From assembly GCA_913057645.1 (NCBI GenBank), contig CAJXOU010000006.1, positions 1 through 64,000 on the forward strand: a stretch of DNA of 64,000 nucleotides, given 5' to 3'. Each line of letters opens with the position of its first letter. The stretch's first letter is position 1. Both the position numbers and the translations under genes were made by a program. This stretch comes from an uncultured Rhodobiaceae bacterium (GTDB taxonomy: Bacteria; Pseudomonadota; Alphaproteobacteria; Parvibaculales; Parvibaculaceae). Positions 1 through 64,000 of the stretch are shown piece after piece. A model generated the notes under the pieces. It was not told the DNA's origin and made no database searches. It was given only the letters and a program-made list of their open reading frames with translations.

Positions 1-94
1 TGTGCGTGTGCTCTGTGCTCTCTCGTGTCGCCGTGAACAGTCCAGCCACACACGGTGAGGATGGTCGGCAGCGTCAAATGTGTATAAGAGCCAG
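1..94. other. Sequencing-library adapter (Nextera read 1), not genomic
   Basis: Positions 62-94 match the Nextera read-1 adapter, including the Tn5 mosaic end, at 30 of 33 bases; mismatches are at 63, 77 and 91. Bases 54-61 would be an 8-nt index and 50-53 (ACAC) would fit the end of the P5 arm. The first ~50 bases are too degraded to align well. Coding sequence begins directly after base 94. The stretch should be treated as untrimmed adapter at a contig end. Confidence 0.9.
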
Positions 95-261
95 AAGGGA
101 TGCAGCGCGAGATGCGCCGCCTCCTTCATCTGCGCGAACGAGACGAGGCGCACATCGTAGGCCGCGCCCGCCTCCTCGAACGCCCAGCGCACGCGCATGT
201 CGCGCGCCAGCCCCCGCCCGCGGTCGGGCGACGCCTCGAAGGCGGTGATGACCGGCGTCAT
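95..261 (-). CDS. Glutathione S-transferase family protein, N-terminal fragment cut by the contig end
   Basis: About 55 residues remain, starting at an ATG (261-259) that overlaps the TGA of the upstream VOC gene by four bases, so the two are translationally coupled. The sequence has the layout of a GST thioredoxin-fold N-terminus: an [17 protein letters not shown] stretch, then [10 protein letters not shown] and the YDVRLVSF strand, ending at ALHPF where the glutathione-binding loop should follow. The reading frame runs straight into the adapter at base 94, so the truncation is an assembly boundary rather than a biological break. The likely role is glutathione conjugation or a related detoxification step; the substrate is unknown. 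Confidence 0.75.
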
Positions 262-743
262 GCGCGCTTCGCAACGGCCGCTTCGAGCGCGGCGATGTCG
301 ATCTTCTTCATCGTCATCATCGCCTCGAAGGCGCGCTTCGCTTCCGCCTTGTCGGCGCTCGCATTGAGCTCGAGCAGCCGCCTTGGCGTGATCTGCCAGG
401 AAAAGCCCCAGCGGTCGCGGCACCAGCCGCACTGGCTCTCTTCGCCGCCATTGGAAACGATCGCGTCCCAGATGCGGTCGGTCTCTTCCTGGGTCTCGGT
501 CACGACCATGAGGCTCACCGCCTCGTTCGGCGTGAACACCGGGCCGCCATTGAGGCCGACGAAGCGTCGCCCCATCACGGTGAATTCCACCGTGAGTTCG
601 CTGCCTTCCGTGCCGCCGGGAAAGTCGCCGGGCGCGGTGTTCACCTGGGTTACATGGCTGTCGGGAAAGGTTGCGGCATAGAACGCCGCCGCCTTGCCGG
701 CTTCGCCGTGGTCGAACCACAGGCAGGTCACGAGGTCGCTCAT
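258..743 (-). CDS. VOC superfamily protein (PhnB / 3-demethylubiquinone-methyltransferase-like fold)
   Basis: 161 residues. The protein begins with a typical VOC N-terminus ([20 protein letters not shown]) and continues with the FVGLNGGP and WGFSWQITP segments seen in the 3-dmu-9_3-mt (PF06983) branch of the glyoxalase fold. This branch is usually annotated PhnB-like, but most members lack a defined reaction and the ubiquinone methyltransferase name is historical. The gene is second in a leftward group, after the SRPBCC gene (23 bp gap) and overlapping the GST gene. The grouping with GST, SRPBCC and TetR is common in small stress or detoxification operons; that role is inference. Confidence 0.8.
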
Positions 744-765
744 GTCGCTTCTCCTTGCCTTGGCG

Positions 766-1209
766 TTATTCGTTGATCTCGGGCTCGACGAGCCGCGCGA
801 GCTTGTAGAGCGTGTCCTGCCAGCCGAGATAACACCCCTCGGGCGGGATCATGTCGGGCACGCCTTCCTGCGCGATCTCGATTTCCGTGCCGACCGAAAC
901 CGCTTTCAGGGTCACGGTCACGCGCATCTCGCCCGGCATGTTCGGGTCGTCGAAACTGTCCGTGTAGACGAGCCGCTTGCCCGGCACGAGTTCCTCGTAC
1001 GTGCCGCCGAACGAATGCCCGCCGCCCGTCGTGAAGTTGCGGAACGACATCCGGTGCTTGCCGCCCACGCGGGCGTCGAGTTCGTGCACCGTGCAGAGGA
1101 AGCCGAAAGGCGGCAGCCAGCTCGCAATGGCGTCGGGCTCGAGAAACGCACGGTAGACTTTTTCAGGGGCGGCCGCGATCACGCGGTGAAGGCGGATGGT
1201 GCTGGGCAT
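766..1209 (-). CDS. SRPBCC / AHSA1-like (START fold) protein
   Basis: 147 residues. It opens with the AHSA1-type signature [20 protein letters not shown] and keeps the W-L-P-P-x-G-F turn, the MSFRNF strand and the C-terminal helix beginning [10 protein letters not shown]. This family forms a deep hydrophobic pocket and binds small lipophilic ligands or acts as an Aha1-like partner; no catalytic residues can be named. The ATG at 1209 has a GGAG-type ribosome site just upstream. It lies 35 bp after the TetR gene and is probably co-transcribed with it and with the VOC and GST genes. Confidence 0.85.
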
Positions 1210-1244
1210 GGTCTCACTCCGTTTCACTTGCGGGGGGTGGAGGC

Positions 1245-1883
1245 TCAGCGCGTCCCGGCGCCGAACAGCAGTTCGATGTAGCGGATCAGGTGGTCGACGC
1301 TCTCGGCGGCGACATCCGCGCCGCCCTTCGCCTTGGCGAGAATGAATGCGCCCTGCAGCACCGCCTGCGTGTGCAGCGCGAGCGACGCCGCTGTCCAGCC
1401 GGGCACCATGCCCCGCGCCGCGATCGCCGCCTCGATATCGGCCTCGAGCGTCTTCGCGTGGCCGCTGATGCTCCGCGCGCAGGCATCGCGAATGGCGGGC
1501 GCCGTCTCGTAGGTCTCCTGCACCATGGTGCCGACAAGGCAGGTGAACTCCGGCACGCCGCCCGTCAGCAGCGACTTGCGGAAGCGGACATAGCCGAGCA
1601 CGCGGTCGAGCGGATCGGCGAACCCGTGATAGGGCGCACCCGCGAACATCTCGCCCGTCGTCTGCGACCAGTGCTCCGCCGCCGCGACGCCCAGCGCCTC
1701 CTTGCTCTTGAAATGATGGAAGAAGGCGCCCTTGGTCACCCCCGCCGCCGCGCAGAGCTCGTCCACTGTCGTCGCGGCATATCCCTTGGTGCGGATCGTC
1801 GTCAGCGCCGCCTCCAGCAGCTTCGCCTTCGCATCCTGCTTCGCGGTCTCTCCCGCGCGCGCTTTCCCGGTCCTGGCGGCCAT
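1245..1883 (-). CDS. TetR/AcrR family transcriptional regulator
   Basis: 212 residues from the ATG at 1883, chosen because AGGAGG sits 7 bases upstream; an upstream ATG at 1934 would put the operator inside the gene. The N-terminal helix-turn-helix is clear (GYAATTVDELCAAAGVTKG then AFFHHFKSKEAL), roughly residues 30-65, followed by an all-helical ligand domain. It heads a leftward operon with SRPBCC, VOC and GST genes. A near-perfect inverted repeat at 1906-1927 lies just upstream of its start, so autorepression and control of the operon are likely. The ligand is unknown. Confidence 0.9.
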   Translation of the reverse strand: MAARTGKARAGETAKQDAKAKLLEAALTTIRTKGYAATTVDELCAAAGVTKGAFFHHFKSKEALGVAAAEHWSQTTGEMFAGAPYHGFADPLDRVLGYVRFRKSLLTGGVPEFTCLVGTMVQETYETAPAIRDACARSISGHAKTLEADIEAAIAARGMVPGWTAASLALHTQAVLQGAFILAKAKGGADVAAESVDHLIRYIELLFGAGTR

Positions 1884-1905
1884 CTCGTCCTCCTGTTGAA
1901 GCGAC

Positions 1906-1927
1906 ACATACCAACCAGTCGGTATGT
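1906..1927. promoter_or_regulatory. TetR operator candidate
   Basis: A perfect 7-bp inverted repeat (ACATACC, 8-bp spacer, GGTATGT) lies 23 bases upstream of the tetR start codon. The spacer contains AACCAGTC, giving the AACC-AGTCGGT core common to TetR-family operators. Its position fits autoregulation. No -10/-35 pair is convincing enough to place. Confidence 0.7.
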
Positions 1928-1970
1928 AAGTCAAGCGGCAAATTTGGGCAGGGGATTCTGGGCATCTTTC

Positions 1971-2023
1971 CCACCCTCCCCTCGGGGAGGGTCAAACGGC
2001 TGCAAGCCGTTTGGGGCGGGGGG
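1971..2023. repeat. Intergenic palindromic repeat, module 1 (copy A)
   Basis: A G-rich boundary (CCACCCTCCCC...GGGGAGGGTC) is followed by a perfect hairpin AAACGGCT-GCA-AGCCGTTT and then GGGGCGGGG. The same boundaries flank a different hairpin in the copies at 4034-4119 and 11122-11176. No open frame is convincing here. Confidence 0.7.
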
Positions 2024-2104
2024 TGAGAGGCGGTTTGCGAACGCAAACGAAAAGGCCCGGTGGGCCTTTTCGAGCCTCGAACGCCCTGAGCCACGCGAAG
2101 GGCC
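2022..2104. repeat. Structured repeat, module 2 (copy A), three hairpins
   Basis: Three consecutive stems are visible: GTTTGCG/CGCAAAC (2033-2048), GAAAAGGCCC/GGGCCTTTTC (2049-2071), and GCCCT/AGGGC inside a REP-like unit that ends at 2103. A second copy at 8825-8911 has compensatory base changes in the first two stems. The region 2105-2159 shows nothing identifiable. Confidence 0.75.
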
Positions 2105-2159
2105 GGGGAGCGCTACGGGAGCAAAAGTCCCGGTGGCCTGTCCCGGCGCAGGCCGGGAA

Positions 2160-2199
2160 CCTTTTCGAGCCTCGAACGCCCTGAGCCACGCGAAGGGCC
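2160..2199 (+). repeat. 40-bp direct repeat of the REP-like unit
   Basis: These 40 bases are identical to 2065-2104 (offset 95 bp) and near-identical to 8872-8911. The unit contains a GCCCT...AGGGC hairpin. From 2200 to the regulatory box at 2397 no gene or further structure is recognised. Confidence 0.8.
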
Positions 2200-2396
2200 A
2201 CACGAAGGGCTGAAGGGGCAGGCCGCACAGCACCGCAACTCGCGCCGCGCCGCCAATCCGTCCGCCTACGGTCTATCTCCCCGCCGTCCTGACTGTGGCC
2301 GGAGCGGAAGCTGTCTCGCGTCTTCTTGCGACCACCCGCGCCATCGACGTCTGCTCGGGCCGGAGCGGCGCTGCGGGTCCCGGCGCGGATTCGTCT

Positions 2397-2430
2397 GACC
2401 GCATTCCACCCCCGGTTTGGCCGGATCGGC
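2397..2430 (+). promoter_or_regulatory. Shared box 1, candidate AraC-type binding site upstream of the DUF1329 gene
   Basis: Two half-sites, CCGCAT at 2399 and CCGGAT at 2421, are separated by exactly 22 bp and enclose a conserved CACCCCC-N-GTTTGG core. The same arrangement recurs at 5211-5244 and 6368-6401 next to the two AraC regulators. The box is about 138 bp upstream of the DUF1329 start. Direct repeats two helical turns apart are typical for AraC-family dimers. Confidence 0.6.
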
Positions 2431-2567
2431 CCTTATCTCCGCTTCCCTCATCCCCGATAGATAGGCCGAGGCGCAAAGGCGTGCTGGGAGGCAGGCCGGA
2501 TGCCCGACCGCAACCGCAGTTCAAACGGCCCGCGTATGACAGGGCCGCGAAAGGGAGGGGGGATCGC

Positions 2568-3953
2568 ATGAAGGTCCGCAAGAATTCATCGGCGCGCAAC
2601 GCCGCGCCTGTTCTGGTTTTGCTCGCCGCACTGACGGGCGCCGCCGCGACGGCGGCAAATGCCGCCGTGCCGGAGGCGCAGGTGAACCGTCTCGGCAACG
2701 ATCTGACGCCCATCGGCGCCGAAAGGGCGGGCGAGGGCGACATTCCCGAATGGACCGGCGGTCTGTCCTCCGTGCCGTCGAATGTCGACTACCAGCCGGG
2801 TGAGCACCTCAAGGATCCGTTCCCCTCCGACCCCGTGCGCTACACGGTGACGGGCGCGAACGCCGCCGAATACGCGGATATTCTCACCGCCGGCCAGCGC
2901 GCCATGCTGGATCTCTACGACACCTACAAGCTGAACGTCTATCAGACGCGCCGCACCTGCGCCTATCCGGAGAACGTCTACCAGGCGACGAAACGCAACG
3001 CCGCGGTCGGCGAACTCGTCGGCGGCGGCAATGGCGTCTCGAAGGCGATCATGGGTTTTCCGTTCCCGATTCCGAACAACGCCTATGAAATCGTCTGGAA
3101 TCACACGCTGCGTTACCGCTCCTTCAAGCTCACGCGCCAGTTCGCCGCCGCGCCCATGACGCCGTCGGGCGACTACACGCTGCTCAAGGTGCAGGACGAG
3201 GCGATCTTCTGGTGGTCCGATCCCTCGAAGGGGAGCGCCGAGGAGCTGAACAACAATTCGATCTTCTACATCGCCAACACGATCGAACCCGCGCGCGCCG
3301 CCGGCAACGTCATCCTCGTGCACGAGGCGATCAACGCCGCCGAGCGTCCGCGCCAGGCCTGGCAGTACAGCCCGGGCACGCGCCGCGTGCGCCGCGCGCC
3401 GAACATCGCCTTCGACAATCCGGGCGTGAACACCGACGGCCTGTCCACCGCCGACAGTTTCGACGGCTACAACGGCTCGCTCGAACGCTACGACTGGACG
3501 GTGAAGGGCAAGTCCCCGCGTCTCATCGCCGCGAACGCCTATGCCACGCTCAATTCGAGCTACGAGAAATTCCTGACGCCGCGCCACGTCAATCAGGACC
3601 GGGTGCGCTACGAGCTTCACCGCGTCTGGGAGATCGAGGCCAATCTCCGTCCCGAGACGCGCCACGTCTATGCGCGGCGTACGCTCTATCTCGACGAGGA
3701 CAGCTGGCAGATCACGGGTTCCGCGCTCTATGACGGCCGTGGCGAGATCTGGCGCGTGCAGGAAATCCAGCAGGCCCAGGCCTATCAGGTGCCGCTCTGC
3801 GGGTATAACGCGCAGATCGACTACGACCTGCAGGCATCGCGCTATCTCGCTGCCGGTCTTCAGAACGAGGAGCCGCCGGTGAACTTCTTCGCCGACGAAC
3901 TCGACGGCGACCGCTACACGCCCTCCGCCATCCGCCGCATGGGCGCGCGGTAG
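2568..3953 (+). CDS. DUF1329 family outer-membrane-associated protein
   Basis: 461 residues from the ATG at 2568, which has AAGGGAGGGGGG just upstream; the open frame extends further left but without start context. An N-terminal signal peptide (KVRKN, hydrophobic core, cleavage near ANAAVPEA) predicts export. The rest matches DUF1329 (LolA-like beta fold): the AAVPEAQVNRLG start of the mature protein, the early SDPVRYTVTG segment, YAYPEN-like aromatic motifs, an RRAP segment and C-terminal QEIQQAQAYQVP. DUF1329 genes commonly pair with DUF1302 genes and have been linked with handling of hydrophobic compounds in the envelope; the molecular function is unknown. Its DUF1302 partner is at 6672, on the far side of two AraC regulators, and both share the same upstream box. 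Confidence 0.85.
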   Translation: MKVRKNSSARNAAPVLVLLAALTGAAATAANAAVPEAQVNRLGNDLTPIGAERAGEGDIPEWTGGLSSVPSNVDYQPGEHLKDPFPSDPVRYTVTGANAAEYADILTAGQRAMLDLYDTYKLNVYQTRRTCAYPENVYQATKRNAAVGELVGGGNGVSKAIMGFPFPIPNNAYEIVWNHTLRYRSFKLTRQFAAAPMTPSGDYTLLKVQDEAIFWWSDPSKGSAEELNNNSIFYIANTIEPARAAGNVILVHEAINAAERPRQAWQYSPGTRRVRRAPNIAFDNPGVNTDGLSTADSFDGYNGSLERYDWTVKGKSPRLIAANAYATLNSSYEKFLTPRHVNQDRVRYELHRVWEIEANLRPETRHVYARRTLYLDEDSWQITGSALYDGRGEIWRVQEIQQAQAYQVPLCGYNAQIDYDLQASRYLAAGLQNEEPPVNFFADELDGDRYTPSAIRRMGAR

Positions 3954-3973
3954 GCGCAGCGAACCGCAAACGG

Positions 3974-4003
3974 AAAGGGCCTGCCTCGCGGCGGGCCCTT
4001 TTT
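3974..4003 (+). terminator. Rho-independent terminator after the DUF1329 gene
   Basis: An 11-bp stem (AAAGGGCCTGC pairing with GCGGGCCCTTT, one T-G wobble) with a 6-nt loop is followed by a T run. It begins 20 bp after the stop codon. Confidence 0.8.
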
Positions 4004-4033
4004 CCTTCCGGCCTCAACGGTCTTGTCTTCCTT

Positions 4034-4119
4034 CCACCCTCCCCTTGAGGGAGGGTCAAACGGCCCACCTTTGCAGCTTGCCTGCAAAGGCAGACAAGAG
4101 AGGGCCGTTTGGGGCGGGG
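4034..4119. repeat. Intergenic palindromic repeat, module 1 (copy B)
   Basis: The same outer boundaries as copy A (CCACCCTCCCC...GAGGGAGGGTC at the left, GGGGCGGGG at the right) flank a longer insert: AAACGGCC at the left pairs with GGCCGTTT at the right, and an inner CCTTTGCAG/CTGCAAAGG hairpin lies between. It lies between the convergent DUF1329 and AraC genes. Confidence 0.7.
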
Positions 4120-4191
4120 TAGGGGCGCCGGCAAGGCATTCGGACACCGCGTCCGTATCTCGGGTTGTACCATCACCGGAACGCTCTCCAC

Positions 4192-5205
4192 TCACCGCGT
4201 AGCGCTTGTCGGTTCCCTCTCCCCCTTGCCCTCCTTCGCCAGCGCCAGCACGCGGAACTGCGCCGGCGTGATCCCGTTCCACTTGCGGAAGGCCTGGCGG
4301 AAATTGGCAAGGTCCTCGAAGCCGATCAGCGCGCCGACATCGGCCACGCTGAGGTCGGTGTCGGCAAGATACTGCCGCGCCAGATGGTTGCGCACGTCGT
4401 TCACGATGGTCTGGTAGGACGTGTTCTCCGCTTCCAGCCGCCGCCGGAGCGTCCGCTCGCTCATATGCAGCGTCTTCGCGATCGCGGGCGCGCTCGGAAA
4501 CTCCCCGCGCGAGGACAGCAGCACGCGCCGCACGTTCGATTCGTAGCCGCCCGCGCTATCCATGCGCTGCAGCAGCAATTCGCATTGCCTGAGATAGGCG
4601 TCCGCCGTTGCGACGCCTGCCGACTGCAGCGGAATGTCGAGCACCGGCGCGGGGCCCTTCAGGCGGCTCGCCGCATGGCCGAACGTCACCGGCATGCGCA
4701 GCAGTTCCTCATAGGCCGCCGCGTCGGTATTGGGCGCGTAGCCGAGTTCCAGATAGACGCCGACCGTGTCCATGCCGATCAGTTCGCGGATGGCCGTCGT
4801 CCCGGCCGCAAAAAACAGATCGCTCAGGAAATGCGGGCTCCCCGGCACCTGGAAGGGCGGTTCGAAGGTGAGGATCGCCTCGCCCTTCTCGAAGGTGAGT
4901 TCGGACAGCGAGCTGTCGCTCTTCAGCGGATTGTGCCGCATCAGGATGCCCGCCGCCTGCTTCAGCGTCCTGCAGCTCATCAGCGCGTGGCCGAACAGTC
5001 CGTGCACGCCGAGATGCATCGCCGCGCCCACATGCAGCGGCAGGGCGGGATCGTCCGGCGTTCCCGCGACGATGCGCGTGCACAGATCGAACAGCTCCGC
5101 CTCGCCCAGCGGCCGCTCGTAGCGCGCGCCGATGAGCGCCGGGTCGTGCCCCCGTTCCCTCATCACCGCCGCAAGCACGTTTATGTAACTCGGCCCCACA
5201 TACAT
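4192..5205 (-). CDS. AraC family transcriptional regulator (OruR-like), paralog 1
   Basis: 337 residues. The N-terminal ~200 residues match the arabinose-binding-like domain of the OruR/PF12625 branch, including the HALMSCRTLKQA segment, and the C-terminal ~100 form a double helix-turn-helix (LSERTLRRRL-like MSERTLRRRLEAENTSY, then LSVADVGALIGFEDLANFRQAF). It is very similar along its whole length to the next gene (5388-6365), so the pair arose by tandem duplication. Members of this branch typically respond to amino-acid or lipid-related compounds. A shared 34-bp box lies immediately upstream of the start codon, which suggests autoregulation. Confidence 0.9.
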   Translation of the reverse strand: MYVGPSYINVLAAVMRERGHDPALIGARYERPLGEAELFDLCTRIVAGTPDDPALPLHVGAAMHLGVHGLFGHALMSCRTLKQAAGILMRHNPLKSDSSLSELTFEKGEAILTFEPPFQVPGSPHFLSDLFFAAGTTAIRELIGMDTVGVYLELGYAPNTDAAAYEELLRMPVTFGHAASRLKGPAPVLDIPLQSAGVATADAYLRQCELLLQRMDSAGGYESNVRRVLLSSRGEFPSAPAIAKTLHMSERTLRRRLEAENTSYQTIVNDVRNHLARQYLADTDLSVADVGALIGFEDLANFRQAFRKWNGITPAQFRVLALAKEGKGEREPTSATR

Positions 5206-5210
5206 GACTG

Positions 5211-5244
5211 GGCCGGATTTTACCCCCTTTATGGCCGGATGGGA
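5211..5244 (+). promoter_or_regulatory. Shared box 2, at the start of AraC paralog 1
   Basis: Identical half-sites GGCCGGAT at 5211 and 5233 are 22 bp apart and flank TTTACCCCCTTTAT. The box begins six bases upstream of the AraC start codon (leftward gene), so a bound protein would block the promoter or ribosome region. This is the clearest of the three copies. Confidence 0.65.
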
Positions 5245-5387
5245 CCTCTGCCTTGCACGCTCTGCATGATTTTTTCGCGGATTCGAGCGGGATAGATGTA
5301 ATTTGCGTCTAGTTTTTTATCTGTGTACGGAGCGTATTGCACCGCACGTTTCTTCGCAGCCGCGAAAACCTCCCCCCTCACTCCTCC

Positions 5388-6365
5388 TCACTCCTCGCTC
5401 TTCCCGCGCTCCCTCCGGAACCGGCTTGGCGACACGCCGTTCCAGCGCCGGAAGGCATGCCGGAAATTCGACAGGTCCTCGAAGCCGATCAGCGTGCCGA
5501 TATCGGCGACGCTCAGATCCGTGTCCGCGAGATACTGCCGCGCCAGATGGTTGCGCACATCGTTGACGATCGCCTGGTAGGACGTGCCTTCCGCGTTCAA
5601 TCGCCGCCGCAGCGTCCGCTCGCTGAGGTTCAGCGCCTGCGCGATGTCGGGCGCGGCGGGAAAGCGGCCGCGCGAGGAGAGCAGCAGGCGCCGCACGCTC
5701 GATTCGTAGCCGCCCGCCGCCTCCATCTGCCGGAGCAGAAGCTCGCATTGCCGGAGATAGGCAGGCGCCGTCGCGACGCCCGCCGCGTGCAGCGGCGCCT
5801 CCATGATGTTCTGCGGCCCGATCAGCCGGTTGGCCGGCTGCCCGAAGCGCACGGGCACGCGCAGATAGCGGTCGTATTCCTCCGAAGGCACGTCGGGATA
5901 ATAGGCAAGCTCGATATCCGCCCGCGCGAGTTCCCGCCCGAGCAACTGCCGGATGCCGTTGGTCGCCGCCGCGAAAAACATGTCGCACAGGAAGTGCGGC
6001 GCCCCCGGCACTTCAAAGGCCGGCGTGAACGAAAGGATCGTCCGCTCCCCCTCGAAGGCGAGCCGCACGCGCCCGTTCTGGCTGCGGAGCGGATTGTGCC
6101 GCACCAGCAGTTCGGCGGCCTGCTTCAGCGTCCGGCAGCTCATCAGCGCATGGCCGAGCACGCCATGCCCGCCAAGCTGCAGTGTCGCCCCGAAGCGCAG
6201 CCCCAGCGCCCTGTCGCCGGTGATTGAGACGGCCCTTGTGCAAAGGCTCAGGAACTCGTTCTCATCGAGCGGCCCTGTCGGAATTCGTCCGAGGGCGGAC
6301 GGATCGTGGCCGCTCTCGCGCAGCATTTCGGCAAGCGCATGTGCATAGGCAGGATCGATCTGCAT
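5388..6365 (-). CDS. AraC family transcriptional regulator (OruR-like), paralog 2
   Basis: 325 residues from the ATG at 6365. A GTG at 6380 is also open, but the ATG aligns with the start of paralog 1 (MQIDPAYAHALA against MYVGPSYINVLA). It has the same PF12625-type N-domain (GHALMSCRTLKQAAELLVRHNP) and C-terminal HTH (LSERTLRRRLNAEGTSY; LSVADIGTLIGFEDLSNFR). The recognition segments of the paralogs are almost identical, so they probably bind the same sites while the sensing domains have diverged. It is divergent from the DUF1302 gene at 6672, with box 3 between them. Confidence 0.9.
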   Translation of the reverse strand: MQIDPAYAHALAEMLRESGHDPSALGRIPTGPLDENEFLSLCTRAVSITGDRALGLRFGATLQLGGHGVLGHALMSCRTLKQAAELLVRHNPLRSQNGRVRLAFEGERTILSFTPAFEVPGAPHFLCDMFFAAATNGIRQLLGRELARADIELAYYPDVPSEEYDRYLRVPVRFGQPANRLIGPQNIMEAPLHAAGVATAPAYLRQCELLLRQMEAAGGYESSVRRLLLSSRGRFPAAPDIAQALNLSERTLRRRLNAEGTSYQAIVNDVRNHLARQYLADTDLSVADIGTLIGFEDLSNFRHAFRRWNGVSPSRFRRERGKSEE

Positions 6366-6367
6366 GT

Positions 6368-6401
6368 GACCGGATTTCACCCCCAGTTTGGCCAGAAGCG
6401 A
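6368..6401 (+). promoter_or_regulatory. Shared box 3, between AraC paralog 2 and the DUF1302 gene
   Basis: Half-sites CCGGAT (6370) and CCAGAA (6392) lie 22 bp apart around TTCACCCCCAGTTTGG. The box is three bases upstream of the AraC ATG and about 270 bp upstream of the DUF1302 start, oriented toward the latter exactly as box 1 is oriented toward the DUF1329 gene. Confidence 0.6.
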
Positions 6402-6671
6402 CCTTCAGTCCCGCGCCGTCTTTCGCGCAGGATGAGGCCGCTTCCAAGGGGGGTGCGGACGGCCATCTGTTGCGTTGCTGTCGCGGTGGCCGCCGCTCTC
6501 CGCCGAAGCGGTGAGGAACGAGTGAAACCTACGCATTTTCCGGTCGAGCGCCAGTCCGAATTTCTGGATGCGATGCCGGAGAATGTTAGGAAGAAGAAAA
6601 CAAATCGGCGCGGCGGATGTTTCGCCGCGTCCCGTGTTGAAAAAATGTTTTGGGGTAAAGAGGGGGAGGAA
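6402..6671. other. Leader region of the DUF1302 gene
   Basis: No gene is supported here although an in-frame open stretch joins the DUF1302 gene. A perfect 7-bp hairpin (CGCGGCG/CGCCGCG, 6609-6629) lies 42 bases upstream of the start codon. It is followed by an A/T-richer stretch and then AGGGGGAGGAA, the ribosome site. Confidence 0.5.
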
Positions 6672-8744
6672 ATGGATTTCCTGTTAAAGCCCGTGAAGCG
6701 GGGGGCGCGCAGTGCCGCCGTCGCGCTTCTTCTGTCGTCGCCTTTGGTCTTCGCCGCGCCGGCGCAGGCGCTCGAATACAATATCGGCGACCTGCAACTC
6801 TATATCGACACCACGGTCTCCGCCTCCGCCGCCATGCGCACGGAAAGCCGCAGTTGCGCCCACATCTCCTACTGGAACGGCGGGTGTCTGAAGAGCGACG
6901 GCTCGGGCTGGGACGTCAATCACGATGACGGCAACATCAATGCCGCGAAGAACGACGTCTTCTCCGCCCCGATCAAGATCATTTCGGAAGTGAGCGGCTC
7001 CTGGGAAAACTACGGCTTCTACGTCACCGGCAAGGCGTTCCACGATGCCGCCGTGAAGAACCTGAACAATCATCCGAACAGCTATGGCCCGATTGGAGGC
7101 GGTGGTGGTGCATACAGGGACGCCGGACGGCCGCTCAAGGACCCGCTCCGAGGCGACGGCGCCTACAACGCCGCGCTTCAGGATGCCGAAATCCTCGATG
7201 CCTATGTCTATGCGGACTGGGACGTGGCGGGCCTGCCGCTCAATGTCCGTCTCGGCAATCAGGTGGTGAGCTGGGGCGAGAGCACCTTCATTCAGGGTGG
7301 CGTTTCGTCATACCTGCCCTTCGACGTCGCGGCGCTTTATCAGCCGGGGCTGGAGCTCAAGGAAGTCTTCCTGCCCCAGGGCACGGCCTATGCGGCTCTC
7401 GGTCTGCCGAACAACTTCTCGGTCGAGGCCATGTATGTCTACGAGCATGAGAAGTCGAACCTGCCGGCCTGTGGCACGCTCTTCTCCGTCAGCGATGCGC
7501 TGGGGCAGGGCTGTGCCTATGGCGTCTCGACGGGTGAATATTACCCGGGCGCGGGAGTCGGGGCAAATATTCCGCCCGTGGTGCTCCCGCGCAGTGCCGA
7601 CCAGGGCGGGCGCGACCAGGGGCAGTATGGTTTCGCGCTCCGCTACTATGCCGACTGGCTCGGTCAGGGTACGGATCTCGGTCTCTACTTCGTGAACTTC
7701 CATTCCAAACTCCCCATCGGCACCTTCACGGCCCTGGACGATCAGGGTGGTATCATGGCTCTTTTGAATCTCTTTTGCGGAGGTTCGCTTACCGATCCGG
7801 CGTGCGCCACAGCCACCACCGGATTCGGATCGGCCGATGACGGTACTGCGATAGAGGACTGGCGGATGACCGACTCCAGGTCAGGCTACGGACTGGCTGT
7901 CGGCGGAAACGGCACCAAAAGGCTTCTTGCGTACTACCCGGAAGACATCAAGATGCTCGGAGCGAGCTTCAACACCTCCGTCACCTTCCTGCCGGAAATC
8001 TTCGGCGACGGCACGGCGCTCTCGGGTGAACTTTCCTATTATCCGGACATGCCCTTCCAGGTCGATACGACGGAGCTCAATGCGCTCGACTACGTGCAGT
8101 ACGGCTTCACGGCCGCTCCCGGCGAGGCCCCGCTCTATACCGGCGAAATGGTCGCGCCGGGTCAGGTGATCCCCGGTGCCCGCGAAACCGAAGCCCTGCA
8201 TGGCTCGGTCACGACGCTGTCGACGCTCACCCCGTCGAACTGGTTCGTGAAGAACACGGGCGGCGATTTCGGCGTGCTGCTCATCAATGCCGGCTTCCAG
8301 TACCTGCCGGACGCGGAGGGCAACCGCTTTGCGATCCCGGGTTCGCACGATACCCATGCGAATCCCGGCGTCGCCATTGCCCTCGGCGATCTCTGCCAGG
8401 TGCCCGGCGGCGCGCCGACGCAGAACTGCAACCTCAAGGCCGAATATGCCTCGGACTTCTCGGCCGGTTACCGCATGTATGCCTTCCAGGACTATCACAC
8501 GGCCTTCGGCACCGGCTGGACCGTCACGCCGAACCTGTTCTGGGCGCATGACGTGACGGGCTATTCGGCGGGGCCCATCGGTCCGGGCTTCATCGAAGGC
8601 AAGAAGACGCTGAAGCTGGGCGTCGATGCGACCTACCAGTCCTTCAAGGTTGGTCTTGGCTACACCATGCATTTCGGTGCCGAGCTCAAGAACAACGACT
8701 ACGACAAGGACTTCATGTCGCTGACCGCGTCCTACGCCTTCTGA
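6672..8744 (+). CDS. DUF1302 family outer-membrane beta-barrel protein
   Basis: 690 residues from the ATG at 6672 with AGGGGGAGGA immediately upstream. The signal peptide ends near APAQALEYN. The mature N-terminus (DLQLYIDTTVSASAAMRTE) and the NVRLGNQVVSWGESTFIQGG block are DUF1302 hallmarks. The C-terminus ends in an aromatic residue (SLTASYAF), as expected for BAM-inserted barrels, and amphipathic strands alternate throughout. DUF1302 proteins are thought to be porin-like and are co-inherited with DUF1329 proteins; here both genes share an upstream box and flank the AraC pair. Uptake or export of a hydrophobic substrate is an inference from family context. Confidence 0.85.
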   Translation: MDFLLKPVKRGARSAAVALLLSSPLVFAAPAQALEYNIGDLQLYIDTTVSASAAMRTESRSCAHISYWNGGCLKSDGSGWDVNHDDGNINAAKNDVFSAPIKIISEVSGSWENYGFYVTGKAFHDAAVKNLNNHPNSYGPIGGGGGAYRDAGRPLKDPLRGDGAYNAALQDAEILDAYVYADWDVAGLPLNVRLGNQVVSWGESTFIQGGVSSYLPFDVAALYQPGLELKEVFLPQGTAYAALGLPNNFSVEAMYVYEHEKSNLPACGTLFSVSDALGQGCAYGVSTGEYYPGAGVGANIPPVVLPRSADQGGRDQGQYGFALRYYADWLGQGTDLGLYFVNFHSKLPIGTFTALDDQGGIMALLNLFCGGSLTDPACATATTGFGSADDGTAIEDWRMTDSRSGYGLAVGGNGTKRLLAYYPEDIKMLGASFNTSVTFLPEIFGDGTALSGELSYYPDMPFQVDTTELNALDYVQYGFTAAPGEAPLYTGEMVAPGQVIPGARETEALHGSVTTLSTLTPSNWFVKNTGGDFGVLLINAGFQYLPDAEGNRFAIPGSHDTHANPGVAIALGDLCQVPGGAPTQNCNLKAEYASDFSAGYRMYAFQDYHTAFGTGWTVTPNLFWAHDVTGYSAGPIGPGFIEGKKTLKLGVDATYQSFKVGLGYTMHFGAELKNNDYDKDFMSLTASYAF

Positions 8745-8824
8745 GCGCGGCGGGCCATGCCGGGACGCGTTGCGTCTGTCCCGTCATGGTCCGCCCCCTC
8801 ACCTCCTACCTCCCACCCGCCCCT

Positions 8825-8948
8825 GGGGGGTGAGAGGTGGTTTACGCAAGTAAACGAAAAGGTCCAGTGGACCTTTTCGAGCCTCGAACGCCCTGAGCTA
8901 TGCGAAGGGCTCTGTCGAAAAATCCCCCGGGATTTTTCGGGGCGGGGG
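8825..8948. repeat. Structured repeat, module 2 (copy D), joined to a module-1-like end
   Basis: It parallels 2022-2104: stem GTTTAC/GTAAAC (8840-8855), stem GAAAAGGTCC/GGACCTTTTC (8856-8878) and the REP-like unit ending at 8911. It continues with a different hairpin, GAAAAATCCC/GGGATTTTTC, and GGGGCGGGGG, which resembles the right end of module 1. Between 8949 and the next gene only the terminator-like hairpin at 9185 is recognised. Confidence 0.75.
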
Positions 8949-9184
8949 TGATGCCCGACGATCCGGCAACAAGACGTACACGAATGAAAAGACATTCCTG
9001 AAATCAAGCCAACCCGGCCCGGTCTCCTCCTCGCGGGCCGGGCCGGCCCCCGGGCGAAAAGCGGCTCCGTCGTTTGTAGCCTCATCGGCATCCCACCCAA
9101 TCGGTGTCGCCGCTCCTGCCCTGGGGCCCTTCCGCCCCGAGCGCTGCCTTCTTTCCTCCACGGGCGTTCGGGACCGGAAGGTGT

Positions 9185-9221
9185 GGCCCGGTTTGCTTCC
9201 ACTGGCAGACCGGGCCTTTTT
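9185..9221 (+). terminator. Terminator-like hairpin in the leader of the diiron-protein gene
   Basis: GGCCCGGTTTG pairs with CAGACCGGGCC (one wobble) and is followed by TTTTT. It lies 440 bp after the DUF1302 stop and only 42 bp before the next start codon, so it may act as an attenuator rather than as the upstream gene's terminator. An overlapping GGAAG/CTTCC pairing (9176-9200) would be mutually exclusive with it. Confidence 0.5.
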
Positions 9222-9262
9222 GCCTCGTTCGCCGAATCGTCCGCCTGCTGAGGGAGTATCCA

Positions 9263-10099
9263 GTGCCGCAATCCCGCGCAAAGCCGGAAGGCTTCGACAT
9301 CGAACCGCGCAACCGGCGTTTCGATATCGAGGAGGTCGCCGCCACCGACTGGCATGGCGGCTCGCCGGTCCGCACCGCGATCTTCAACGCCCTCTCGCTG
9401 ATGTTTCCGGTCGGCGAGCAGTATTTCATCGACACCGTGAAGCGCTTGCGCGAGCGCGTCACGGATCCCGTCCTGCTGGAGGAGGTCGCCGGTTTCACCG
9501 CGCAGGAGGCGATCCACAGCCGCGAGCACAGCCGCTACAACGACGCCGTCTGCGCCACGCGCGGCCTCTCCGTGGAAAAACTGGAAGCGCCGATCCGCCG
9601 CCGCATCCGCTGGGCGCAGAAATACCGCCCGCCGCTCGAGCACCTCGCCATGACGGTCGCCTATGAGCACCTGACCGCGATCCTCGCCGATGCCATGTTC
9701 CGCAACCCGGCGACCCTCGACGGCGCCCATCCGGAAATGGCCGCGCTCTGGCACTGGCACGGTCTCGAGGAAACGGAACACAAGGCGGTCGCCTTCGACG
9801 TCTATGTCGCCGCCGGCGGCACCGTCGCCATGCGCCGCCGCGCCATGCTCATCGTCACCTTCAACCTCACCCGCGACCTCATCCGCAACATGCGCCACCT
9901 GCTGCGCGGCCGCGGCCTCTCCCCGTTCCGCATCTGGCGCGAGGCTCTGGGCTTTCTGTTCGGCCGCCGCGGCGTCCTGCGGGGCATCTGGGGGCCCTAC
10001 CGCGATTTCTACCGCCGCTCCTTCCACCCCTGGGACCACCCGGGCGATCTTGCGATCCGGTACCGGCGCGGGGATGAAGACGAACCCTGGTTCGTCTAG
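9263..10099 (+). CDS. PF10118-type predicted metal-dependent hydrolase (ferritin-like diiron helix bundle)
   Basis: 278 residues from the GTG at 9263, supported by TGAGGGAG 7-8 bases upstream and by the typical start of homologs; the frame is open further left without a good site. Two metal-binding signatures are visible: QEAIHSREH around residue 80 and EETEHK around residue 170, the E-x2-H and E-x2-H pairs of a diiron four-helix bundle. The family name metal-dependent hydrolase is a prediction and no substrate is established. It is followed 113 bp later by the RidA gene, probably a separate unit. Confidence 0.8.
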   Translation: MPQSRAKPEGFDIEPRNRRFDIEEVAATDWHGGSPVRTAIFNALSLMFPVGEQYFIDTVKRLRERVTDPVLLEEVAGFTAQEAIHSREHSRYNDAVCATRGLSVEKLEAPIRRRIRWAQKYRPPLEHLAMTVAYEHLTAILADAMFRNPATLDGAHPEMAALWHWHGLEETEHKAVAFDVYVAAGGTVAMRRRAMLIVTFNLTRDLIRNMRHLLRGRGLSPFRIWREALGFLFGRRGVLRGIWGPYRDFYRRSFHPWDHPGDLAIRYRRGDEDEPWFV

Positions 10100-10212
10100 A
10101 GGCGCCGCCTGCTTTCGCCCATCGTCGGTTGATCCGTGTGAGGCGGCCTGCGTCGTTTGTCGGATGGCGGCCTCTCCCCACTGCAGGCCCGCCCCACAAA
10201 AAGGAATGCCCC

Positions 10213-10605
10213 ATGGCGAAACGCGACCCCGTCTTCCCCGAAGGCCGCCACGCCCTCTACGAGGCGCACGGCTATTCGGCGGCGATCCGCTCCGGCGATC
10301 TTCTCTTCGTTTCCGGCCAGGTGGGCAGCCGCCCCGACGGCACGCCCGAGCCGGATTTCGAGCGCCAGGTCCGGCTCGCCTTCGCCAATCTCGAGGCGAC
10401 GCTCGCGGCGGCGGGCTGCACCTTCGACGACATCGTCGACGTCACCACCTTCCACACGGACCCCGAAAACCAGTTCCCGGCGATCATGAAGGTGAAGCAG
10501 GAGATCTTCGGCGCGCCGCCTTACCCGACCTGGACGGCGGTCGGCGTCACCTGGCTCGCGGGCTTCGACTTCGAGATCAAGGTCATCGCGCGCCTTCCCG
10601 CTTAG
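10213..10605 (+). CDS. RidA / YjgF / UK114 family protein
   Basis: 130 residues, the usual family length. The conserved core is present: GDLLFVSGQVG, the RQVRLAFANLEATLAAAG helix, DIVDVTTFHTD, and YPTWTAVGVTWLAGFDFEIKVIA, where archetypal RidA has R-P-x-R-T-x-V. The arginine that binds the substrate carboxylate in true RidA is replaced here by the segment around PTWTAVG, so it may belong to another YjgF subfamily without imine deaminase activity. The ATG at 10213 has AAGGA 8 bases upstream. Confidence 0.85.
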   Translation: MAKRDPVFPEGRHALYEAHGYSAAIRSGDLLFVSGQVGSRPDGTPEPDFERQVRLAFANLEATLAAAGCTFDDIVDVTTFHTDPENQFPAIMKVKQEIFGAPPYPTWTAVGVTWLAGFDFEIKVIARLPA

Positions 10606-10640
10606 GCGCGGCAGCGCTCACGCATAAGCCGCCGCCCCCG

Positions 10641-10795
10641 CCGCCCGCACCGGGCACCGTCGCGTCGGCGGGCGCGCGCTCGCCGGGCAATATCGCCGTC
10701 ATCCGCTGCAGCTCGGCATGGCCGGGCACGAAGCGCACCGGACCCTCCGCATACTGAGCGACGGCTTGCGGGTCGGCGCGGGAGTCAAGCCGCAC
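10641..10795 (-). pseudogene. Remnant of a SAM-dependent methyltransferase gene (N-terminus only)
   Basis: Reading leftward from a GTG at 10795, about 50 residues resemble the N-terminus of a class I methyltransferase: VAQYAEGPVRFVPGHAELQR, MTAILPGERAPADATV, then a glycine-rich stretch GAGGGGGGL in the position of motif I. The resemblance stops there, the glycine stretch is distorted, and no methyltransferase body follows. It probably is a decayed gene fragment. The identification is from memory of the family, not from a search. Confidence 0.5.
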
Positions 10796-10832
10796 CCGCC
10801 GGCTCGTCCAGAAGCCCGCCAGAAACCAGAAT

Positions 10833-10976
10833 TGTCATCCCGGCGAAGGCCGGGACCCATTGGTTCCCTTGGCAAGCGAGGTTTTGCACCTGAGCTTGCT
10901 GCCGGGTTTGCACCCCTCTACCCAACGCTGCGGCAAGTTGACTTGCGAGTGGATCCCGGCTTCCGCCGGGATGACA
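10833..10976. repeat. 144-bp element with 27-bp inverted ends (MITE-like)
   Basis: The left end (TGTCATCCCGGCGAAGGCC...) and the right end (...CTTCCGCCGGGATGACA) are inverted copies, differing at only a few of about 27 positions. GTCATCCCGGCG-type repeats are abundant between genes in many alphaproteobacteria. The ~90 bp between the arms contains no gene. Confidence 0.65.
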
Positions 10977-11121
10977 GCTGTGGGTGAAACAAATGCAGGC
11001 GACTCTCTCCGCGCCTTCGCGCCTTCGCGTGACCCCGAAAACCGGGGACAAGTTTTTCCGTGCCCGTTGCTCCGGTGTGCCCGAAAGACACGGGGATTAT
11101 TTCTTTCCACTCTCACTCTTC

Positions 11122-11176
11122 CCACCCTCCCCTCGGGGAGGGTCGAAATTCGCACTGGCGAATTTCGGGGCGGGGG
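11122..11176. repeat. Intergenic palindromic repeat, module 1 (copy C)
   Basis: It has the same boundaries as copies A and B, but the internal hairpin is GAAATTCGC-ACTG-GCGAATTTC, followed by GGGGCGGGG. The stretches 10977-11121 and 11177-11381 show no supportable gene; the latter presumably holds the promoter of the transglycosylase gene. Confidence 0.7.
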
Positions 11177-11381
11177 GCGGGGACAACTCCCGATCCCTCC
11201 GTACACGAACCAACCGAAATCCCGTTTGTGACGTTCGTGTAACAGTTCGATGACAGTCGCCTCCCACTTATCCCCCATTGGCGGAATCCTGCGCCTTTCC
11301 GAGGCCCTCGCGGGCGGCGCAGCGCCGCGTGTGTTCCTGTGTTAATCTCGCGCCCTGTTGCGGTCACGAGTGGCGGGCTGA

Positions 11382-12830
11382 TTGCCGGATTGGAAAGCGA
11401 AAACAAGGGCCTGGGCGGAGCGCCTGCGCGCGCTCGCGGCGGCTCATGCGCCGCATTGGCGCCGCAGCCGCATCCCCTGGATCGTCCCGGTGCTGCTCGT
11501 CGCCTTCGGGCTCAACCACCTCGCATATCTCTATGTCTATGTCCCGCCGGTCCCACAAGGCCTTGAGAACATTAAGGAATCCGGCACGCTTGTGGTGCTG
11601 ACGCGCGATGCGCCGACGAGCTATTACGAGGGCGTCGAGGGCCTCACCGGCTTCGAATACGAGATGATGACGCGCCTCGCGGCCTCGCTCGGCGTCGAAG
11701 TGGAGTTCCGGATTTACGAGACGGAACAAGGACTTGTGGATGCGCTCGCGGCGCGCAAGGGCCACATCGCCGCCGCCGGCCTCGTCGCCACGCAGGCGCG
11801 GCGCGACGCCTTCGCCGTCGCCGCGGAATACGAGAAGGTCCGCCAGCAGGTCGCCTGCCAGCGCGGCATCACGCTGCCGAAAAAAATGAGTGATCTCAAG
11901 GGCTTGTCCGTCGCCGCCCCGGCCGGCACGCCGGCGGCCGAGGCGCTTGCCGCCGCGCTCGCCGAGGTCGAGGGCGCCGCGCCGCCCCGCCTCGAAAATC
12001 AGTCCACGGAGGAATTGCTCGCGCGCCTCGCCGAGGGCGATCTCGATTGCGTCGCCGCCGACGGTCTCGTGCTGCGCGTGGTCAATCCCTACCATCCCGA
12101 AATCGTGCAAGCCGTTGATCTGACAGGCGAACAGCCCATCGCCTGGCTGCTCGCGCCCGGCTCGGAAGACCTCGCCGAGCCGGTCCGCCACTGGTTCGCG
12201 GGCATGAAGAAGACGGGCGCGTTTGCCGCGCTGGAGCGGCGCTTCTTCGGTTTCCTGCCGCTTTTCGACTATGTCGACATCCGCGCCTTCAAGCGCGCCA
12301 TCGACGAGCGCCTGCCCGATTACGAAAAGGCGATCCGCCGCGCCGCGCGCGAAAATGACCTGCCGTGGCAACTACTTGCGGCCGTCGCCTATCAGGAGTC
12401 GCATTGGGACCCGGACGCCGTCAGCGGCACGGGCGTGCGCGGCTTCATGATGCTGACGCAGCAGACGGCGCGCGAGCTCGGCGTCGAGAACCGTCTCGAC
12501 GCGCACGAGAGCATCGCCGCCGCCGCGCGCTATCTCGCTGATCTGAAAAGCAGAATTCCCGTCAGCGTCGAGGAGCCGGACCGCACCTGGTTCGCGCTCG
12601 CCGCCTATAATCTCGGCCTCGGCCATGTCTACGACGCCCGCGCGCTCGCCGCCCGTCTCGGCCGCAACCGCGACAGCTGGACGGATCTGCGCCGCGTGCT
12701 GCCGCTCCTCAACAATGCGGCCTATGCGGACGGTCTGAAACACGGCCGCGCGCGGGGCGGGCAGGCGGTCCATTTCGTCCAGCAGGTGCGCACCTACATG
12801 CACATACTTGACGGCGGCGCTGGGACTTAA
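11382..12830 (+). CDS. mltF: MltF-like membrane-bound lytic murein transglycosylase
   Basis: 482 residues. A single N-terminal membrane segment (~31-50, IPWIVPVLLVAFGL...) is followed by a periplasmic solute-binding-protein-like domain (~60-270, starting GTLVVLTRDAPTSYYEG and GFEYEMMTRLA) and a lysozyme-like SLT domain (~320-470). The catalytic glutamate is in AYQESHWDP (~E339), and the domain carries GVRGFMMLT and AAYNLGLGHVYDAR. This is the domain order of MltF, which cleaves peptidoglycan glycan strands to 1,6-anhydro products and is controlled by its ABC-type domain. The start is a TTG immediately after an in-frame stop; no ATG or GTG precedes the membrane segment. Confidence 0.85.
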   Translation: MPDWKAKTRAWAERLRALAAAHAPHWRRSRIPWIVPVLLVAFGLNHLAYLYVYVPPVPQGLENIKESGTLVVLTRDAPTSYYEGVEGLTGFEYEMMTRLAASLGVEVEFRIYETEQGLVDALAARKGHIAAAGLVATQARRDAFAVAAEYEKVRQQVACQRGITLPKKMSDLKGLSVAAPAGTPAAEALAAALAEVEGAAPPRLENQSTEELLARLAEGDLDCVAADGLVLRVVNPYHPEIVQAVDLTGEQPIAWLLAPGSEDLAEPVRHWFAGMKKTGAFAALERRFFGFLPLFDYVDIRAFKRAIDERLPDYEKAIRRAARENDLPWQLLAAVAYQESHWDPDAVSGTGVRGFMMLTQQTARELGVENRLDAHESIAAAARYLADLKSRIPVSVEEPDRTWFALAAYNLGLGHVYDARALAARLGRNRDSWTDLRRVLPLLNNAAYADGLKHGRARGGQAVHFVQQVRTYMHILDGGAGT

Positions 12831-12964
12831 GTGTTTGAGATGGCTGCGACATTTCGCGCCGGGCCTGCGACCGAATGACCACTCTAAAATTATGGATATT
12901 GGGCAGAGAGTACTCCCATGTGGCGCCGCCGTTGGGGCTCGGCGCATCGAAGCGGAGAACTCTC

Positions 12965-13603
12965 ATGACAATCGGCAGGAAACTGGGCGCAGCTGCGCTG
13001 GGCGTGGCGATGGCGGGGGCGGCCTTGCCCGCCCATGCGGAATTTCAGGGCAAATCGGCGGGCGACATCATGGTCCGCGCCCGCGCCCTCTGGGTCGCGC
13101 CGGACGAAAGCGCCTCCACCACCATCGGCGGAGACGTCAATGTTTCCAACGACTTCGTGCCGGAAATCGACTTCAGCTACTTCATCACCGACAACATCGC
13201 GCTGGAACTGATTGCCGCCACCACGCAGCACGACGTCTCGCACAACCCGACCGGCATCAACCTCGGCGAAGTCAGCCTTCTGCCGCCGACACTGACGCTG
13301 CAATACCACTTCATGCCCAAGGAGCGTTTCAGCCCCTATGTCGGCGCCGGCCTCAACTACACCTTCTTCTACGACGAGGACCCCGCCGCCGGCAGTGCCG
13401 TCACCTCCATCGACTATGAAAACAGCGTCGGTTACGCGCTCCAGGCGGGTGTCGACTACGCGGTCTCCGACAACTGGTACGTGAACTTCGACGTGAAGAA
13501 GATCTTCCTGTCGACCGACGTCTCCATGAATGGCGGCGCCATCACGGCCGATGTCGATCTCGATCCCTGGCTGGTCGGCGCGGGCGTCGGCTACCGTTTC
13601 TGA
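12965..13603 (+). CDS. ompW: OmpW family outer-membrane protein
   Basis: 212 residues from the ATG at 12965 (GGAGA upstream). A signal peptide ends at LPAHA-EF. The mature part is an eight-stranded-barrel OmpW protein: VRARALWVAPDES, then FVPEIDFSYFITDNIALELIAATTQHDV, PTLTLQYHFMP, FSPYVGAGLNYTFF and the C-terminal LDPWLVGAGVGYRF ending in phenylalanine. OmpW forms a narrow channel for small hydrophobic molecules. The gene stands alone 134 bp after mltF; the Baeyer-Villiger monooxygenase follows. Confidence 0.93.
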   Translation: MTIGRKLGAAALGVAMAGAALPAHAEFQGKSAGDIMVRARALWVAPDESASTTIGGDVNVSNDFVPEIDFSYFITDNIALELIAATTQHDVSHNPTGINLGEVSLLPPTLTLQYHFMPKERFSPYVGAGLNYTFFYDEDPAAGSAVTSIDYENSVGYALQAGVDYAVSDNWYVNFDVKKIFLSTDVSMNGGAITADVDLDPWLVGAGVGYRF

Positions 13604-13761
13604 GGCGGCGTTCCGGCCTCCGTCCGGCCCGCTCCCCACGGTTTGTTTCCGCCCCGTCCCGGCGCTAAAATAGGGCGCAAGCCCTAGGGCCGTCGCCTCT
13701 GTTGCGGCGGCCGGCCGGGGTGTGGAAACTCAACGAACAACAGTGGTTAGGGAGTAAGGCC

Positions 13762-15270
13762 GTGGCGGATTCCATCAGGGCGCTTGTCGAAGGCACCGAG
13801 GCCGGAACGCGGCCCTTGAGCGTCGCCATTCTGGGCGCGGGCGCGGCCGGTCTCTGCATGGCGATCAAGCTGCAGAAGGCCGGCATCGGCGACTTCACGA
13901 TCTTCGAGAAGGCGGCCAGCGTCGGCGGCACCTGGCGGGACAACACCTATCCCGGCTCCGGCTGCGACGTGCCCTCGCTGCTCTATTCCTACTCCTTCGA
14001 GCCGAAGGCCGACTGGAGCCGCAAATTCGCGCCCCAGCCGGAAATCGTCGACTATTTTGAAGGCGTTGCCCGGAAATACGATCTCCTGCCGCGCATCCGT
14101 TTCAACACCGAAATCGCGGAAGCGCACTTCGACGAGGCGGAAGGTCTCTGGCGGCTGCGTTCCGCCTCCGGCGAGGAATTCACCGCGAACGTCCTCATCT
14201 CCGGCGTCGGCCAGCTCAACCGGCCTGCGTACCCGAAGATCGAAGGTCTGAGCGATTTCAAGGGCGTAGCCTTCCATTCCGCGCGCTGGGACCATTCGGT
14301 CGACCTCGCGGGCAAGCGCGTCGGCGTCGTCGGCAATGGCGCCAGCGCCATCCAGTTCGTGCCGGAGATCGCGCCCAGGGTCGGCCATCTCACCATCTTC
14401 CAGCGCACGCCCAACTGGTGCGTGCCGAAGCCGGACCGGCCCTTCAGGGAGTGGGAAAAACGGCTCTACGCCGCCGTTCCCGCGCTTGCCCGCCTGCAGC
14501 GCTGGTGGACCTATCTGACGCTGGAGCGCAATTACCTCGCCTTCGTGCAGGGCAGTTTCTTCGGCAAGCTCTTCGAGCGCGCCGCGACGAAGGAGATGGA
14601 GGCGCACATCTCCGATCCAGAGCTCCGTGCGAAGCTCACACCGGACTACCCGGCCGGCTGCAAGCGCATCCTGCTCACCAACGACTGGTACCCCGCGCTC
14701 GCGCGGCCCAATGTCTCCGTCGAGACGAGCCACATCGCCAAAGTCACTGAAAACGCTGTCGAAACCGAGGATGGCGTCGCGCACCCCGTCGATGTGCTGA
14801 TCTACGCGACGGGCTTTGAATCCACGGATTTCCTCGCCCCGATGAAGGTCACCGGCCGCGGCAATGCCGACCTCAACACCGTCTGGGCGCGCGGCGCGGA
14901 GGCCCATCGCGGCGTCGCGGTCGCCGGTTTCCCCAATTTCTTCATGCTCTACGGCCCCAACACCAATCTCGGGCATAACTCCATCATCTTCATGATCGAG
15001 TGCCAGGCGAACTACATCGCGCAATGCGTAGAGGCGCTCGCGAACAGCCGTCTGCGCTATCTCGATGTGAAGCCGGAAGCCATGGAAAGCTTCAACCGCG
15101 AGCTGCAGCAGGACATGCAGAAGACCGTCTGGGCGGCCGGCTGCTCGAGCTGGTACAAGACCGCCGACGGCAAGGTCACCAACAACTGGTCGAGCTTTAC
15201 CGCCAGATACTGGTGGGAACTGCGCCACCCCGACTTCGCCGAATACGCGCTGGTCGGCGGCCCTGCCTGA
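13762..15270 (+). CDS. Flavin-containing (Baeyer-Villiger type) monooxygenase
   Basis: 502 residues from the GTG at 13762, supported by TTAGGGAG seven bases upstream. The FAD-binding GAGAAG fold is at ~24-29 (ILGAGAAGLCMAIKLQKAG), the NADPH Rossmann motif VGNGASA is at ~187-193, and the Baeyer-Villiger fingerprint FKGVAFHSARW lies at ~166-176. NADPH-dependent conversion of ketones to esters or lactones is expected, but the substrate is not predictable. The YSYSFEPKADWSRKFAPQPEI segment is typical of cyclohexanone/steroid monooxygenase relatives. The neighbouring OmpW porin may aid entry of hydrophobic substrates, an inference only. Confidence 0.92.
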   Translation: MADSIRALVEGTEAGTRPLSVAILGAGAAGLCMAIKLQKAGIGDFTIFEKAASVGGTWRDNTYPGSGCDVPSLLYSYSFEPKADWSRKFAPQPEIVDYFEGVARKYDLLPRIRFNTEIAEAHFDEAEGLWRLRSASGEEFTANVLISGVGQLNRPAYPKIEGLSDFKGVAFHSARWDHSVDLAGKRVGVVGNGASAIQFVPEIAPRVGHLTIFQRTPNWCVPKPDRPFREWEKRLYAAVPALARLQRWWTYLTLERNYLAFVQGSFFGKLFERAATKEMEAHISDPELRAKLTPDYPAGCKRILLTNDWYPALARPNVSVETSHIAKVTENAVETEDGVAHPVDVLIYATGFESTDFLAPMKVTGRGNADLNTVWARGAEAHRGVAVAGFPNFFMLYGPNTNLGHNSIIFMIECQANYIAQCVEALANSRLRYLDVKPEAMESFNRELQQDMQKTVWAAGCSSWYKTADGKVTNNWSSFTARYWWELRHPDFAEYALVGGPA

Positions 15271-15285
15271 GCAGATCTCGGCGGT

Positions 15286-16122
15286 TCAAAGCCAGTCGTC
15301 GGTCTTCACACCGAAGTCTTCCGCCAGGATCCTGTTGGGCAGCCGGTAACAGGTCGAAAGATAGGAAATCAGCTCCGGCGGGGCGGGGTCGTATTTCTTG
15401 ACCCCCTTGCTTGTCACCTCGAGCGATTGCCGGGTCGCCCCCAGAAAGTCGCAGATCCGGTCGAGTTCTTCTTGCGGCGCTTCCGTGAAATCCTCGAGGC
15501 GCAGCATGTGGATCTGCGTCGCATCGAAAAACCGGCGCATCCGGCTGATCTGGAGATGATAGAGACCGCGCGCGTGATAGCCGTAGGGAGACTGCCTGAA
15601 AGGCTTCACGTCGAGGCGCGACATGTCCCGCTGATCCGCAAGCAGTTCGCCGAAAAGGTCCTTCTCCGGCAGTCTCCGCAGGCGTACCGAGTGATTGATG
15701 TGGGAAATCGCGCGTTTCACCGGGTCGCGCATGATGAATATCAGCTTGAGGCCGGGATTGTACCGCGCCAGGCGCTCCATCGTGCCGGGGTGATAGGCGT
15801 ATGACGGCGTGCTCTCCCCGCGTATCGCGAACCCGCGGCCGCGTTCGAAATGCATGTGGTAGCTGTCGACCGGAGGGGGGGTGGGCATATCCCAGGCATG
15901 CAGTTCCTTGGGTTTCGTCATGAAGATTTCGGGATGTTGGGCGAGCGTCGCATGCAGGGTGCTTGTCCCGGCCTTCATGGCGCCCACGATCATGAAAGTG
16001 GGCCCTTGGGAGGACGTCCCGCGAAAAAGCGATTTCAGGCGTCGCAGGCCGACGGACACGGCCCCGGCGGGCTGGCGGCATTGAGCGTTTCTGGGCATCG
16101 ATCGGGAGGACTTCTTCTGCAC
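15286..16122 (-). CDS. Sulfotransferase domain protein
   Basis: 278 residues. The PAPS 5'-phosphosulfate loop is GAMKAGTSTLH (~47-57) and the 3'-phosphate-binding segment is RDPVKRAISH (~132-141); the C-terminal FEDF-like LRLEDFTEAPQEELDRICDFLG is also family-typical. It should transfer sulfate from PAPS to a hydroxyl or amine. The start is uncertain: GTG at 16122 or ATG at 16098. It is convergent with the monooxygenase (15 bp between stops) and divergent from the large glycosyltransferase gene, so it marks the left edge of the capsule locus. Confidence 0.88.
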   Translation of the reverse strand: MQKKSSRSMPRNAQCRQPAGAVSVGLRRLKSLFRGTSSQGPTFMIVGAMKAGTSTLHATLAQHPEIFMTKPKELHAWDMPTPPPVDSYHMHFERGRGFAIRGESTPSYAYHPGTMERLARYNPGLKLIFIMRDPVKRAISHINHSVRLRRLPEKDLFGELLADQRDMSRLDVKPFRQSPYGYHARGLYHLQISRMRRFFDATQIHMLRLEDFTEAPQEELDRICDFLGATRQSLEVTSKGVKKYDPAPPELISYLSTCYRLPNRILAEDFGVKTDDWL

Positions 16123-16335
16123 GGCGAATCTCGGCCGCAGGCGGACCTTGGGGGCGGTGGACTAATTGTTTCATAGGGTTATACCTTGCCTTGCAAGGTC
16201 GCGACATACTCGCCAGACCAGCCGGTCCGAATAGGCGCTGCCCCGAGCTGGACTGTAAGGGATGCGGGGCCGCCATCGGCCGGAACCGCAAAACGGGAAC
16301 GAGAAAAGCCCTCCGATGACAACCGGACTGGACCA

Positions 16336-18870
16336 GTGAGCAATCGTCAGGTGTCGCCTCCCGCGGTCAGTTGGCCTTCGCTCCTGCTTCGCCGAAATCG
16401 GCTGTCCTTGCTCAAGGCCTATCTGCAGATCTGGCGCTCGGGGCTGTTCGACCGCAAATGGTACTGGCAGCAATATCCCGACGTGCAGGCGCGTCGGGCC
16501 GACACGCTGCTTCACTATCTGCTCAGGGGAGCTTCGGAGGGGCGCAAGCCCAACGAGATATTCGAGGGCCGTTGGTATCTTGAAACCTACCCTGATGTAG
16601 CGGCGGACGGGATCAACCCGCTGCTGCACTACGTTCTGAGCGGCGCGTCGGAAGGCCGCCAGCCCGCCGAGGGCTTCTCCGTTCAGGAATATCTCGAGCA
16701 GAACCCCGATGTCGCGTCATCGGGCATGGCCCCCCTTCTGCACTATCTGAAATTCGGCCGCGGCGAAGGCCGAAGCCTGGGCTACAACGACGACAATGTG
16801 GCGTGGAAGCCGGCCTCCCGGCCTGTTGCACCGCCCCCTGATGCATGGCGCGAGCTGGCCGATCGTCCGTCCTCCGGCGAAACGGCGTTAGTCGACGTGG
16901 TTATCCCCGTCTATCGCGGTGTCGACGATACTCTCGCCTGTATTCATTCCGTCCTGACAGCGCAGAACGAGACGCCTCATGAAGTCGTCGTTATCGACGA
17001 CTGTTCCCCCGAACCGTCACTGACGGCCAGGCTGGATGAGATCGCATCGATGGGTCTGATCACGCTTCTCAGGAACGATCGGAACCTGGGCTTTGTCGGA
17101 ACGGCGAACAGGGGCATGAAGCTGCACACCGGCAGGGACGTGGTGCTGCTCAACTCCGATACTGTCGTTTACGGCGACTGGCTGGACCGTCTGGTGGCGC
17201 ATGCCGCCGAGGGCGTCGGGACGATCACGCCTCTTTCCACCAACGCAACCATTTGCAGCTATCCGGCCGTCAATCGCAACAACAAACAGGAACTTGAAAT
17301 ATCCTTCGAGGAACTCGACCGGATTTGTGCGGAGGTCAACTGCGGACGATCGGTCGATGTACCCACCGGCGTTGGTTTCTGCCTGTTTCTGAAAAGAGAG
17401 ATGCTCGAGCGGACGGGGTATTTCGACGAGGAGGCCTTCGGCCGCGGATATGGCGAAGAGAACGACCTGTGCCGCCGGGCAACGGCATTGGGTTGGCGAA
17501 ATATCATGGCCGCCGACGTCTTCGTTCGGCATACGGGCGAGGTTTCCTTCGCCGCTTCCGCAAAGGAGGCGCAACGCAAGGGTATGCGAACGCTGCTTCG
17601 CAAGCATCCCGATTACATGACGTTGATAAGAACCCACGCGGACCGCGATCCGGCCGCTCCTCTGCGCCGGCGCATCGACGCACGCCGCTTCGGGCTCAGA
17701 TACGAGCGGAACATCCTCTTTGTGTCTCACACATGGGGAGGGGGCATCGAGCGGCACATTCGCGATATGTCACTCATGCTCGAGCCATCGGGGGTCGGCG
17801 TGATTGTCCTCAGGCCCAGGTACCCGGACGGCATGGTTGCGGCCTTCGGTTCGCCGGAAGCGATCCGGATTCCGAATCTGAAGAAGCTCGATCTGCAAGC
17901 CGACATGGCCGAGATCGTGGAGCTGATGCGTCTTGCGGGAGTCTTTCAGATACATGTTCACAGTCTCGCCGGCTGGGATGATCGCATTTTTGATGTTCTG
18001 CCAGCGCTCGCTGCCGAAGCGCGCGTGCCCGTAGATTTCACCTTTCATGATTTTATGGCGATTTGCCCGCGGATAAATATGGTCACCCCTTCCGGTCAGT
18101 TTTGCGGAGGGCCCGAAAGAGAAAAATGCCGCGATTGTCTGAAAGGTGACGAGGCGTTCTCGGGCGTCGACGTGGAGCGGTGGCAGAGCAGATTTCGGGA
18201 CTTCATGAAAGGTACCCGTTTTCGTTTCGCGCCAAGCCGCGACACGGCGAACCGCGTGAAACCCTTCCTGAACGGCATGGCCGTGGATATCCGTCCTCAT
18301 CCCGAGAAAAACCTGATACGAGCGTCGATGGCGGCGCCATTCCGGGATGGAGACATTCTTCGGGTCGCCGTCCCGGGCGCCGTTGGTCTCCACAAGGGAG
18401 CCGAAGTTCTCTATCGTGCAGCGGCCCACGCACGTCTCATGAATCTCCCTCTGCAGTATGTCGTCGTCGGGTACACAAACCGCGACGCTGATTTCGAGAA
18501 GCTGGGGAATGTCCGCATCACCGGTCTCTACGCGCACGAGGATCTAAACGAAATATTCGTGCGGGAACGATGTCACCTTGCGATGATACCGTCCGTATGG
18601 CCTGAAACCTACTCCTATACCCTGTCCGAACTCCTATCGGCCGGTTTTCACGTCGCCGTTTTTCCCTTCGGCGCTCAATACGAGCGACTGGTGGAGACAG
18701 CGCCTGACCTGGCGATCAGCCTTCCGATGGAGGGGCTAACGGATCCAGCGATGATTAACTGGTGTCTCCTGGATAGCCGCGATGATATCGTGACGAAAAT
18801 GGATCGAGCCAGCGTGCATTTCGAGCGCAAGTACACCTACGCTTCCTACTATGAGTCGATAGATGTCTGA
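16336..18870 (+). CDS. Large bifunctional glycosyltransferase (YPDV repeats + GT2 + GT4)
   Basis: 844 residues from a GTG at 16336; the ribosome site is weak and the frame is open upstream, so the start is uncertain. Three tandem ~36-residue repeats (~36-150) follow the pattern F-D-x2-W-Y-x3-Y-P-D-V...LLHYLL-x-GASEGR. A GT2 domain starts at ~185 (VDVVIPVYRG, then RNLGFVGTANRG, LLNSDTVVYGDWLD, and GYGEENDLCRRA). A GT4-like domain starts at ~458 (ILFVSHTWGGGIERH, HDFMAICPRINM, PSVWPETYSYTLSE). Two sugar transferases in one chain suggest assembly of a disaccharide step of the capsule. It opens the + strand capsule run and overlaps the next gene by 8 bp. Confidence 0.85.
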   Translation: MSNRQVSPPAVSWPSLLLRRNRLSLLKAYLQIWRSGLFDRKWYWQQYPDVQARRADTLLHYLLRGASEGRKPNEIFEGRWYLETYPDVAADGINPLLHYVLSGASEGRQPAEGFSVQEYLEQNPDVASSGMAPLLHYLKFGRGEGRSLGYNDDNVAWKPASRPVAPPPDAWRELADRPSSGETALVDVVIPVYRGVDDTLACIHSVLTAQNETPHEVVVIDDCSPEPSLTARLDEIASMGLITLLRNDRNLGFVGTANRGMKLHTGRDVVLLNSDTVVYGDWLDRLVAHAAEGVGTITPLSTNATICSYPAVNRNNKQELEISFEELDRICAEVNCGRSVDVPTGVGFCLFLKREMLERTGYFDEEAFGRGYGEENDLCRRATALGWRNIMAADVFVRHTGEVSFAASAKEAQRKGMRTLLRKHPDYMTLIRTHADRDPAAPLRRRIDARRFGLRYERNILFVSHTWGGGIERHIRDMSLMLEPSGVGVIVLRPRYPDGMVAAFGSPEAIRIPNLKKLDLQADMAEIVELMRLAGVFQIHVHSLAGWDDRIFDVLPALAAEARVPVDFTFHDFMAICPRINMVTPSGQFCGGPEREKCRDCLKGDEAFSGVDVERWQSRFRDFMKGTRFRFAPSRDTANRVKPFLNGMAVDIRPHPEKNLIRASMAAPFRDGDILRVAVPGAVGLHKGAEVLYRAAAHARLMNLPLQYVVVGYTNRDADFEKLGNVRITGLYAHEDLNEIFVRERCHLAMIPSVWPETYSYTLSELLSAGFHVAVFPFGAQYERLVETAPDLAISLPMEGLTDPAMINWCLLDSRDDIVTKMDRASVHFERKYTYASYYESIDV

Positions 18871-19660
18871 TGACGTACCCTTTTTCATTCTGGGTTGCGT
18901 GCGGTCGGGAACGACACTGCTGCGTGACATACTACGGACCAGCACGCGTCTGGAGTGCCCGGAGGAAACCCAGTATTACCGGTGGGGACAACCATTCGGC
19001 AACAACGGCTTCATCAATCATGTGTTGAAGCCGCCGCTACTCCAGCGTCATCGGAAGATGGATAAAGTCGACGAGCATCTGTTCGAAGAACTTATGGAAA
19101 CGTCGATTTCTCGAAGAAATCTGCAGGATCGCTATATGGACGCCTACCTCGCCGGGCAATCGAAAGAGGGAGTCAGGTGGTTCGACAAGTCGCCGCAGAA
19201 TGTTTATGGCCTGCCTCTCCTTTCTCACGACTATCCCTCTGCGAAGTTCGTACACATCGTGCGAAATCCGTTGAACGTGGTGGCCAGCCTGATGATAGGA
19301 AAGGTCGTCAGAGCTCCGAGTGTCATAGCGGCTGCGAACTACTGGTACGAAGCTGTGGCAATCTTCAATACGGTCCGGCCGCTCGTTGCAGAACGCTCCT
19401 GCGAACTGCGATATGAAAATTTGATATCCAGTCCCGAAGCGGAACTGAACAGGTTGATGGACTTCGTGGGCGAGGATCCGCGATCGCTTTCGTACGATTT
19501 CTCGAAGATCCATCCCGAGAAAGACCAATACAGGACCGTTCTTGCCGATGCGGATATCGCCGTGGTGGGAGAGATTTGCGGTTCCTGGGCGGAACACTAT
19601 GGCTACGATCTTTCGGTTAGAGGGCTTGAGGCGGAACGCACGGAATCGAATTTGACATGA
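18863..19660 (+). CDS. Sulfotransferase family protein
   Basis: 265 residues. The PAPS 5' loop is FILGCVRSGTTLLRDIL (~8-24) and the 3' element is HIVRNPLNVVAS (~130-141), with a WFDKSPQN motif before it as in many carbohydrate sulfotransferases. The C-terminus has the ELRYENLISSPEAELNRLMDFVG segment. It overlaps the preceding glycosyltransferase gene by 8 bp and is surely co-translated with it, so its acceptor is probably the glycan made there. Confidence 0.88.
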   Translation: MSDDVPFFILGCVRSGTTLLRDILRTSTRLECPEETQYYRWGQPFGNNGFINHVLKPPLLQRHRKMDKVDEHLFEELMETSISRRNLQDRYMDAYLAGQSKEGVRWFDKSPQNVYGLPLLSHDYPSAKFVHIVRNPLNVVASLMIGKVVRAPSVIAAANYWYEAVAIFNTVRPLVAERSCELRYENLISSPEAELNRLMDFVGEDPRSLSYDFSKIHPEKDQYRTVLADADIAVVGEICGSWAEHYGYDLSVRGLEAERTESNLT

Positions 19661-19753
19661 TGACGGTCGACGAAACTTGTCTGTGTCGCGTTTCGTCCAC
19701 CCACGGCGAAAGCGCCGGGCGGCTGGATTGCTGCCCCGGGATTTGCGACTGAC

Positions 19754-21553
19754 ATGCCGCGATTTTTCGTCCGCCTCGTCGAATCCGTCGAAACGCTGGT
19801 CCGACTGGCATCGTCGCGTCTCAGCTATGTGGCGGCGCTGGAGAGTTTTCACAGGGAACGCAGGAATCCGGCTCCGCCGCGCGAACCGGCTTTTGTCTTT
19901 GGCAATGCGACCAACGAACAGGCGCTGGTCTCTCTGATCATCTTGTCGCTGCATGGCGCCGAGATGCTGCGGACGCTTTTTACATCGATCGCCAGATACA
20001 ACACCTGGACCGATATCGAATTGCTTGTCGTCGATCACGGCGGTGATGAAGAGACGGCAGATGTAATCCGGGAGGCTCGCCGGCATTTGAATGTTCGCCA
20101 TCTGAAGCCCGGCCGAAACTTCAGCTTCGCCTTCTCCTGCAATCGTGCCGCGCAGGTCGCACAGGGCGATGTCGTCGTCTTTCTGAACAACGATATCGAG
20201 TTCACCGAAGACATATTGCCTCGTATTGTTGCGGCTTCGCGCAGCGGGGATAACCTTGCCGGTGTAAAATTCTGGAACATACCGTCGGATGGCCGAGCGG
20301 CGGAGAAGCCCCAAACCGGAATCCGCTTTCGCTGGAATGAGAGACAAGGCTGGACGGTGCCCTATGAAGTGGTGCCGGACGATCTCTTCCCGGACGGCCC
20401 GCGAGAGGTGCCGGCGATAACGGCGGCGGTGCTCGGTGTTTCGCGGCAGAAATTTCTCGATATCGGCGGATTTCATGAGAATTATCTCTATGCATACGAA
20501 GACGTCGACCTTTGTCTGAAGGCCGCGATGCGTTTCGGTATGAAGTCGATATCTCTGAACGACATGTCCGTCAGACACCTTTGGGGGGCAACGCGCTTCA
20601 AACGGTCGCCACGCAAGCGACGCCGTGACTGGCATCGCTACAACATGTCGGTTTTCCGTTCCCGTTGCGGTTATCTCTCCAGACGCATGGCGTGGCTCGG
20701 TCTGTTCGACAAGTCCGGCTTTGATTGGGGCCGCGGACCTGCGATTTCCATCATAGAGGGAGAGCGTGGAGGAACGCAGGCAAGCGAGGGCAGGGCACAC
20801 ATCTTCGGATCGGAGACCGTGTCTGCCGACTGTGCTGGATACAATCTCTATGGATATGACGTCGTTGTCTGCCGGAGTCCGCAAGTCGAGCCCGGTGTCA
20901 TGCGGCACCTCGGACCGATGACGCTTCGGGTTGCGTGGATTTCGGGTTCGGACCAAGACTGGATGCCGGTCGCTGATTTCTACGACCTGTTCGTGGCCGA
21001 GACCGAGGACGCGGCGGCGGCAACGACAAAAAAGATGGGCCTGCCGGTCCATTGCTCCGGGGAGGCGGGAGCGGCCGATCTCTACGCAATTCTGACCGAC
21101 TTTGTCGAAACCCGCTTTCGGATGATCGTCATCGCTTCTCCGGACAATGAAGACGCGGCTGCGCTTGTGACACGGTTGCGCGGTGAAGGACATTCGGTTC
21201 ACGCCAGGTGCGGTATCGAGTCGAGGGATGCTCTTCGTTACGATGCCGCCATCTGGTTCGAACCCGCCTTCGAGAAGCCGGCTGCGGGGACGATCCATGT
21301 CGCGGCTCATGACGTGCTGGAAGGTCAGGAAGGTTTTTATGAGATATGCTCCGGTTCCCGCCGGGGCGGTTTCGATCTCTGGTTCGATGACCTGATGAAC
21401 GGCGTCATTGACTGTCACGAGAGGTTGATGGCCGGACCGGAAGATCCTCCACTGGACGACAAGGTGGATTTCGACGATGCGAAGGCGGAGACGTTCTGGT
21501 CCAGCTACGAGGACCCGACTGCCGGTCTGATCGGCCAATTGCCGCGCGCGTAA
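19754..21553 (+). CDS. Glycosyltransferase family 2 protein with C-terminal extension
   Basis: 599 residues. After a ~55-residue N-terminal helix region comes a GT-A GT2 domain: LVSLIILSLHGAEML, ELLVVDHGGDEETADV, NFSFAFSCNRAAQVAQGD, and the nucleotide/metal motif FLNNDIEF (~145). A later AYEDVDLCLKA block is the acceptor-side motif. The C-terminal ~270 residues look like a degenerate GT-B half (IFGSETVSADCAGYNLYGYDVVVCRSPQVEPGV) and may be non-catalytic. The gene follows the sulfotransferase after 93 bp and precedes the GNAT gene by 14 bp. Confidence 0.85.
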   Translation: MPRFFVRLVESVETLVRLASSRLSYVAALESFHRERRNPAPPREPAFVFGNATNEQALVSLIILSLHGAEMLRTLFTSIARYNTWTDIELLVVDHGGDEETADVIREARRHLNVRHLKPGRNFSFAFSCNRAAQVAQGDVVVFLNNDIEFTEDILPRIVAASRSGDNLAGVKFWNIPSDGRAAEKPQTGIRFRWNERQGWTVPYEVVPDDLFPDGPREVPAITAAVLGVSRQKFLDIGGFHENYLYAYEDVDLCLKAAMRFGMKSISLNDMSVRHLWGATRFKRSPRKRRRDWHRYNMSVFRSRCGYLSRRMAWLGLFDKSGFDWGRGPAISIIEGERGGTQASEGRAHIFGSETVSADCAGYNLYGYDVVVCRSPQVEPGVMRHLGPMTLRVAWISGSDQDWMPVADFYDLFVAETEDAAAATTKKMGLPVHCSGEAGAADLYAILTDFVETRFRMIVIASPDNEDAAALVTRLRGEGHSVHARCGIESRDALRYDAAIWFEPAFEKPAAGTIHVAAHDVLEGQEGFYEICSGSRRGGFDLWFDDLMNGVIDCHERLMAGPEDPPLDDKVDFDDAKAETFWSSYEDPTAGLIGQLPRA

Positions 21554-21567
21554 CGGAGGGGCTACCT

Positions 21568-22152
21568 ATGGAAATAAGAATGGGCTGCGCGGCGGATACC
21601 GAAAATCTGGTCCGGTATCTGTTGATGGCAGGAGAGGGGCTTTTTGAACATCTGTTCGACGACGCCTATCCGGGTCTGACCGCACGGGATGCGCTTGCCC
21701 TGGGGGTCGGCGACGAGACAAGTCCCTATCATTTCGAGAATGCCTATCTCGTCGAAATGGAGAGCGGCGTAGCCGGCTGCCTTGTTGCATTCCCCGCGGA
21801 CGAACTTGGATTGCCAGAGATCGTTTACAGCGTTCTGCCGAAGGAGCGCATCGACCCTGCCCGGCCGCTTTTTGAACGGCGTGTTCCCGACAGTTTCTAC
21901 ATCAATACGCTGGCGGTAGACGAAGCGGCCCGCGGTCAGGGAGTCGCATCTTTGCTGTTGGATTTCGCTTCGGAGCTCGCGCGCAGTTCCGGCTGCGACA
22001 ACCTTACCTTGCATGCATGGGGTGACAACGATATCGCACTTTCCCTCTACCGAGCCTACGGGTTTCATGAGCTGGAGAAGATCGAACTCCCAAGAACCAC
22101 TACTCTTGCGCACGACGCGCCGATGCTTCTTTTGAAATGCCCGCTGGCCTGA
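21568..22152 (+). CDS. GNAT family N-acetyltransferase
   Basis: 194 residues. The acetyl-CoA-binding motif A is clear (FYINTLAVDEAARGQGVASLLLDFASELA), followed by LTLHAWGDNDIALSLYRAYGF, the usual motif B. The N-terminal half contains an insertion (LTARDALALGVGDETSPYHFENA) of the sort found in several GNAT proteins encoded in rhizobial glycan loci. It is embedded between a glycosyltransferase and the RkpH-like dehydrogenase gene, so acetylation of a sugar or lipid precursor is plausible. GGAGG lies seven bases before the ATG. Confidence 0.85.
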   Translation: MEIRMGCAADTENLVRYLLMAGEGLFEHLFDDAYPGLTARDALALGVGDETSPYHFENAYLVEMESGVAGCLVAFPADELGLPEIVYSVLPKERIDPARPLFERRVPDSFYINTLAVDEAARGQGVASLLLDFASELARSSGCDNLTLHAWGDNDIALSLYRAYGFHELEKIELPRTTTLAHDAPMLLLKCPLA

Positions 22153-22154
22153 CG

Positions 22155-22967
22155 ATGGCGAGAAGCGAGGACAAGCCCGGACCGAAGGTGGTCGTAATCA
22201 CCGGTGCGAATGGCGGCATTGGGGCTGCGCTTTCTCGCGCCTATGCAGCGCCGGGTGTGCATCTCGGTCTTCTGGGAAGAAACGAAGAGACGCTCGCAGG
22301 TGTGGCGGCGGACTGCCGGAGAAAGGGCGCCTCCGTAGAAACCCTGGTCGCGGATGTAACCGGGCCGGCGGTCATCGACCTCCTTCTGGAGTTCGACGCA
22401 CGCCATTCTATCGATCTTCTGATCGCAGGAGCCGGCGTCACATCTGGAATTCCGGCGCCGAACAACATGGAGCCCTGGGACACCGCCGAAGCGGCCTTGC
22501 TGACGAATTTTGTTGGCGGCGTTCGAACGATTGCGCCTGTTGCCGCCCGAATGGCGGAACGGGGTCGTGGGCAGATTGCGGCAATTGGCTCCCTGGCCGC
22601 GCTGACGCCATTACCCTTCAGCCCGGCGTACAGTGCGGCGAAGGCGGGCCTGACCGTCTACGTAAGGGCGTTGAGGCGCCTCCTCGCAGCAAGAGGTGTC
22701 CGTTTCACTGTGGTCAGTATCGGCTACGTGGATACGGCTATGAGCCGGAAGTTGACAGGCTCGAAGCGGTTCATGATAACGCCCGAGAGGGCAGCAAGAG
22801 TGATAAGAAAAGGGTTGGAGCGGAATCGCGCTCATCTGGCTTATCCAGTTGTATTGGCTACAGGAATTCGTGTGCTGAACCTGCTGCCGGAGCCCCTTGT
22901 TCGCTTGATACTTCCTGCCTTTGCTTTTACGATTTCTGGCTGGGAAGCTGGTGGTGGGGCCCCCTGA
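22155..22967 (+). CDS. rkpH: Short-chain dehydrogenase/reductase, RkpH-like
   Basis: 270 residues from the ATG at 22155, two bases after the previous stop (an ATG at 22137 is also open). The TGANGGIG cofactor motif lies near residue 18, and the catalytic Ser, Tyr and Lys appear in IGSLAALTPLPFSPAYSAAKAG. The C-terminal ~35 residues are strongly hydrophobic (YPVVLATGIRVLNLLPEPLVRLILPAFAF, non-contiguous with polar residues), like membrane-attached ketosphinganine reductases. In Sinorhizobium K-antigen loci an equivalent gene, rkpH, sits with rkpA, rkpG, rkpI and rkpJ. Reduction of a beta-keto lipid made by the PKS/RkpG pair is inference. Confidence 0.75.
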   Translation: MARSEDKPGPKVVVITGANGGIGAALSRAYAAPGVHLGLLGRNEETLAGVAADCRRKGASVETLVADVTGPAVIDLLLEFDARHSIDLLIAGAGVTSGIPAPNNMEPWDTAEAALLTNFVGGVRTIAPVAARMAERGRGQIAAIGSLAALTPLPFSPAYSAAKAGLTVYVRALRRLLAARGVRFTVVSIGYVDTAMSRKLTGSKRFMITPERAARVIRKGLERNRAHLAYPVVLATGIRVLNLLPEPLVRLILPAFAFTISGWEAGGGAP

Positions 22968-22996
22968 GTTTGCCAGGCTTCCATAAGGAGCAAGTA

Positions 22997-24598
22997 ATGG
23001 TGGGCGGTCTTGCGGGATTTTTTACTGCATTTCTCGCGGTGCTCGTCCTTGAGCGGTTTGCCGAACCGCGTCACCCCGAACGCCCGATTTTGCATCGCGT
23101 AAGTCTGCTGGCGGCGATGCCCCTGATTCTTTTCTATCTGTCGGTCTTCATGGTCACCTACAGGCCGATCTTCGCAACGCTTTTTACGATCATCGTCTTC
23201 CTTGGCATTGTCGTCGTCAACAACGCCAAAGTGCGCGAACTGAACGAACCGCTCGTTTACTCGGATTTCGCGCTGTTACGTCAGGCGATCGAGCACCCGG
23301 GGCTTTACGTAACCTATATCGGACCGTTCAAGGTGGCCGCGGTCATCCTGTCCGGCGGAGCGAGCATTCTTGCCTGTCTTGTATTTGAGCCGCCTGTAGT
23401 CGTACGCGATACGGCTGCGGAATGGATTGCGACGCTCGCTTACTTCCTTGTTTTCTTCGGCGCGATCTACGCAATCACACGCGGGCCACTTCGCAATGAG
23501 TTCAGGCAGATACTGAAAAGATTCGGCGCGTCGACCGATATTCGTGAGGACGTCGACAAGCTCAGCCTCGTCATCTCGCTGATCTTTTACTTCTTTCTCG
23601 CGGGAGAACAGGACGAAGCTGTTGCTGTGTCGGAGCGGAATGAACGTGAAGACCGGACACGCATGTTGCAGGACGGCACCTCGCGCCCCGCAGTCGTGGT
23701 GGTTCAGAGCGAGTCGTTCTTTGATGCCCGCAACATCATGACGAAAGTTCCCGAAGGTTTTCTTGCGGAATTCGACAGGACGGCCGGCAACGCCAGATAC
23801 GCAGGTCGCCTTCGCGTGCCAGCATGGGGCGCCAACACGTTGCGGACCGAATTTGCGTTCCTCTCGGGAATTCCGGACGAAGCGCTCGGTGTCGACCGTT
23901 TCAATCCCTACCTCAAATATTGCAACAAGCCGGTATGGACGGTCGCATCATATTTTCGGAGCGTCGGATACAGGACTGTATGCATTCATCCGTTCCATAA
24001 ATCCTTTTTCAGAAGGAACCGTGTGTATCCGCATCTTGGATTCGATGAATTCATCGACATTCAGGAGTTCAATGAATCCGACAAGTTGGGAACTTATGTC
24101 TCGGATGCTGCGGTAACGCGCAAGATCGAGGAGAAGTTGGCGGAAAGCGAGCGTCCTCTTTTCATTTTTGCGATCACCATGGAAAATCACGGCCCGTGGC
24201 GCCCGAAGCGGATCGATATTCCGGAAGCGGTGCTGGACGCAACGCCGAGAAGGGCGAGGAACGTCGCACAATATCTCGCTCACCTGGAAAATGCAGACGC
24301 CATGATAGGACGTTTGCGCAGGGTGTTGAAGAAGCAGGCTTCAGGAGCGGTATTCTGCTTTTACGGTGACCATCTGCCTGGATTCTCCAAGTTCTTCAAT
24401 GCCATCGGAATGAACGATCCGCGAACCGATTATTTCATCTGGCATACAGGACCGGCGGACATGAAGCGGCGCGCGAACGTCAGTGCCGATGCCGTCAATC
24501 GCATGATCCTCGAAGCTTTTGTCGCCGTGACTTCGAAAGGGGAAGAGAAAACGGACGAACGGGATCTCAGAAGACAAGAGGCGGGAAGAAACATATGA
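22997..24598 (+). CDS. rkpI: LtaS/MdoB-like membrane phosphotransferase (sulfatase fold), RkpI-like
   Basis: 533 residues from the ATG at 22997, which has AAGGAG nine bases upstream. Four or five membrane helices occupy residues ~1-210, followed by an alkaline-phosphatase-fold domain. Visible active-site elements are QSESFFDARN (metal), WGANTLRTEFAFLSG with the nucleophilic threonine (~280), HPFHKSFFRR, ENHGPW (~395) and YGDHLPGF (~456). LtaS and MdoB relatives move phosphoglycerol or phosphoethanolamine from phospholipids onto glycans. Within the Rkp-type cluster it may decorate the capsule or its lipid. Its stop overlaps the next start by four bases. Confidence 0.82.
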   Translation: MVGGLAGFFTAFLAVLVLERFAEPRHPERPILHRVSLLAAMPLILFYLSVFMVTYRPIFATLFTIIVFLGIVVVNNAKVRELNEPLVYSDFALLRQAIEHPGLYVTYIGPFKVAAVILSGGASILACLVFEPPVVVRDTAAEWIATLAYFLVFFGAIYAITRGPLRNEFRQILKRFGASTDIREDVDKLSLVISLIFYFFLAGEQDEAVAVSERNEREDRTRMLQDGTSRPAVVVVQSESFFDARNIMTKVPEGFLAEFDRTAGNARYAGRLRVPAWGANTLRTEFAFLSGIPDEALGVDRFNPYLKYCNKPVWTVASYFRSVGYRTVCIHPFHKSFFRRNRVYPHLGFDEFIDIQEFNESDKLGTYVSDAAVTRKIEEKLAESERPLFIFAITMENHGPWRPKRIDIPEAVLDATPRRARNVAQYLAHLENADAMIGRLRRVLKKQASGAVFCFYGDHLPGFSKFFNAIGMNDPRTDYFIWHTGPADMKRRANVSADAVNRMILEAFVAVTSKGEEKTDERDLRRQEAGRNI

Positions 24599-25902
24599 AA
24601 CGCGTCTTCCTGTTTCTTCAGGGCAGTAGTTGCCGGTTCTTTCCTGCATTGGGCAGAGCGCTTGCGGAGCGTGGCTACGGCGTTTGCCGTATAAACGCCA
24701 GTGGCGGGGACTGGTATTTCTGGCGAGACTGGAATGCCGTCGACTACAAGGGCGCCCTGAATGACTTCGGTTCGTTTGTAGGACAGAAAATTCGGTCCGA
24801 TGGTGTGACGGATATCGTTCTGTATAACGACTGCCGTCCTCTTCACAGGCGCGCCATCGAAACTGCACGCAAACTCGGATGCCGTATCTGGGTTTTCGAA
24901 GAGGGGTATTTGAGGCCGTACTGGCTCACGCTGGAAGAGGAGGGTGTCAACGGTTACTCGCCGCTGTTTCATGATCGTGAGCGGTTTCATCTGGAGGTTG
25001 TGGAAAAGGACGGAGGAGAGCCGCCATACAGGCCGACATCTTCTGCTCTAGCCTGGCGTGTAATCTACGATTTTCAGTGGCAGGGCTGGAACTATCTGCT
25101 GCGATTTCGTTATCCGCAGTACAGGACGCACCGCCCGTTTCCGATCTGGGCAGAGTACGCGACATGGACGCTGCGCCTCGCGCGGCTACCGTGGTCGCGT
25201 CGGCGGGCGGCACGCACGATCGAGACGCTCACCCGATCGGGTGAGCGCTACTTCGTCTTTCCGATGCAGCTCGACAGCGATTCGCAGGTGACGTCACATT
25301 CCGGGTTCACGGGTATGGAGCAGGCGCTGGAGCATGTGATTGGGAGTTTTGCCGCCAATGCGGCGCGCGACACGCAACTCGTCGTTAAGCTTCACCCTCT
25401 CGACAACGGCTGGATCAATTTTCGGGGCGTTACGCGCTCGATCGCAAAGCGGCTCGGCGTTTCCAGTCGCGTGCTGTTTATTGATGGCGGAAATCTCGAC
25501 GCGCTGGTGGCCGGCTCTCTGGGTGTCGTCACTCTGAACAGCACCGTCGGGTTGTCCGCATTAAAGCAGGGCAAGCCGGTCATTTGTCTGGCCAGGGCGA
25601 TATTCGATCTTCCCGGCCTGACTTTTCAGGGAAACATTGATCGCTTCTGGAGCGTGGAGCAGGGCCCGGACGGTGCATTGTTGCGGCGTTTTCTTGCCTA
25701 TTTGACAAGACGGGCGCTTATTGCTGGAGATTTTTATACATCCGAAGGTGTGGCTCTTGCTGTGACGAATGCCATTGATAGATTTGAGGCCGTTTCGGTG
25801 CCGGAAACTGCCGGATCTGCCGGACGAAGCTGGGTGCCGCAATCAGACACTCGTTTAGGGGAACGCCGATCGACCGAATCGGCGATGAGATCTGTGTCAT
25901 GA
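24595..25902 (+). CDS. kpsS: Capsular polysaccharide Kdo transferase / export protein, KpsS/RkpJ-like
   Basis: 435 residues, close to KpsS (single domain) and much shorter than the two-domain KpsC. Diagnostic blocks are FLQGSSCRFFPALGRAL at the N-terminus, WVFEEGYLRPYWLTLE, FPMQLDSDSQVTSHS (~223-237), KLHPLDNGWINF (~264) and LNSTVGLSALKQGKPV (~313). KpsS adds the first beta-Kdo to the lipid terminus of group 2 capsules and KpsC extends the linker; the single-domain enzyme here fits the first role. No KpsC, CMP-Kdo synthetase or arabinose-5-phosphate isomerase is in the window. It is translationally coupled (ATGA) to the RkpI-like gene. Confidence 0.88.
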   Translation: MKRVFLFLQGSSCRFFPALGRALAERGYGVCRINASGGDWYFWRDWNAVDYKGALNDFGSFVGQKIRSDGVTDIVLYNDCRPLHRRAIETARKLGCRIWVFEEGYLRPYWLTLEEEGVNGYSPLFHDRERFHLEVVEKDGGEPPYRPTSSALAWRVIYDFQWQGWNYLLRFRYPQYRTHRPFPIWAEYATWTLRLARLPWSRRRAARTIETLTRSGERYFVFPMQLDSDSQVTSHSGFTGMEQALEHVIGSFAANAARDTQLVVKLHPLDNGWINFRGVTRSIAKRLGVSSRVLFIDGGNLDALVAGSLGVVTLNSTVGLSALKQGKPVICLARAIFDLPGLTFQGNIDRFWSVEQGPDGALLRRFLAYLTRRALIAGDFYTSEGVALAVTNAIDRFEAVSVPETAGSAGRSWVPQSDTRLGERRSTESAMRSVS

Positions 25903-25969
25903 CGAAAGCTCTTCTCGCTGACATGGTTGGCTACGTACCGTGAGTAGCAACCACACCGAGGAAAACGTC

Positions 25970-27763
25970 ATGGTCGGCCCTGCCGACGAATTTTCGAAGC
26001 TCTATGGGGCCGGTGATGAAGAAGGTGCGCTCGATGTCGCGGTAACGGCATTGTCGTCGGGGGGCTTGTTTTCTCCCCCCTTCGAAAGCGTAAGTTGGCT
26101 TTGCGACGGGCTGCGCAGAAGACGCCATTTCCGGCTCGCCCTTTTGTTGATCTCGCAAGCGCAGGATCGTGGTTATCAGGGTTGGCGGGCGCTCTATCTG
26201 CGAGGAACGCTCGAAGCTTTGAACAGACGCGTAGGCGACGCAATAAACAGCCTCGAGCGCTGTCTCTCTCAATCTCCCGATGACAAGCGCGCCGAAGTGG
26301 CAACCGTTCTGGCCCGTATAAATGTCATCGCGGGCAACTACCAAATGGCGCAACGGCTCTTCGCGAAATATTCGAAGATCCGTGATCTACCGCCCGGCAT
26401 GGCGGACGTTGCGGTCAAGGCGGCGTTCAGCGCAGGAAACGTGGACTTGGCCCTTAGTTGGGGGCATCAGTCCGCGAACGTTCATGGCACGACGGCAGAA
26501 CGAGCCCGCTTCCTTGCCGCGGTGCACATGGACAGGTGCGAATGGCAGGAGGCACGTAAGACCGCTGAAGAGGGACTGAAGGTCGCCGCCGGAAATATCG
26601 AACTGCGCCGCCTGATGGCTCTGGCGTTCTTTCGCGAGGGGCGCATCGTTCCGGCCATAAATCATCTGGAAAGCATTGCTGGTGCCGAATCCGATTGGAC
26701 CGAAGGAAAGATCGTTCTCTGCAAATGTCTCGTTAGCGCTGGACGTATGCAGGAAGCACTGGTTGTCTTTCGTTCGATCGAACGCGAGGCTGGTTTCGAA
26801 GAGGAGGTAGACCTTCTTCGCACGCAACTTCATCAGGAGGACGGTTCTGCGGGAAGCGATATCGGGAAGGCGCGGGGCCGTCGCGAAAAGGATCCGTTCC
26901 AGGACAGGGAAGTACAACATCTGCTGGCGAACGTCCCCGACGATTTTGCACCGAGCTGGACGCGGGAAACCATAGCCAACAGCGGAAACATTCCGCGTGC
27001 CATCGGGAAGCTGTTTCATTCCGTGCGGACGATAATGCTGCGCGAGACAATGGCCAGGTTTGGGCGTCACGAGATCGGTTATCTGTGGGCGATCATTGAA
27101 CCGCTGATTCACGTCACCGTCGTCTCCTGCATCTTCTATTTCATTCGCATGCGCGACACGCTCGGGATGAATGTCGTTCTGTTTGTTGCAACCGGCATTA
27201 TTCCGCTCTTTTTCTACATGAAGACCTATTCCGGTCTCGTCAATGTGCTGAAACAGAACCGTCCCTTGCTGAACCATCCCGGGGTTCAGCCAATGGACAT
27301 CTTCTTTGCGCGAAGTATTCTGGAATTCTTCACCCAGCTTTTTGTTTTTGTTGTTTTCGTCTTTGCGATCTACCTGTTTATCGAGGAATACACGTTCGGC
27401 AACGTCTGGTCGGTTCTGACCAATCTTTTCGGCCTGTGGATTACGGGGATAGGAATGGGGTTACTCATCGGCTCCCTGGTCGTGTTTGCCGAGTCGATCA
27501 AGAATGTCATGGACGGGTCGAACAGGATCATCTACGTCGCCTCCGGCGTCTTCTTCACGCTCGATATGATGCCACCCGCCGTGGCTGAGTACCTCGAGTG
27601 GAATCCCTTGCTCCACTTTGTCGATGGCGTGCGGGGTAATTTCAATCCCTTGATGGGGGGGACCCGCGTCGATATCGGCTATGCATATGTGTGTGCGGTG
27701 GCGATATTGTTGTGCGGTCTCGTCGCGGATCGGGCACTGCGGCACAGAGTTCTCGATAGATGA
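25970..27763 (+). CDS. kpsM: Capsule ABC transporter permease KpsM with N-terminal TPR-like domain
   Basis: 597 residues from the ATG at 25970, chosen for the GAGGAAAA ribosome site; a GTG at 25940 is also open. KpsM is normally ~260 residues. The C-terminal ~260 (from NIPRAIGKLFHSVRTIMLRE at ~338) are a complete ABC-2 permease: the amphipathic entry helix, GYLWAIIEPLIHVTVV, RPLLNHPGVQPMD, six membrane helices and WNPLLHFVDGVRGNFNP. The first ~330 residues are helical repeats of TPR type, for example ARINVIAGNYQMAQRLFAKY and LMALAFFREGRIVPAINHLE. Such an added domain could dock biosynthetic enzymes at the exporter. Its stop overlaps the kpsT start (ATGA). Confidence 0.88.
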   Translation: MVGPADEFSKLYGAGDEEGALDVAVTALSSGGLFSPPFESVSWLCDGLRRRRHFRLALLLISQAQDRGYQGWRALYLRGTLEALNRRVGDAINSLERCLSQSPDDKRAEVATVLARINVIAGNYQMAQRLFAKYSKIRDLPPGMADVAVKAAFSAGNVDLALSWGHQSANVHGTTAERARFLAAVHMDRCEWQEARKTAEEGLKVAAGNIELRRLMALAFFREGRIVPAINHLESIAGAESDWTEGKIVLCKCLVSAGRMQEALVVFRSIEREAGFEEEVDLLRTQLHQEDGSAGSDIGKARGRREKDPFQDREVQHLLANVPDDFAPSWTRETIANSGNIPRAIGKLFHSVRTIMLRETMARFGRHEIGYLWAIIEPLIHVTVVSCIFYFIRMRDTLGMNVVLFVATGIIPLFFYMKTYSGLVNVLKQNRPLLNHPGVQPMDIFFARSILEFFTQLFVFVVFVFAIYLFIEEYTFGNVWSVLTNLFGLWITGIGMGLLIGSLVVFAESIKNVMDGSNRIIYVASGVFFTLDMMPPAVAEYLEWNPLLHFVDGVRGNFNPLMGGTRVDIGYAYVCAVAILLCGLVADRALRHRVLDR

Positions 27764-28416
27764 TTCACCTGATCGGAATCGAAAAGCACTACAACACCGA
27801 AGTGGGCATCAGGCAGGTGATCCTTGAAACGAACCTGTCCATTCCGACGCACAAACGCGTAGGAGTGCTGGGGCGCAACGGAGCCGGAAAGTCGACCTTG
27901 CTGAACATGATAGCAGGTGTCGACAGGCCGAACCGTGGCATGATCGTACGAGAGGCCCGTTTGTCCTGGCCGCTGGGATTCGCAGGCGGCTTTCATGGCG
28001 ACCTCACTGCCCGCGAGAATATATCGTTTGTGGCCCAACTTTATCGCGTTGACTATGAGGAGACATTCGCCCGTACGGAGGAATTCGCCGAAATCGGTGC
28101 ATATGTCGATATGCCGGTCCGGACGTACAGCCAGGGCATGAAATCCCGACTGGCATTTGGGCTCAGTCTGGCTATCAATTTCGACTGTTATCTTATCGAC
28201 GAAACGATCGGTGCCGGGGATCGCTTTTTCAGGCAGAAATCCCGCAAGGTCTTCCTCGAGCAATCGAAAGGGGCGGGTATGCTTCTGGTTTCACACAATG
28301 AGACCACGGTGAGGGAATACTGCGAAATTGCTCTCGTCATATACGAGGGGGTGCTGGTGCCCTTTGGTGACATAGATGATGCGATCGACTTTTACATGCG
28401 GAAATGCGCTCCATGA
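27760..28416 (+). CDS. kpsT: Capsule ABC transporter ATP-binding protein KpsT
   Basis: 218 residues, the usual KpsT length. Walker A is GRNGAGKST (~38-46), the ABC signature is the degenerate YSQGMKSR of this subfamily (~123), and Walker B is CYLIDETIGAGD (~142-153) with the H-loop in LLVSHNE. The substrate-handling residues of the long Wzt C-terminal domain are absent, as expected for a KpsMT-type exporter that carries a lipid-linked whole chain. It forms the inner-membrane pump with the adjacent KpsM and is coupled on both sides by overlapping stop/start codons. Confidence 0.93.
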   Translation: MIHLIGIEKHYNTEVGIRQVILETNLSIPTHKRVGVLGRNGAGKSTLLNMIAGVDRPNRGMIVREARLSWPLGFAGGFHGDLTARENISFVAQLYRVDYEETFARTEEFAEIGAYVDMPVRTYSQGMKSRLAFGLSLAINFDCYLIDETIGAGDRFFRQKSRKVFLEQSKGAGMLLVSHNETTVREYCEIALVIYEGVLVPFGDIDDAIDFYMRKCAP

Positions 28417-29639
28417 GTCCGAGATTTGGCAAAGACCATTTGACGAGAATGATGCGGGATGACGGGCCGGCAGGTAGGGCGCTCCTCTTCCTGAAGGAGC
28501 GGATTGTCCCGGTTCTTCAGGAGAGATTGCTGCCCATTCTGCAACTCGGTGTATCCAGACTTCTGTTCGTCGGCATTGTGATTGTCCCTTCGGTTCTGGC
28601 GATCATCTACTACGGGTTCTGGGCATCCGATCGGTATGTTTCCACGTCATTGATGACTGTGAGAACGTCGGATTCACAGCTTGTATCGACGTTCGATGGA
28701 TTGCTGGGTTCTCTTGGCGGGCAGACAGGTCTGGTCGACGGATATGTCGTTGAGGAATACATCCAGTCGCACGAGATAGCGAGAAAGCTCCAGGAGTCGG
28801 TCGACCTCAGATCAATCTACTCGGCGGACGAGGCGGACTACTGGTCGCGGCTCGATCCCGATGTCACATTCGAAGACTTCTTCAGCTACTACCTCAGTCG
28901 CATCGATGTTTATTTCGATTCCGAGGCAAACGTTGTTCATCTGGACGTCCAGGCCTACAGGCCGGCAGATGCGCAACGAATTGCGGCCGAGATCGTCAGG
29001 CTGAGCGACGACATGGTGAACCGCATCTCCGAACAATCGAGGACCGATGCCGTCGAGTTCGCTGCGGAGGAAGTGACGCTTGCCGAAAACAGGCTCCGCG
29101 ACAACCGCTTGACGCTCTATCGATTTCGCGAGGAGCATGGCGAACTCGATCCTGTCCGCTCGGCGGAGGCGATTGGCGGCATCGTCTCGAAGCTCGAAGA
29201 GGAACTGGCGAGATACAAGACCGAGCTCGCGTCGCTGCGCAGCTACATGCGTGAAGAGAGTGCGCAGATTGCTGGTGTCAAGGCGCGCATAGGCGCGATT
29301 GAACAACAGCTCAGGGCCGAACGCGGGCGCCTCACCAGCAGCCCGGACGATCCTGCAACGACCTATTCGGATCTATTGGCCGACTATGAACGCCTTCTGA
29401 TTGAGGAGGAGTTCGCCAGGTCCGCCTACACATCAGCGGTGTCGGCTCTTGAGGTGGCGCGAGCCGATGCGGCCCGTAAACAGGCCTACCTGGTGGCATT
29501 CGTCGAGCCTTCCATGCCGGACGCCGCATCCAAACCCGACAGGCTGCTAATCGTTGTATCTGTAGTAGCGTGTGGCCTGCTGGCATTCGGCCTGCTAATG
29601 TTAATCGGGGCAGCCATTAAGGAGCATGCGCGGATATGA
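28413..29639 (+). CDS. kpsE: Capsule export inner-membrane protein KpsE (PCP-3)
   Basis: 408 residues from an ATG overlapping the kpsT stop by four bases; an in-frame ATG at 28404 is the alternative. It has the polysaccharide co-polymerase layout: a membrane helix near residues 49-70 (LLFVGIVIVPSVLAIIYYG), a large periplasmic part with long coiled coil (about 200-350, VTLAENRLRDNRLTLYRFREE and on), and a C-terminal membrane helix (LLIVVSVVACGLLAFGLLML). KpsE links the KpsMT pump to the outer-membrane channel KpsD. The FVEPSMPDAASKPDRL segment before the second helix is the family's conserved proline-rich motif. Confidence 0.92.
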   Translation: MSPRFGKDHLTRMMRDDGPAGRALLFLKERIVPVLQERLLPILQLGVSRLLFVGIVIVPSVLAIIYYGFWASDRYVSTSLMTVRTSDSQLVSTFDGLLGSLGGQTGLVDGYVVEEYIQSHEIARKLQESVDLRSIYSADEADYWSRLDPDVTFEDFFSYYLSRIDVYFDSEANVVHLDVQAYRPADAQRIAAEIVRLSDDMVNRISEQSRTDAVEFAAEEVTLAENRLRDNRLTLYRFREEHGELDPVRSAEAIGGIVSKLEEELARYKTELASLRSYMREESAQIAGVKARIGAIEQQLRAERGRLTSSPDDPATTYSDLLADYERLLIEEEFARSAYTSAVSALEVARADAARKQAYLVAFVEPSMPDAASKPDRLLIVVSVVACGLLAFGLLMLIGAAIKEHARI

Positions 29640-31402
29640 AGGTTTGGGGGGTATTTGCCATCACGCTGCTCGGGATGGCGTTCGGCGCTGATATGGCTTT
29701 CGCACAGGCGGAGACTCCGCAGGAACGCCGTTTGCCGACCGGCGGCATCGAGAGGCGCTCCACCAGCGATATGCCGGAAGTCTTCGGGGACCCGAGTGGA
29801 TATGAACAGCCGAAGGCTATCGAGTCGGCGCCCGTTGGTGGGGACATTCTGCTTCGCGAGCAGAGCAGCACCCGAGTCGATATCCCCAATTCGATACCGG
29901 AGCCCGGTCGTGATACGCTCGAGCCGTATGGGGCCCAGATTTTCACGAATTCGTCGCTTGTAGACAGAAGTGTAGGGGTCAATCCCGATTACCGCATTGC
30001 GCAAGGTGATCGCATTGCTGTTCGGATGTGGGGTGCACGGACATTTGACAGCGTCCTCGTCGTCGATATTCAGGGAAATATCTTTCTCCCGGAGATCGGT
30101 CCGATTCGCGTCGAAGGCATCAACAACAGCCAGTTGTCGAACCGCGTGCGATCCAGCGTGGCGAACGTCTTCACGGACAATGTGAAGGTGTATACGAACC
30201 TGCTTGGCACGCAACCCTTGGGGGTGTTTGTCACCGGTGCCGTTCCGTTTCCGGGCCGCTACCCTGGATCGAAGGATGACAGCGTCCTCTACTACCTGGC
30301 CCGCGCGGGCGGCATTGATCCGGACAGTGGCAGCTACCGGGATATTGAGATCGTAAGAAGCGGCAGGGTAGTGGCCAAGATAGATCTGTACCGCTTCCTG
30401 ACGAAGGGTGACATGCCTTCCGTAAGGTTCTCCGACAACGACGCTATCGTCGTAAATCCGCAGAAGCCCACGGTTGCGGTATCGGGAGATGTCCGTAATG
30501 AATATCGGTTCGAATTCGATCCGTCCGAAGGAACGCTGGCGGCCGGCGTTTTGGCTCTGGCTCAACCGATTCCCGCGGCCAGTCACGGTTTGCTGCAGGG
30601 CATTCGGGACGGCAAGCAATTCAATACTTATGTCCCCCTCCCCCAGCTAGCGGCGTTCTCCCTTGCCGATGGCGACGCAATTTCCGTTCAGGCCGACCGG
30701 GAAGCTGAAACAATTGTCGTGAACGTCGAGGGTAACGACGCCGGTCCGTCCGCTTTCGCCGTCCCGCGAGCCACGAGGCTGGGAGCTGTTGCGCAGCTGA
30801 TCGAGGTGGATCCGGAAATCGCCGATATCGACGCGATATATATTCGGCGTGAATCGGTCGCTGCTCGGCAGCAGCAGGCGATAGATCGTGCGCTCTACGA
30901 ACTGCAGAGATCAGTTCTCACCGGCAATTCGATAAGCGCGACCGAAGCGGAGATGCGTGTTCAGGAAGCCGCACTCGTCGAACGCTTCGTCAGCCAGGTC
31001 AGGACGGTGGCGCCTGAGGGACGTGTCGTTCTGGCAGGCAGCAACTGGCGCGATATGCTGCTTGAGGACGGCGACGAGGTTGTCATCCCGAAGAAAAGCG
31101 ACGTCGTGCTGATATCAGGGGAAGTCAAGGTACCGCAGACTGTGCTCTGGAAGGAGGGCCGTTCGATCAGCTCGTATATCGAAGCGGCCGGCGGCGTCAG
31201 CAATCGCGGAGACGCTGGCCGCGTTCTTGTCCTCCGAAACGACGGTTCCGTCGAGGAGGGCAGCGTGCGCATTCGCAAGGGGGACCATATCATGGTGCTC
31301 CCCGCGCCGACGGACAAGTCTTTTGCCGTCTTCAGCGACATCATTGAAATCATATATCGTGTCGCTCTCTCTGCAGCAGTCGTCATCCGGGCCGGCGACT
31401 AG
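29636..31402 (+). CDS. kpsD: Outer-membrane capsule export protein KpsD/Wza-like (Poly_export + SLBB domains)
   Basis: 588 residues, overlapping the kpsE stop by four bases. A cleavable signal peptide ends near ADMAFAQA, without a lipobox cysteine, as in KpsD rather than Wza. The Poly_export domain (VNPDYRIAQGDRIAVRMWG, VVDIQGNIFLPEIGPIRVEG) begins near residue 115 and is followed by three SLBB-type segments (GVFVTGAVPFPGRYPG, VAVSGDVRNEYRFE, VLISGEVKVPQTVLW). The C-terminal ~25 residues (FSDIIEIIYRVALSAAVVI) are hydrophobic and may cross the outer membrane. It completes the KpsMTED export complex. Confidence 0.92.
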   Translation: MKVWGVFAITLLGMAFGADMAFAQAETPQERRLPTGGIERRSTSDMPEVFGDPSGYEQPKAIESAPVGGDILLREQSSTRVDIPNSIPEPGRDTLEPYGAQIFTNSSLVDRSVGVNPDYRIAQGDRIAVRMWGARTFDSVLVVDIQGNIFLPEIGPIRVEGINNSQLSNRVRSSVANVFTDNVKVYTNLLGTQPLGVFVTGAVPFPGRYPGSKDDSVLYYLARAGGIDPDSGSYRDIEIVRSGRVVAKIDLYRFLTKGDMPSVRFSDNDAIVVNPQKPTVAVSGDVRNEYRFEFDPSEGTLAAGVLALAQPIPAASHGLLQGIRDGKQFNTYVPLPQLAAFSLADGDAISVQADREAETIVVNVEGNDAGPSAFAVPRATRLGAVAQLIEVDPEIADIDAIYIRRESVAARQQQAIDRALYELQRSVLTGNSISATEAEMRVQEAALVERFVSQVRTVAPEGRVVLAGSNWRDMLLEDGDEVVIPKKSDVVLISGEVKVPQTVLWKEGRSISSYIEAAGGVSNRGDAGRVLVLRNDGSVEEGSVRIRKGDHIMVLPAPTDKSFAVFSDIIEIIYRVALSAAVVIRAGD

Positions 31403-31414
31403 CGCTTCTGGAGG

Positions 31415-32467
31415 ATGATCTTGTTTGGGCTGCCTCTCCGGTCCGCCTCGTTCAGGTGCGAGGGGGCCTACACTCGGTCAGCCGAGCGCATTGTCGTGTT
31501 GGCTCAGGAGATATCTCCGACATGCGATGTCTATCTGCGCGCCCGGCTCAAGCGCGCGACGCTGCCGGTACACTACTGGAAACTCGGCGATGAGCCTCCC
31601 GTCCCGCTGGAGGGGGCTTATGTCGTTGTCGTTCGCTACGTCGACAGGGTTTCCAGTTCTGCAATCGATAGGGCGCGCTCCCAACTGGCGGGGGTAGCCT
31701 ATCTCCTCGATGACGATCTGGTCGCCGCAATCAACGACCGAAGCCTGCCGCTCCACTACAGTTTCTTCATGCTGCAATTCTGGATGCGCTACCAATCGTG
31801 GCTTAGACGGACGGTGAGTGAACTTTGGGTTGCCTCCGGGATACTCGAGCAGAGATACCGCAAGGCCGGTCCCGTATTCCGTATCGGCCCGGAGCCCGCC
31901 CGATTCCCCTTGCCGCGGGAGCGGCCACCATCGGCGACCGATAAAGTCAGAATATTCTATCACGGACAGAAGACGCATCTGCCTGAGCGGCGTTGGTTGA
32001 GAGACGTTGTGGCGGTGGTACATGAGACGATGGAGCAGTGCAGCTTTGAAATCGTCGGAGGTGCGGAAACGCAACGCTGGTATCGGCATCTGGAGCGCGT
32101 CCGGGTGCGCCCCTTGGCACTCTGGCCCGACTATCTGCAGCGAAGTACCCAGGAGCGTTTCGATATCGGCCTCGCCCCCCTGGTCCCGACGCCCTTCAAC
32201 GCTGCCCGGTCCTGGGTCAAGTATCTGGATATCGCCCGCTTCGGTGCGGTGGGAATTTTTGCCGATTGCGTGCCCTACGATGAAGTAGTGCGGGACGGAA
32301 ACAATGGCCTTCTGTGCTCGCGCGATGACCCGGATGCTTGGATACGGGTACTCACGGACCTGATACGCGACACGTCGCGCCGCAATCGGCTGATCGCTCA
32401 GGTGGACTGGCCATCCTCCTCTCCGGTACCGCCTGTTCTCTCGTCAATGCTCGAGGCGCAGGCATGA
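31415..32467 (+). CDS. Putative glycosyltransferase (GT-B fold)
   Basis: 350 residues. The C-terminal half resembles a GT4/GT1-type donor domain: VRIFYHGQKTHLPERRWLRD at the start of the second Rossmann fold, FDIGLAPLVPTPFNAARSW, then KYLDIARFGAVGIFADCVPYDEVVRDGNNGLL, the usual nucleotide-sugar site. The N-terminal half has the YVVVVRYVDRVSSSAIDRAR and AYLLDDDLVAA segments of glycosyltransferases that address a linked partner strand. GGAGG abuts the ATG; the TTG two codons later (31421) has better spacing and may be the true start. It follows kpsD by 12 bp, so it belongs to the export operon. Confidence 0.75.
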   Translation: MILFGLPLRSASFRCEGAYTRSAERIVVLAQEISPTCDVYLRARLKRATLPVHYWKLGDEPPVPLEGAYVVVVRYVDRVSSSAIDRARSQLAGVAYLLDDDLVAAINDRSLPLHYSFFMLQFWMRYQSWLRRTVSELWVASGILEQRYRKAGPVFRIGPEPARFPLPRERPPSATDKVRIFYHGQKTHLPERRWLRDVVAVVHETMEQCSFEIVGGAETQRWYRHLERVRVRPLALWPDYLQRSTQERFDIGLAPLVPTPFNAARSWVKYLDIARFGAVGIFADCVPYDEVVRDGNNGLLCSRDDPDAWIRVLTDLIRDTSRRNRLIAQVDWPSSSPVPPVLSSMLEAQA

Positions 32468-32564
32468 CAGGCGCTCTTTATGTGTTAAAGTCGCTATCGG
32501 CGGCGGCAGGGACGTATCGTCTCGGGGGCTGTTGTCCATATTCGTTTCAGGGGGTAGGTGACCG

Positions 32565-32897
32565 ATGCACCGGCTGGTTCTCTTATTGACGTTGAGCATC
32601 GGGCTGGCCGCTTGCGAGACGGTACCTTCGGACGAAACGGTTGATCCTCTTTCGCCTGCTGCGGCGCCCGCGGCGACTGATGCTGTTGCGCGATACGCCG
32701 TCGGCGCCTCGCCGGGAGCTTCCGCGCCCGTAATGTCCGGGACTGGATCGAGCGTCACTGTTCAGGTGGGCTCATACTATACATCGGCTCTCGGAGAGCG
32801 TTGCCGGCGCGTCGTTCTGTCGGATGGATTTGGCAGGTCGCAGGTCAGCGCGGTCTGCTTGGTGGATGCTGGCTGGACGACGGTTGTCGGTCTCTAG
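32565..32897 (+). CDS. Small outer-membrane lipoprotein of unknown function
   Basis: 110 residues with GGTAGGTG upstream of the ATG. A lipoprotein signal peptide is clear: charged N-terminus, hydrophobic core and the lipobox LAAC (cysteine 17). After a disordered Ala/Pro/Ser-rich linker (~20-60) comes a small folded domain (VTVQVGSYYTSALGERCRRV, then SQVSAVCLVDAGWTTV) holding two further cysteines that could form a disulfide. It is the last gene of the + strand capsule run and ends 8 bp from the convergent rkpG-like stop. A role in capsule surface assembly is suggested only by position. Confidence 0.8.
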   Translation: MHRLVLLLTLSIGLAACETVPSDETVDPLSPAAAPAATDAVARYAVGASPGASAPVMSGTGSSVTVQVGSYYTSALGERCRRVVLSDGFGRSQVSAVCLVDAGWTTVVGL

Positions 32898-32905
32898 TTT
32901 TTCGT

Positions 32906-34276
32906 CTACGCCGCCGGGCCCTCGTGAATCGGCGCGTTCTTCAGGCGCGTCATATGGGCTTCGACGCGGGAAACCGTATGCCTGATCTGTTCTTCAGTGT
33001 GGGCGCTTGAGATAAAGAACCGCAGGCGGGCGATTCGTTCCTCCACTGCCGGATAGATGATGGGCGGCACGTTGATGCCGTCCTCGAACAATGCCTTCGA
33101 CAAGCGCACGGCAAGCAGAGAGCTGCCAGTTATCACAGGTAGCACGGTCGTACCCACCGCATATCCCGTGTCGAGTCCGGCTTCCTGTGCCAGTCGAAGC
33201 ATCAACTGTCCATTCTCCTGCAACTTACGCACGCGATCTGGCTCATCTTCCATCAGCAGAAGAGCTTCAAGTGAAGCCGCGGCGATCGGCGGCGGCATGC
33301 CGACAGAGTATAGGAAGCCGGAAGCGGTATGCTTCAGGAGAGAAACGAGGGCTTCGGAGCCAGCTATATAACCGCCGCATCCGGCGAGCGTCTTTGAAAG
33401 AGTACCCATCCAGATATCAACGTCGTTTGGTGCTAGGCCAAAATGCTCGCCGACACCTCTCCCCCTCTTGCCGAGAGCGCCGAACGAGTGTGCTTCGTCG
33501 ACCATGACGAGGGCCTTGTGCCTTCTTGCAACCTCGATGATCTCGGGCATTGGCGGGATGTCGCCATCCATTGAATAGACGCCTTCGACACAGATGAGCA
33601 CCTTTTCGAATTTTCGTCGCGACCGGCCAAGGAGTTCATCGAGTCCGCGCCAGTCATTGTGATCGAACGGCTGGCGCTGTGCTCCGGAAAGAAGCGCGCC
33701 CTGCATCACAGAGTTGTGGATCAGACGGTCGTGCAGAATGAGATCGCGCTTTCCAAGTAGCGTTCCGATGGTGGTTACATTGGTTGCGTGCCCGGAGACG
33801 AATGTGATCGCTGCCGGTGTTCCGTGAACTTCGGCAATCTTTGCTTCGAGTTCACGATGCGGTCGTCGCTCGCCAGAAACCAGACGGCTCGCCGAAGCGG
33901 ATGTTCCGAAAATCTTCATGGCTTCGTAGGCGGCTTCGACTACCCGCGGATGTCCGTTCAGGTTCAGATAATTGTATGTCCCGAAATTGATGACCTTCCG
34001 GCTTCCGATAAGGGCCGTATCGTTGGATATGGAATCGTGCTCGACGAAATAGGGACTTTCCAGATCGATTTTCTTGGCCAGCATTTGCTGTAACTCAAGC
34101 GTCTGGTATTCGGCGAACTTCTCGAAGCGGTAGTGAGACTCGGGAATATCACGCAAGGCGCCATTGGACGTCGCCTCACCGGCGATGTCTTTGCGCTTTT
34201 CCAGTATTCGTCGCAGAGCCTCTTCCTTGGATTCCCTGGAGAGCTTGCGGGTCTTGGCGGGATCGTCGTCTGTCAC
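32906..34276 (-). CDS. rkpG: PLP-dependent alpha-oxoamine synthase, RkpG-like
   Basis: 456 residues; its ATG overlaps the PKS stop by four bases, so the two are coupled. After a ~90-residue charged N-terminal extension comes the AONS/serine-palmitoyltransferase fold: NFGTYNYLNLNGHPRV, SASASRLVSGERRPHRELE, VDEAHSFGALGKRGRG and the PLP-lysine motif GTLSKTLAGCGGYIAG (Lys ~291). The family condenses an acyl thioester with an amino acid, releasing CO2 and giving an alpha-amino ketone. Being the immediate partner of a PKS that carries its own ACP, it probably off-loads that chain onto an amino acid. In rhizobia the equivalent is rkpG, needed for K-antigen. Confidence 0.85.
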   Translation of the reverse strand: MTDDDPAKTRKLSRESKEEALRRILEKRKDIAGEATSNGALRDIPESHYRFEKFAEYQTLELQQMLAKKIDLESPYFVEHDSISNDTALIGSRKVINFGTYNYLNLNGHPRVVEAAYEAMKIFGTSASASRLVSGERRPHRELEAKIAEVHGTPAAITFVSGHATNVTTIGTLLGKRDLILHDRLIHNSVMQGALLSGAQRQPFDHNDWRGLDELLGRSRRKFEKVLICVEGVYSMDGDIPPMPEIIEVARRHKALVMVDEAHSFGALGKRGRGVGEHFGLAPNDVDIWMGTLSKTLAGCGGYIAGSEALVSLLKHTASGFLYSVGMPPPIAAASLEALLLMEDEPDRVRKLQENGQLMLRLAQEAGLDTGYAVGTTVLPVITGSSLLAVRLSKALFEDGINVPPIIYPAVEERIARLRFFISSAHTEEQIRHTVSRVEAHMTRLKNAPIHEGPAA

Positions 34277-37200
34277 GTGCCAAACTGCGTTGCAATATTG
34301 GATTTCTCGTCTGCCAGGTCCGTGCGCCTGGCATTCTCGATATCCATGTCGTTTACATGACGAGAGATGATCGTGTCCACATTTTGCAGGAGTTCATCCG
34401 GCGAGGCCGCTTCCTCGCCCTTGAGTTGCGCGACGATTTGTTCCGCAAGGGTATTCAGGCTTCCACCTTCGGACAGGGCCATGACAGGAATTTCGATTCC
34501 GAACCTGTCTTCGATGCCGAGCTTGAGTTCCAGCGCCATCAAGGAGTCCATGCCGAGGTCGAATATCGATTTTCCCGTATCGACCTTGTCCGGGGTGAGG
34601 CGCAGAACAGCTCCGATTTCTTCGGCGAGTATTTGAGAGACATGCGCCACGCCCTCCTCGAGAGACATTTCCGCGAGCCGGGCAAGAATATTTTCATCGC
34701 TCGATGCTCCCGCACCTCGAGCTGTACCTGGCGCAACATCCCGATAGACGGGTTGTTGCAGGATCGGCAGCCCCGCACGAAGGCGTTGCCAGTTTACATC
34801 TCCCACATAGAAGTTTGTGTTGCCGTCCGTCAATACCGCTTCAAGCTCCTGCATGGCTTCGGCGGTCGTCATGAGTGTGCTTCCCATACGATTGCTCAAT
34901 TGGTCGCGCAGTTCTTTGTTGCGGGCAAGAAAACCGGTGTCCGAAATCGCGCCCCAGCCGATGGTTTGCGAGGGGAGGCCGATCGCCCGCCGATGTTGCG
35001 ATAGCGTTTCGAGGAACGCGTTGGCCGCAACGTAGTTTGCCTGTCCCGGATTTCCCAAAGCCGTGCTGATCGAAGAATAAAGCACAAAGAAATCGAGAGT
35101 GCGTGCCACCGTAGCTCTGTGCAGTGCCATCGCTCCGTAAACCTTCGGTTCGACGACGCGACGATACTGCTCCTCGTTCATGCGGTCGATTGTTGCATCG
35201 TCGAATATGGCGGCAGCATGGATCACGCCGCGAATGGGCGCACCTGCAGTCTCCGCTTCTCTGAACAGGGTTTCGATTGCTGCTTCCTCGGTGACGTCGC
35301 AAGCTCTGGCAACTACGTTCACGCCGCTGCTCTCAAGACTGTCGACGGCTTTGCGCGCGGCTTCGCTCGCAGGCCCGGACCGGCTAACAAGTATGAGATT
35401 TCGGGCTCCTACGGATGCCAGCCATTGTGCGGTCGCAAGACCGAAGCCCGAACACCCCCCTGTCACGAGATAAGACGCTTCCGGTCGCGGGCTGAACACG
35501 GTGTGGCGCTTGTCGATCGGGATGAATGCTCTCTGCGGCGGGCGGACAAGTATCTTGCCGATATGTCCGGATTTCTGCATGAGGCGGAAAGCGTCGGATA
35601 TCCTGGGAGCCTCGAACACACGATAGGGAAGTGGCGTATAGACACCCTGCTCGAAACGTTCGACCAGATCGGCGAATATCTCCCGTGCAAGCTCGGGCTT
35701 TTCTTCCATGAGCTGGTCTGCATCAATGCCGAAATAGCTCAGATTATTGCGGAAGAACTTGAGTCCAATCCGGCTGTTTTCGTAGAAGTCGCGTTTGCCG
35801 AGTTCGAGAAAACGTCCAAACGGGCGCAGAATGGCGAGGTTGCGGTGAATGGCGTCACCCGCGAGCGAATTGAGAATGACATCGACGCCCTCTCCGTTCG
35901 TGGCCGCGAGAATGTCATCGGCAAATTGCTGAGAACGCGAATCGAATATTCGCTGCTCAGGAACACCGAGCGCCATCATGAGTGTTCGCTTCTCGAGGCT
36001 GCCAACGGTCACGAATATTTCGGCGCCAGCCTGCCGGGCCACTTGCAAGGCAGCAAGGCCGACACCGCCGGCCGCTCCATGAATGAGCAGCCGTTCGCCG
36101 CGCCGCACTCGGGCGAGATGATCCAGAGCGTACTGCGCGGTAAAGAAGGCCGTCGGAATGGTTGCTGCTTCATCGAAGCTCAAACTGGCGGGTTTGTGGA
36201 TGGCAGAACCTGCTTTGGCCAGCACGTGGCTGTCGAAACAGTTGGGTGCGAAAAAGAACACTTCATCTCCGGCCTTGAAATCCCCGGAATCTGCTCCCGC
36301 CGCCACGACGACGCCTGACGCTTCCATGCCGAGGCAGGCGCCGGCGAAACCGTCTTCGAGAGCTTCTGCCGGTAGCGCTCCCAGTGCAAACATCACGTCG
36401 CGGAAATTGAGCGCAGTCGCCCGCGGCGCGATCACGAGCTCGTCTGGTCCCGGTTGTGGCAATGGCGCCTTTTTCCAGGCGAGCGTACCAAGCCGCCCGC
36501 TCGTGAAATGCAATTTCTGCATGGTTGCATCGTCGACATCGTTGTTCGCTGCTGCAGGGCGCAGGCGTGGTGCGAAGATGCCATCGGAGCGAACAATCAG
36601 CTCCGCCTCCGGTCCGTCTCGGAGTAAGGCGTGCGCCACGTCGAGAACGGCAGCATCAGGCAAAGCCCCGTCTGTCTCTATGTCGATCATCCGAATACGG
36701 GCGCGAGGAATCTCGTTGGCAACAACACGGCCGATTCCCCAAAGAGGAGCCTGCACAAGATTCGTGCGTTTGTTCGGCTGAAAGCTGGTCGCGTTGCAGG
36801 TGACGATGCTGAGTTGGGGCGTTTCCGTAAAATTGATCTTGGTCATGGCACGGGCAGCGAGCAGGGTGCTCCAGCCAGGCCTGCTGTCTGAGGAGATATC
36901 GCCGACGAGCACAACCCCCTTCAGCGATATGCCTGCAGCGTGCACCATTTCATACGACTCGAGCCATTGGCTCTCGTCGTCGGGATCGAAAGGCAAAGAA
37001 TCTATGCCGTCTTCCGTTTCCGTGCCATTGGCATGCAGACGGACAACGATTGCGCCGCGCTGCTCCAGCAATTCGCAGAGTCTATCGGCAATGGCAGCAT
37101 CCGGCTTCGCCGGATCGAGGACCACGATCCAACCTGTATCCTCGGCGTCCGGTATTGGTCTCCCTTTCAAGGCACCGGATATGTGTCCACGACGTTCATC

Positions 37201-40200
37201 GCCATCCGCGATCACAACCGTGGTGTCACGGCAAAGGGCAAACTGGACATTGCGATATCCTGCCTGGGCAAATCGTTCGCCGAACAGCTCGGAGGTCAGC
37301 AGCGGAGAAGTGCCGTCAGGGCGCCACCAATGACTGCGCGATCCGAAAACCGTATCTGCCCACAAGGATGGTAGCGGATCGGAGGCCATGAGAAGTCCGC
37401 CCGGGACGAGCAAGCTGCGAATGTTGTTGAGTAGTGGGCTCGTCAGCCCGCACTCCACCGAGACCATTGGCGCGAGGATCAAATCAAACGAACCCAACCT
37501 TGCCAGATCGGTATCGGAGAGAATGCTGGCGAGATCTGCCTCCATAAATCGTACGTCGGGAGAATCGACATCGCGCTCCAGAGCAGACATCCGTGTCCCG
37601 TCGGCGCAGGCAACGGTAACTTCGATCTCGGATTTGGAGGAAATGTCGCGAATATCCCTGACCAGCGCATTTGCGCAGCCGATTTCAAGAATACGTAGCC
37701 TGCGCCTTTCCGGCCAGCGTTCGACGAATGTCTTGATCGCATCACACAGCATCGTTCTGGCCTTCCCATAGCTGGGAGACGAAGCGAGGATGTGTTCGGT
37801 TGTCGACGACGACAGATTGCTTGCGCCGCTCATAGTTCCTTGGCGAAAAGCTTCTGCCTGACAGAGAATTGCGGTGAGCTCCGAAAGGTATGCAGGGTGT
37901 CTGATGAACGCATTGTTCCAAATGCTTCTGGCGTCATCTGCGATCGTTCCATTGGCGGCTTCCGGCAATTTCGAGGACAGGTCACAGCATAGCGCGGCAG
38001 GAAGGGGCGGAGAGCCTTCTGTACGCTGTTGCGCTTCGAACAATAGAGAGGCGGTAATGGCATCCAGGTTAGGTGCGTCCGCTGCGGGTTTCCGATCCGT
38101 GCGGTCGGAGAATCCAAGCGCATTCGCGATCTGCGCTGCGCCGGGCGTTACATCGTCTGCATCGGAATAATCCAGGGGAATGGTCTCGAAGCGGAACCGG
38201 CGCCCGGCTTCACGGCCTGCCTGCAGTCCGGCAAGCATGAAACGCACACCCGTCATTTCCGCGATACAGTTTCCGCTGTGGTCAAAAAGTTCGAAGTCGG
38301 CAACCAGGGATTTTTCCTTGCGCTTGCGCAAGACCGTACGGCAGCTCGAGACCTCGGATCGGGCGCGAAACACTTTGAGGCGATTGATCTGATAGGGCAA
38401 ATAGGCGTCTGCCGCTCGTTCTCCCTTCAAATAGAGAAGGGAGAAGAGCGACTGGAGGCACCCATCCATGAAGCTCGGATGAAGGACAAATTTGTGCAGG
38501 TCGTCCTGCACGCCTTCCGGTGTCCGGAATGTAGCAACGGCAAGGTTGCCGTCTGCATGGATGGATTCAACGGTCCTGAAAGAGGGCCCATAGTCGAGGC
38601 CGAGTGCGCTGGCAATTTCGTAGTGTTCGCCGTGTATGAGCACAGTGGCATTTTCCGGCTTCTTCGGCGCGTCCGGTGTATGCGTCTTGACGGAGTTCGG
38701 GACGTTGAGACGCCCAACTGCATTGAGCGTCCACCGGTCGTCGCTCGCACGCCTCCGCGTCTCGATGCGAAACGCCTTGTCTTCCTCGTCGTAGATGAAA
38801 CGGAAGTTGATGATCTGATTTCGAGCCAGGACGATGGGGCGGCGGATTTCGAGCGTCTCGATGTCGAAGGCGGCGTCTCCAAAAAGAGCAGCGGAAGCTT
38901 CAAGCGCACATTCCGCGTACCCGGCTGCCGGAAACACGATTGTATCGCCGACATTGTGGTCATTCAGGAAACGAAATCGCTCGACGTCGATCTGGCTTTC
39001 CCATGTCGAATGCGCTGATTGGGGCCGGACTCCGATAAAGGGCCCGTCGCTGCGCCGATACATCGCGCCGGTCGCTTCGGGACCCGTCTTGAACCAGTGG
39101 GGTTTGCGTTGCCAGGCGTACCGCGGCAGCTCGGCACATCGCCCGCGAACGGGGAATGATGCGGATAGGTCGACATCTGCCCCTCTGCAGAGAGCGGTGT
39201 CGGCAGTTCGCTGCACAAGACTTGCGCCAGCTTCGCCCCGGGACATGGTGCCAAGCGGCGTGAAGTCGCTGTTTCCGTCGCGTAGAATCTGCCTCAGATA
39301 GGAAGTGAGGACTGGATGAGGCCCGATCTCGATCAACAGCTCGATGCCGTCATTGACCATCGCGGTGATGGCGTCGCTGAAGAGCACTGGATTTCTGATG
39401 TTTTCCCACCAGTACTCGGCGTCGAGAAAGAAGGGATGCGCGATTGCCCCTCGCGCCGAAGAATAGAATGGAATTTTCGGGGCGGCTGAATCGAATTCTC
39501 CGAGCAGCCGCTGGAAATCGTCTCGTATGGAATCCATCGCCTGGCTGTGAAACGCATAGTCGAGGTCGAGAAGTCGGAAGAAGACGCGTTCTTCCTCAAG
39601 TTTCATTCCGAGCGTTTTCAGAGAGTTTTCGTCGCCAGAGAAAGTCACGGAATTGGCGGCATTGATGGCCGCTAGTTCGATCCTGCCGGCCGATTCTTCC
39701 TCGATACGTCGTGCTCTCTCGGGGGACACGCCGGCCGCAGCCATGCGTCCCCGTCCGTGCGTGAGTTCCTGCGCGCGCGATCGCGCAGCGATGAGCCGGG
39801 CGGTCTGGGATAGGTCGATAGCGCCTGAAACATATGCGGCGGCGACTTCGCCCACGCTGTGCCCGGCCACGGCGTCTGGCGCCAGACCCGCTCTGGTCAG
39901 ACAGGCTGCAATCCCGATCTGAACGGCCAGTAAGGCCGGTTGCGCGATATCCGTGTGCTGGAACTGTTCTTCGGCGCTCTCCGAAAACAGTGCTTTGACG
40001 ACCGACTGGCCTGTAATCGCTGTGATTTCGGTGTCAAGACGGTCGACCTCCGCTCTGAATATCTCACTCTCTTCGTAGAGTTGGCGCCCCATTCCGGCCC
40101 ACTGGGCCCCGTTGCCGCTGAAAACGAAGCCTGTTTTCGCTGCTTTCGTCTTCGCTTCGCCCGACACGGCATTGCCGCCACTCGCGGCAAAAGCGCTCAG

Positions 40201-41736
40201 TTCACGGACAATGGACGAAGTGTCTTTGCCGCGAAAGACGACGCGGAAGGGTAGGCGTTCTCTCCGATAGGCGGCGGTATGGGCGGCATCGTAATAGTCC
40301 CGCTCGTTCATCCCATCAAGGAACGACACCCAGTTCTCCGCTGCATCGTGAAGTGCGGCGGGAGAACGCGCGGAGAGGATGAGAGGCGGCGCGGGGGGCG
40401 TTTGCGCCTGCAGCGGAATCTCTGTGCCGATATGTTCGCGCAAAATGACGGTTGCATTGGCGCCGCCGAAACCGAAGGAGTTAACGCCCGCCATGATCGG
40501 GCCCTGCTTTGGAGGCAGCCGCGTCAGTGTTTGAACTGGCGCGATGTTCAACCCCTGAAAGTCGATATTGGGGTTGAGTGGCGTCGCGTGCAGTGTGGCC
40601 GGCACGGCGCGGTGTTTGATCGCCATGACTGTCTTGATGAGTCCCGCCATTCCGGACGCAGGTTCCAGATGCCCGATATTGGATTTGGCTGAGCCGATCG
40701 GCAACGGACCGGTTCCGGGCTTTCGGTGCTGGCCGATCGCTTCGCCCACGGCCCGGCATTCTGCTGGATCGCCAACTGTGGTCCCTGTGCCATGAGCTTC
40801 GAAGAAATCGATATCCGCGGGATCGATTTCGAATTTCGCCATCGTTTCTTCGATAAGCGAACGTTGCGCGGTCGATGAGGGGAGCGCTATGCCATTCGTG
40901 CGTCCGTCTGCATTCGTGCCGGATCCGCAGATGACCGCGTGAATCGGATCGCCATCACGCATTGCGTCCGCCAGCGGTTTGATGACAACGACACCACCTC
41001 CTTCGCCACGCACATACCCGCCGGGCTCGGCGCCAAAGGCGCGGCATAGTCCGTAATCCGACAACATCGTGGCCTTGGCGAACCCCACAAACGGGAAGGG
41101 GGTAAGCAGCAGGCTGATGCCTCCCACCAGCGCCATGTCGCAGCGGCCAGCCCAGAGCGCGTTCAGCGCTTCATCGAGGGCGACCATGGCAGAAGAGCAT
41201 GCCGTGTCGACCGCCATGCTCGGACCGCGTAGATCGAACTGATAGGAGAGACGATTTGCGGCGATGGACAGCGTGGCGCCCAGCATCAGATAGGCGTTTG
41301 CGCTATCCGGGTCACCCTGCTGGGCAGACCCGTATTCTGTTGACGAGATGCCGACATAGACCGCGCAATTACGGCCTTCGAGGCGACTCGGAATTTGTCC
41401 GCCCGATTCGATCGCCTCCCACGCCATTTCGAGCAGCAGACGCTGCTGCGGGTCCATCGCATCGGCCTCCCGGCGCGAGATGCCGAAGAAGGCCGCATCG
41501 AAGCCCCGTATGTCGTCGAGTACGCCTGCAGCGAAAGTATTGGAACGGCCGGGAACGCGTTTGCTGGGATGCCTGAAGAGTTCCTTTTCCCACCTGTCGG
41601 CAGGAATTTCGGTCACGGCGTTCCGGCCCCCGGCCAGTAGAGTCCAGTAGGCCTCAGGAGTATTGCAACCTCCGGGGAACCGGCAGGCCATTCCGACGAT
41701 GGCCATGTCGGTTCGCTTGATGCCGGGAACCCTCAT
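34273..41736 (-). CDS. rkpA: Iterative fully reducing type I polyketide synthase, RkpA-like
   Basis: 2487 residues from the ATG at 41736 (an upstream GTG at 41778 is less likely). Domain order: KS (~10-430; DTACSSA at ~177, HGTGTTVGDPAE, KSNIGHLEPASG), AT (~540-850; GHSVGEVAAAY at ~624), DH (~900-1190; NDHNVGDTIVFPAAGY at ~924, LHPSFMDGCLQ), a methyltransferase-like region (~1330-1480), ER (~1710-2030; LNFRDVMFALG, IHGAAGGVGLAAL), KR (~2090-2280; TGGCSGFGLA, YSSIST, NYVAANAF) and ACP (~2360-2440; LGMDSLMALE, phosphopantetheine Ser ~2395). All catalytic motifs except the methyltransferase look intact, so it should build a saturated chain. The size and coupling to an oxoamine synthase match Sinorhizobium RkpA. 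Confidence 0.93.
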   Translation of the reverse strand: MRVPGIKRTDMAIVGMACRFPGGCNTPEAYWTLLAGGRNAVTEIPADRWEKELFRHPSKRVPGRSNTFAAGVLDDIRGFDAAFFGISRREADAMDPQQRLLLEMAWEAIESGGQIPSRLEGRNCAVYVGISSTEYGSAQQGDPDSANAYLMLGATLSIAANRLSYQFDLRGPSMAVDTACSSAMVALDEALNALWAGRCDMALVGGISLLLTPFPFVGFAKATMLSDYGLCRAFGAEPGGYVRGEGGGVVVIKPLADAMRDGDPIHAVICGSGTNADGRTNGIALPSSTAQRSLIEETMAKFEIDPADIDFFEAHGTGTTVGDPAECRAVGEAIGQHRKPGTGPLPIGSAKSNIGHLEPASGMAGLIKTVMAIKHRAVPATLHATPLNPNIDFQGLNIAPVQTLTRLPPKQGPIMAGVNSFGFGGANATVILREHIGTEIPLQAQTPPAPPLILSARSPAALHDAAENWVSFLDGMNERDYYDAAHTAAYRRERLPFRVVFRGKDTSSIVRELSAFAASGGNAVSGEAKTKAAKTGFVFSGNGAQWAGMGRQLYEESEIFRAEVDRLDTEITAITGQSVVKALFSESAEEQFQHTDIAQPALLAVQIGIAACLTRAGLAPDAVAGHSVGEVAAAYVSGAIDLSQTARLIAARSRAQELTHGRGRMAAAGVSPERARRIEEESAGRIELAAINAANSVTFSGDENSLKTLGMKLEEERVFFRLLDLDYAFHSQAMDSIRDDFQRLLGEFDSAAPKIPFYSSARGAIAHPFFLDAEYWWENIRNPVLFSDAITAMVNDGIELLIEIGPHPVLTSYLRQILRDGNSDFTPLGTMSRGEAGASLVQRTADTALCRGADVDLSASFPVRGRCAELPRYAWQRKPHWFKTGPEATGAMYRRSDGPFIGVRPQSAHSTWESQIDVERFRFLNDHNVGDTIVFPAAGYAECALEASAALFGDAAFDIETLEIRRPIVLARNQIINFRFIYDEEDKAFRIETRRRASDDRWTLNAVGRLNVPNSVKTHTPDAPKKPENATVLIHGEHYEIASALGLDYGPSFRTVESIHADGNLAVATFRTPEGVQDDLHKFVLHPSFMDGCLQSLFSLLYLKGERAADAYLPYQINRLKVFRARSEVSSCRTVLRKRKEKSLVADFELFDHSGNCIAEMTGVRFMLAGLQAGREAGRRFRFETIPLDYSDADDVTPGAAQIANALGFSDRTDRKPAADAPNLDAITASLLFEAQQRTEGSPPLPAALCCDLSSKLPEAANGTIADDARSIWNNAFIRHPAYLSELTAILCQAEAFRQGTMSGASNLSSSTTEHILASSPSYGKARTMLCDAIKTFVERWPERRRLRILEIGCANALVRDIRDISSKSEIEVTVACADGTRMSALERDVDSPDVRFMEADLASILSDTDLARLGSFDLILAPMVSVECGLTSPLLNNIRSLLVPGGLLMASDPLPSLWADTVFGSRSHWWRPDGTSPLLTSELFGERFAQAGYRNVQFALCRDTTVVIADGDERRGHISGALKGRPIPDAEDTGWIVVLDPAKPDAAIADRLCELLEQRGAIVVRLHANGTETEDGIDSLPFDPDDESQWLESYEMVHAAGISLKGVVLVGDISSDSRPGWSTLLAARAMTKINFTETPQLSIVTCNATSFQPNKRTNLVQAPLWGIGRVVANEIPRARIRMIDIETDGALPDAAVLDVAHALLRDGPEAELIVRSDGIFAPRLRPAAANNDVDDATMQKLHFTSGRLGTLAWKKAPLPQPGPDELVIAPRATALNFRDVMFALGALPAEALEDGFAGACLGMEASGVVVAAGADSGDFKAGDEVFFFAPNCFDSHVLAKAGSAIHKPASLSFDEAATIPTAFFTAQYALDHLARVRRGERLLIHGAAGGVGLAALQVARQAGAEIFVTVGSLEKRTLMMALGVPEQRIFDSRSQQFADDILAATNGEGVDVILNSLAGDAIHRNLAILRPFGRFLELGKRDFYENSRIGLKFFRNNLSYFGIDADQLMEEKPELAREIFADLVERFEQGVYTPLPYRVFEAPRISDAFRLMQKSGHIGKILVRPPQRAFIPIDKRHTVFSPRPEASYLVTGGCSGFGLATAQWLASVGARNLILVSRSGPASEAARKAVDSLESSGVNVVARACDVTEEAAIETLFREAETAGAPIRGVIHAAAIFDDATIDRMNEEQYRRVVEPKVYGAMALHRATVARTLDFFVLYSSISTALGNPGQANYVAANAFLETLSQHRRAIGLPSQTIGWGAISDTGFLARNKELRDQLSNRMGSTLMTTAEAMQELEAVLTDGNTNFYVGDVNWQRLRAGLPILQQPVYRDVAPGTARGAGASSDENILARLAEMSLEEGVAHVSQILAEEIGAVLRLTPDKVDTGKSIFDLGMDSLMALELKLGIEDRFGIEIPVMALSEGGSLNTLAEQIVAQLKGEEAASPDELLQNVDTIISRHVNDMDIENARRTDLADEKSNIATQFGT

Positions 41737-42070
41737 GAAAACCGTATTTCCCCGCTCGCAACGACCATACACAAACACATATCGCCCTTCCGGACCCGGC
41801 TCCTCCCCCTCGGGCCCCCTCGCGGGGAGGAACGGGAAACCCTAACCCAACCTGCCCGGGGCAGCTAGCTCTCATAGCCCCCATAACGGCTCTCTGTCGC
41901 CGGATTCTGCAATGAAATCGGGTAGCGGAAGGACAAGGTGGCCTTCTGCTCACCCCTTCGGGTGAGGGGATGAGCCCGCTGCGTCGCGGCTTGAGTTGGG
42001 CTGGCCATGTGGGCATTGTGAGGCCGCGACTCGAACCGGGTCGGCTGTCCGCATTGGCTCCGGAGTTTTT
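41737..42070. other. Intergenic region between divergent rkpA-like and Stf0 sulfotransferase genes
   Basis: This 334-bp stretch contains no supported gene. It should contain both promoters. Two hairpins are visible: a CCTCCCC/GGGGAGG stem around 41799-41825 and CTCACCC-CTTC-GGGTGAG (41950-41967). The segment 42020-42040 superficially looks like a tRNA T-arm on the other strand, but the stem does not pair. Confidence 0.5.
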
Positions 42071-42967
42071 ATGGTTGTTCTGCGCTATCGGCCAGGAAGG
42101 CATGAAAAGGATGTCTTGCGACACTTTGGCGAGAAATCCTGCAGTGCGGATGGTTATGACGGCAGTATTCCCACCGGACCATCCACGTTCCTGTGTTTTA
42201 CCAATCGCAGCGGCTCCAACTTTGTAGCGAACTGCCTTATGAGCACAGGCAATTTTGGCGACATATCGGAGTGTTTCAACGCACCGATTGTCGTCAACCA
42301 GAGCCGGAAGCTGGGCTGCACGTCATTCCCCGAATATTGCGCCGTCGTGAAACGGAAAAAGGCGGGACAGGGGGAAGCCTTTGCCGCCAAGCTGAGCTGG
42401 AATCAGCTTTTCTTCCTGCGCCGCATTGGAATGCTGGACTCGATTTTCGCAGACCCTCGCTATGTTCTGGTCAGACGGCGCGATCTCGTCGCCCAGGCCG
42501 TATCCAAATCCATTGCCGTTCAAACGAGAAGGTTCAAGTCCTCGCATCCCGACAAGGGTATTGAACCGAAATACGATTTCAGAGACATCGCCGCTACGAT
42601 CCGCTCGATCACGACGTCGAACGGGATTTTCATGGAATTCTTCGCCGTTACGGGCACGCCCTATTTCGAGATCGTCTACGAAGATTTCGTAGCGGACCCT
42701 GCGGCCCATACCGATCGCCTCTGCCGCTGGCTTTCGCTGCCCGTCACGACGATGGATGACGAAAAGATCAATCTTCGCGTGCAGCGAAACGAAATCAACG
42801 AAGCTTTTCGGCGCCGGTTTGTGGAAGACATGAAAGCGGCCACCGTCGACATCGGCGGGGCGCGGAATGCGGAACTTTTTGCCGACCCGGATGACCGGGC
42901 AGTCGGCAGGATGAATCCACTCGGGTTCCGATTATCGCGCGATTTGTGGAAGCGACGAACTCAATAG
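42071..42967 (+). CDS. Stf0-type sulfotransferase
   Basis: 298 residues from the ATG at 42071, with CGGAG eight bases upstream. The PAPS-binding loop TNRSGSNFVANCLMSTG (~41-57) is of the Stf0 (trehalose sulfotransferase) type, with F-x-x-x-L-x spacing, and YVLVRRRDLVAQAVS is the 3'-phosphate motif. FEIVYEDFVADPAAHTDRLCRWL completes the pattern. Stf0 enzymes sulfate small carbohydrates or glycolipids. The gene is divergent from the PKS/oxoamine operon and immediately precedes the aromatic-degradation operon, so its promoter region is shared with the lipid-synthesis genes. Confidence 0.85.
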   Translation: MVVLRYRPGRHEKDVLRHFGEKSCSADGYDGSIPTGPSTFLCFTNRSGSNFVANCLMSTGNFGDISECFNAPIVVNQSRKLGCTSFPEYCAVVKRKKAGQGEAFAAKLSWNQLFFLRRIGMLDSIFADPRYVLVRRRDLVAQAVSKSIAVQTRRFKSSHPDKGIEPKYDFRDIAATIRSITTSNGIFMEFFAVTGTPYFEIVYEDFVADPAAHTDRLCRWLSLPVTTMDDEKINLRVQRNEINEAFRRRFVEDMKAATVDIGGARNAELFADPDDRAVGRMNPLGFRLSRDLWKRRTQ

Positions 42968-43142
42968 TTTCCAGCGTCCTTCTTCTGATTGGTGTTTCCG
43001 CATGAGTTCGTATTGCAGGAAAGGTGTCCGCACGGCTTGAAAAAGCAAAGCGCGGAGCTTGTGCCGAGAATCTGAGAAATGGATACCGCCGGTCTGTCGC
43101 AGCCGCTCACGGCTTGGTCTGAGCCCGCTGAACGGCGCATTC

Positions 43143-43175
43143 CCGGACGAATTATCAATTTTTATGAACGTCCGG
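43143..43175. promoter_or_regulatory. Inverted repeat upstream of the dioxygenase operon, operator candidate
   Basis: A perfect 7-bp inverted repeat (CCGGACG and CGTCCGG) flanks a 19-bp A/T-rich spacer, unusual in this GC-rich setting. It lies 90 bp before the first gene of the meta-cleavage operon. Elsewhere between 42968 and 43264 nothing else is recognised apart from the AGGAGG ribosome site. Confidence 0.45.
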
Positions 43176-43264
43176 ATTACGTGATTTCCTCCGACACGCT
43201 GCATGCTTTTCGCAACAACCGCCGCACGCGGAATTGCGAAAGCAGCGGAACAAGGAGGAAAGCC

Positions 43265-44647
43265 ATGGACTTGGTTCAAGAGCCGGGGAGCGCCCCGAGC
43301 AAATCTGAAATCCGTTCCTGTTTCGATCCCGCCGAGGGAACGCTCGATCGCCGGGTTTTCGCCGACCGGGAAATCTACGATCTGGAGATGCGCAACATCT
43401 TTGCGCGTGCCTGGAACTTCATGTGCCACGAAAGCCAGATACCCAATCCCGGCGACTACTTCATCAATTATATCGGTGAGGATCAGGTCATCGTCGTCCG
43501 CGACAGGCAGGGCGAGGTGCAGGTCCTGCTCAACACCTGCCGGCATCGCGGCAATGCGCTCTGCCGCGCCGAGCAGGGCAATGCCAAGTCCTTTGTCTGC
43601 TCCTATCACGGCTGGAACTACGACCTGAACGGCGACCTGATCGGCGTTCCCGGCATGACGGCCTATTACCGCAAGGACTTCGACAAGTCGCAATGGGGCC
43701 TCGCCAAGGCGGCGCAGGTGGATCATCTGCACGGCTTCTATTTCGCGACGCTCGATCCCGATACGCCCCCGCTCCCCGATTATCTGGGCGAGGTCGGCCG
43801 CATCGGCCTCGGCCTTCTCGTGGCGAACGGCCCCGTCGAGGTCGTGGACGGCGTCCAGAAGAACGTCATCGACTGCAACTGGAAGATTGCCGTCGACAAT
43901 CTCTTCGACTGGTACCATGTGCAATACAGCCATGCCTCGGCCGGCAATTCAGGAATCCTGGACATTGCCGCGATCCTGCATCCGAACAACCAGATGGTGA
44001 TGTTTGGAGAGTATGGGCACGCAATCAGCGGTCCGGTCATTCCCCCGGAGCGGCAGGCGGAAATCGACGCCATGAGCGATGAGGAAAGGTTCGCTGTTAC
44101 CGTCGCGAAAATGACCGAGGATCCGAACAGGCTCCCGCAGCCGCTTCGGATGAGTTTTGCGAAAGACATGCTCGGACCTACGGGTGTTCGCTGTATGGGG
44201 CATCCCAACATCTTCCCAAACCTCTGGGTCTCGACTGGCGGCACACAGCTTTCGTTGCGACTGCCACGGGGTCCCTTTGAAACGGAGATCTGGTGGTTCA
44301 CGGTCCTTCCGAAGGCGATGCCGGAGGAGATGAAGAAGAAACAGGTCGCCTTCATCACGCATCTGTTCGGCCCAGCCGGCCTGCTTGAGCAGGATGACGG
44401 CGAGAACTGGAGCCAGAGCACGCGCGCCTCGCGCGGTGTCAAGGCGCGGACCTATCGCCACCACATGGCGATGGGGCTCGGCCAGGACGAGGTGCTGACA
44501 GACGCCACTGGCACAAGCCGCGTGGAAACGACCATCAGTGAACACGCGCAGCGCTGGCTCTATACCAACTGGATGAACTGGCTGACGGCCGACAGCTGGG
44601 CCGAACTGAAGGCGAACCATCCATCCTTTCCGAAGGGGAGGGTCTGA
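43265..44647 (+). CDS. Aromatic ring-hydroxylating dioxygenase, alpha subunit
   Basis: 460 residues from the ATG at 43265, preceded by AGGAGG. The Rieske [2Fe-2S] centre is C92-x-H94 ... C112-x2-H115 (TCRHRGNALC and CSYHGW). The mononuclear iron site is in DWYHVQYSH (Asp215, His218, His223) with a late acidic ligand near 376 in LLEQDDGENW. It should add both atoms of O2 to an aromatic ring, giving a cis-dihydrodiol; electrons must come from a ferredoxin and reductase that are not in the window. The ring substrate cannot be predicted. The stop overlaps the beta start by one base. Confidence 0.92.
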   Translation: MDLVQEPGSAPSKSEIRSCFDPAEGTLDRRVFADREIYDLEMRNIFARAWNFMCHESQIPNPGDYFINYIGEDQVIVVRDRQGEVQVLLNTCRHRGNALCRAEQGNAKSFVCSYHGWNYDLNGDLIGVPGMTAYYRKDFDKSQWGLAKAAQVDHLHGFYFATLDPDTPPLPDYLGEVGRIGLGLLVANGPVEVVDGVQKNVIDCNWKIAVDNLFDWYHVQYSHASAGNSGILDIAAILHPNNQMVMFGEYGHAISGPVIPPERQAEIDAMSDEERFAVTVAKMTEDPNRLPQPLRMSFAKDMLGPTGVRCMGHPNIFPNLWVSTGGTQLSLRLPRGPFETEIWWFTVLPKAMPEEMKKKQVAFITHLFGPAGLLEQDDGENWSQSTRASRGVKARTYRHHMAMGLGQDEVLTDATGTSRVETTISEHAQRWLYTNWMNWLTADSWAELKANHPSFPKGRV

Positions 44648-45210
44648 TGTCGCAGGCAAGGGCGGTGGAAGCCGAAACATCCGGTCTCGACGCACTTTCT
44701 CTCCAGCAGCGGATGGAGCTGCAATACGAGATCGAGCAGTTCCTCTATGCGGAGGCGGCGATGCTCGACGGGCGCGAATATCGCGCCTGGCTCGATCTCT
44801 GGACCGAGGATTGCAGCTACTGGATGCCGATCCGGCGGACGGTGACGCTGTCCGACATCGACCGGGAATTCACGAAGCGCGGCGACATGTCCTTTTACGA
44901 CGATGACAAGCAGGCGCTGGCGATGCGCGTCGCCAAGATGGAGTCCGGATCGTCCTGGTCCGAAGACCCGCCATCCCGCACGCGCCATATCGTCGACAAT
45001 GTCCGTATCACTGCCGTGAACGGCGCGGAGACGACGGTCGACGTTGCCTTCATCCTCTACCGCAGCCGTCTCAATACGGAGGAGAGCATGTGGGTCGGAC
45101 GGCGCGTCGATACGCTTCGCCGCGTCGATGCCGCGCTCAAGCTCTGCGGACGGGAAATTTATCTCGACCAGACGCTGATCCGGGCAACGAACATGAGCAC
45201 CTTGTTCTAG
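44647..45210 (+). CDS. Aromatic ring-hydroxylating dioxygenase, beta subunit
   Basis: 187 residues of the NTF2-like small-subunit fold. The signature is seen in EQFLYAEAAMLDGREYRAWLDLWTEDCSYWMPI near the N-terminus, and RTRHIVDNVRI and FILYRSRLNTEESMWVGRR later. The subunit has no cofactor; it supports the alpha hexamer. It overlaps the alpha gene by one base (TGATG) and is followed by 138 bp that contain a palindromic repeat before the next gene. Confidence 0.92.
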   Translation: MSQARAVEAETSGLDALSLQQRMELQYEIEQFLYAEAAMLDGREYRAWLDLWTEDCSYWMPIRRTVTLSDIDREFTKRGDMSFYDDDKQALAMRVAKMESGSSWSEDPPSRTRHIVDNVRITAVNGAETTVDVAFILYRSRLNTEESMWVGRRVDTLRRVDAALKLCGREIYLDQTLIRATNMSTLF

Positions 45211-45309
45211 AGCGTTTCCAGGCCAAGTGGAAGCCGGTTGGCCGTCCGGAAACGCGACAAAACAAAGACTTGGAGACGTTCATCGTCTCCGTGAAACGAT
45301 GAACGTCTC
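45210..45309. repeat. Palindromic intergenic repeat inside the operon
   Basis: GAGCGTTTCC at 45210 pairs with GGAAACGC at 45248, giving an element of the GAGCGTTTCC...GGAAACGCGACAAAAC type widespread between genes of Rhizobiales (from memory). Next to it, GAGACGTTCATCGT (45273-45286) and ACGATGAACGTCTC (45296-45309) form a perfect 14-bp stem with a 9-nt loop. The element separates the two dioxygenase genes from the rest of the operon. Confidence 0.75.
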
Positions 45310-45348
45310 TAGCACAGGGCTTGTAACTTTCAAGGAGCGGGGAGGCTC

Positions 45349-46179
45349 ATGGGAAGAATGGAAGGAGAAGTCGCGCTTGTGACGGGAGGCGCATCGGGCC
45401 TCGGCCGCGCCATCGTCGACAGGTTCGTGGAGGAAGGCGCGCGCGTGGTCGTCTTCGACCGCTCGGAGGCGAAGCTTCAGGACGTGAAGCGCAGCCATGG
45501 CGACGCCGTCGCGATCCATGCGGGCGACGTGCGCTCCGGGCCGGACAACAAGGCGGCCGTTGCACTGGCGGTCGAGCGTTTCGGCAAGCTCGACTGCGCC
45601 ATCGGCAATGCCGGCATCTGGGACTACAGCGTCACGCTCGACGACATGCCGGAAGAGCAGATCGACGGCGCCTTCGACGAATTGTTCGGCGTCAATGTGA
45701 AGGGCTACCTGCATCTCGCAAAGGCGGCGCTGCCGGCGCTGGTCCGCTCCGGCGGCTCGCTCGTCTATACGGTTTCCAATGCCGGCTTCGATCCGGCGGG
45801 CGGCGGCGCGCTCTACACCGCGTCGAAACATGCGGTTGTCGGATTGATCCGCCAGCTCGCTTTCGAATTCGCCCCCACCGTCCGCGTCAATGGCGTTGCG
45901 CCGGGGCCGATCGATACCGACCTGCGCGGGCCGGCTGCGCTCGGCCTTGCCGACAAGGCGATCAGCAGCATCGATCTGCCGGCGGTCGCGGCCCCTGGCG
46001 TGCCGCTCGGCCGTGTGCCGGCGGCTGCGGAATATGCCGGCTCCTATGTCTATTTCGCGTCGCGGCGGGACAGCGCGCCCGCAACCGGCGGCGTCCTGAT
46101 CTGCGAGACGGGCATTGGCGTCCGGGGCATCGGCGTCGTCGCGGCGGGCGCGGGCCTTGCCGGCAAATACAGTACATAG
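45349..46179 (+). CDS. cis-Dihydrodiol dehydrogenase (SDR family)
   Basis: 276 residues. The NAD-binding motif is TGGASGLGRA (~12-21), NAGIWD follows, and the SDR catalytic residues lie in YTVSNAGFDPAGGGALYTASKHAV (Ser, Tyr, Lys). The sequence is of the BphB/cis-toluene-dihydrodiol dehydrogenase type, which rearomatises the dihydrodiol to a catechol while reducing NAD+. GGAGCGGGGAGGC lies before the ATG. Its place between the dioxygenase and the extradiol enzyme supports the assignment. Confidence 0.85.
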   Translation: MGRMEGEVALVTGGASGLGRAIVDRFVEEGARVVVFDRSEAKLQDVKRSHGDAVAIHAGDVRSGPDNKAAVALAVERFGKLDCAIGNAGIWDYSVTLDDMPEEQIDGAFDELFGVNVKGYLHLAKAALPALVRSGGSLVYTVSNAGFDPAGGGALYTASKHAVVGLIRQLAFEFAPTVRVNGVAPGPIDTDLRGPAALGLADKAISSIDLPAVAAPGVPLGRVPAAAEYAGSYVYFASRRDSAPATGGVLICETGIGVRGIGVVAAGAGLAGKYST

Positions 46180-46192
46180 AGGAGAGAAACCG

Positions 46193-47065
46193 ATGGGCGT
46201 TGCATCGCTTGGATATATCGGCTTCGAGGTCAGCGACCTCAAGGCATGGGATGATTACCTGACGGGCTTTCTGGGTCTGATGCCGGGACACGGCAACGGC
46301 GCCTCGGCCCGCTACCGGATGGACGATCGCGCCTTCCGTATCCATCTCGACAAGGGGGCGGCGGACGACATTTCCTTCATCGGGCTCGAAGTCGAAACGC
46401 CGGAAGGATTGCAGGCCCTCCGCGAGCGTCTTGAAAAGGCGGGCGTCCCATGCGCGCCTGCATCCGACAATCTGAAGAAGGAGCGCGGTGTGCGCGACCT
46501 TCTCGTCCTCACCGATCCGGCAGGACTTCAGGTCGAGGTCTATGTCGGCGCGACGGCGCTCACCAATATGCCGTTCCATTCTCCGGCGGGTGTGTCCGGC
46601 TTCATGACGGGTGGCCAGGGCGCCGGCCATGTCGTTCTGGCTTCCGAGAAGATCGACGAGAACCGCGATTTCTACACGCGGCTCCTCGGCTTCCGGCTTT
46701 CCGACACGATGGGCATGGCGATTTCACCCGACTTCACGCTGGTGCTCGAATTCTACCACTGCAATCCGCGTCACCACACGCTGGCGCTGGCGCCGATGCC
46801 CGCGCCGAAGCGGCTGCACCACTTCATGGTGGAAATGGCGACGCTGGACGATGTCGGATTTGCGATGGACCGCATCGGTGCATGCGGCGTGAAGCAAACC
46901 ATGACACTGGGCAAGCATTCAAACGACCGGATGGTCTCGTTCTATGCCGCAACGCCGTCGGGCTTCGAGGTCGAGGTCGGCACCGCCGGTATCGAGGTTC
47001 ATGACGATGTCTGGCGCGTGACCCATCACGAGGCCATCAGCATGTGGGGCCACAAGCGCGTCTAG
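46193..47065 (+). CDS. Type I extradiol ring-cleavage dioxygenase (BphC-like)
   Basis: 290 residues from the ATG at 46193 with GAGGAGAG upstream. It has two vicinal-oxygen-chelate domains. The iron ligands are His146 in GAGHVVLAS, His209 or His210 in KRLHHFMVE, and Glu261 in FEVEVG, as in BphC. It cleaves the catechol ring next to its hydroxyls to give a yellow semialdehyde or dienoate. The length and sequence fit the two-domain BphC/HsaC branch rather than catechol 2,3-dioxygenase, suggesting a bulky or substituted ring; this is inference. Confidence 0.9.
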   Translation: MGVASLGYIGFEVSDLKAWDDYLTGFLGLMPGHGNGASARYRMDDRAFRIHLDKGAADDISFIGLEVETPEGLQALRERLEKAGVPCAPASDNLKKERGVRDLLVLTDPAGLQVEVYVGATALTNMPFHSPAGVSGFMTGGQGAGHVVLASEKIDENRDFYTRLLGFRLSDTMGMAISPDFTLVLEFYHCNPRHHTLALAPMPAPKRLHHFMVEMATLDDVGFAMDRIGACGVKQTMTLGKHSNDRMVSFYAATPSGFEVEVGTAGIEVHDDVWRVTHHEAISMWGHKRV

Positions 47066-47091
47066 AAGAATAGCAAACGGGGAAAAGTTTC

Positions 47092-47943
47092 ATGAGCATC
47101 ACGGAAGAAGGCACCAGCCGGTTCGTCACGGTCAAGGGCGTCAGGATTCACTACAACGAAGCGGGCACGGGCCCGGTGCTCGTTCTCATTCACGGCGGCG
47201 GACCGGGCGCCAGCGGCTGGTCGAACTACAACCGCAACATCGAGGTGCTGGCGCGGAGCTTCCGTGTGATCGTTCCCGACCTGCCGGGCTTCGGCAAGTC
47301 GGACATCAAGCCGAAGGGCAGCGCCATGCCGGCCTGGTATGCGACGAAGATGGGCGAGTTCCTCGACGAGCTTGGCATCGACAAGGCGCATTTCGTCGGC
47401 AACTCGCTGGGCGGCATGGTGACCTTGCGTCTGGCGCTGGACCGGCCGGAGAAGGTCGATCGCATGGTGCTGATGGGCCCGGGCGGCAGCATTCCGATGT
47501 TCAGTCAGTTTCCGACCGAAGCGATCAAGACGCTTCTGTTTTTCTACGACGGTCCGGGCCCCTCGATCGAGCGCTTGCGCGGCTTCGTGAAGGACTTCGT
47601 CTACGACCCCTCTCAGATCACGGAAGAGCTGCTTGAAGGTCGGATGAAGACGGCCTTGCAGCCGCATATCGTCGAGACGCCGCCCATGCGTCCCGATCCC
47701 AAGGCGCTGATGGAGCCGGTCTGGAACGATCCGCGCCTCGCCTCGCTGAAGCATGAGACGATGATCATCTGGGGCCGCGAGGACAGGGTGATGCCCATCG
47801 ACATGGCCTTCCCGCTGCTCAAGCAGATTCCGCGGGCGCGTCTCTTCGTGCTGCCGCAATGCGGACACTGGGCGCAATGGGAACACGCGGATGAATTCAA
47901 CCGCGTGACGGGCGATTTCTTCGGGGCGGCCGATGCCGCATGA
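47092..47943 (+). CDS. Meta-cleavage product (MCP) hydrolase, BphD/HsaD-like alpha/beta hydrolase
   Basis: 283 residues. The oxyanion loop HGGGPGASGWSNY (~34-46), the nucleophile GNSLGG (Ser105), the acid GREDRVMP and the base CGHWAQWE are all typical of carbon-carbon bond hydrolases of the BphD/HsaD group. It cleaves the ring-fission product to 2-hydroxypenta-2,4-dienoate and an acid. A hydrolase rather than a dehydrogenase after ring fission means the original substrate probably carries a side chain or second ring. It overlaps the hydratase gene by 11 bp. Confidence 0.9.
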   Translation: MSITEEGTSRFVTVKGVRIHYNEAGTGPVLVLIHGGGPGASGWSNYNRNIEVLARSFRVIVPDLPGFGKSDIKPKGSAMPAWYATKMGEFLDELGIDKAHFVGNSLGGMVTLRLALDRPEKVDRMVLMGPGGSIPMFSQFPTEAIKTLLFFYDGPGPSIERLRGFVKDFVYDPSQITEELLEGRMKTALQPHIVETPPMRPDPKALMEPVWNDPRLASLKHETMIIWGREDRVMPIDMAFPLLKQIPRARLFVLPQCGHWAQWEHADEFNRVTGDFFGAADAA

Positions 47944-48712
47944 TCTGAATGCGATAGCGGCTGCCCTGGCCGAGGCACGACATGGCCGGACCCCCATACC
48001 CCCGGTCACCGAAACCTCCTCCGGTTTCGACGTTGCCTCGGCCTATGCCGTTCAGGAGATCAATACGCAGAGGCGTCTCGCGGCGGGTGAGCGTATTGTG
48101 GGCCGGAAGATCGGGCTCACGTCACCCGCCGTGCAGGCGCAGCTTGGCGTGAGCGAGCCCGATTACGGCATGTTGTTCGATGTCGACGATGTGAGCGGCA
48201 GGGCATCCGTCGCCATGTCGGAGCTGATGCAGCCCAAGGTGGAAGCCGAGATCGCCTTCGTGCTCGGCAAATCCATAAGCCGGCCCGATCCGAGCCTGGA
48301 GGAAATCGCTTCCGCCATCGACTACGCGGTGGCGGCGGTGGAAATCGTCGACAGCGCCATTGCCGACTGGCGGATCACGCTTGCCGATACGGTCGCGGAT
48401 AATGCCTCGGGCGCGAAATTCGCGCTGGGAAGCGACCGCCGCAAATTGTCGGACATCGACCTGCATCTGGGCGGCATGGAAATGTGTCTCGACGGCCGCC
48501 AGGTATCGGTCGGCGTCGCGGCGGCCTGCCTCGGCAATCCGCTGAATGCAACGCGCTGGCTTGCGAAGAAGATGGCGGAGGTCGGTCGTCCGCTCGAAGC
48601 CGGCGACATCGTTCTCTCCGGCGCCCTCGGCCCGATGTGCAATGCGGTCGCGGGCAGCGCGTTCACCGTTTACGTGCAGGGCTTCAAGCCGCTGCATGTC
48701 GCCTTCGAATAG
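47933..48712 (+). CDS. mhpD: 2-Hydroxypenta-2,4-dienoate hydratase
   Basis: 259 residues, the usual length. Family blocks are GRKIGLTSPAVQAQLGV, PDYGMLFDVD, QPKVEAEIAFVLGK (metal-binding glutamates) and EIVDSAIADWRITLADTVADNASG. It adds water to the dienoate to form 4-hydroxy-2-oxovalerate. The gene overlaps the hydrolase by 11 bp and is followed 9 bp later by the aldehyde dehydrogenase, so the lower pathway is one unit. Confidence 0.92.
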   Translation: MPHDLNAIAAALAEARHGRTPIPPVTETSSGFDVASAYAVQEINTQRRLAAGERIVGRKIGLTSPAVQAQLGVSEPDYGMLFDVDDVSGRASVAMSELMQPKVEAEIAFVLGKSISRPDPSLEEIASAIDYAVAAVEIVDSAIADWRITLADTVADNASGAKFALGSDRRKLSDIDLHLGGMEMCLDGRQVSVGVAAACLGNPLNATRWLAKKMAEVGRPLEAGDIVLSGALGPMCNAVAGSAFTVYVQGFKPLHVAFE

Positions 48713-48721
48713 GAGAAGCGC

Positions 48722-49669
48722 ATGACCGGAGCGAAGGGGAGGGTGCGCGCCGCGATCATCGGCTCGGGCAATATCGGCACCGACCTGATGATCAAGATCA
48801 TGCGCCTCTCCAAAGTTCTGGAGATGGCGGCGATGGTGGGTATCGATCCGGTGTCCGACGGGCTGGCGCGGGCGACGAGGCTCGGCGTCACCACGACGGC
48901 GGGCGGCATCGAGGGACTTGTGGCGCTGCCGGAATTCGCGGGCATCGGCATCGTCTTCGATGCGACCTCGGCGGGCGCGCACCGCCATCACAATGAAATC
49001 CTGCAGGCGCATGGCAAGCAGGTGATCGACCTGACGCCCGCCGCCATCGGTCCTTATGTGGTGCCGAGCGTCAATCTCGACAGGCTCGCAAACGAGCGGA
49101 ACCTGAACATGGTCACCTGCGGCGGCCAGGCGACGATCCCCATGGTTGCCGCTGTCAGCAGCGTATCGCCAGTGCTTTATGGCGAGATCGTCGCCTCCAT
49201 CGCCTCGAAATCGGCCGGCCCCGGCACGCGCGCGAATATCGACGAGTTCACGCAGACGACGGCACACGCCATCGAAAGCGTCGGTGGCGCCACGCGCGGC
49301 AAGGCGATCATCATCCTCAATCCAGCCGAGCCGCCGCTCATCATGCGCGACACGGTGCATTGCCTGTGCGACGACGCGGACCCGGCGAAGATCGTCGCCG
49401 CCATCGAGACGAAAGTTGCCGAGGTTCAGGCCTATGTGCCGGGCTACCGCCTGAAGCAGGCCGTACAGATCGAGAAAGTAGGCGGCAACAACCCGCTTTA
49501 CCTGCCGGACATGGACCGCTCCTTCACCGGCCTCAAGGTCAGCACCTTTCTCGAAGTCGAAGGGGCGGGGCATTACCTGCCGTCCTATGCGGGCAATCTC
49601 GACATCATGACCTCGGCGGCGCTCCGCACCGCCGAAGCGCTCGTTCAGCAATGGCAGGTGGCGGCATGA
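48722..49669 (+). CDS. mhpF: Acetaldehyde dehydrogenase (acylating)
   Basis: 315 residues. The Rossmann motif is [10 protein letters not shown] (~13-22) and the catalytic cysteine is C133 in [11 protein letters not shown]. The [12 protein letters not shown] block is diagnostic of the aldolase-partnered family (DmpF/BphJ/MhpF). It converts acetaldehyde, channelled from the aldolase, with CoA and NAD+ to acetyl-CoA. The stop overlaps the aldolase start by four bases, as usual for this enzyme pair. Confidence 0.95.
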
Positions 49670-50697
49670 CCGGTCCGGGCCGTCTCTACATCCAGGACGT
49701 GACGCTGCGCGACGGCATGCATGCGATCCGGCATCAATATTCCCTAGATCATGTGCGCGCCATCGCCCGCGCGCTGGACAAGGCCGGCGTCGATGCGATC
49801 GAGATCGCGCATGGCGACGGCCTCTCCGGCTCCAGCCTCAATTACGGTTTCGGTGCCTGCACCGACTGGGCATGGATCGAAGCGGTCTGCGAGACCGTCA
49901 AATCGGCCGTCGTCACGACGCTGCTCCTGCCGGGCATCGGAACCATCGAGGATCTGCGCCGGGCGCAAGGAATGGGCGTCCGGTCGGTCCGTGTCGCGAC
50001 GCATTGCACCGAAGCGGATGTCGCGCGGCAGCATATCGAGTCGGCGCGCAATCTCGGCATGGATGTCTCCGGCTTCCTGATGATGAGCCATATGTCGCCG
50101 CCCGATGCCCTGGCACGCCAGGCGAAGCTGATGGAGAGCTACGGCGCCCATTGCGTCTACGTGACCGACAGCGGTGGCGCGATGACGATGGATGACGTCG
50201 CCGCGCGGCTTCGCGCCTATGACGAGGTGCTGAAACCGGAAACGCAGCGCGGCATCCATGCGCATCACAATCTGTCGCTCGGCGTCGCAAATTCCATCGC
50301 TGCCGTTCAGAACGGCGCTGTCCGCGTCGATGCGTCGCTCACGGGCATGGGCGCAGGGGCAGGCAACACGCCGCTGGAAGTCTTCATCGCCGCCGCCGAC
50401 CGATACGGCTGGGCGCATGGCTGCGATCTGCTCGCGCTCATGGATGCAGCGGAAGACATTGTGCGGCCTCTGCAGGACAGGCCGGTGCGCGTGGACCGCG
50501 AAACCCTCAGCCTCGGCTATGCGGGCGTTTATTCGAGCTTCCTGCGTCATGCGGAAACCGCGTCGGAACGCTACGGCGTCGATGTACGCAAAATTCTGCT
50601 GGAAGCCGGCAAACGCGCTATGGTTGGCGGGCAGGAGGATATGATCGTGGATATCGCCCTCGATCTCGCGCGGCAGGACGCAGCGCGCTCGGATTGA
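49666..50697 (+). CDS. mhpE: 4-Hydroxy-2-oxovalerate aldolase
   Basis: 343 residues from the ATG at 49666; the frame is open further left only inside the preceding gene. It is a DRE-TIM-like metallolyase: [14 protein letters not shown] near the N-terminus with the metal Asp, and [15 protein letters not shown] with metal histidines. [20 protein letters not shown] and the C-terminal dimer domain are as in BphI/DmpG. It splits 4-hydroxy-2-oxovalerate to pyruvate and acetaldehyde and tunnels the aldehyde to the partner dehydrogenase. It ends 25 bp before the AraC regulator. Confidence 0.95.
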
Positions 50698-50722
50698 GCT
50701 CTTGGGAGGGAGCCGATCGGTC

Positions 50723-51706
50723 ATGACCGGGAGAGAAAAGGCCGAAGCGGCAAGCCTGCATCCGGCCGCCATTTTCGGTGCCAGCGAAGTTCGCGCCGAT
50801 GTGCGGATGGACGGCGTTTATTTTTTCCGTTCCTCGGCGGACTATCCGTTCAACAAGACGCTCGATGCCGGCGACTTCTCCTATTGCTTCATGGTGCGCC
50901 GCGGGGAACTCCGCCTCACCATCGACTTTCCCGAGCCGCGGGTGATCGACCTGAAGCCGGGCGCGATCGTCGGCGTGAGTGGGCTCGCGCCGCACCGGTT
51001 TCATTCGCTGCCGGACATGGTGGCCACCCCTGCGGATGGCTTCGAGCGGATACCGATTACTGAAGAGATCGGGCCCGGGAAGGACGTCGAACTTCTGCTC
51101 GGCGTGGTCCCTTCGGAAAACATCGCCCTGACGAACCTGATCATCGGTCCGCTCTATCTCAGCCCCGAGACCTCGCCCGAATTCACGCGTCGCATCTGGA
51201 AGGCGGCCGAACTTCTCGATGAGGAGTTTATCGGTGCGGGTCTGGAATATGGCCAGGCGATCATCGTCCGGCGGATCGCCGAAATCATTCTCATCAACAT
51301 GACCCGTTCCCTGCTGGCCGCGCAGGGAGAGGCCGGAGAGCGCGAGCCGGGGCCCATCAGGAACAGAGGCGTAATCTCGGCTATTCGCGCATTCCTGGAT
51401 GACCCGCTGAAGGACTGGAGCATCGACAGGCTGGCAAAACATGCAGGCATGTCGCGAACGAAATTCGCCGAGGACTTCCGGCGCGTCGTCGGCAGTACGC
51501 CGATGCAGACGCTCGCACGTCTGCGCCTGACGCTCGTGATGCGGAAGATGCTTGTCGACGAACTCTCGGTCGAGGAGGCGGCCGATATGGCGGGCTACAG
51601 CTCCTCCGCTGCTTTCATTCGCGCCTTCAGCCGCGAATTCGGCGCAACGCCGCTCCAGTGGCGCAAGATGCAAATGCCCCGCGCTGACGCAGGTCGGCCG
51701 GGTTGA
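50723..51706 (+). CDS. AraC family regulator (cupin-type sensor), likely controls the aromatic operon
   Basis: 327 residues from the ATG at 50723 (GGGAGGGAG upstream); a TTG at 50702 is in frame. The N-terminal ~200 residues fit the cupin_6/AraC_binding_2 sensor (VYFFRSSADYPFNKTLDAGDFSYCFMVRRGELRL, then LKPGAIVGVSGLAPHRF). The C-terminal double HTH is WSIDRLAKHAGMSRTKFAEDFRRVVG and LSVEEAADMAGYSSSAAFIRAFSREFG, with the PLQWR closing motif. It is not close to the two AraC paralogs at 4192-6365, which use a different sensor. Position as the last gene of the operon makes it the likely activator. Confidence 0.88.
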   Translation: MTGREKAEAASLHPAAIFGASEVRADVRMDGVYFFRSSADYPFNKTLDAGDFSYCFMVRRGELRLTIDFPEPRVIDLKPGAIVGVSGLAPHRFHSLPDMVATPADGFERIPITEEIGPGKDVELLLGVVPSENIALTNLIIGPLYLSPETSPEFTRRIWKAAELLDEEFIGAGLEYGQAIIVRRIAEIILINMTRSLLAAQGEAGEREPGPIRNRGVISAIRAFLDDPLKDWSIDRLAKHAGMSRTKFAEDFRRVVGSTPMQTLARLRLTLVMRKMLVDELSVEEAADMAGYSSSAAFIRAFSREFGATPLQWRKMQMPRADAGRPG

Positions 51707-51752
51707 TGCCGACCTTGAACCGGCACATTGAATTTTATGTGCGGCCGGCCAC

Positions 51753-52814
51753 ATGGGGAGGTACAACAGCACAAATGAAGCTCTTGAACGCTCACCAAGG
51801 CCCGGTAAGCTATTGACTGCACTGACAAATAAAATCGCCATCGCCCCCATGATGGACTGGACGGACCGGCACGACCGGTACTTCCTGCGCCTAATCACGC
51901 GCCATGCGCTGCTCTATACCGAGATGGTGACGACGGGCGCGGTGTTGCATGGGGATCGCGAGCGTCTCCTCGGCTTCGATCCGGCCGAGCATCCGGTGGC
52001 GCTGCAGCTTGGCGGCTCCGATCCGGCCGATCTCGCCGAAGCCGCGCGCATCGGCGAGGGGTTCGGCTATGACGAAATCAATCTCAATGTCGGCTGTCCG
52101 TCGGATCGCGTGCAGTCCGGCCGCTTCGGCGCCTGTCTGATGCGTGAGTCAGATCTTGTTGCGCGCTGCATCGCGGCGATGCGCAAGGCGGTCTCCGTCC
52201 CCGTCACCGTGAAATGCCGCATCGGCGTCGATGAGCAGGACCCCGAAGTGGCTCTCCCGCGCATGGCGCGTGCCGTCCGGGAGGAAGGCTGCGAAACCCT
52301 GATCGTTCACGCACGCAAGGCCTGGCTCGAAGGACTGTCGCCGAAGGAAAATCGCGACGTGCCGCCGCTCGACTATCCGCTTGTCTACCGGTTGAAGCAG
52401 GCCATGCCGGAAATGGAAATCGTCATCAACGGCGGCATAGAGTCACTTGCCGCCATCGACGCCCATTTCGTCCATGTGGACGGTGTGATGCTTGGCCGCG
52501 CTGCCTATCAGACGCCATGGTTGCTCTCCGGTATTGACCGCCTGTATTTCGGCGACGAAACGCCCTTGCCGTCGCGGCACGAGGTCCTCGCGCGTTTCCT
52601 GCCCTATATCGAACGTGAACTGGCGAAGGGGACGCATCTCCACGCCATGACCCGTCACATTCTCGGAATATTTCAGGGCTGTCCGGGAGCGCGGGCGTTT
52701 CGCCGTCATATTTCGGAAAACGCCCCTCGCCCGGGCGCGGATGCTAATGTCGTGCGGCAGGCGATGAAGCTTGTACCCGAAATGCAGGGAGAGACCCTCG
52801 CAGAAGTGGGCTGA
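51753..52814 (+). CDS. dusA: tRNA-dihydrouridine(20/20a) synthase DusA
   Basis: 353 residues. The Dus core is obvious: IAIAPMMDWTDRHDRYFLRL, ALQLGGSDPADLAEAARIG, and NLNVGCPSDRVQSGRFGACLM with the catalytic cysteine (~115), the exact DusA signature. FMN-binding VINGGIES and MLGRAAYQTPWLL follow, and a C-terminal helical tRNA-binding domain ends the protein. It reduces uridine 20/20a in tRNA using NADPH. The start is uncertain: the ATG at 51753 lacks a ribosome site, and a TTG at 51812 would start just before the conserved core. Confidence 0.93.
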   Translation: MGRYNSTNEALERSPRPGKLLTALTNKIAIAPMMDWTDRHDRYFLRLITRHALLYTEMVTTGAVLHGDRERLLGFDPAEHPVALQLGGSDPADLAEAARIGEGFGYDEINLNVGCPSDRVQSGRFGACLMRESDLVARCIAAMRKAVSVPVTVKCRIGVDEQDPEVALPRMARAVREEGCETLIVHARKAWLEGLSPKENRDVPPLDYPLVYRLKQAMPEMEIVINGGIESLAAIDAHFVHVDGVMLGRAAYQTPWLLSGIDRLYFGDETPLPSRHEVLARFLPYIERELAKGTHLHAMTRHILGIFQGCPGARAFRRHISENAPRPGADANVVRQAMKLVPEMQGETLAEVG

Positions 52815-52864
52815 TGGCAGCGCGGCTTCCGCATTGCGGGGCTGCCGTTGCAGGGGCTGGTTGA

Positions 52865-55550
52865 ATGGGGTTGATGAGGGGCGGCATACAGGCATGGTGG
52901 CGGGCGGCTGCGGTGCCTTCGCGTCTGCGCCGGGAATTGCGGCTGGTGCGCGGTAGCGCCATCTTCGACGGTGCCTGGTATCTCGCCACGAACCTGGACG
53001 TTGCGGCATCCGGTATGGATCCCGCCGAACATTTCTGCCGTTTCGGTGCTTTCGAAGGGCGTGATCCGGGTCCTCTCTTCAATCTCCCCGGCTATCTTCG
53101 GCTGCGGCCCGACGTTGAAGTGGAGCGCATGAACGCGCTCATTCACTATCTCGACCATGGTGCAGCCGAGGGAATGGTTGTCAGCAACCTGTTCGACAGC
53201 CGTTGGTACTTGCGCCAGTACCCCGAAGCGGCCGCGGCCGGCGCCAATCCGCTGGAACACTACATCGAATGCGGCGCCGGCCTGTCATATGATCCGGGTC
53301 CGGATTTCTCGGCCGCCCTCTATGGGGAGCGGGAGCCATCTCTGCGCGAAAGCGGAGAAAATGCTCTCGCGCACTATCTGACGAGTGGCGTCTCCCGGGA
53401 TATCTCCTGCGTGTCCGCGACGGGGGAACGCGACGCCGTTGCACGCGAACGCGCGCAGCTTGCCGCGCACGCATTTTTTCGCCGGTTCGGCCTCTATTTC
53501 ACGACGACAGAAGCAGGCGACCGTCCGAAACTCCAACGGGCCGTCGACTATCTCGCGTCTCTGGAGCCCGTTCGTCCGGTCTCAGGCGGGAAGCCGGACG
53601 TGTCCATTGTCGTGCCTGCCTATGGCCAGCTTCACTATCTGCTGTCTCTTCTCGAGTCGCTTGCCTTCCACGAAACGCAGCAGCGCTGCGAGATCGTTGT
53701 TGTCGATGACGCATCCCCCGCTTCGGCCTGCATGTCGCTTCTCGAGGAAATCCCGTGGATCAGGTTCGAACGGAACGTGAAGAACCTCGGCTTCCTCCGA
53801 AGCTGCAACGGCATCGTTCCGAAATGCGAGGGCGACTACCTCGTCTTCCTGAACACCGATACCCGCGTGATCACGGGATGGCTCGACGAACTGGTCGGAA
53901 CATTCGATAACTTTCCACGGGCGGGTGTCGTGGGCTCGAAACTTCTCTTCGACGATCTGCGCCTTCAGGACGCCGGTGGTGTCTTCTTCGACGACGGCTC
54001 GGTGGATCTCTACGGTCGTGGCGACGATCCCGATAGCCCGCTCTATTCATTCGCCCGCCAGGCGGATTACGTCTCGGGGGCCTCGCTCGCCGTCCGCCGC
54101 GAGGTATGGAACCGGCTTGGCGGTTTTGACGAGAGCTACGCGCCCGCCTATTGCGAGGATGCCGATTTCGCTTTCCGCGCCCGGGAAGCCGGCTTTGAGG
54201 TCTGGTATCAGCCTGCTTCCCAGCTCATCCACTATGAAGGCGTGACGCACGGCAGAAGCATTCTCTCCGGCGTGAAGGCGTATCAGGCGATCAACCTCGA
54301 GAAATTCCGTCACAGATGGCGCCACGTTCTCGCCGGCTATGGCGCGCGCACCCCGGGCGGTTGCGCTGGAGCGAAGAGATACACTCCGAGGCCGCTTTTC
54401 GTTCTCGATGTCTTCACCCCCACACCCGACCGGGACGCGGGATCGTTTCTCGCAATGGCGATGATCCGGGCCTATGTGGAGCTCGGCTGGCACGTGGTAT
54501 TCGTTCCTGTCGGCTATGCCTCTGTTCCCGGCTATACGCGTGGCCTGCAGCGTCTCGGTGTCGAATGTCTCTACGGACCGCGCTTCCAGAGCCTTGCGGA
54601 TGTGCAGGCTCACATTCCGGATCTGGAGTATGTCCTCGCCTTCCGCGTCAGCGGGCTTTCGCCTGTCTATGACGATATTCGCCGCTGCTGGCCCGATGCC
54701 CGCATTGTCTACAATACCGTCGATCTGCACCACCGGCGCGAAGCGCGGCAGGCGACGCTTGCGAACGATCCCGAGATGTTCGCCCGCTCGGAAGTGACGC
54801 GCGATAGGGAGCTTGCGCTCGCGTCGGCATGCGACTGCACGATCTATCTCAGCGAGACGGAGCGCGACGGTGGCGGAAGCATGCGGTCCGGATGTGTATC
54901 GCAACTCTATTGTCTTTCCCTATTTCATGGACGTTCCGGCGACGAGCGATGGGACCGACAGGCGCAGGCATGTCGTGTTCCTGGGTGGGTTTGGACACCC
55001 GCCCAACATCGATGCCGCCCTCCATCTCAAACAGGAAATCTGGCCGCTGTTGCGCGATGCTCTGCCGGAATCCGCGAAGCTCCTCATCGTCGGTGCCGGC
55101 CCGCCGGAAGAGGTGATCGCGCTTGCGGACGGCCGCGTCGAGGTGACCGGTTTCGTGCCCGACCTTCTGCCTGTCTTCGAACGCGCCCGTGTCTGTGTCG
55201 CGCCCATACGCTATGGCGCAGGCATCAAGGGAAAGGTCATTCACGCCATGGCGCATGGCGTGCCTGGCGTCGTCACGCCCGTCGCCGCCGAAGGAATGGG
55301 GCTCACCGACGGACGGCAGGTCTTCATCGCGGATGATCCCGGCACCTTCGCTGAAAGGGTTCTGGGCCTTTTCGTGGACGATGCGCTCTGGGCGGATATG
55401 CGAGAGGAAGGCATTGCCTTCGTCGAGGAGAACTACTCCTGGGCCCGTTGCCTTGCGCGTTGCACCGAAGCGCTCGAAGTCGCGGATCGGACATGGGCCC
55501 GCCGCCGGGCCGCGGCGGATGGCAATCTTGCGCCGCTTGATCTAGCTTGA
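52865..55550 (+). pseudogene. Frameshifted large glycosyltransferase (YPDV repeats + GT2 + GT4)
   Basis: Two frames make one gene of ~895 residues. Frame 1 (52865 to ~54866) encodes four degenerate ~36-residue YPDV-type repeats (AIFDGAWYLATNLDVAASG..., SRWYLRQYPEAAAAG...), a GT2 domain (VSIVVPAYGQLHYLL, NLGFLRSCNG, FLNTDTRVITGWLDE, YCEDADFAFRA) and the first half of a GT4 domain. At ~54862-54868, after SETER, the homology jumps to another frame, resuming TVAEACGPDVYRNSIVFPYF and running through the donor site (YGAGIKGKVIHAMAHGVPGV) to the stop at 55550. One extra base in GCGCG explains it. It may be a sequencing error or a real break. The layout matches the gene at 16336. Confidence 0.85.
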
Positions 55551-55586
55551 GCCACACCGGAGCCGCCTGCCGAAAGTCCCTTCTCC

Positions 55587-56423
55587 ATGAACATTGAAGC
55601 GATGTCGCTCATCGAGCTCGCCCCCTTTGCGGCGGGCCTTGTCGTCACTGGCCTCGTCGCCGGCATCCTTGCGGGCTTGCTCGGTGTCGGCGGCGGTATC
55701 GTCATCGTGCCGGTGCTCTATCACGTCTTCACGCTTCTCGGGATCGACGAGGCGGTACGCATGCATCTCGCCGTTGGCACCTCGCTCGGTACCATCGTGC
55801 TGACCTCGATCCGCTCCGTCCGCGCCCATGCGAAAAAGGGCGCCGTCGACTGGCCGATGCTGCGAAGCTGGGCAGCGCCTATCCTGGTCGGCGTCGCTTC
55901 AGGCACGCTGATCGCGGCCTGGGTCAGCGGCGATGCGCTGACCGGCGTCTTCGCCACAATCGCGCTCGCCGTCGCCGCCAATCTCGCGTTCGGCAAGGAG
56001 AGCTGGCGCCTCGGCACAGAACTTCCCGGAAAGCCGGCGCAATATTCCGTGGCGGGCGTCATCGGCGCGCTCTCCGCGCTCATGGGGATAGGCGGCGGCA
56101 CCTTCGCCGTCAGCTTCATGACGCTTTATGGCAAAAATCCCCGAGAGGCGGTCGCGACGTCGTCGGGCCTCGGCGTTCTGATTGCCGTCCCGGCCGTTAT
56201 CGGTTTCGTCTGGGCCGGCTGGAACGATCCGCTGCTGCCGCCTTTCAGCCTGGGCTATGTGAACCTGATCGGCATCGCCCTCATCGCGCCGCTTTCCGTC
56301 CTCGCCGCGCCCTGGGGCGCTGCCATCGCGCATGCGATCAGCCACAAGGCGCTCATTCGCGCCTTCGCCTTCTTCCTGGCGATCACCTCGGTGCAGATGT
56401 TCTACCGGCTCTTTACCGGCTGA
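55587..56423 (+). CDS. TauE/SafE family sulfite/sulfonate-type permease
   Basis: 278 residues with about eight membrane helices in two inverted halves. Each half starts with the family's glycine motif: AGILAGLLGVGGGIVIVP (~21-38) and IGALSALMGIGGGTFAVSF (~155-173). The family exports or imports sulfur oxyanions, sulfoacetate or other anions. With four sulfotransferases nearby a link to sulfur metabolism is tempting, but nothing here proves it. The gene follows the broken glycosyltransferase by 36 bp and is convergent with the hydrolase gene. Confidence 0.88.
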   Translation: MNIEAMSLIELAPFAAGLVVTGLVAGILAGLLGVGGGIVIVPVLYHVFTLLGIDEAVRMHLAVGTSLGTIVLTSIRSVRAHAKKGAVDWPMLRSWAAPILVGVASGTLIAAWVSGDALTGVFATIALAVAANLAFGKESWRLGTELPGKPAQYSVAGVIGALSALMGIGGGTFAVSFMTLYGKNPREAVATSSGLGVLIAVPAVIGFVWAGWNDPLLPPFSLGYVNLIGIALIAPLSVLAAPWGAAIAHAISHKALIRAFAFFLAITSVQMFYRLFTG

Positions 56424-56426
56424 CCG

Positions 56427-57524
56427 TCAGCCGAGAAACCAGTCCATGATCCGCGCATTCTCTTCCACCGGATAGGTGTGCGAGAGATCCGCGATCTCGC
56501 GATAGGTGACGTCGGCGCCCGCTGCCGAAAGTTCGGACGAAGCGAGCCGCGCCATGTCGGCGTTGAACATCCAGTCGAGCGCGCCATGCGTGATGTAGAC
56601 GGGCAGGCCCTGCAGCCGCGCCGGGTCCGCCCCGCCGATCAGCATCGGATGCCAGGCCGACGAGACGGGCGCGAGATGCGTATAGGGTCCGCCCGCCAGC
56701 CCCGCGAGATAGGTGAAGGTGCCGCCGTCGCTCATACCGGTGAGCAGGATGCGGCCCGCATCGATGTTCCAGCGCTCGTTCACATGCGCGATCATACGCG
56801 CAAGGCTCGCCCGGTCCTGTTCCGGTTCCATCAGCGACCACGTCGCATCGAGCGATGTCGGGCTGAGAAGAATGGCCCCGCGAGACCGCGCCGCGACGAG
56901 CCATGTCCAGAGGAAGCCGCGCCCGTGTCCGCTGCCGCCGTGGCAGGCGACGATGAGTGGGTGGGGGCGGGCGGCATCATAGGTCTCGGGCACATAAAGG
57001 GAGAAGCCGCCGCGCTGGCCCTTCTCGTTGCCGAAGTGATGAACGCCCGTTCCCTCCTTGGTCGCTCCCTCGGCAAGCGCGGTGACCAGCGCCTCGTCGT
57101 CCCGTGCGCGTTCCTCGAGGAAGAAGCGGCTCACCGGCGGCAGCATCGCGGTCACGGGATAGAGCGCCTCCATCGCGCGCGGCCCGTGCCGCATCCCGCG
57201 ATAGGCCGCGAAGACCGGGCCGCCCGGCGACGACATGTCGCCCACCGCGCCGCGCAACCCGTCGAACACGGCCTCCGTCTCGTCCGCCGCCTTGTTCACC
57301 TGGGCAGCGAAGGCGACGAGATGTTCGGGCCACGCCACGGCATCGAAGGGCCCGCGTGCCTCTTTCAGCTTCGCCGCCACCGGCTCCATCTGCTCGACCA
57401 GGCTCTCCAGCAGCGGCGGGTGGAGGTGCCTCCCGATGAACGACACCGCATCCATCCCCTGCAGCAACGCGGGCAGAAGCAAGTCGACGGCGTCGATCAG
57501 GCCGTCGTCTGACCTGGTGGTCAT
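56427..57524 (-). CDS. Alpha/beta hydrolase (esterase / PHB-depolymerase-like)
   Basis: 365 residues. A ~170-residue N-terminal helical region (MDAVSFIGRHLHPPLLESLVEQMEP) precedes the catalytic domain: CHGGSGHGRGFLW (oxyanion loop, ~195-207), nucleophile GMSDGG (Ser265), VYITHGALDWMFN (acid) and LSHTYPVEEN (base His). The arrangement fits the phospholipase/carboxylesterase and PHB-depolymerase branch. No signal peptide is visible, so it probably works in the cytoplasm. Stops of this gene and the TauE gene are 3 bp apart. Confidence 0.85.
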   Translation of the reverse strand: MTTRSDDGLIDAVDLLLPALLQGMDAVSFIGRHLHPPLLESLVEQMEPVAAKLKEARGPFDAVAWPEHLVAFAAQVNKAADETEAVFDGLRGAVGDMSSPGGPVFAAYRGMRHGPRAMEALYPVTAMLPPVSRFFLEERARDDEALVTALAEGATKEGTGVHHFGNEKGQRGGFSLYVPETYDAARPHPLIVACHGGSGHGRGFLWTWLVAARSRGAILLSPTSLDATWSLMEPEQDRASLARMIAHVNERWNIDAGRILLTGMSDGGTFTYLAGLAGGPYTHLAPVSSAWHPMLIGGADPARLQGLPVYITHGALDWMFNADMARLASSELSAAGADVTYREIADLSHTYPVEENARIMDWFLG

Positions 57525-57791
57525 GGCGCTAACTCCTAATCAAATTATACAAATGTTCATGTAATTGGGGCTGTGGACCGATGTGCAGCGGATTTCTCCT
57601 TGACAAAAACAGGGTAAATTCCGTCGCTTAGGGACTGGGAAAGACGGCCAGTTTTCGGCGACGAGCGAAAGCAGGAAGATATTTCTGAATGGCCCGGAAA
57701 AGATGGTTTGTCTCGGCACTGGAGGCCATCGATCCTGGGTGGGGTTCCTTCGTCTGAGGGGGGCGGAGTACTGGGAGGTAGCCGCAAGCGT

Positions 57792-59741
57792 ATGTTCGAA
57801 TTTGGTTCAGGGCGGCAGATGGCGAAATTGCGGGTTTTGCTGCGCCACGTCCGCGTTTCATTCCATTTTGACAGCAAGTTCTATCTGTCGAGATATCCGG
57901 ACGTCGCTGCTTCGGGCATTCACCCGCTGCTGCACTACCTTCGGTATGGCGCGAAGGAGCTTCGCAACCCGAACGCCGGTTTTTCGGCGAAATTCTATCT
58001 TGAAAACAACCCTGACGTACATTCCTCCGGCATAGACCCGTTCGTTCACTTCGTTTTGTGGGGGCGCGCAGAGGGACGGGCGGGAGTCCCGCCTGGGACG
58101 GCGCCATGTGAGGCGCCGCTTAAGCCCGGCATCCAGACGGTAGACGAGTTCGATGAACGGATCGAAACGATACAAAACGATTTCGATCCGGATTTCTATC
58201 TTTCCCGCTATGCCGACGTTGAAATGCTGAATGTCGATCCCCTGCGGCACTATCTCGAACAGGGTGCTGCGGAATTGAGGGACCCTTCGCGGGAATTTTC
58301 AACGGCCTACTATCTCGAGAGCAATCCTGATGTTGCCAGCTCGGGCATGAATCCATTTCTGCACTTTCTCGTGGAGGGCCGACGCGAGGGGCGGTTGCCC
58401 CAACCGCCGGGTGGATTCCGTGCGCAGCATTTGAGAGAGATTGTTCCTTTGTCGGAAACGGTTCGGAGATGGCGCTCGGCACGGAAGTCGATCGAAATAT
58501 GCGACGTGGCGGAGCTGCGGGAAAAACTGTTCGGCATATTTGGCGTCGGAAGTCGGCAGGCGGTTATCAGTATCGGGCACGACGACTACCGGGCGCATAC
58601 GGGCGGCGTTCAGCTCTGCATCGAAATTGAGGAGAACGCCTTCAGGGATTTGGGGACTGTTTATGTGAATCTGCACCCCGCAGAACCATTGCCGGTACTT
58701 GCTGACGCGACAGAACGTTATCGGCAACTTGTGGTGATGATCGTTGACGGTGAACGTGTCGGCGTGGCGCGGGCTGAAGACATTGTCGAGGTCGTTGCCG
58801 AGCTGGCGGCGCGAGACGTCTCTTTCTCCACCACGGTCCATGCCTTGCACGGTCATACGACGGAGTTTGTTCGGGACATCGTCTTCGCTTCGCGATCATC
58901 CGACTCTCTTTACTGGTTGCACGACTATTTCTCCATTTGTCCCGGCTACACCTTGTTGCGGAACGATGTGAGTTTTTGCGGTGCCCCGCGCGTTGAATCG
59001 CAGGCCTGCGCAGTGTGTGTTTACGGAGAGGCGCGCGCCGAGCATGTTGCGCGCATGCAGAAGCTGTTCGAAGACGTGTCCTTCAAGGTTGTCGCGCCGT
59101 CGGCGCTCGCCCTCGATGTTTGGCGTTCCGGTTCTGCGTTGCGCTGCCAGTCCGAAATTGTTTCGGCGCACTGCCGTCTGGAGATGAGGAAAACCGCAGA
59201 TGACGAAATCAACATTGTCGACAATGCTCCGGTGCGGGTTGCGTTTCTTGGCATCCCGACAATGCGAAAGGGCTGGAATTTCTTTGAGAAACTGGTTCGG
59301 GAAATACGGGCCGATAGCGAAGCTGGGAGCAGTTTCGAGTTCTACTATTTTGGAAACGAGTGCTTGAACTCCGGCGACATAACGGAGATTCCGGTGGACG
59401 TGTCCATGCAGAACATCCACGCCATGGTGGCTGCCGTCACTGCTGCCCGGATCGATTTCGTTGTATTGTGGTCGTTGTGGCCGGAAACATTCAGCTTCAC
59501 TGCGCATGAAAGCCTGGCCGCGGGTGCATACATCCTGACGGGACCGGATTCGGGAAACATCGCACGTCTTGCATCTGGAGCTGGGCGGGTTTTCGAATCC
59601 GAGAACGCCCTGCTCTCCTTTCTTCGGAGCGGCGATGCCCAGCGGCTTGCTGCAGAAAGAAGAGAGAAAATCATGACGGGCGACCTGGTGTTTGGCCGGA
59701 TGAGCGCCGACATCTTGCAGCGGCAATACGAGGTAGGCTGA
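57792..59741 (+). CDS. Glycosyltransferase with four YPDV repeats (GT4)
   Basis: 649 residues from the ATG at 57792; an ATG at 57822 is also possible. Four ~36-residue repeats in two pairs (~25-100 and ~130-205) follow F-D-x2-F-Y-L-x2-Y-P-D-V-A-x-S-G-x-x-P-L-x-H-Y-L-x-x-G-A-x-E. A GT4-like domain follows (ISIGHDDYRAHTGGVQL, YWLHDYFSICPGYTLL, FCGAPRVESQACAVC, LWSLWPETFSFTAHESLA). The HDY-x-x-ICP and Cys-rich segments recur in the GT4 part of the gene at 16336, so the two are related. It heads the right-hand glycan cluster. Confidence 0.82.
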   Translation: MFEFGSGRQMAKLRVLLRHVRVSFHFDSKFYLSRYPDVAASGIHPLLHYLRYGAKELRNPNAGFSAKFYLENNPDVHSSGIDPFVHFVLWGRAEGRAGVPPGTAPCEAPLKPGIQTVDEFDERIETIQNDFDPDFYLSRYADVEMLNVDPLRHYLEQGAAELRDPSREFSTAYYLESNPDVASSGMNPFLHFLVEGRREGRLPQPPGGFRAQHLREIVPLSETVRRWRSARKSIEICDVAELREKLFGIFGVGSRQAVISIGHDDYRAHTGGVQLCIEIEENAFRDLGTVYVNLHPAEPLPVLADATERYRQLVVMIVDGERVGVARAEDIVEVVAELAARDVSFSTTVHALHGHTTEFVRDIVFASRSSDSLYWLHDYFSICPGYTLLRNDVSFCGAPRVESQACAVCVYGEARAEHVARMQKLFEDVSFKVVAPSALALDVWRSGSALRCQSEIVSAHCRLEMRKTADDEINIVDNAPVRVAFLGIPTMRKGWNFFEKLVREIRADSEAGSSFEFYYFGNECLNSGDITEIPVDVSMQNIHAMVAAVTAARIDFVVLWSLWPETFSFTAHESLAAGAYILTGPDSGNIARLASGAGRVFESENALLSFLRSGDAQRLAAERREKIMTGDLVFGRMSADILQRQYEVG

Positions 59742-59742
59742 G

Positions 59743-60789
59743 GTGACGATCTATTGTTATACGAGCTTCTCGTTCAGCTACCTTGCGAAGGCGCGCGTCC
59801 TGGCCGCGACGTTGAAGAAGCACCATCCTGACTGGGTTCTTTGCGCCGTGATCAACGATCGTGAACCGGACGGATTCCGCTTCGAGATCGAACAGGAGAA
59901 TTTCGACGAAGTCATCTGGGGAGACGAGATATTCGGACGGAATACGCGCCCCTGGGTGTTCAAGCACGATGTGGTAGAGCTGTGCACGGCTGTTAAGGGG
60001 CCGGTATTGAAGCGGCTCTTGGAAAGAACGGATGCCGAGAAAGTCTTCTACTTCGACCCCGATGTCGCGATCTTGGACGATCTTCAATGTCTTGCGGATA
60101 TGCTCGACAGCGCATCGATTCTGCTGACACCTCATCAACTCGAGCCCGACGACAACCAGCAGGCGATCTTCGACAATGAAATCTGCTCCCTCAGGCTGGG
60201 AACATACAATCTCGGATTCGTTGGCGTTCGGGCGGACAAGGAGGGATTGCGTTTCGCCTCATGGTGGGCAGATCGGTTGTCGGAATTTTGCTACGATGAC
60301 CCTGCTTCGGGCTTGTTCGTCGATCAGAAGTGGTGCGACCTGGCGCCCGCGTTCTTCGAGAATCTGAAAATTGTAAGAGACCCGGGCTGCAATGTGGCCA
60401 GTTGGAACCTCAGCCGGCGGCACGTGTCGATCGGGCGAGACGGAAGCATTACGGCCAATGGGTCGTCGATCAAGTTTTTCCACTTCACCAAGCTGGGTCC
60501 GCTGGGTGATGTGATGACGCAGCGCTATGCGCGCGAGAATTTCGAGGTTTACGAACTATGGTCGTGGTATCGGCGTCAGATCGGGAAATATTCCGAGGCC
60601 GGAATCCCCGCGGACTGGTGGCGGTACGGACGGTTTTCCAACGGAGCGCCCGTACCGAAGGCGGCAAGGGTGCTCTATCGCGAGAGACAGGACCTGCAGC
60701 AGGCCTTTGACGATCCCTTCAACGCCGAAGGTGTGTGCCTTTATCAGTGGCTGTCCGAAAACGGGGTGCCGGTCGGTACGCATAACTAG
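59743..60789 (+). CDS. Putative GT-A fold glycosyltransferase
   Basis: 348 residues starting with GTG one base after the previous stop; the ribosome site GAGGTAGG lies in the preceding gene's end. It has the GT8-like start YCYTSFSFSYLAKARVLAATLKKH, a DxD motif in KVFYFDPDVAILDDL (~100-115), and RLGTYNLGFVGVRADKEG with WCDLAPAFFENLKIVRDPGCNVASWNLS as donor and acceptor loops. A C-terminal helical region follows. The full-length similarity is to sugar transferases next to methyltransferase and sulfotransferase genes in alphaproteobacterial glycan loci. The sugar is unknown. Confidence 0.75.
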   Translation: MTIYCYTSFSFSYLAKARVLAATLKKHHPDWVLCAVINDREPDGFRFEIEQENFDEVIWGDEIFGRNTRPWVFKHDVVELCTAVKGPVLKRLLERTDAEKVFYFDPDVAILDDLQCLADMLDSASILLTPHQLEPDDNQQAIFDNEICSLRLGTYNLGFVGVRADKEGLRFASWWADRLSEFCYDDPASGLFVDQKWCDLAPAFFENLKIVRDPGCNVASWNLSRRHVSIGRDGSITANGSSIKFFHFTKLGPLGDVMTQRYARENFEVYELWSWYRRQIGKYSEAGIPADWWRYGRFSNGAPVPKAARVLYRERQDLQQAFDDPFNAEGVCLYQWLSENGVPVGTHN

Positions 60790-60799
60790 GTAACGAAAG

Positions 60800-61714
60800 A
60801 TGAGCGAAACCGATCATGGGGCGAGTGCCGCTGCCGAAAAGTGGAACAAGGCGCATGTAGTGCCGAACTTCCGTCGGAGATTCGTGAACCACATTCCCTG
60901 GGTTCGTAACTACATTCACTTCCTCTACCTCAACAATGAAACGCCGTTCTCGATCTTGAAACGAGAGCTTGGGAGCACTCCGGTTGATGATGCTCTCGAA
61001 CTTGCCGGGGGTAGAGGCGACTTTTCGCTGGCCCTGCTTACATCGGGTTTGGCAAGAAACGTCCGAATGGTGGATCTTTCCGAATCGGCGGCGAAGATCG
61101 CGCGCGAGAAGGCTGACAGCCAGGGAATATCGGGTTTTGTCGTCGAGACCGGAGATGTGAACGATCTGCGGATCGGCGAAAAGTATGATCTTGTCACCTT
61201 CAGTCAGTCGCTCCACCACATATTCGCGCTGGAACACATTCTCGGGGAAGTTCGCCGTGCTTTGAAGCCGGGCGGTCTGTTCTATGTCTCGGACTACATC
61301 GGTCCAACCAGGATGCAATGGACAGATGCTCAATTGAAATACATGAACGATCTTCTGGCGCTCATGCCGGAAGAGCTCCGCGCACAGATCAATCCGGACG
61401 GGTCGGATGCGCCTTCACCCAAAACGAGCGTGAAGCGCATTTCCCTGGAGACATTTGAAAGGGTCGACCCGAGCGAAGCCGTCAGAAGTGCCGATATAGA
61501 CCGGGCAATAAGGGAAACATTCGATGTAGTGGACTTCTATCCGATGGGTGGCACCATTAGCTACGAATTGTACCGCACGATTGCTCACAATTTTGATGTC
61601 GCTGACCGGTCGGTTCAGGCATTGTTGAAGACGGTTCTGTATTTCGAACACGACCTCATCTCCAGGGGTGTTCTGAATTCGGATTTTGGGTTGTATCTGT
61701 GTCGCGCTCGATAA
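60800..61714 (+). CDS. Class I SAM-dependent methyltransferase
   Basis: 304 residues. Motif I is DALELAGGRGDFSLALLTS (~64-82), followed by ARNVRMVDLSESAAKIARE (motif II), DLVTFSQSLHHIFALEH and ALKPGGLFYVSDYIG (motif post-I/III). The N-terminal ~60 residues carry a FRRRFVNHIPWVRNYIHFLY helix, probably a membrane or partner contact. The expected role is methylation of a capsule sugar or of an intermediate. It lies 10 bp after the glycosyltransferase gene and is in the same run of + strand genes. Confidence 0.85.
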   Translation: MSETDHGASAAAEKWNKAHVVPNFRRRFVNHIPWVRNYIHFLYLNNETPFSILKRELGSTPVDDALELAGGRGDFSLALLTSGLARNVRMVDLSESAAKIAREKADSQGISGFVVETGDVNDLRIGEKYDLVTFSQSLHHIFALEHILGEVRRALKPGGLFYVSDYIGPTRMQWTDAQLKYMNDLLALMPEELRAQINPDGSDAPSPKTSVKRISLETFERVDPSEAVRSADIDRAIRETFDVVDFYPMGGTISYELYRTIAHNFDVADRSVQALLKTVLYFEHDLISRGVLNSDFGLYLCRAR

Positions 61715-61760
61715 GGCCCGAAAAGTAGTTCATACGGAATAGAAACTGGCACAGAAAGAT

Positions 61761-62588
61761 ATGGCCTTGCGATCGCCGCGTTTCCTGATCTTGTCGGAGC
61801 CCCGAACGGGCAGCAACAACGTCTCATATGTGCTTGGAGCGCATCCGCAGATCGAGGTCGGGAACGAACTATTGCACCAGAGAAATGGTGTGAAGATCGA
61901 CGAGTTTCCGCATTTGAAGGAAGAGGTGAAGTCTTCGTCGGAAGCTTACCACTGGATAGCGTCCCTTCAGCCTCCGCAGCAGGATGAGGTATGCCAGACC
62001 TTATTTGAGCGCTTCAACGGGTTTAAGATTCACAGCCAGCATGTTCCGGCCGAGTTCATCGCGCGGGTGGTCAGGGATTTCGAGTGCACGGTTGTCTTGA
62101 CGGTGAGACGCAATCTGTTTGAGCAGGCGATGTCGAACTTCATTGCCGCACACAACATGAGATGGCATGCCGATGAGAAGCATGAATCCGATGGGGATAA
62201 GCCAGATCCTTTTGAAATACCCCCAGCTCATTTCTTTGCCTGGATTGAGCTGTTGCTCGAGGCGAGGCGATCCCTGTGGTCGGCGCTCAAACCCGATGCG
62301 GATCGTGTGATCCTGTGTGAATATGAGGCAATGTTCTCGGGTGATGCCGCTCGCCGTCTGGCGCGTTTCCAGATCATCTTTGACGTGCTGGGGATTCCCC
62401 GGTTCGGCAAGCTGCCCGACAGCGAGAGACCATTGGTGTTTCAGAAGGCCATGCATTTCATCGATCCGCAGAAGCAGAAGATGACGGATCCGGACTATGC
62501 GGCGCGCTTCGTCAGCAACTACGCGGAGATTGCCCAGCGATATGACAATTGGCTCATGCGTTCCTACGGGAAAACGTCGCTCGCTTGA
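61761..62588 (+). CDS. Sulfotransferase (Stf0-like)
   Basis: 275 residues. The PAPS 5' loop is LILSEPRTGSNNVSYVLGAHP (~9-29) with the RTGSNNV core seen in Stf0-type and other bacterial sulfotransferases. The 3' element is VVLTVRRNLFEQAMSNFIA (~111-129), and the end YEAMFSGDAARRLARFQIIFDVLG matches the usual C-terminal clamp. It is the fourth sulfotransferase in the window and lies between two methyltransferase genes, so the glycan is probably both methylated and sulfated. Confidence 0.85.
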   Translation: MALRSPRFLILSEPRTGSNNVSYVLGAHPQIEVGNELLHQRNGVKIDEFPHLKEEVKSSSEAYHWIASLQPPQQDEVCQTLFERFNGFKIHSQHVPAEFIARVVRDFECTVVLTVRRNLFEQAMSNFIAAHNMRWHADEKHESDGDKPDPFEIPPAHFFAWIELLLEARRSLWSALKPDADRVILCEYEAMFSGDAARRLARFQIIFDVLGIPRFGKLPDSERPLVFQKAMHFIDPQKQKMTDPDYAARFVSNYAEIAQRYDNWLMRSYGKTSLA

Positions 62589-62605
62589 GCGGAATCGGGG
62601 GACTG

Positions 62606-63670
62606 TTGGCGAACGCTGATACCGAAGAGAAGACTGCCGGCGAGCCGTTCGATGTCGGGCGGTTTGTCGCCAAGCTCGGTTGTCGCTGCTTCGCCGGGAA
62701 TGCCGCAGCGTTGGCCGGGAACGGTGATCGGGCGTGCGATCGTTGCGGACGGACCGTATCCGTGCGCGATGGCGTGATTGTCTTTATTCCGCCGGAAAAC
62801 GCCTTCAACGTCCTCGAGAAGGCTGACTACGATGCGGCGCATGGTGTGGACATTGCCACCAGCCGGAGCCTTTCAAGGCTTTATGCGAACCACATCCCTG
62901 AAGAACTCGGGAATGACCTGGATGTCGTTGAAATAGGAAGCGGCACGGGTTTGCTGACGGCGAGCTTGGGCGACCTGCCACGTGTCGGCCAGAGCGTGGC
63001 GTTGGACATCTCGCTTGCATTTCTCCGGACCGCGCACCAGCGCGTGATGGAGCACTCGGCCAATCCGCGAAAGACCGTTTTGGCGTGCGCCGATCTCAAT
63101 GACCTGCCATTCGGCGAAAGCGTGTTCGACGTTGTGGTCGGCAATTCGATTCTCCATCACATAATGGACTATGGCGCTCTTCTTTCTCGTCTGCGCTTCA
63201 TACTTAAAGATGGTGGCGTGGCGTTGTTCAGCGAGCCTTGTCAGCAAGGCAAGTCGCTGGTGGCCTTCTTTCTCGGCTTGATGGTGCAGCATGACCGGAG
63301 AAGCGCAAAGCCTGTGCTTGATGAAGGAGAGCGGAAGCGAATTGAGGGGGCGATATCGGTCTTGATGAGGGAGCGGAACGTGGCGAGCCGTCCGGAACTG
63401 AAACTGAAAATGGAAGACAAGCATATTTTCATGACCGGTAAGCTCGCGGAGATGGCGGCGGATCTCGGTTATGCCGGCTTTCAGTCTCGCAATACATCGG
63501 CGGTGACCGACGGATACCGGAAGTTCGCCGAAAATACGTTACGGGTCGTTGGGTTGCATGATCGTGTGGCGGAATTTTCGTTCCTGTTTGAAGAGTTCCA
63601 GGACAAGTATCTGTATTTCTTCGCGGACCAGACCGAAACGCCTCACCAGATTCTGATCTTCAGGAAATAG
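62606..63670 (+). CDS. SAM-dependent methyltransferase with N-terminal zinc ribbon
   Basis: 354 residues from a TTG at 62606 after GGGGGAC; the frame is open back to a TTG at 62549 overlapping the previous gene by 40 bp. Cysteines at ~26, 28, 44 and 47 (LGCRCFAG...RACDRCGR) form a Trm112-like zinc ribbon. The methyltransferase core follows: VVEIGSGTGLLTASLGDL (motif I), ALDISLAFLRTAHQRV, FDVVVGNSILHHIMDY and FILKDGGVALFSEP. Ribbon plus class I methyltransferase occurs in several glycan and small-molecule methyltransferases. The acceptor is unknown. Confidence 0.8.
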   Translation: MANADTEEKTAGEPFDVGRFVAKLGCRCFAGNAAALAGNGDRACDRCGRTVSVRDGVIVFIPPENAFNVLEKADYDAAHGVDIATSRSLSRLYANHIPEELGNDLDVVEIGSGTGLLTASLGDLPRVGQSVALDISLAFLRTAHQRVMEHSANPRKTVLACADLNDLPFGESVFDVVVGNSILHHIMDYGALLSRLRFILKDGGVALFSEPCQQGKSLVAFFLGLMVQHDRRSAKPVLDEGERKRIEGAISVLMRERNVASRPELKLKMEDKHIFMTGKLAEMAADLGYAGFQSRNTSAVTDGYRKFAENTLRVVGLHDRVAEFSFLFEEFQDKYLYFFADQTETPHQILIFRK

Positions 63671-63692
63671 GACATGCCCCTCGGGAGATCTC

Positions 63693-64000
63693 ATGGTCGG
63701 CGATGATCCAACGCCGGTTGTCGAAACCTTGTATGGGCCGCTGTGTCTGCCCGCCAATCCGCGCGACCTGATCCGGCGCGTACTGGAGAGCGAAGGAGAG
63801 TGGGCTTATCTTGAGGCATCGCTTCTGAAGCCATTGCTTGATCGGGATTCGGTCGCATTCGATCTCGGAGCATTCCTGGGTACGTTCAGCCTCGCTCTGG
63901 CCGGCTTCGGCGTAGGGCGCGTTGTCTCCGTCGAGCCAAACCCCGTCTCGGCCTCCCTCCTGAAGCGGAATATGAAGCGCAATTGCACCGTCCCTTACGA
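63693..64000 (+). CDS. FkbM family methyltransferase, N-terminal part cut by the window end
   Basis: 102 codons are present from the ATG at 63693 (GGGAG seven bases upstream). The start of an FkbM domain is visible: FDLGAFLGTFSLALAGFGVG (SAM-binding motif I) and VVSVEPNPVSASLLKRNMKRN (motif II), the typical beta-alpha-beta units of this family. FkbM enzymes O-methylate sugars and macrolides. The gene continues beyond base 64000. Confidence 0.8.
   Translation, partial: MVGDDPTPVVETLYGPLCLPANPRDLIRRVLESEGEWAYLEASLLKPLLDRDSVAFDLGAFLGTFSLALAGFGVGRVVSVEPNPVSASLLKRNMKRNCTVPY

Follow-up and report, generated by a model that had tools for sequence, protein, structure and literature searches.

The window, the whole 64,000-nucleotide stretch of DNA analysed here, contains capsule export genes together with a PKS, an alpha-oxoamine synthase (AOS), an SDR and a predicted phosphoglycerol transferase (PGT). 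The SDR opens the gene run SDR-PGT-KpsS-KpsM-KpsT-KpsE-KpsD, and the placing of the SDR in the export operon by an earlier note on this DNA was confirmed, as the genes that follow it include a Kdo transferase of KpsS type and those for export.

Table 1 Genes of the lipid cassette, the capsule export operon and their neighbours in the window
Feature	Position	Strand	Basis
GNAT acyltransferase adjoining SDR	21568..22152	+	
SDR, RkpH/WcbP/SgaC-type, likely 3-keto reductase	22155..22967	+	adh_short
PGT, RkpI/WcbQ-type, LtaS/GacH fold, Pfam "sulfatase"	22970..24598	+	sequence, predicted fold, residues, topology
KpsS/RkpJ-type Kdo transferase	24595..25902	+	family matches
KpsM permease, TPR region fused at N-terminus	25940..27763	+	
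KpsT ATPase	27760..28416	+	
KpsE/CtrB inner-membrane export protein	28404..29639	+	TIGR01010, E 2e-83
KpsD/Wza-type outer-membrane export protein	29636..31402	+	Poly_export, SLBB
Glycosyltransferase group 1	31415..32467	+	weak match
AOS, RkpG/WcbT/SgaB-type, 456 aa	32906..34276	-	solved relatives, invariant residues, tree
PKS, RkpA/WcbR/SgaA-type, iterative reducing, 2487 aa	34273..41736	-	Pfam domains, catalytic motifs

Read from the ATG at 41736 the PKS has 2487 residues; the reading frame is still open at an alternative GTG at 41778, which would give 2501. Pfam detected KS, AT, DH, ER, KR and ACP domains (E 1e-85 to 1e-12), in agreement with the size and the domain list given earlier, which had however overlooked a weak methyltransferase match between DH and ER (E 4e-5, residues 1343-1512). 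In the window PKS and its homologues the catalytic motifs of KS, AT (YAFH), DH, ER, KR and ACP are intact, whereas the SAM motif of the methyltransferase region is degenerate and unconserved (49 homologues compared). We therefore regard this region as a pseudo-methyltransferase, with a resulting order of KS-AT-DH-(pseudo-MT)-ER-KR-ACP, and discarded a methyl-branched chain. Pfam returned no TE domain, so that the protein resembles the SgaAB type: one module, fully reducing, without thioesterase.

The AOS begins at a GTG, and this start shares 4 bp with the end of the PKS gene at its stop (..GGCACGTGACAG..), which agrees with the translational coupling of the two genes proposed earlier. A like overlap or near abutment is seen in congeners and in Sinorhizobium meliloti (14842 versus 14845). 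Stand-alone AOS homologues were surveyed in named genomes where the upstream sequence reached 8.5 kb or more; 38 of 42 adjoin a PKS, an adjacency far beyond chance. The nearest solved structures are the serine palmitoyltransferases 3a2b/8guh (E 5e-70) and the PLP site is intact, with the PLP lysine K295 as well as H187, D260, H263 and R419 invariant. A canonical serine palmitoyltransferase was rejected as its identity: the scores against the three NCBIfam equivalogs (298.5, 277.3 and 210.5) are far under the cut-offs (640, 500 and 670, respectively), and the AOS belongs to a clade of its own. The top NCBIfam score was that of BioF, yet this also remained under its cut-off. In the tree the enzyme groups with the capsule AOS of rhizobia, Burkholderiales and Pseudomonas and is separate from BioF and ALAS; the BioF and ALAS of the host are separate genes (L006, L002) and were eliminated as identities of the AOS.

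Among the models searched, the SDR matched only the classical SDR family; it is likely a 3-keto reductase. In flanked named loci it was present only alongside the PGT (11 of 11). The PGT itself, located between the SDR and KpsS, had been overlooked in the gene set of the earlier note. Its sequence relatives are GacH (E 7e-20) and LtaS, and the best match of the predicted structure (pLDDT 83) was GacH with sn-glycerol-1-phosphate (E 8e-14). A membrane N-terminus precedes an alkaline-phosphatase-fold domain in which the catalytic Thr and the metal ligands are present; E248, T290, R349, H407, D467 and H468 are invariant. Fold and residues point to transfer of phosphoglycerol, although the fold search showed that phosphoethanolamine transferases also adopt this type of fold. 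An arylsulfatase was rejected, as this reading derives from the Pfam name only and both sequence and fold are those of a phosphoglycerol transferase. Topology prediction places the catalytic domain in the periplasm.

The window has the arrangement of the rkp/wcb cassette: the AOS directly follows the PKS, and SDR, RkpI-like transferase and KpsS are consecutive. It corresponds to rkpA-G-H-I-J, in line with the earlier note, which had seen in it the gene set of rhizobial K-antigen. The same five genes are found in rkp-1 of S. meliloti, with identities to the window of 51% for the AOS, 29% for the SDR and 31% for the PGT. In the pSymB record PKS, AOS, SDR, RkpI (unannotated) and KpsS are consecutive, whereas in the window the PKS-AOS pair and the SDR-PGT-KpsS-export operon run towards each other, and no KpsC was found there. 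The K antigen of S. meliloti 1021 consists of Kdo and a phospholipid anchor, according to a literature summary. By published annotation, wcbR-T-P-Q of Burkholderia are the counterpart of the window set. A "lipid carrier" operon wcbPQRT lies beside kpsSC and a capsule ABC transporter in Cobetia marina and Burkholderia and includes an LTA-synthase-like WcbQ; in the accessible part of the Cobetia report (PMC11766843) a sphingoid nature is not proposed and WcbQ is credited with adding glycerol phosphate to the polysaccharide, the repeat of which carries glycerol phosphate.

SgaAB of Pseudomonas fluorescens MYb115 is the closest experimental precedent for the cassette, orthology to SgaB being judged solely from genus, gene order and family membership. 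The PKS SgaA and the AOS SgaB make C24-28 sphinganines, SgaB being almost exclusively serine-specific in vitro, and lipids heavier by 154 Da are most likely phosphoglycerol-sphinganines (Peters et al. 2025, PMC12134224). As in the window, an iterative PKS and an AOS are accompanied by a KDSR-like SDR (sgaC); the sphinganine products are demonstrated in MYb115, and the window pathway is predicted from its genes. The main text of that study makes no mention of capsule, rkp or wcb and names no head-group enzyme (PMC12134224). The statement of the earlier note that the lipid product is unproven is thus now only partly true, since a homologous PKS/AOS pair makes sphinganines.

Co-occurrence was analysed mainly in 201 genomes of one family, with counts that ignore relatedness. 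AOS and PGT were found together in 48 genomes, from 52 AOS carriers and 50 PGT carriers (phi 0.92, uncorrected for kinship), and lay less than 40 kb apart in 43 of the 48. The association with KpsS was weaker (phi of 0.70 for AOS and 0.69 for PGT, likewise uncorrected). KpsS-free genomes comprised 12 with both genes, one with AOS only, none with PGT only and 139 with neither. Accordingly, no KpsS-type PF05159 match was present in 12 of the 48 genomes with both genes, and as 13 of 52 AOS genomes are without KpsS, a cassette always accompanied by KpsS was ruled out. The PGT was present in all AOS genomes of Pseudomonas (8/8, from 200 genomes) and of the window's own genus (6/6). A class-wide sample contained AOS matches in just 9 of 229 genomes, too sparse for statistics. 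The same gene core with export genes is found on pSymB of S. meliloti, in Pseudomonas, Caballeronia and Paraburkholderia and on Shinella plasmids, and the core also occurs in many named gamma- and betaproteobacterial loci. In the Pseudomonas genome L188 the order is KpsS-SDR-PGT-GNAT-X-Y-AOS-PKS; the four genes between AOS and SDR equal the number implied by the sgaB/sgaC locus tags.

On these grounds we lean towards a locus that makes an ABC-transporter-exported capsule with its own dedicated lipid anchor, a phosphoglycerol-sphinganine acting as a lyso-PG mimic. The cassette probably builds a sphingolipid-like foot, composed of a long chain, an amino acid and a phosphoglycerol cap, that holds the capsule in the membrane. 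The iterative PKS would build a long acyl chain on its own ACP, which the intact KS, AT, DH, ER, KR and ACP motifs and the dead methyltransferase suggest to be straight and saturated. As the PKS has no thioesterase, unloading would fall to the AOS, which would join the acyl thioester to an amino acid, given the SgaB precedent most likely L-serine, to form 3-keto-sphinganine; the SDR would reduce the 3-keto group to sphinganine. Support is good for the chain and for the amino-ketone chemistry, and the sphingoid-like lipid proposed earlier is well backed by the family assignments, the intact PKS motifs and SgaAB (PMC12134224). With phosphatidylglycerol as donor, the RkpI-like PGT may then attach glycerol phosphate to the hydroxyl of sphinganine, yielding phosphoglycerol-sphinganine, single-chained and glycerol-ended like lyso-PG. 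The PGT, which tracks the AOS, would account for the conversion of a sphingoid base into an acceptor resembling lyso-PG. More tentatively than this head group, we propose that the product replaces lyso-PG: KpsS would add Kdo to its glycerol, and the capsule chain would be built on the sphingoid lipid and exported by KpsMTED with that lipid as anchor. Since the PGT is predicted to be periplasmic and KpsS is cytoplasmic, an inward flip of the lipid would be required, which counts against this reading. A terminal anchor for KpsS, as suggested earlier, agrees with the genetic linkage but could at best be one use of the lipid, given the KpsS-free genomes; in those, another transferase would start the capsule chain.

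The canonical group 2/3 anchor, lyso-PG-poly-Kdo made by KpsS/KpsC, has KpsS and KpsMTED in common with the window, which differs in its dedicated lipid genes and in the missing pair of KpsS and two-domain KpsC: KpsS is the sole PF05159 gene found in the 99.99% complete draft genome, and KpsC was not found in it. As a general rule, replacement of KpsC by the cassette was ruled out, because many cassette genomes have KpsC-like two-domain proteins; these could make an ordinary poly-Kdo linker, which speaks against the anchor role. It is unlikely, though not far-fetched, that ordinary lyso-PG anchors the capsule and that PKS and AOS make a distinct sphingolipid with a membrane or signalling role, the genes for which simply accompany those of the capsule. 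Lyso-PG alone, without cassette-type genes, suffices for canonical KpsS/KpsC capsules (PMC7694667), KpsS capsule loci without the cassette occur (G388, L191), and SgaAB sphingolipids were found as free lipids that affect the nematode host (PMC12134224). Such co-travelling is harder to reconcile with the tight linkage to capsule export genes in several proteobacterial groups, including KpsS-free loci, and with the participation of rkpG-J in K-antigen production reported in literature titles and summaries.

We consider it quite unlikely that bare sphinganine is the anchor, with the first sugar added directly and the periplasmic RkpI-like enzyme later decorating the polysaccharide with phosphoglycerol. 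GacH, by sequence and predicted fold the nearest solved relative of the PGT, does decorate a polysaccharide, and the predicted periplasmic catalytic domain and the phosphoglycerol-containing Cobetia repeat would also suit such a role. However, PGT tracks AOS across genomes, the capsule I repeat is described without phosphoglycerol although wcbQ is reported in the species, and the same applies, in the literature summary, to the all-Kdo K antigen of S. meliloti 1021 and rkpI; in MYb115, moreover, phosphoglycerol was proposed on the sphinganine itself (PMC12134224).

Use of alanine or glycine by the AOS, leading to a 1-deoxysphinganine-type aminoketone through a fumonisin-like combination of PKS, AOS and SDR, appears very improbable. 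The enzyme logic is that of the fungal fumonisin pathway, to which FUM13 belongs and in which a reducing PKS without thioesterase is unloaded by an AOS before ketoreduction, and the top BioF score, though under cut-off, is compatible with it. The fungal product is a secreted metabolite from an unrelated context, and the fumonisin PKS methyltransferase is active, in contrast to the degenerate one in the window. The best solved AOS relatives are serine palmitoyltransferases, SgaB uses serine almost exclusively (PMC12134224), and a base without the C1 hydroxyl would offer no obvious site for the co-occurring PGT.

The product of rkpA/G/H/I and wcbR/T/P/Q has been in question since the work on rhizobial K-antigen in the 1990s. 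The comparison of many genomes, the 2025 SgaAB chemistry and the PGT together lead to a specific, testable predicted molecule with one gene per step. We see about an even chance that a widespread class of Gram-negative ABC-transporter capsules, including KpsS-free ones, has as its anchor, instead of lyso-PG, a polyketide-derived phosphoglycerol-sphinganine from the dedicated cassette, and that RkpI/WcbQ makes the Pseudomonas phosphoglycerol sphingolipids. If so, capsular sphingolipids would be widespread in bacteria presumed free of sphingolipids, capsule anchors would show a large exception to the lyso-PG rule, and the effects of Pseudomonas sphingolipids on the nematode host may stem from a capsule pathway.

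A fold search with KpsS was left out of the argument, as its matches were all of a generic epimerase/glycosyltransferase fold, at low TM-scores. The weakly matched group 1 glycosyltransferase is convergent with the AOS and is kept beside it across the genus. Loci of the genus and of Pseudomonas have a neighbour comparable to the GNAT acyltransferase that adjoins the SDR.

An earlier note on this DNA had proposed that a reducing polyketide synthase (PKS), an alpha-oxoamine synthase (AOS) and an SDR make a sphingoid-like capsule lipid, possibly the anchor for the Kdo transferase KpsS. All three genes were found in place. The PKS carries KS, AT, DH, ER, KR and ACP domains by Pfam, with a weak methyltransferase match in the DH-ER interval, and its stop overlaps the AOS start by 4 bp. 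Aligning 49 PKSs showed conservation of the catalytic residues of KS (Cys-His-His), AT (Ser) and DH (His and Asp), of the ER and KR nucleotide motifs, of the Ser-Tyr pair in KR and of the region around the ACP Ser (the stretch compared from the congener locus L119 stops within its PKS, which places the ACP of that protein outside this comparison); the methyltransferase SAM motif was not conserved. The AT motif YAFH suggests malonyl-CoA as substrate. From the retained motifs, the lost SAM motif and YAFH, a straight, saturated acyl-ACP is expected. The PKS has no thioesterase, and the AOS is therefore the likely enzyme to release its chain. Rieske dioxygenase subunits and a further SDR, apparently unrelated catabolic genes, adjoin the PKS.

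Coordinates of the features discussed
Feature	Position	Strand	Length
Sulfotransferase	18863-19660	plus	
GNAT acyltransferase	21568-22152	plus	
SDR	22155-22967	plus	
Phosphoglycerol transferase	22970-24598	plus	542 aa
KpsM	25940-27763	plus	
AOS	34276-32906	minus	
PKS	41736-34273	minus	2487 aa
Rieske dioxygenase subunits and SDR	43079-46179		

The closest solved structures to the AOS are bacterial serine palmitoyltransferases (SPT; E 5e-70), and its score lies under all SPT, BioF and ALAS equivalog cut-offs. Its PLP-site residues are invariant in 8 homologues. In the tree it groups with capsule-linked AOSs of rhizobia, Burkholderiales and Pseudomonas, in a clade that also holds Planctomycetes, cyanobacterial and Streptomyces plasmid members and is split from BioF and ALAS with support of 99/95, the placing of some long branches being unsure. 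The AOS is fused to an acyl-AMP ligase in two planctomycete members (L050, L080) and to KS-AT domains in the Streptomyces plasmid member (L036); a dedicated partner therefore seems to load the chain in this clade. No capsule genes were detected near these three fusions, which may represent further sphingoid-lipid pathways. The host genome has an ALAS gene, which points to an alphaproteobacterium, as well as a BioF-like gene; its scanned aminotransferase-family genes, a set without the weaker fragments, all stayed below the SPT cut-offs.

The pathway idea of the earlier note was kept and sharpened. The note had overlooked a protein encoded between SDR and KpsS and named sulfatase by Pfam. Among solved proteins, its sequence is closest to the phosphoglycerol transferase GacH (E 7e-20) and to LtaS. 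Its AlphaFold2 model (mean pLDDT 83) matched GacH with bound sn-glycerol-1-phosphate, then LtaP and LtaS. Its Glu, Thr, Arg, His and Asp-His residues, counterparts of the LtaS catalytic set, are invariant. The protein has six hydrophobic segments, from which the positive-inside rule predicts a periplasmic catalytic domain. The order SDR-transferase-KpsS-KpsM-KpsT-KpsE-KpsD is that of a capsule export operon.

The locus adds a member to the known rkp/wcb type. PKS, AOS, SDR and transferase occur together in five annotated plasmid loci, four of which have KpsS within the stretch compared; a S. meliloti pSymB record carries the RkpI gene without annotating it. The Burkholderia pseudomallei wcb genes correspond to the cassette by annotation and published papers. 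A public genome scan returned 80 named loci. Among the 29 having both flanks, PKS adjoins AOS in 28, and a transferase, KpsS or export gene lies within reach in 22, an underestimate because the transferase of Bordetella LUAb4 lies 23 kb away. Nitrosomonas europaea, which lacks a PF05159 gene, carries PKS-AOS-KpsDMTE; genome G412 has PKS-AOS-KpsD-M-T-E with SDR-transferase farther along and no KpsS. Pseudomonas loci read KpsS-SDR-transferase-GNAT-X-(Y)-AOS-PKS. An LpxC-like deacetylase gene separates PKS and AOS in four Burkholderiales loci (L033, L035, L089, L094).

In P. fluorescens MYb115, SgaA and SgaB are reported to yield C24-C28 sphinganines, SgaB being a serine-specific SPT in vitro, with a KDSR-like SDR, SgaC, within the cluster; for the lipids with +154 Da, phosphoglycerol sphingolipids are the most likely identity (Peters et al. 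2025, PMC12134224). The main text of that paper mentions neither capsule nor rkp or wcb, and its account of the lipids names no head-group enzyme. The Pseudomonas locus L188 has four genes between AOS and SDR, which would be the spacing implied by the published MYb115 locus tags. A GNAT acyltransferase adjoins the SDR in the window, and congeners and Pseudomonas loci have a related one next to the transferase or the SDR; the same account of the MYb115 lipids describes no N-acylation. A study of the Cobetia capsule (PMC11766843) terms wcbPQRT a lipid-carrier operon and credits WcbQ with transferring glycerol phosphate to the chain. Phosphoglycerol is absent from descriptions of the B. pseudomallei capsule I repeat and, in the account drawn on here, of the all-Kdo K antigen of S. 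meliloti 1021, which counts against a general chain-decorating role of WcbQ.

Co-occurrence is given in raw counts that ignore shared descent. In a single bacterial family, 201 genomes were compared: 52 carried the AOS, 50 the transferase and 49 a KpsS-type PF05159 gene. AOS and transferase coincided in 48 (phi 0.92; 43 of the 48 pairs within 40 kb), AOS and KpsS in 39 (phi 0.70), and transferase and KpsS in 38 (phi 0.69). KpsS-free genomes had both AOS and transferase in 12 cases, AOS alone in 1, transferase alone in 0 and neither in 139. Kinship likewise ignored, the transferase was present in 8/8 AOS carriers among 200 Pseudomonas genomes (9 transferases in total) and in 6/6 close-AOS carriers among the window's relatives (8 transferases). 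The transferase thus tracks the lipid-making AOS rather than KpsS.

We propose that the PKS would build the chain on its ACP, the AOS would condense it with an amino acid, probably serine, and the SDR would reduce the ketone. Sphinganine would then be the transferase acceptor, with the head group added on the periplasmic side, and phosphoglycerol-sphinganine would serve as capsule anchor to which Kdo is added. Strong homology argues for chain building, condensation, ketoreduction and the transferase family; serine, the sphinganine acceptor and the anchor role with Kdo addition are presumed. The main problem is topology: KpsS works inside, whereas head-group addition would take place in the periplasm. 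The sphingoid capsule lipid is a proposal open to testing rather than a result.

The window's KpsM has an N-terminal TPR region of ~300 aa fused to the permease domain; the gene interval is of similar length in congeners, and KpsM is ~270 aa in several other loci. Finally, a sulfotransferase gene lies between capsule glycosyltransferases, and the capsule may therefore be sulfated.
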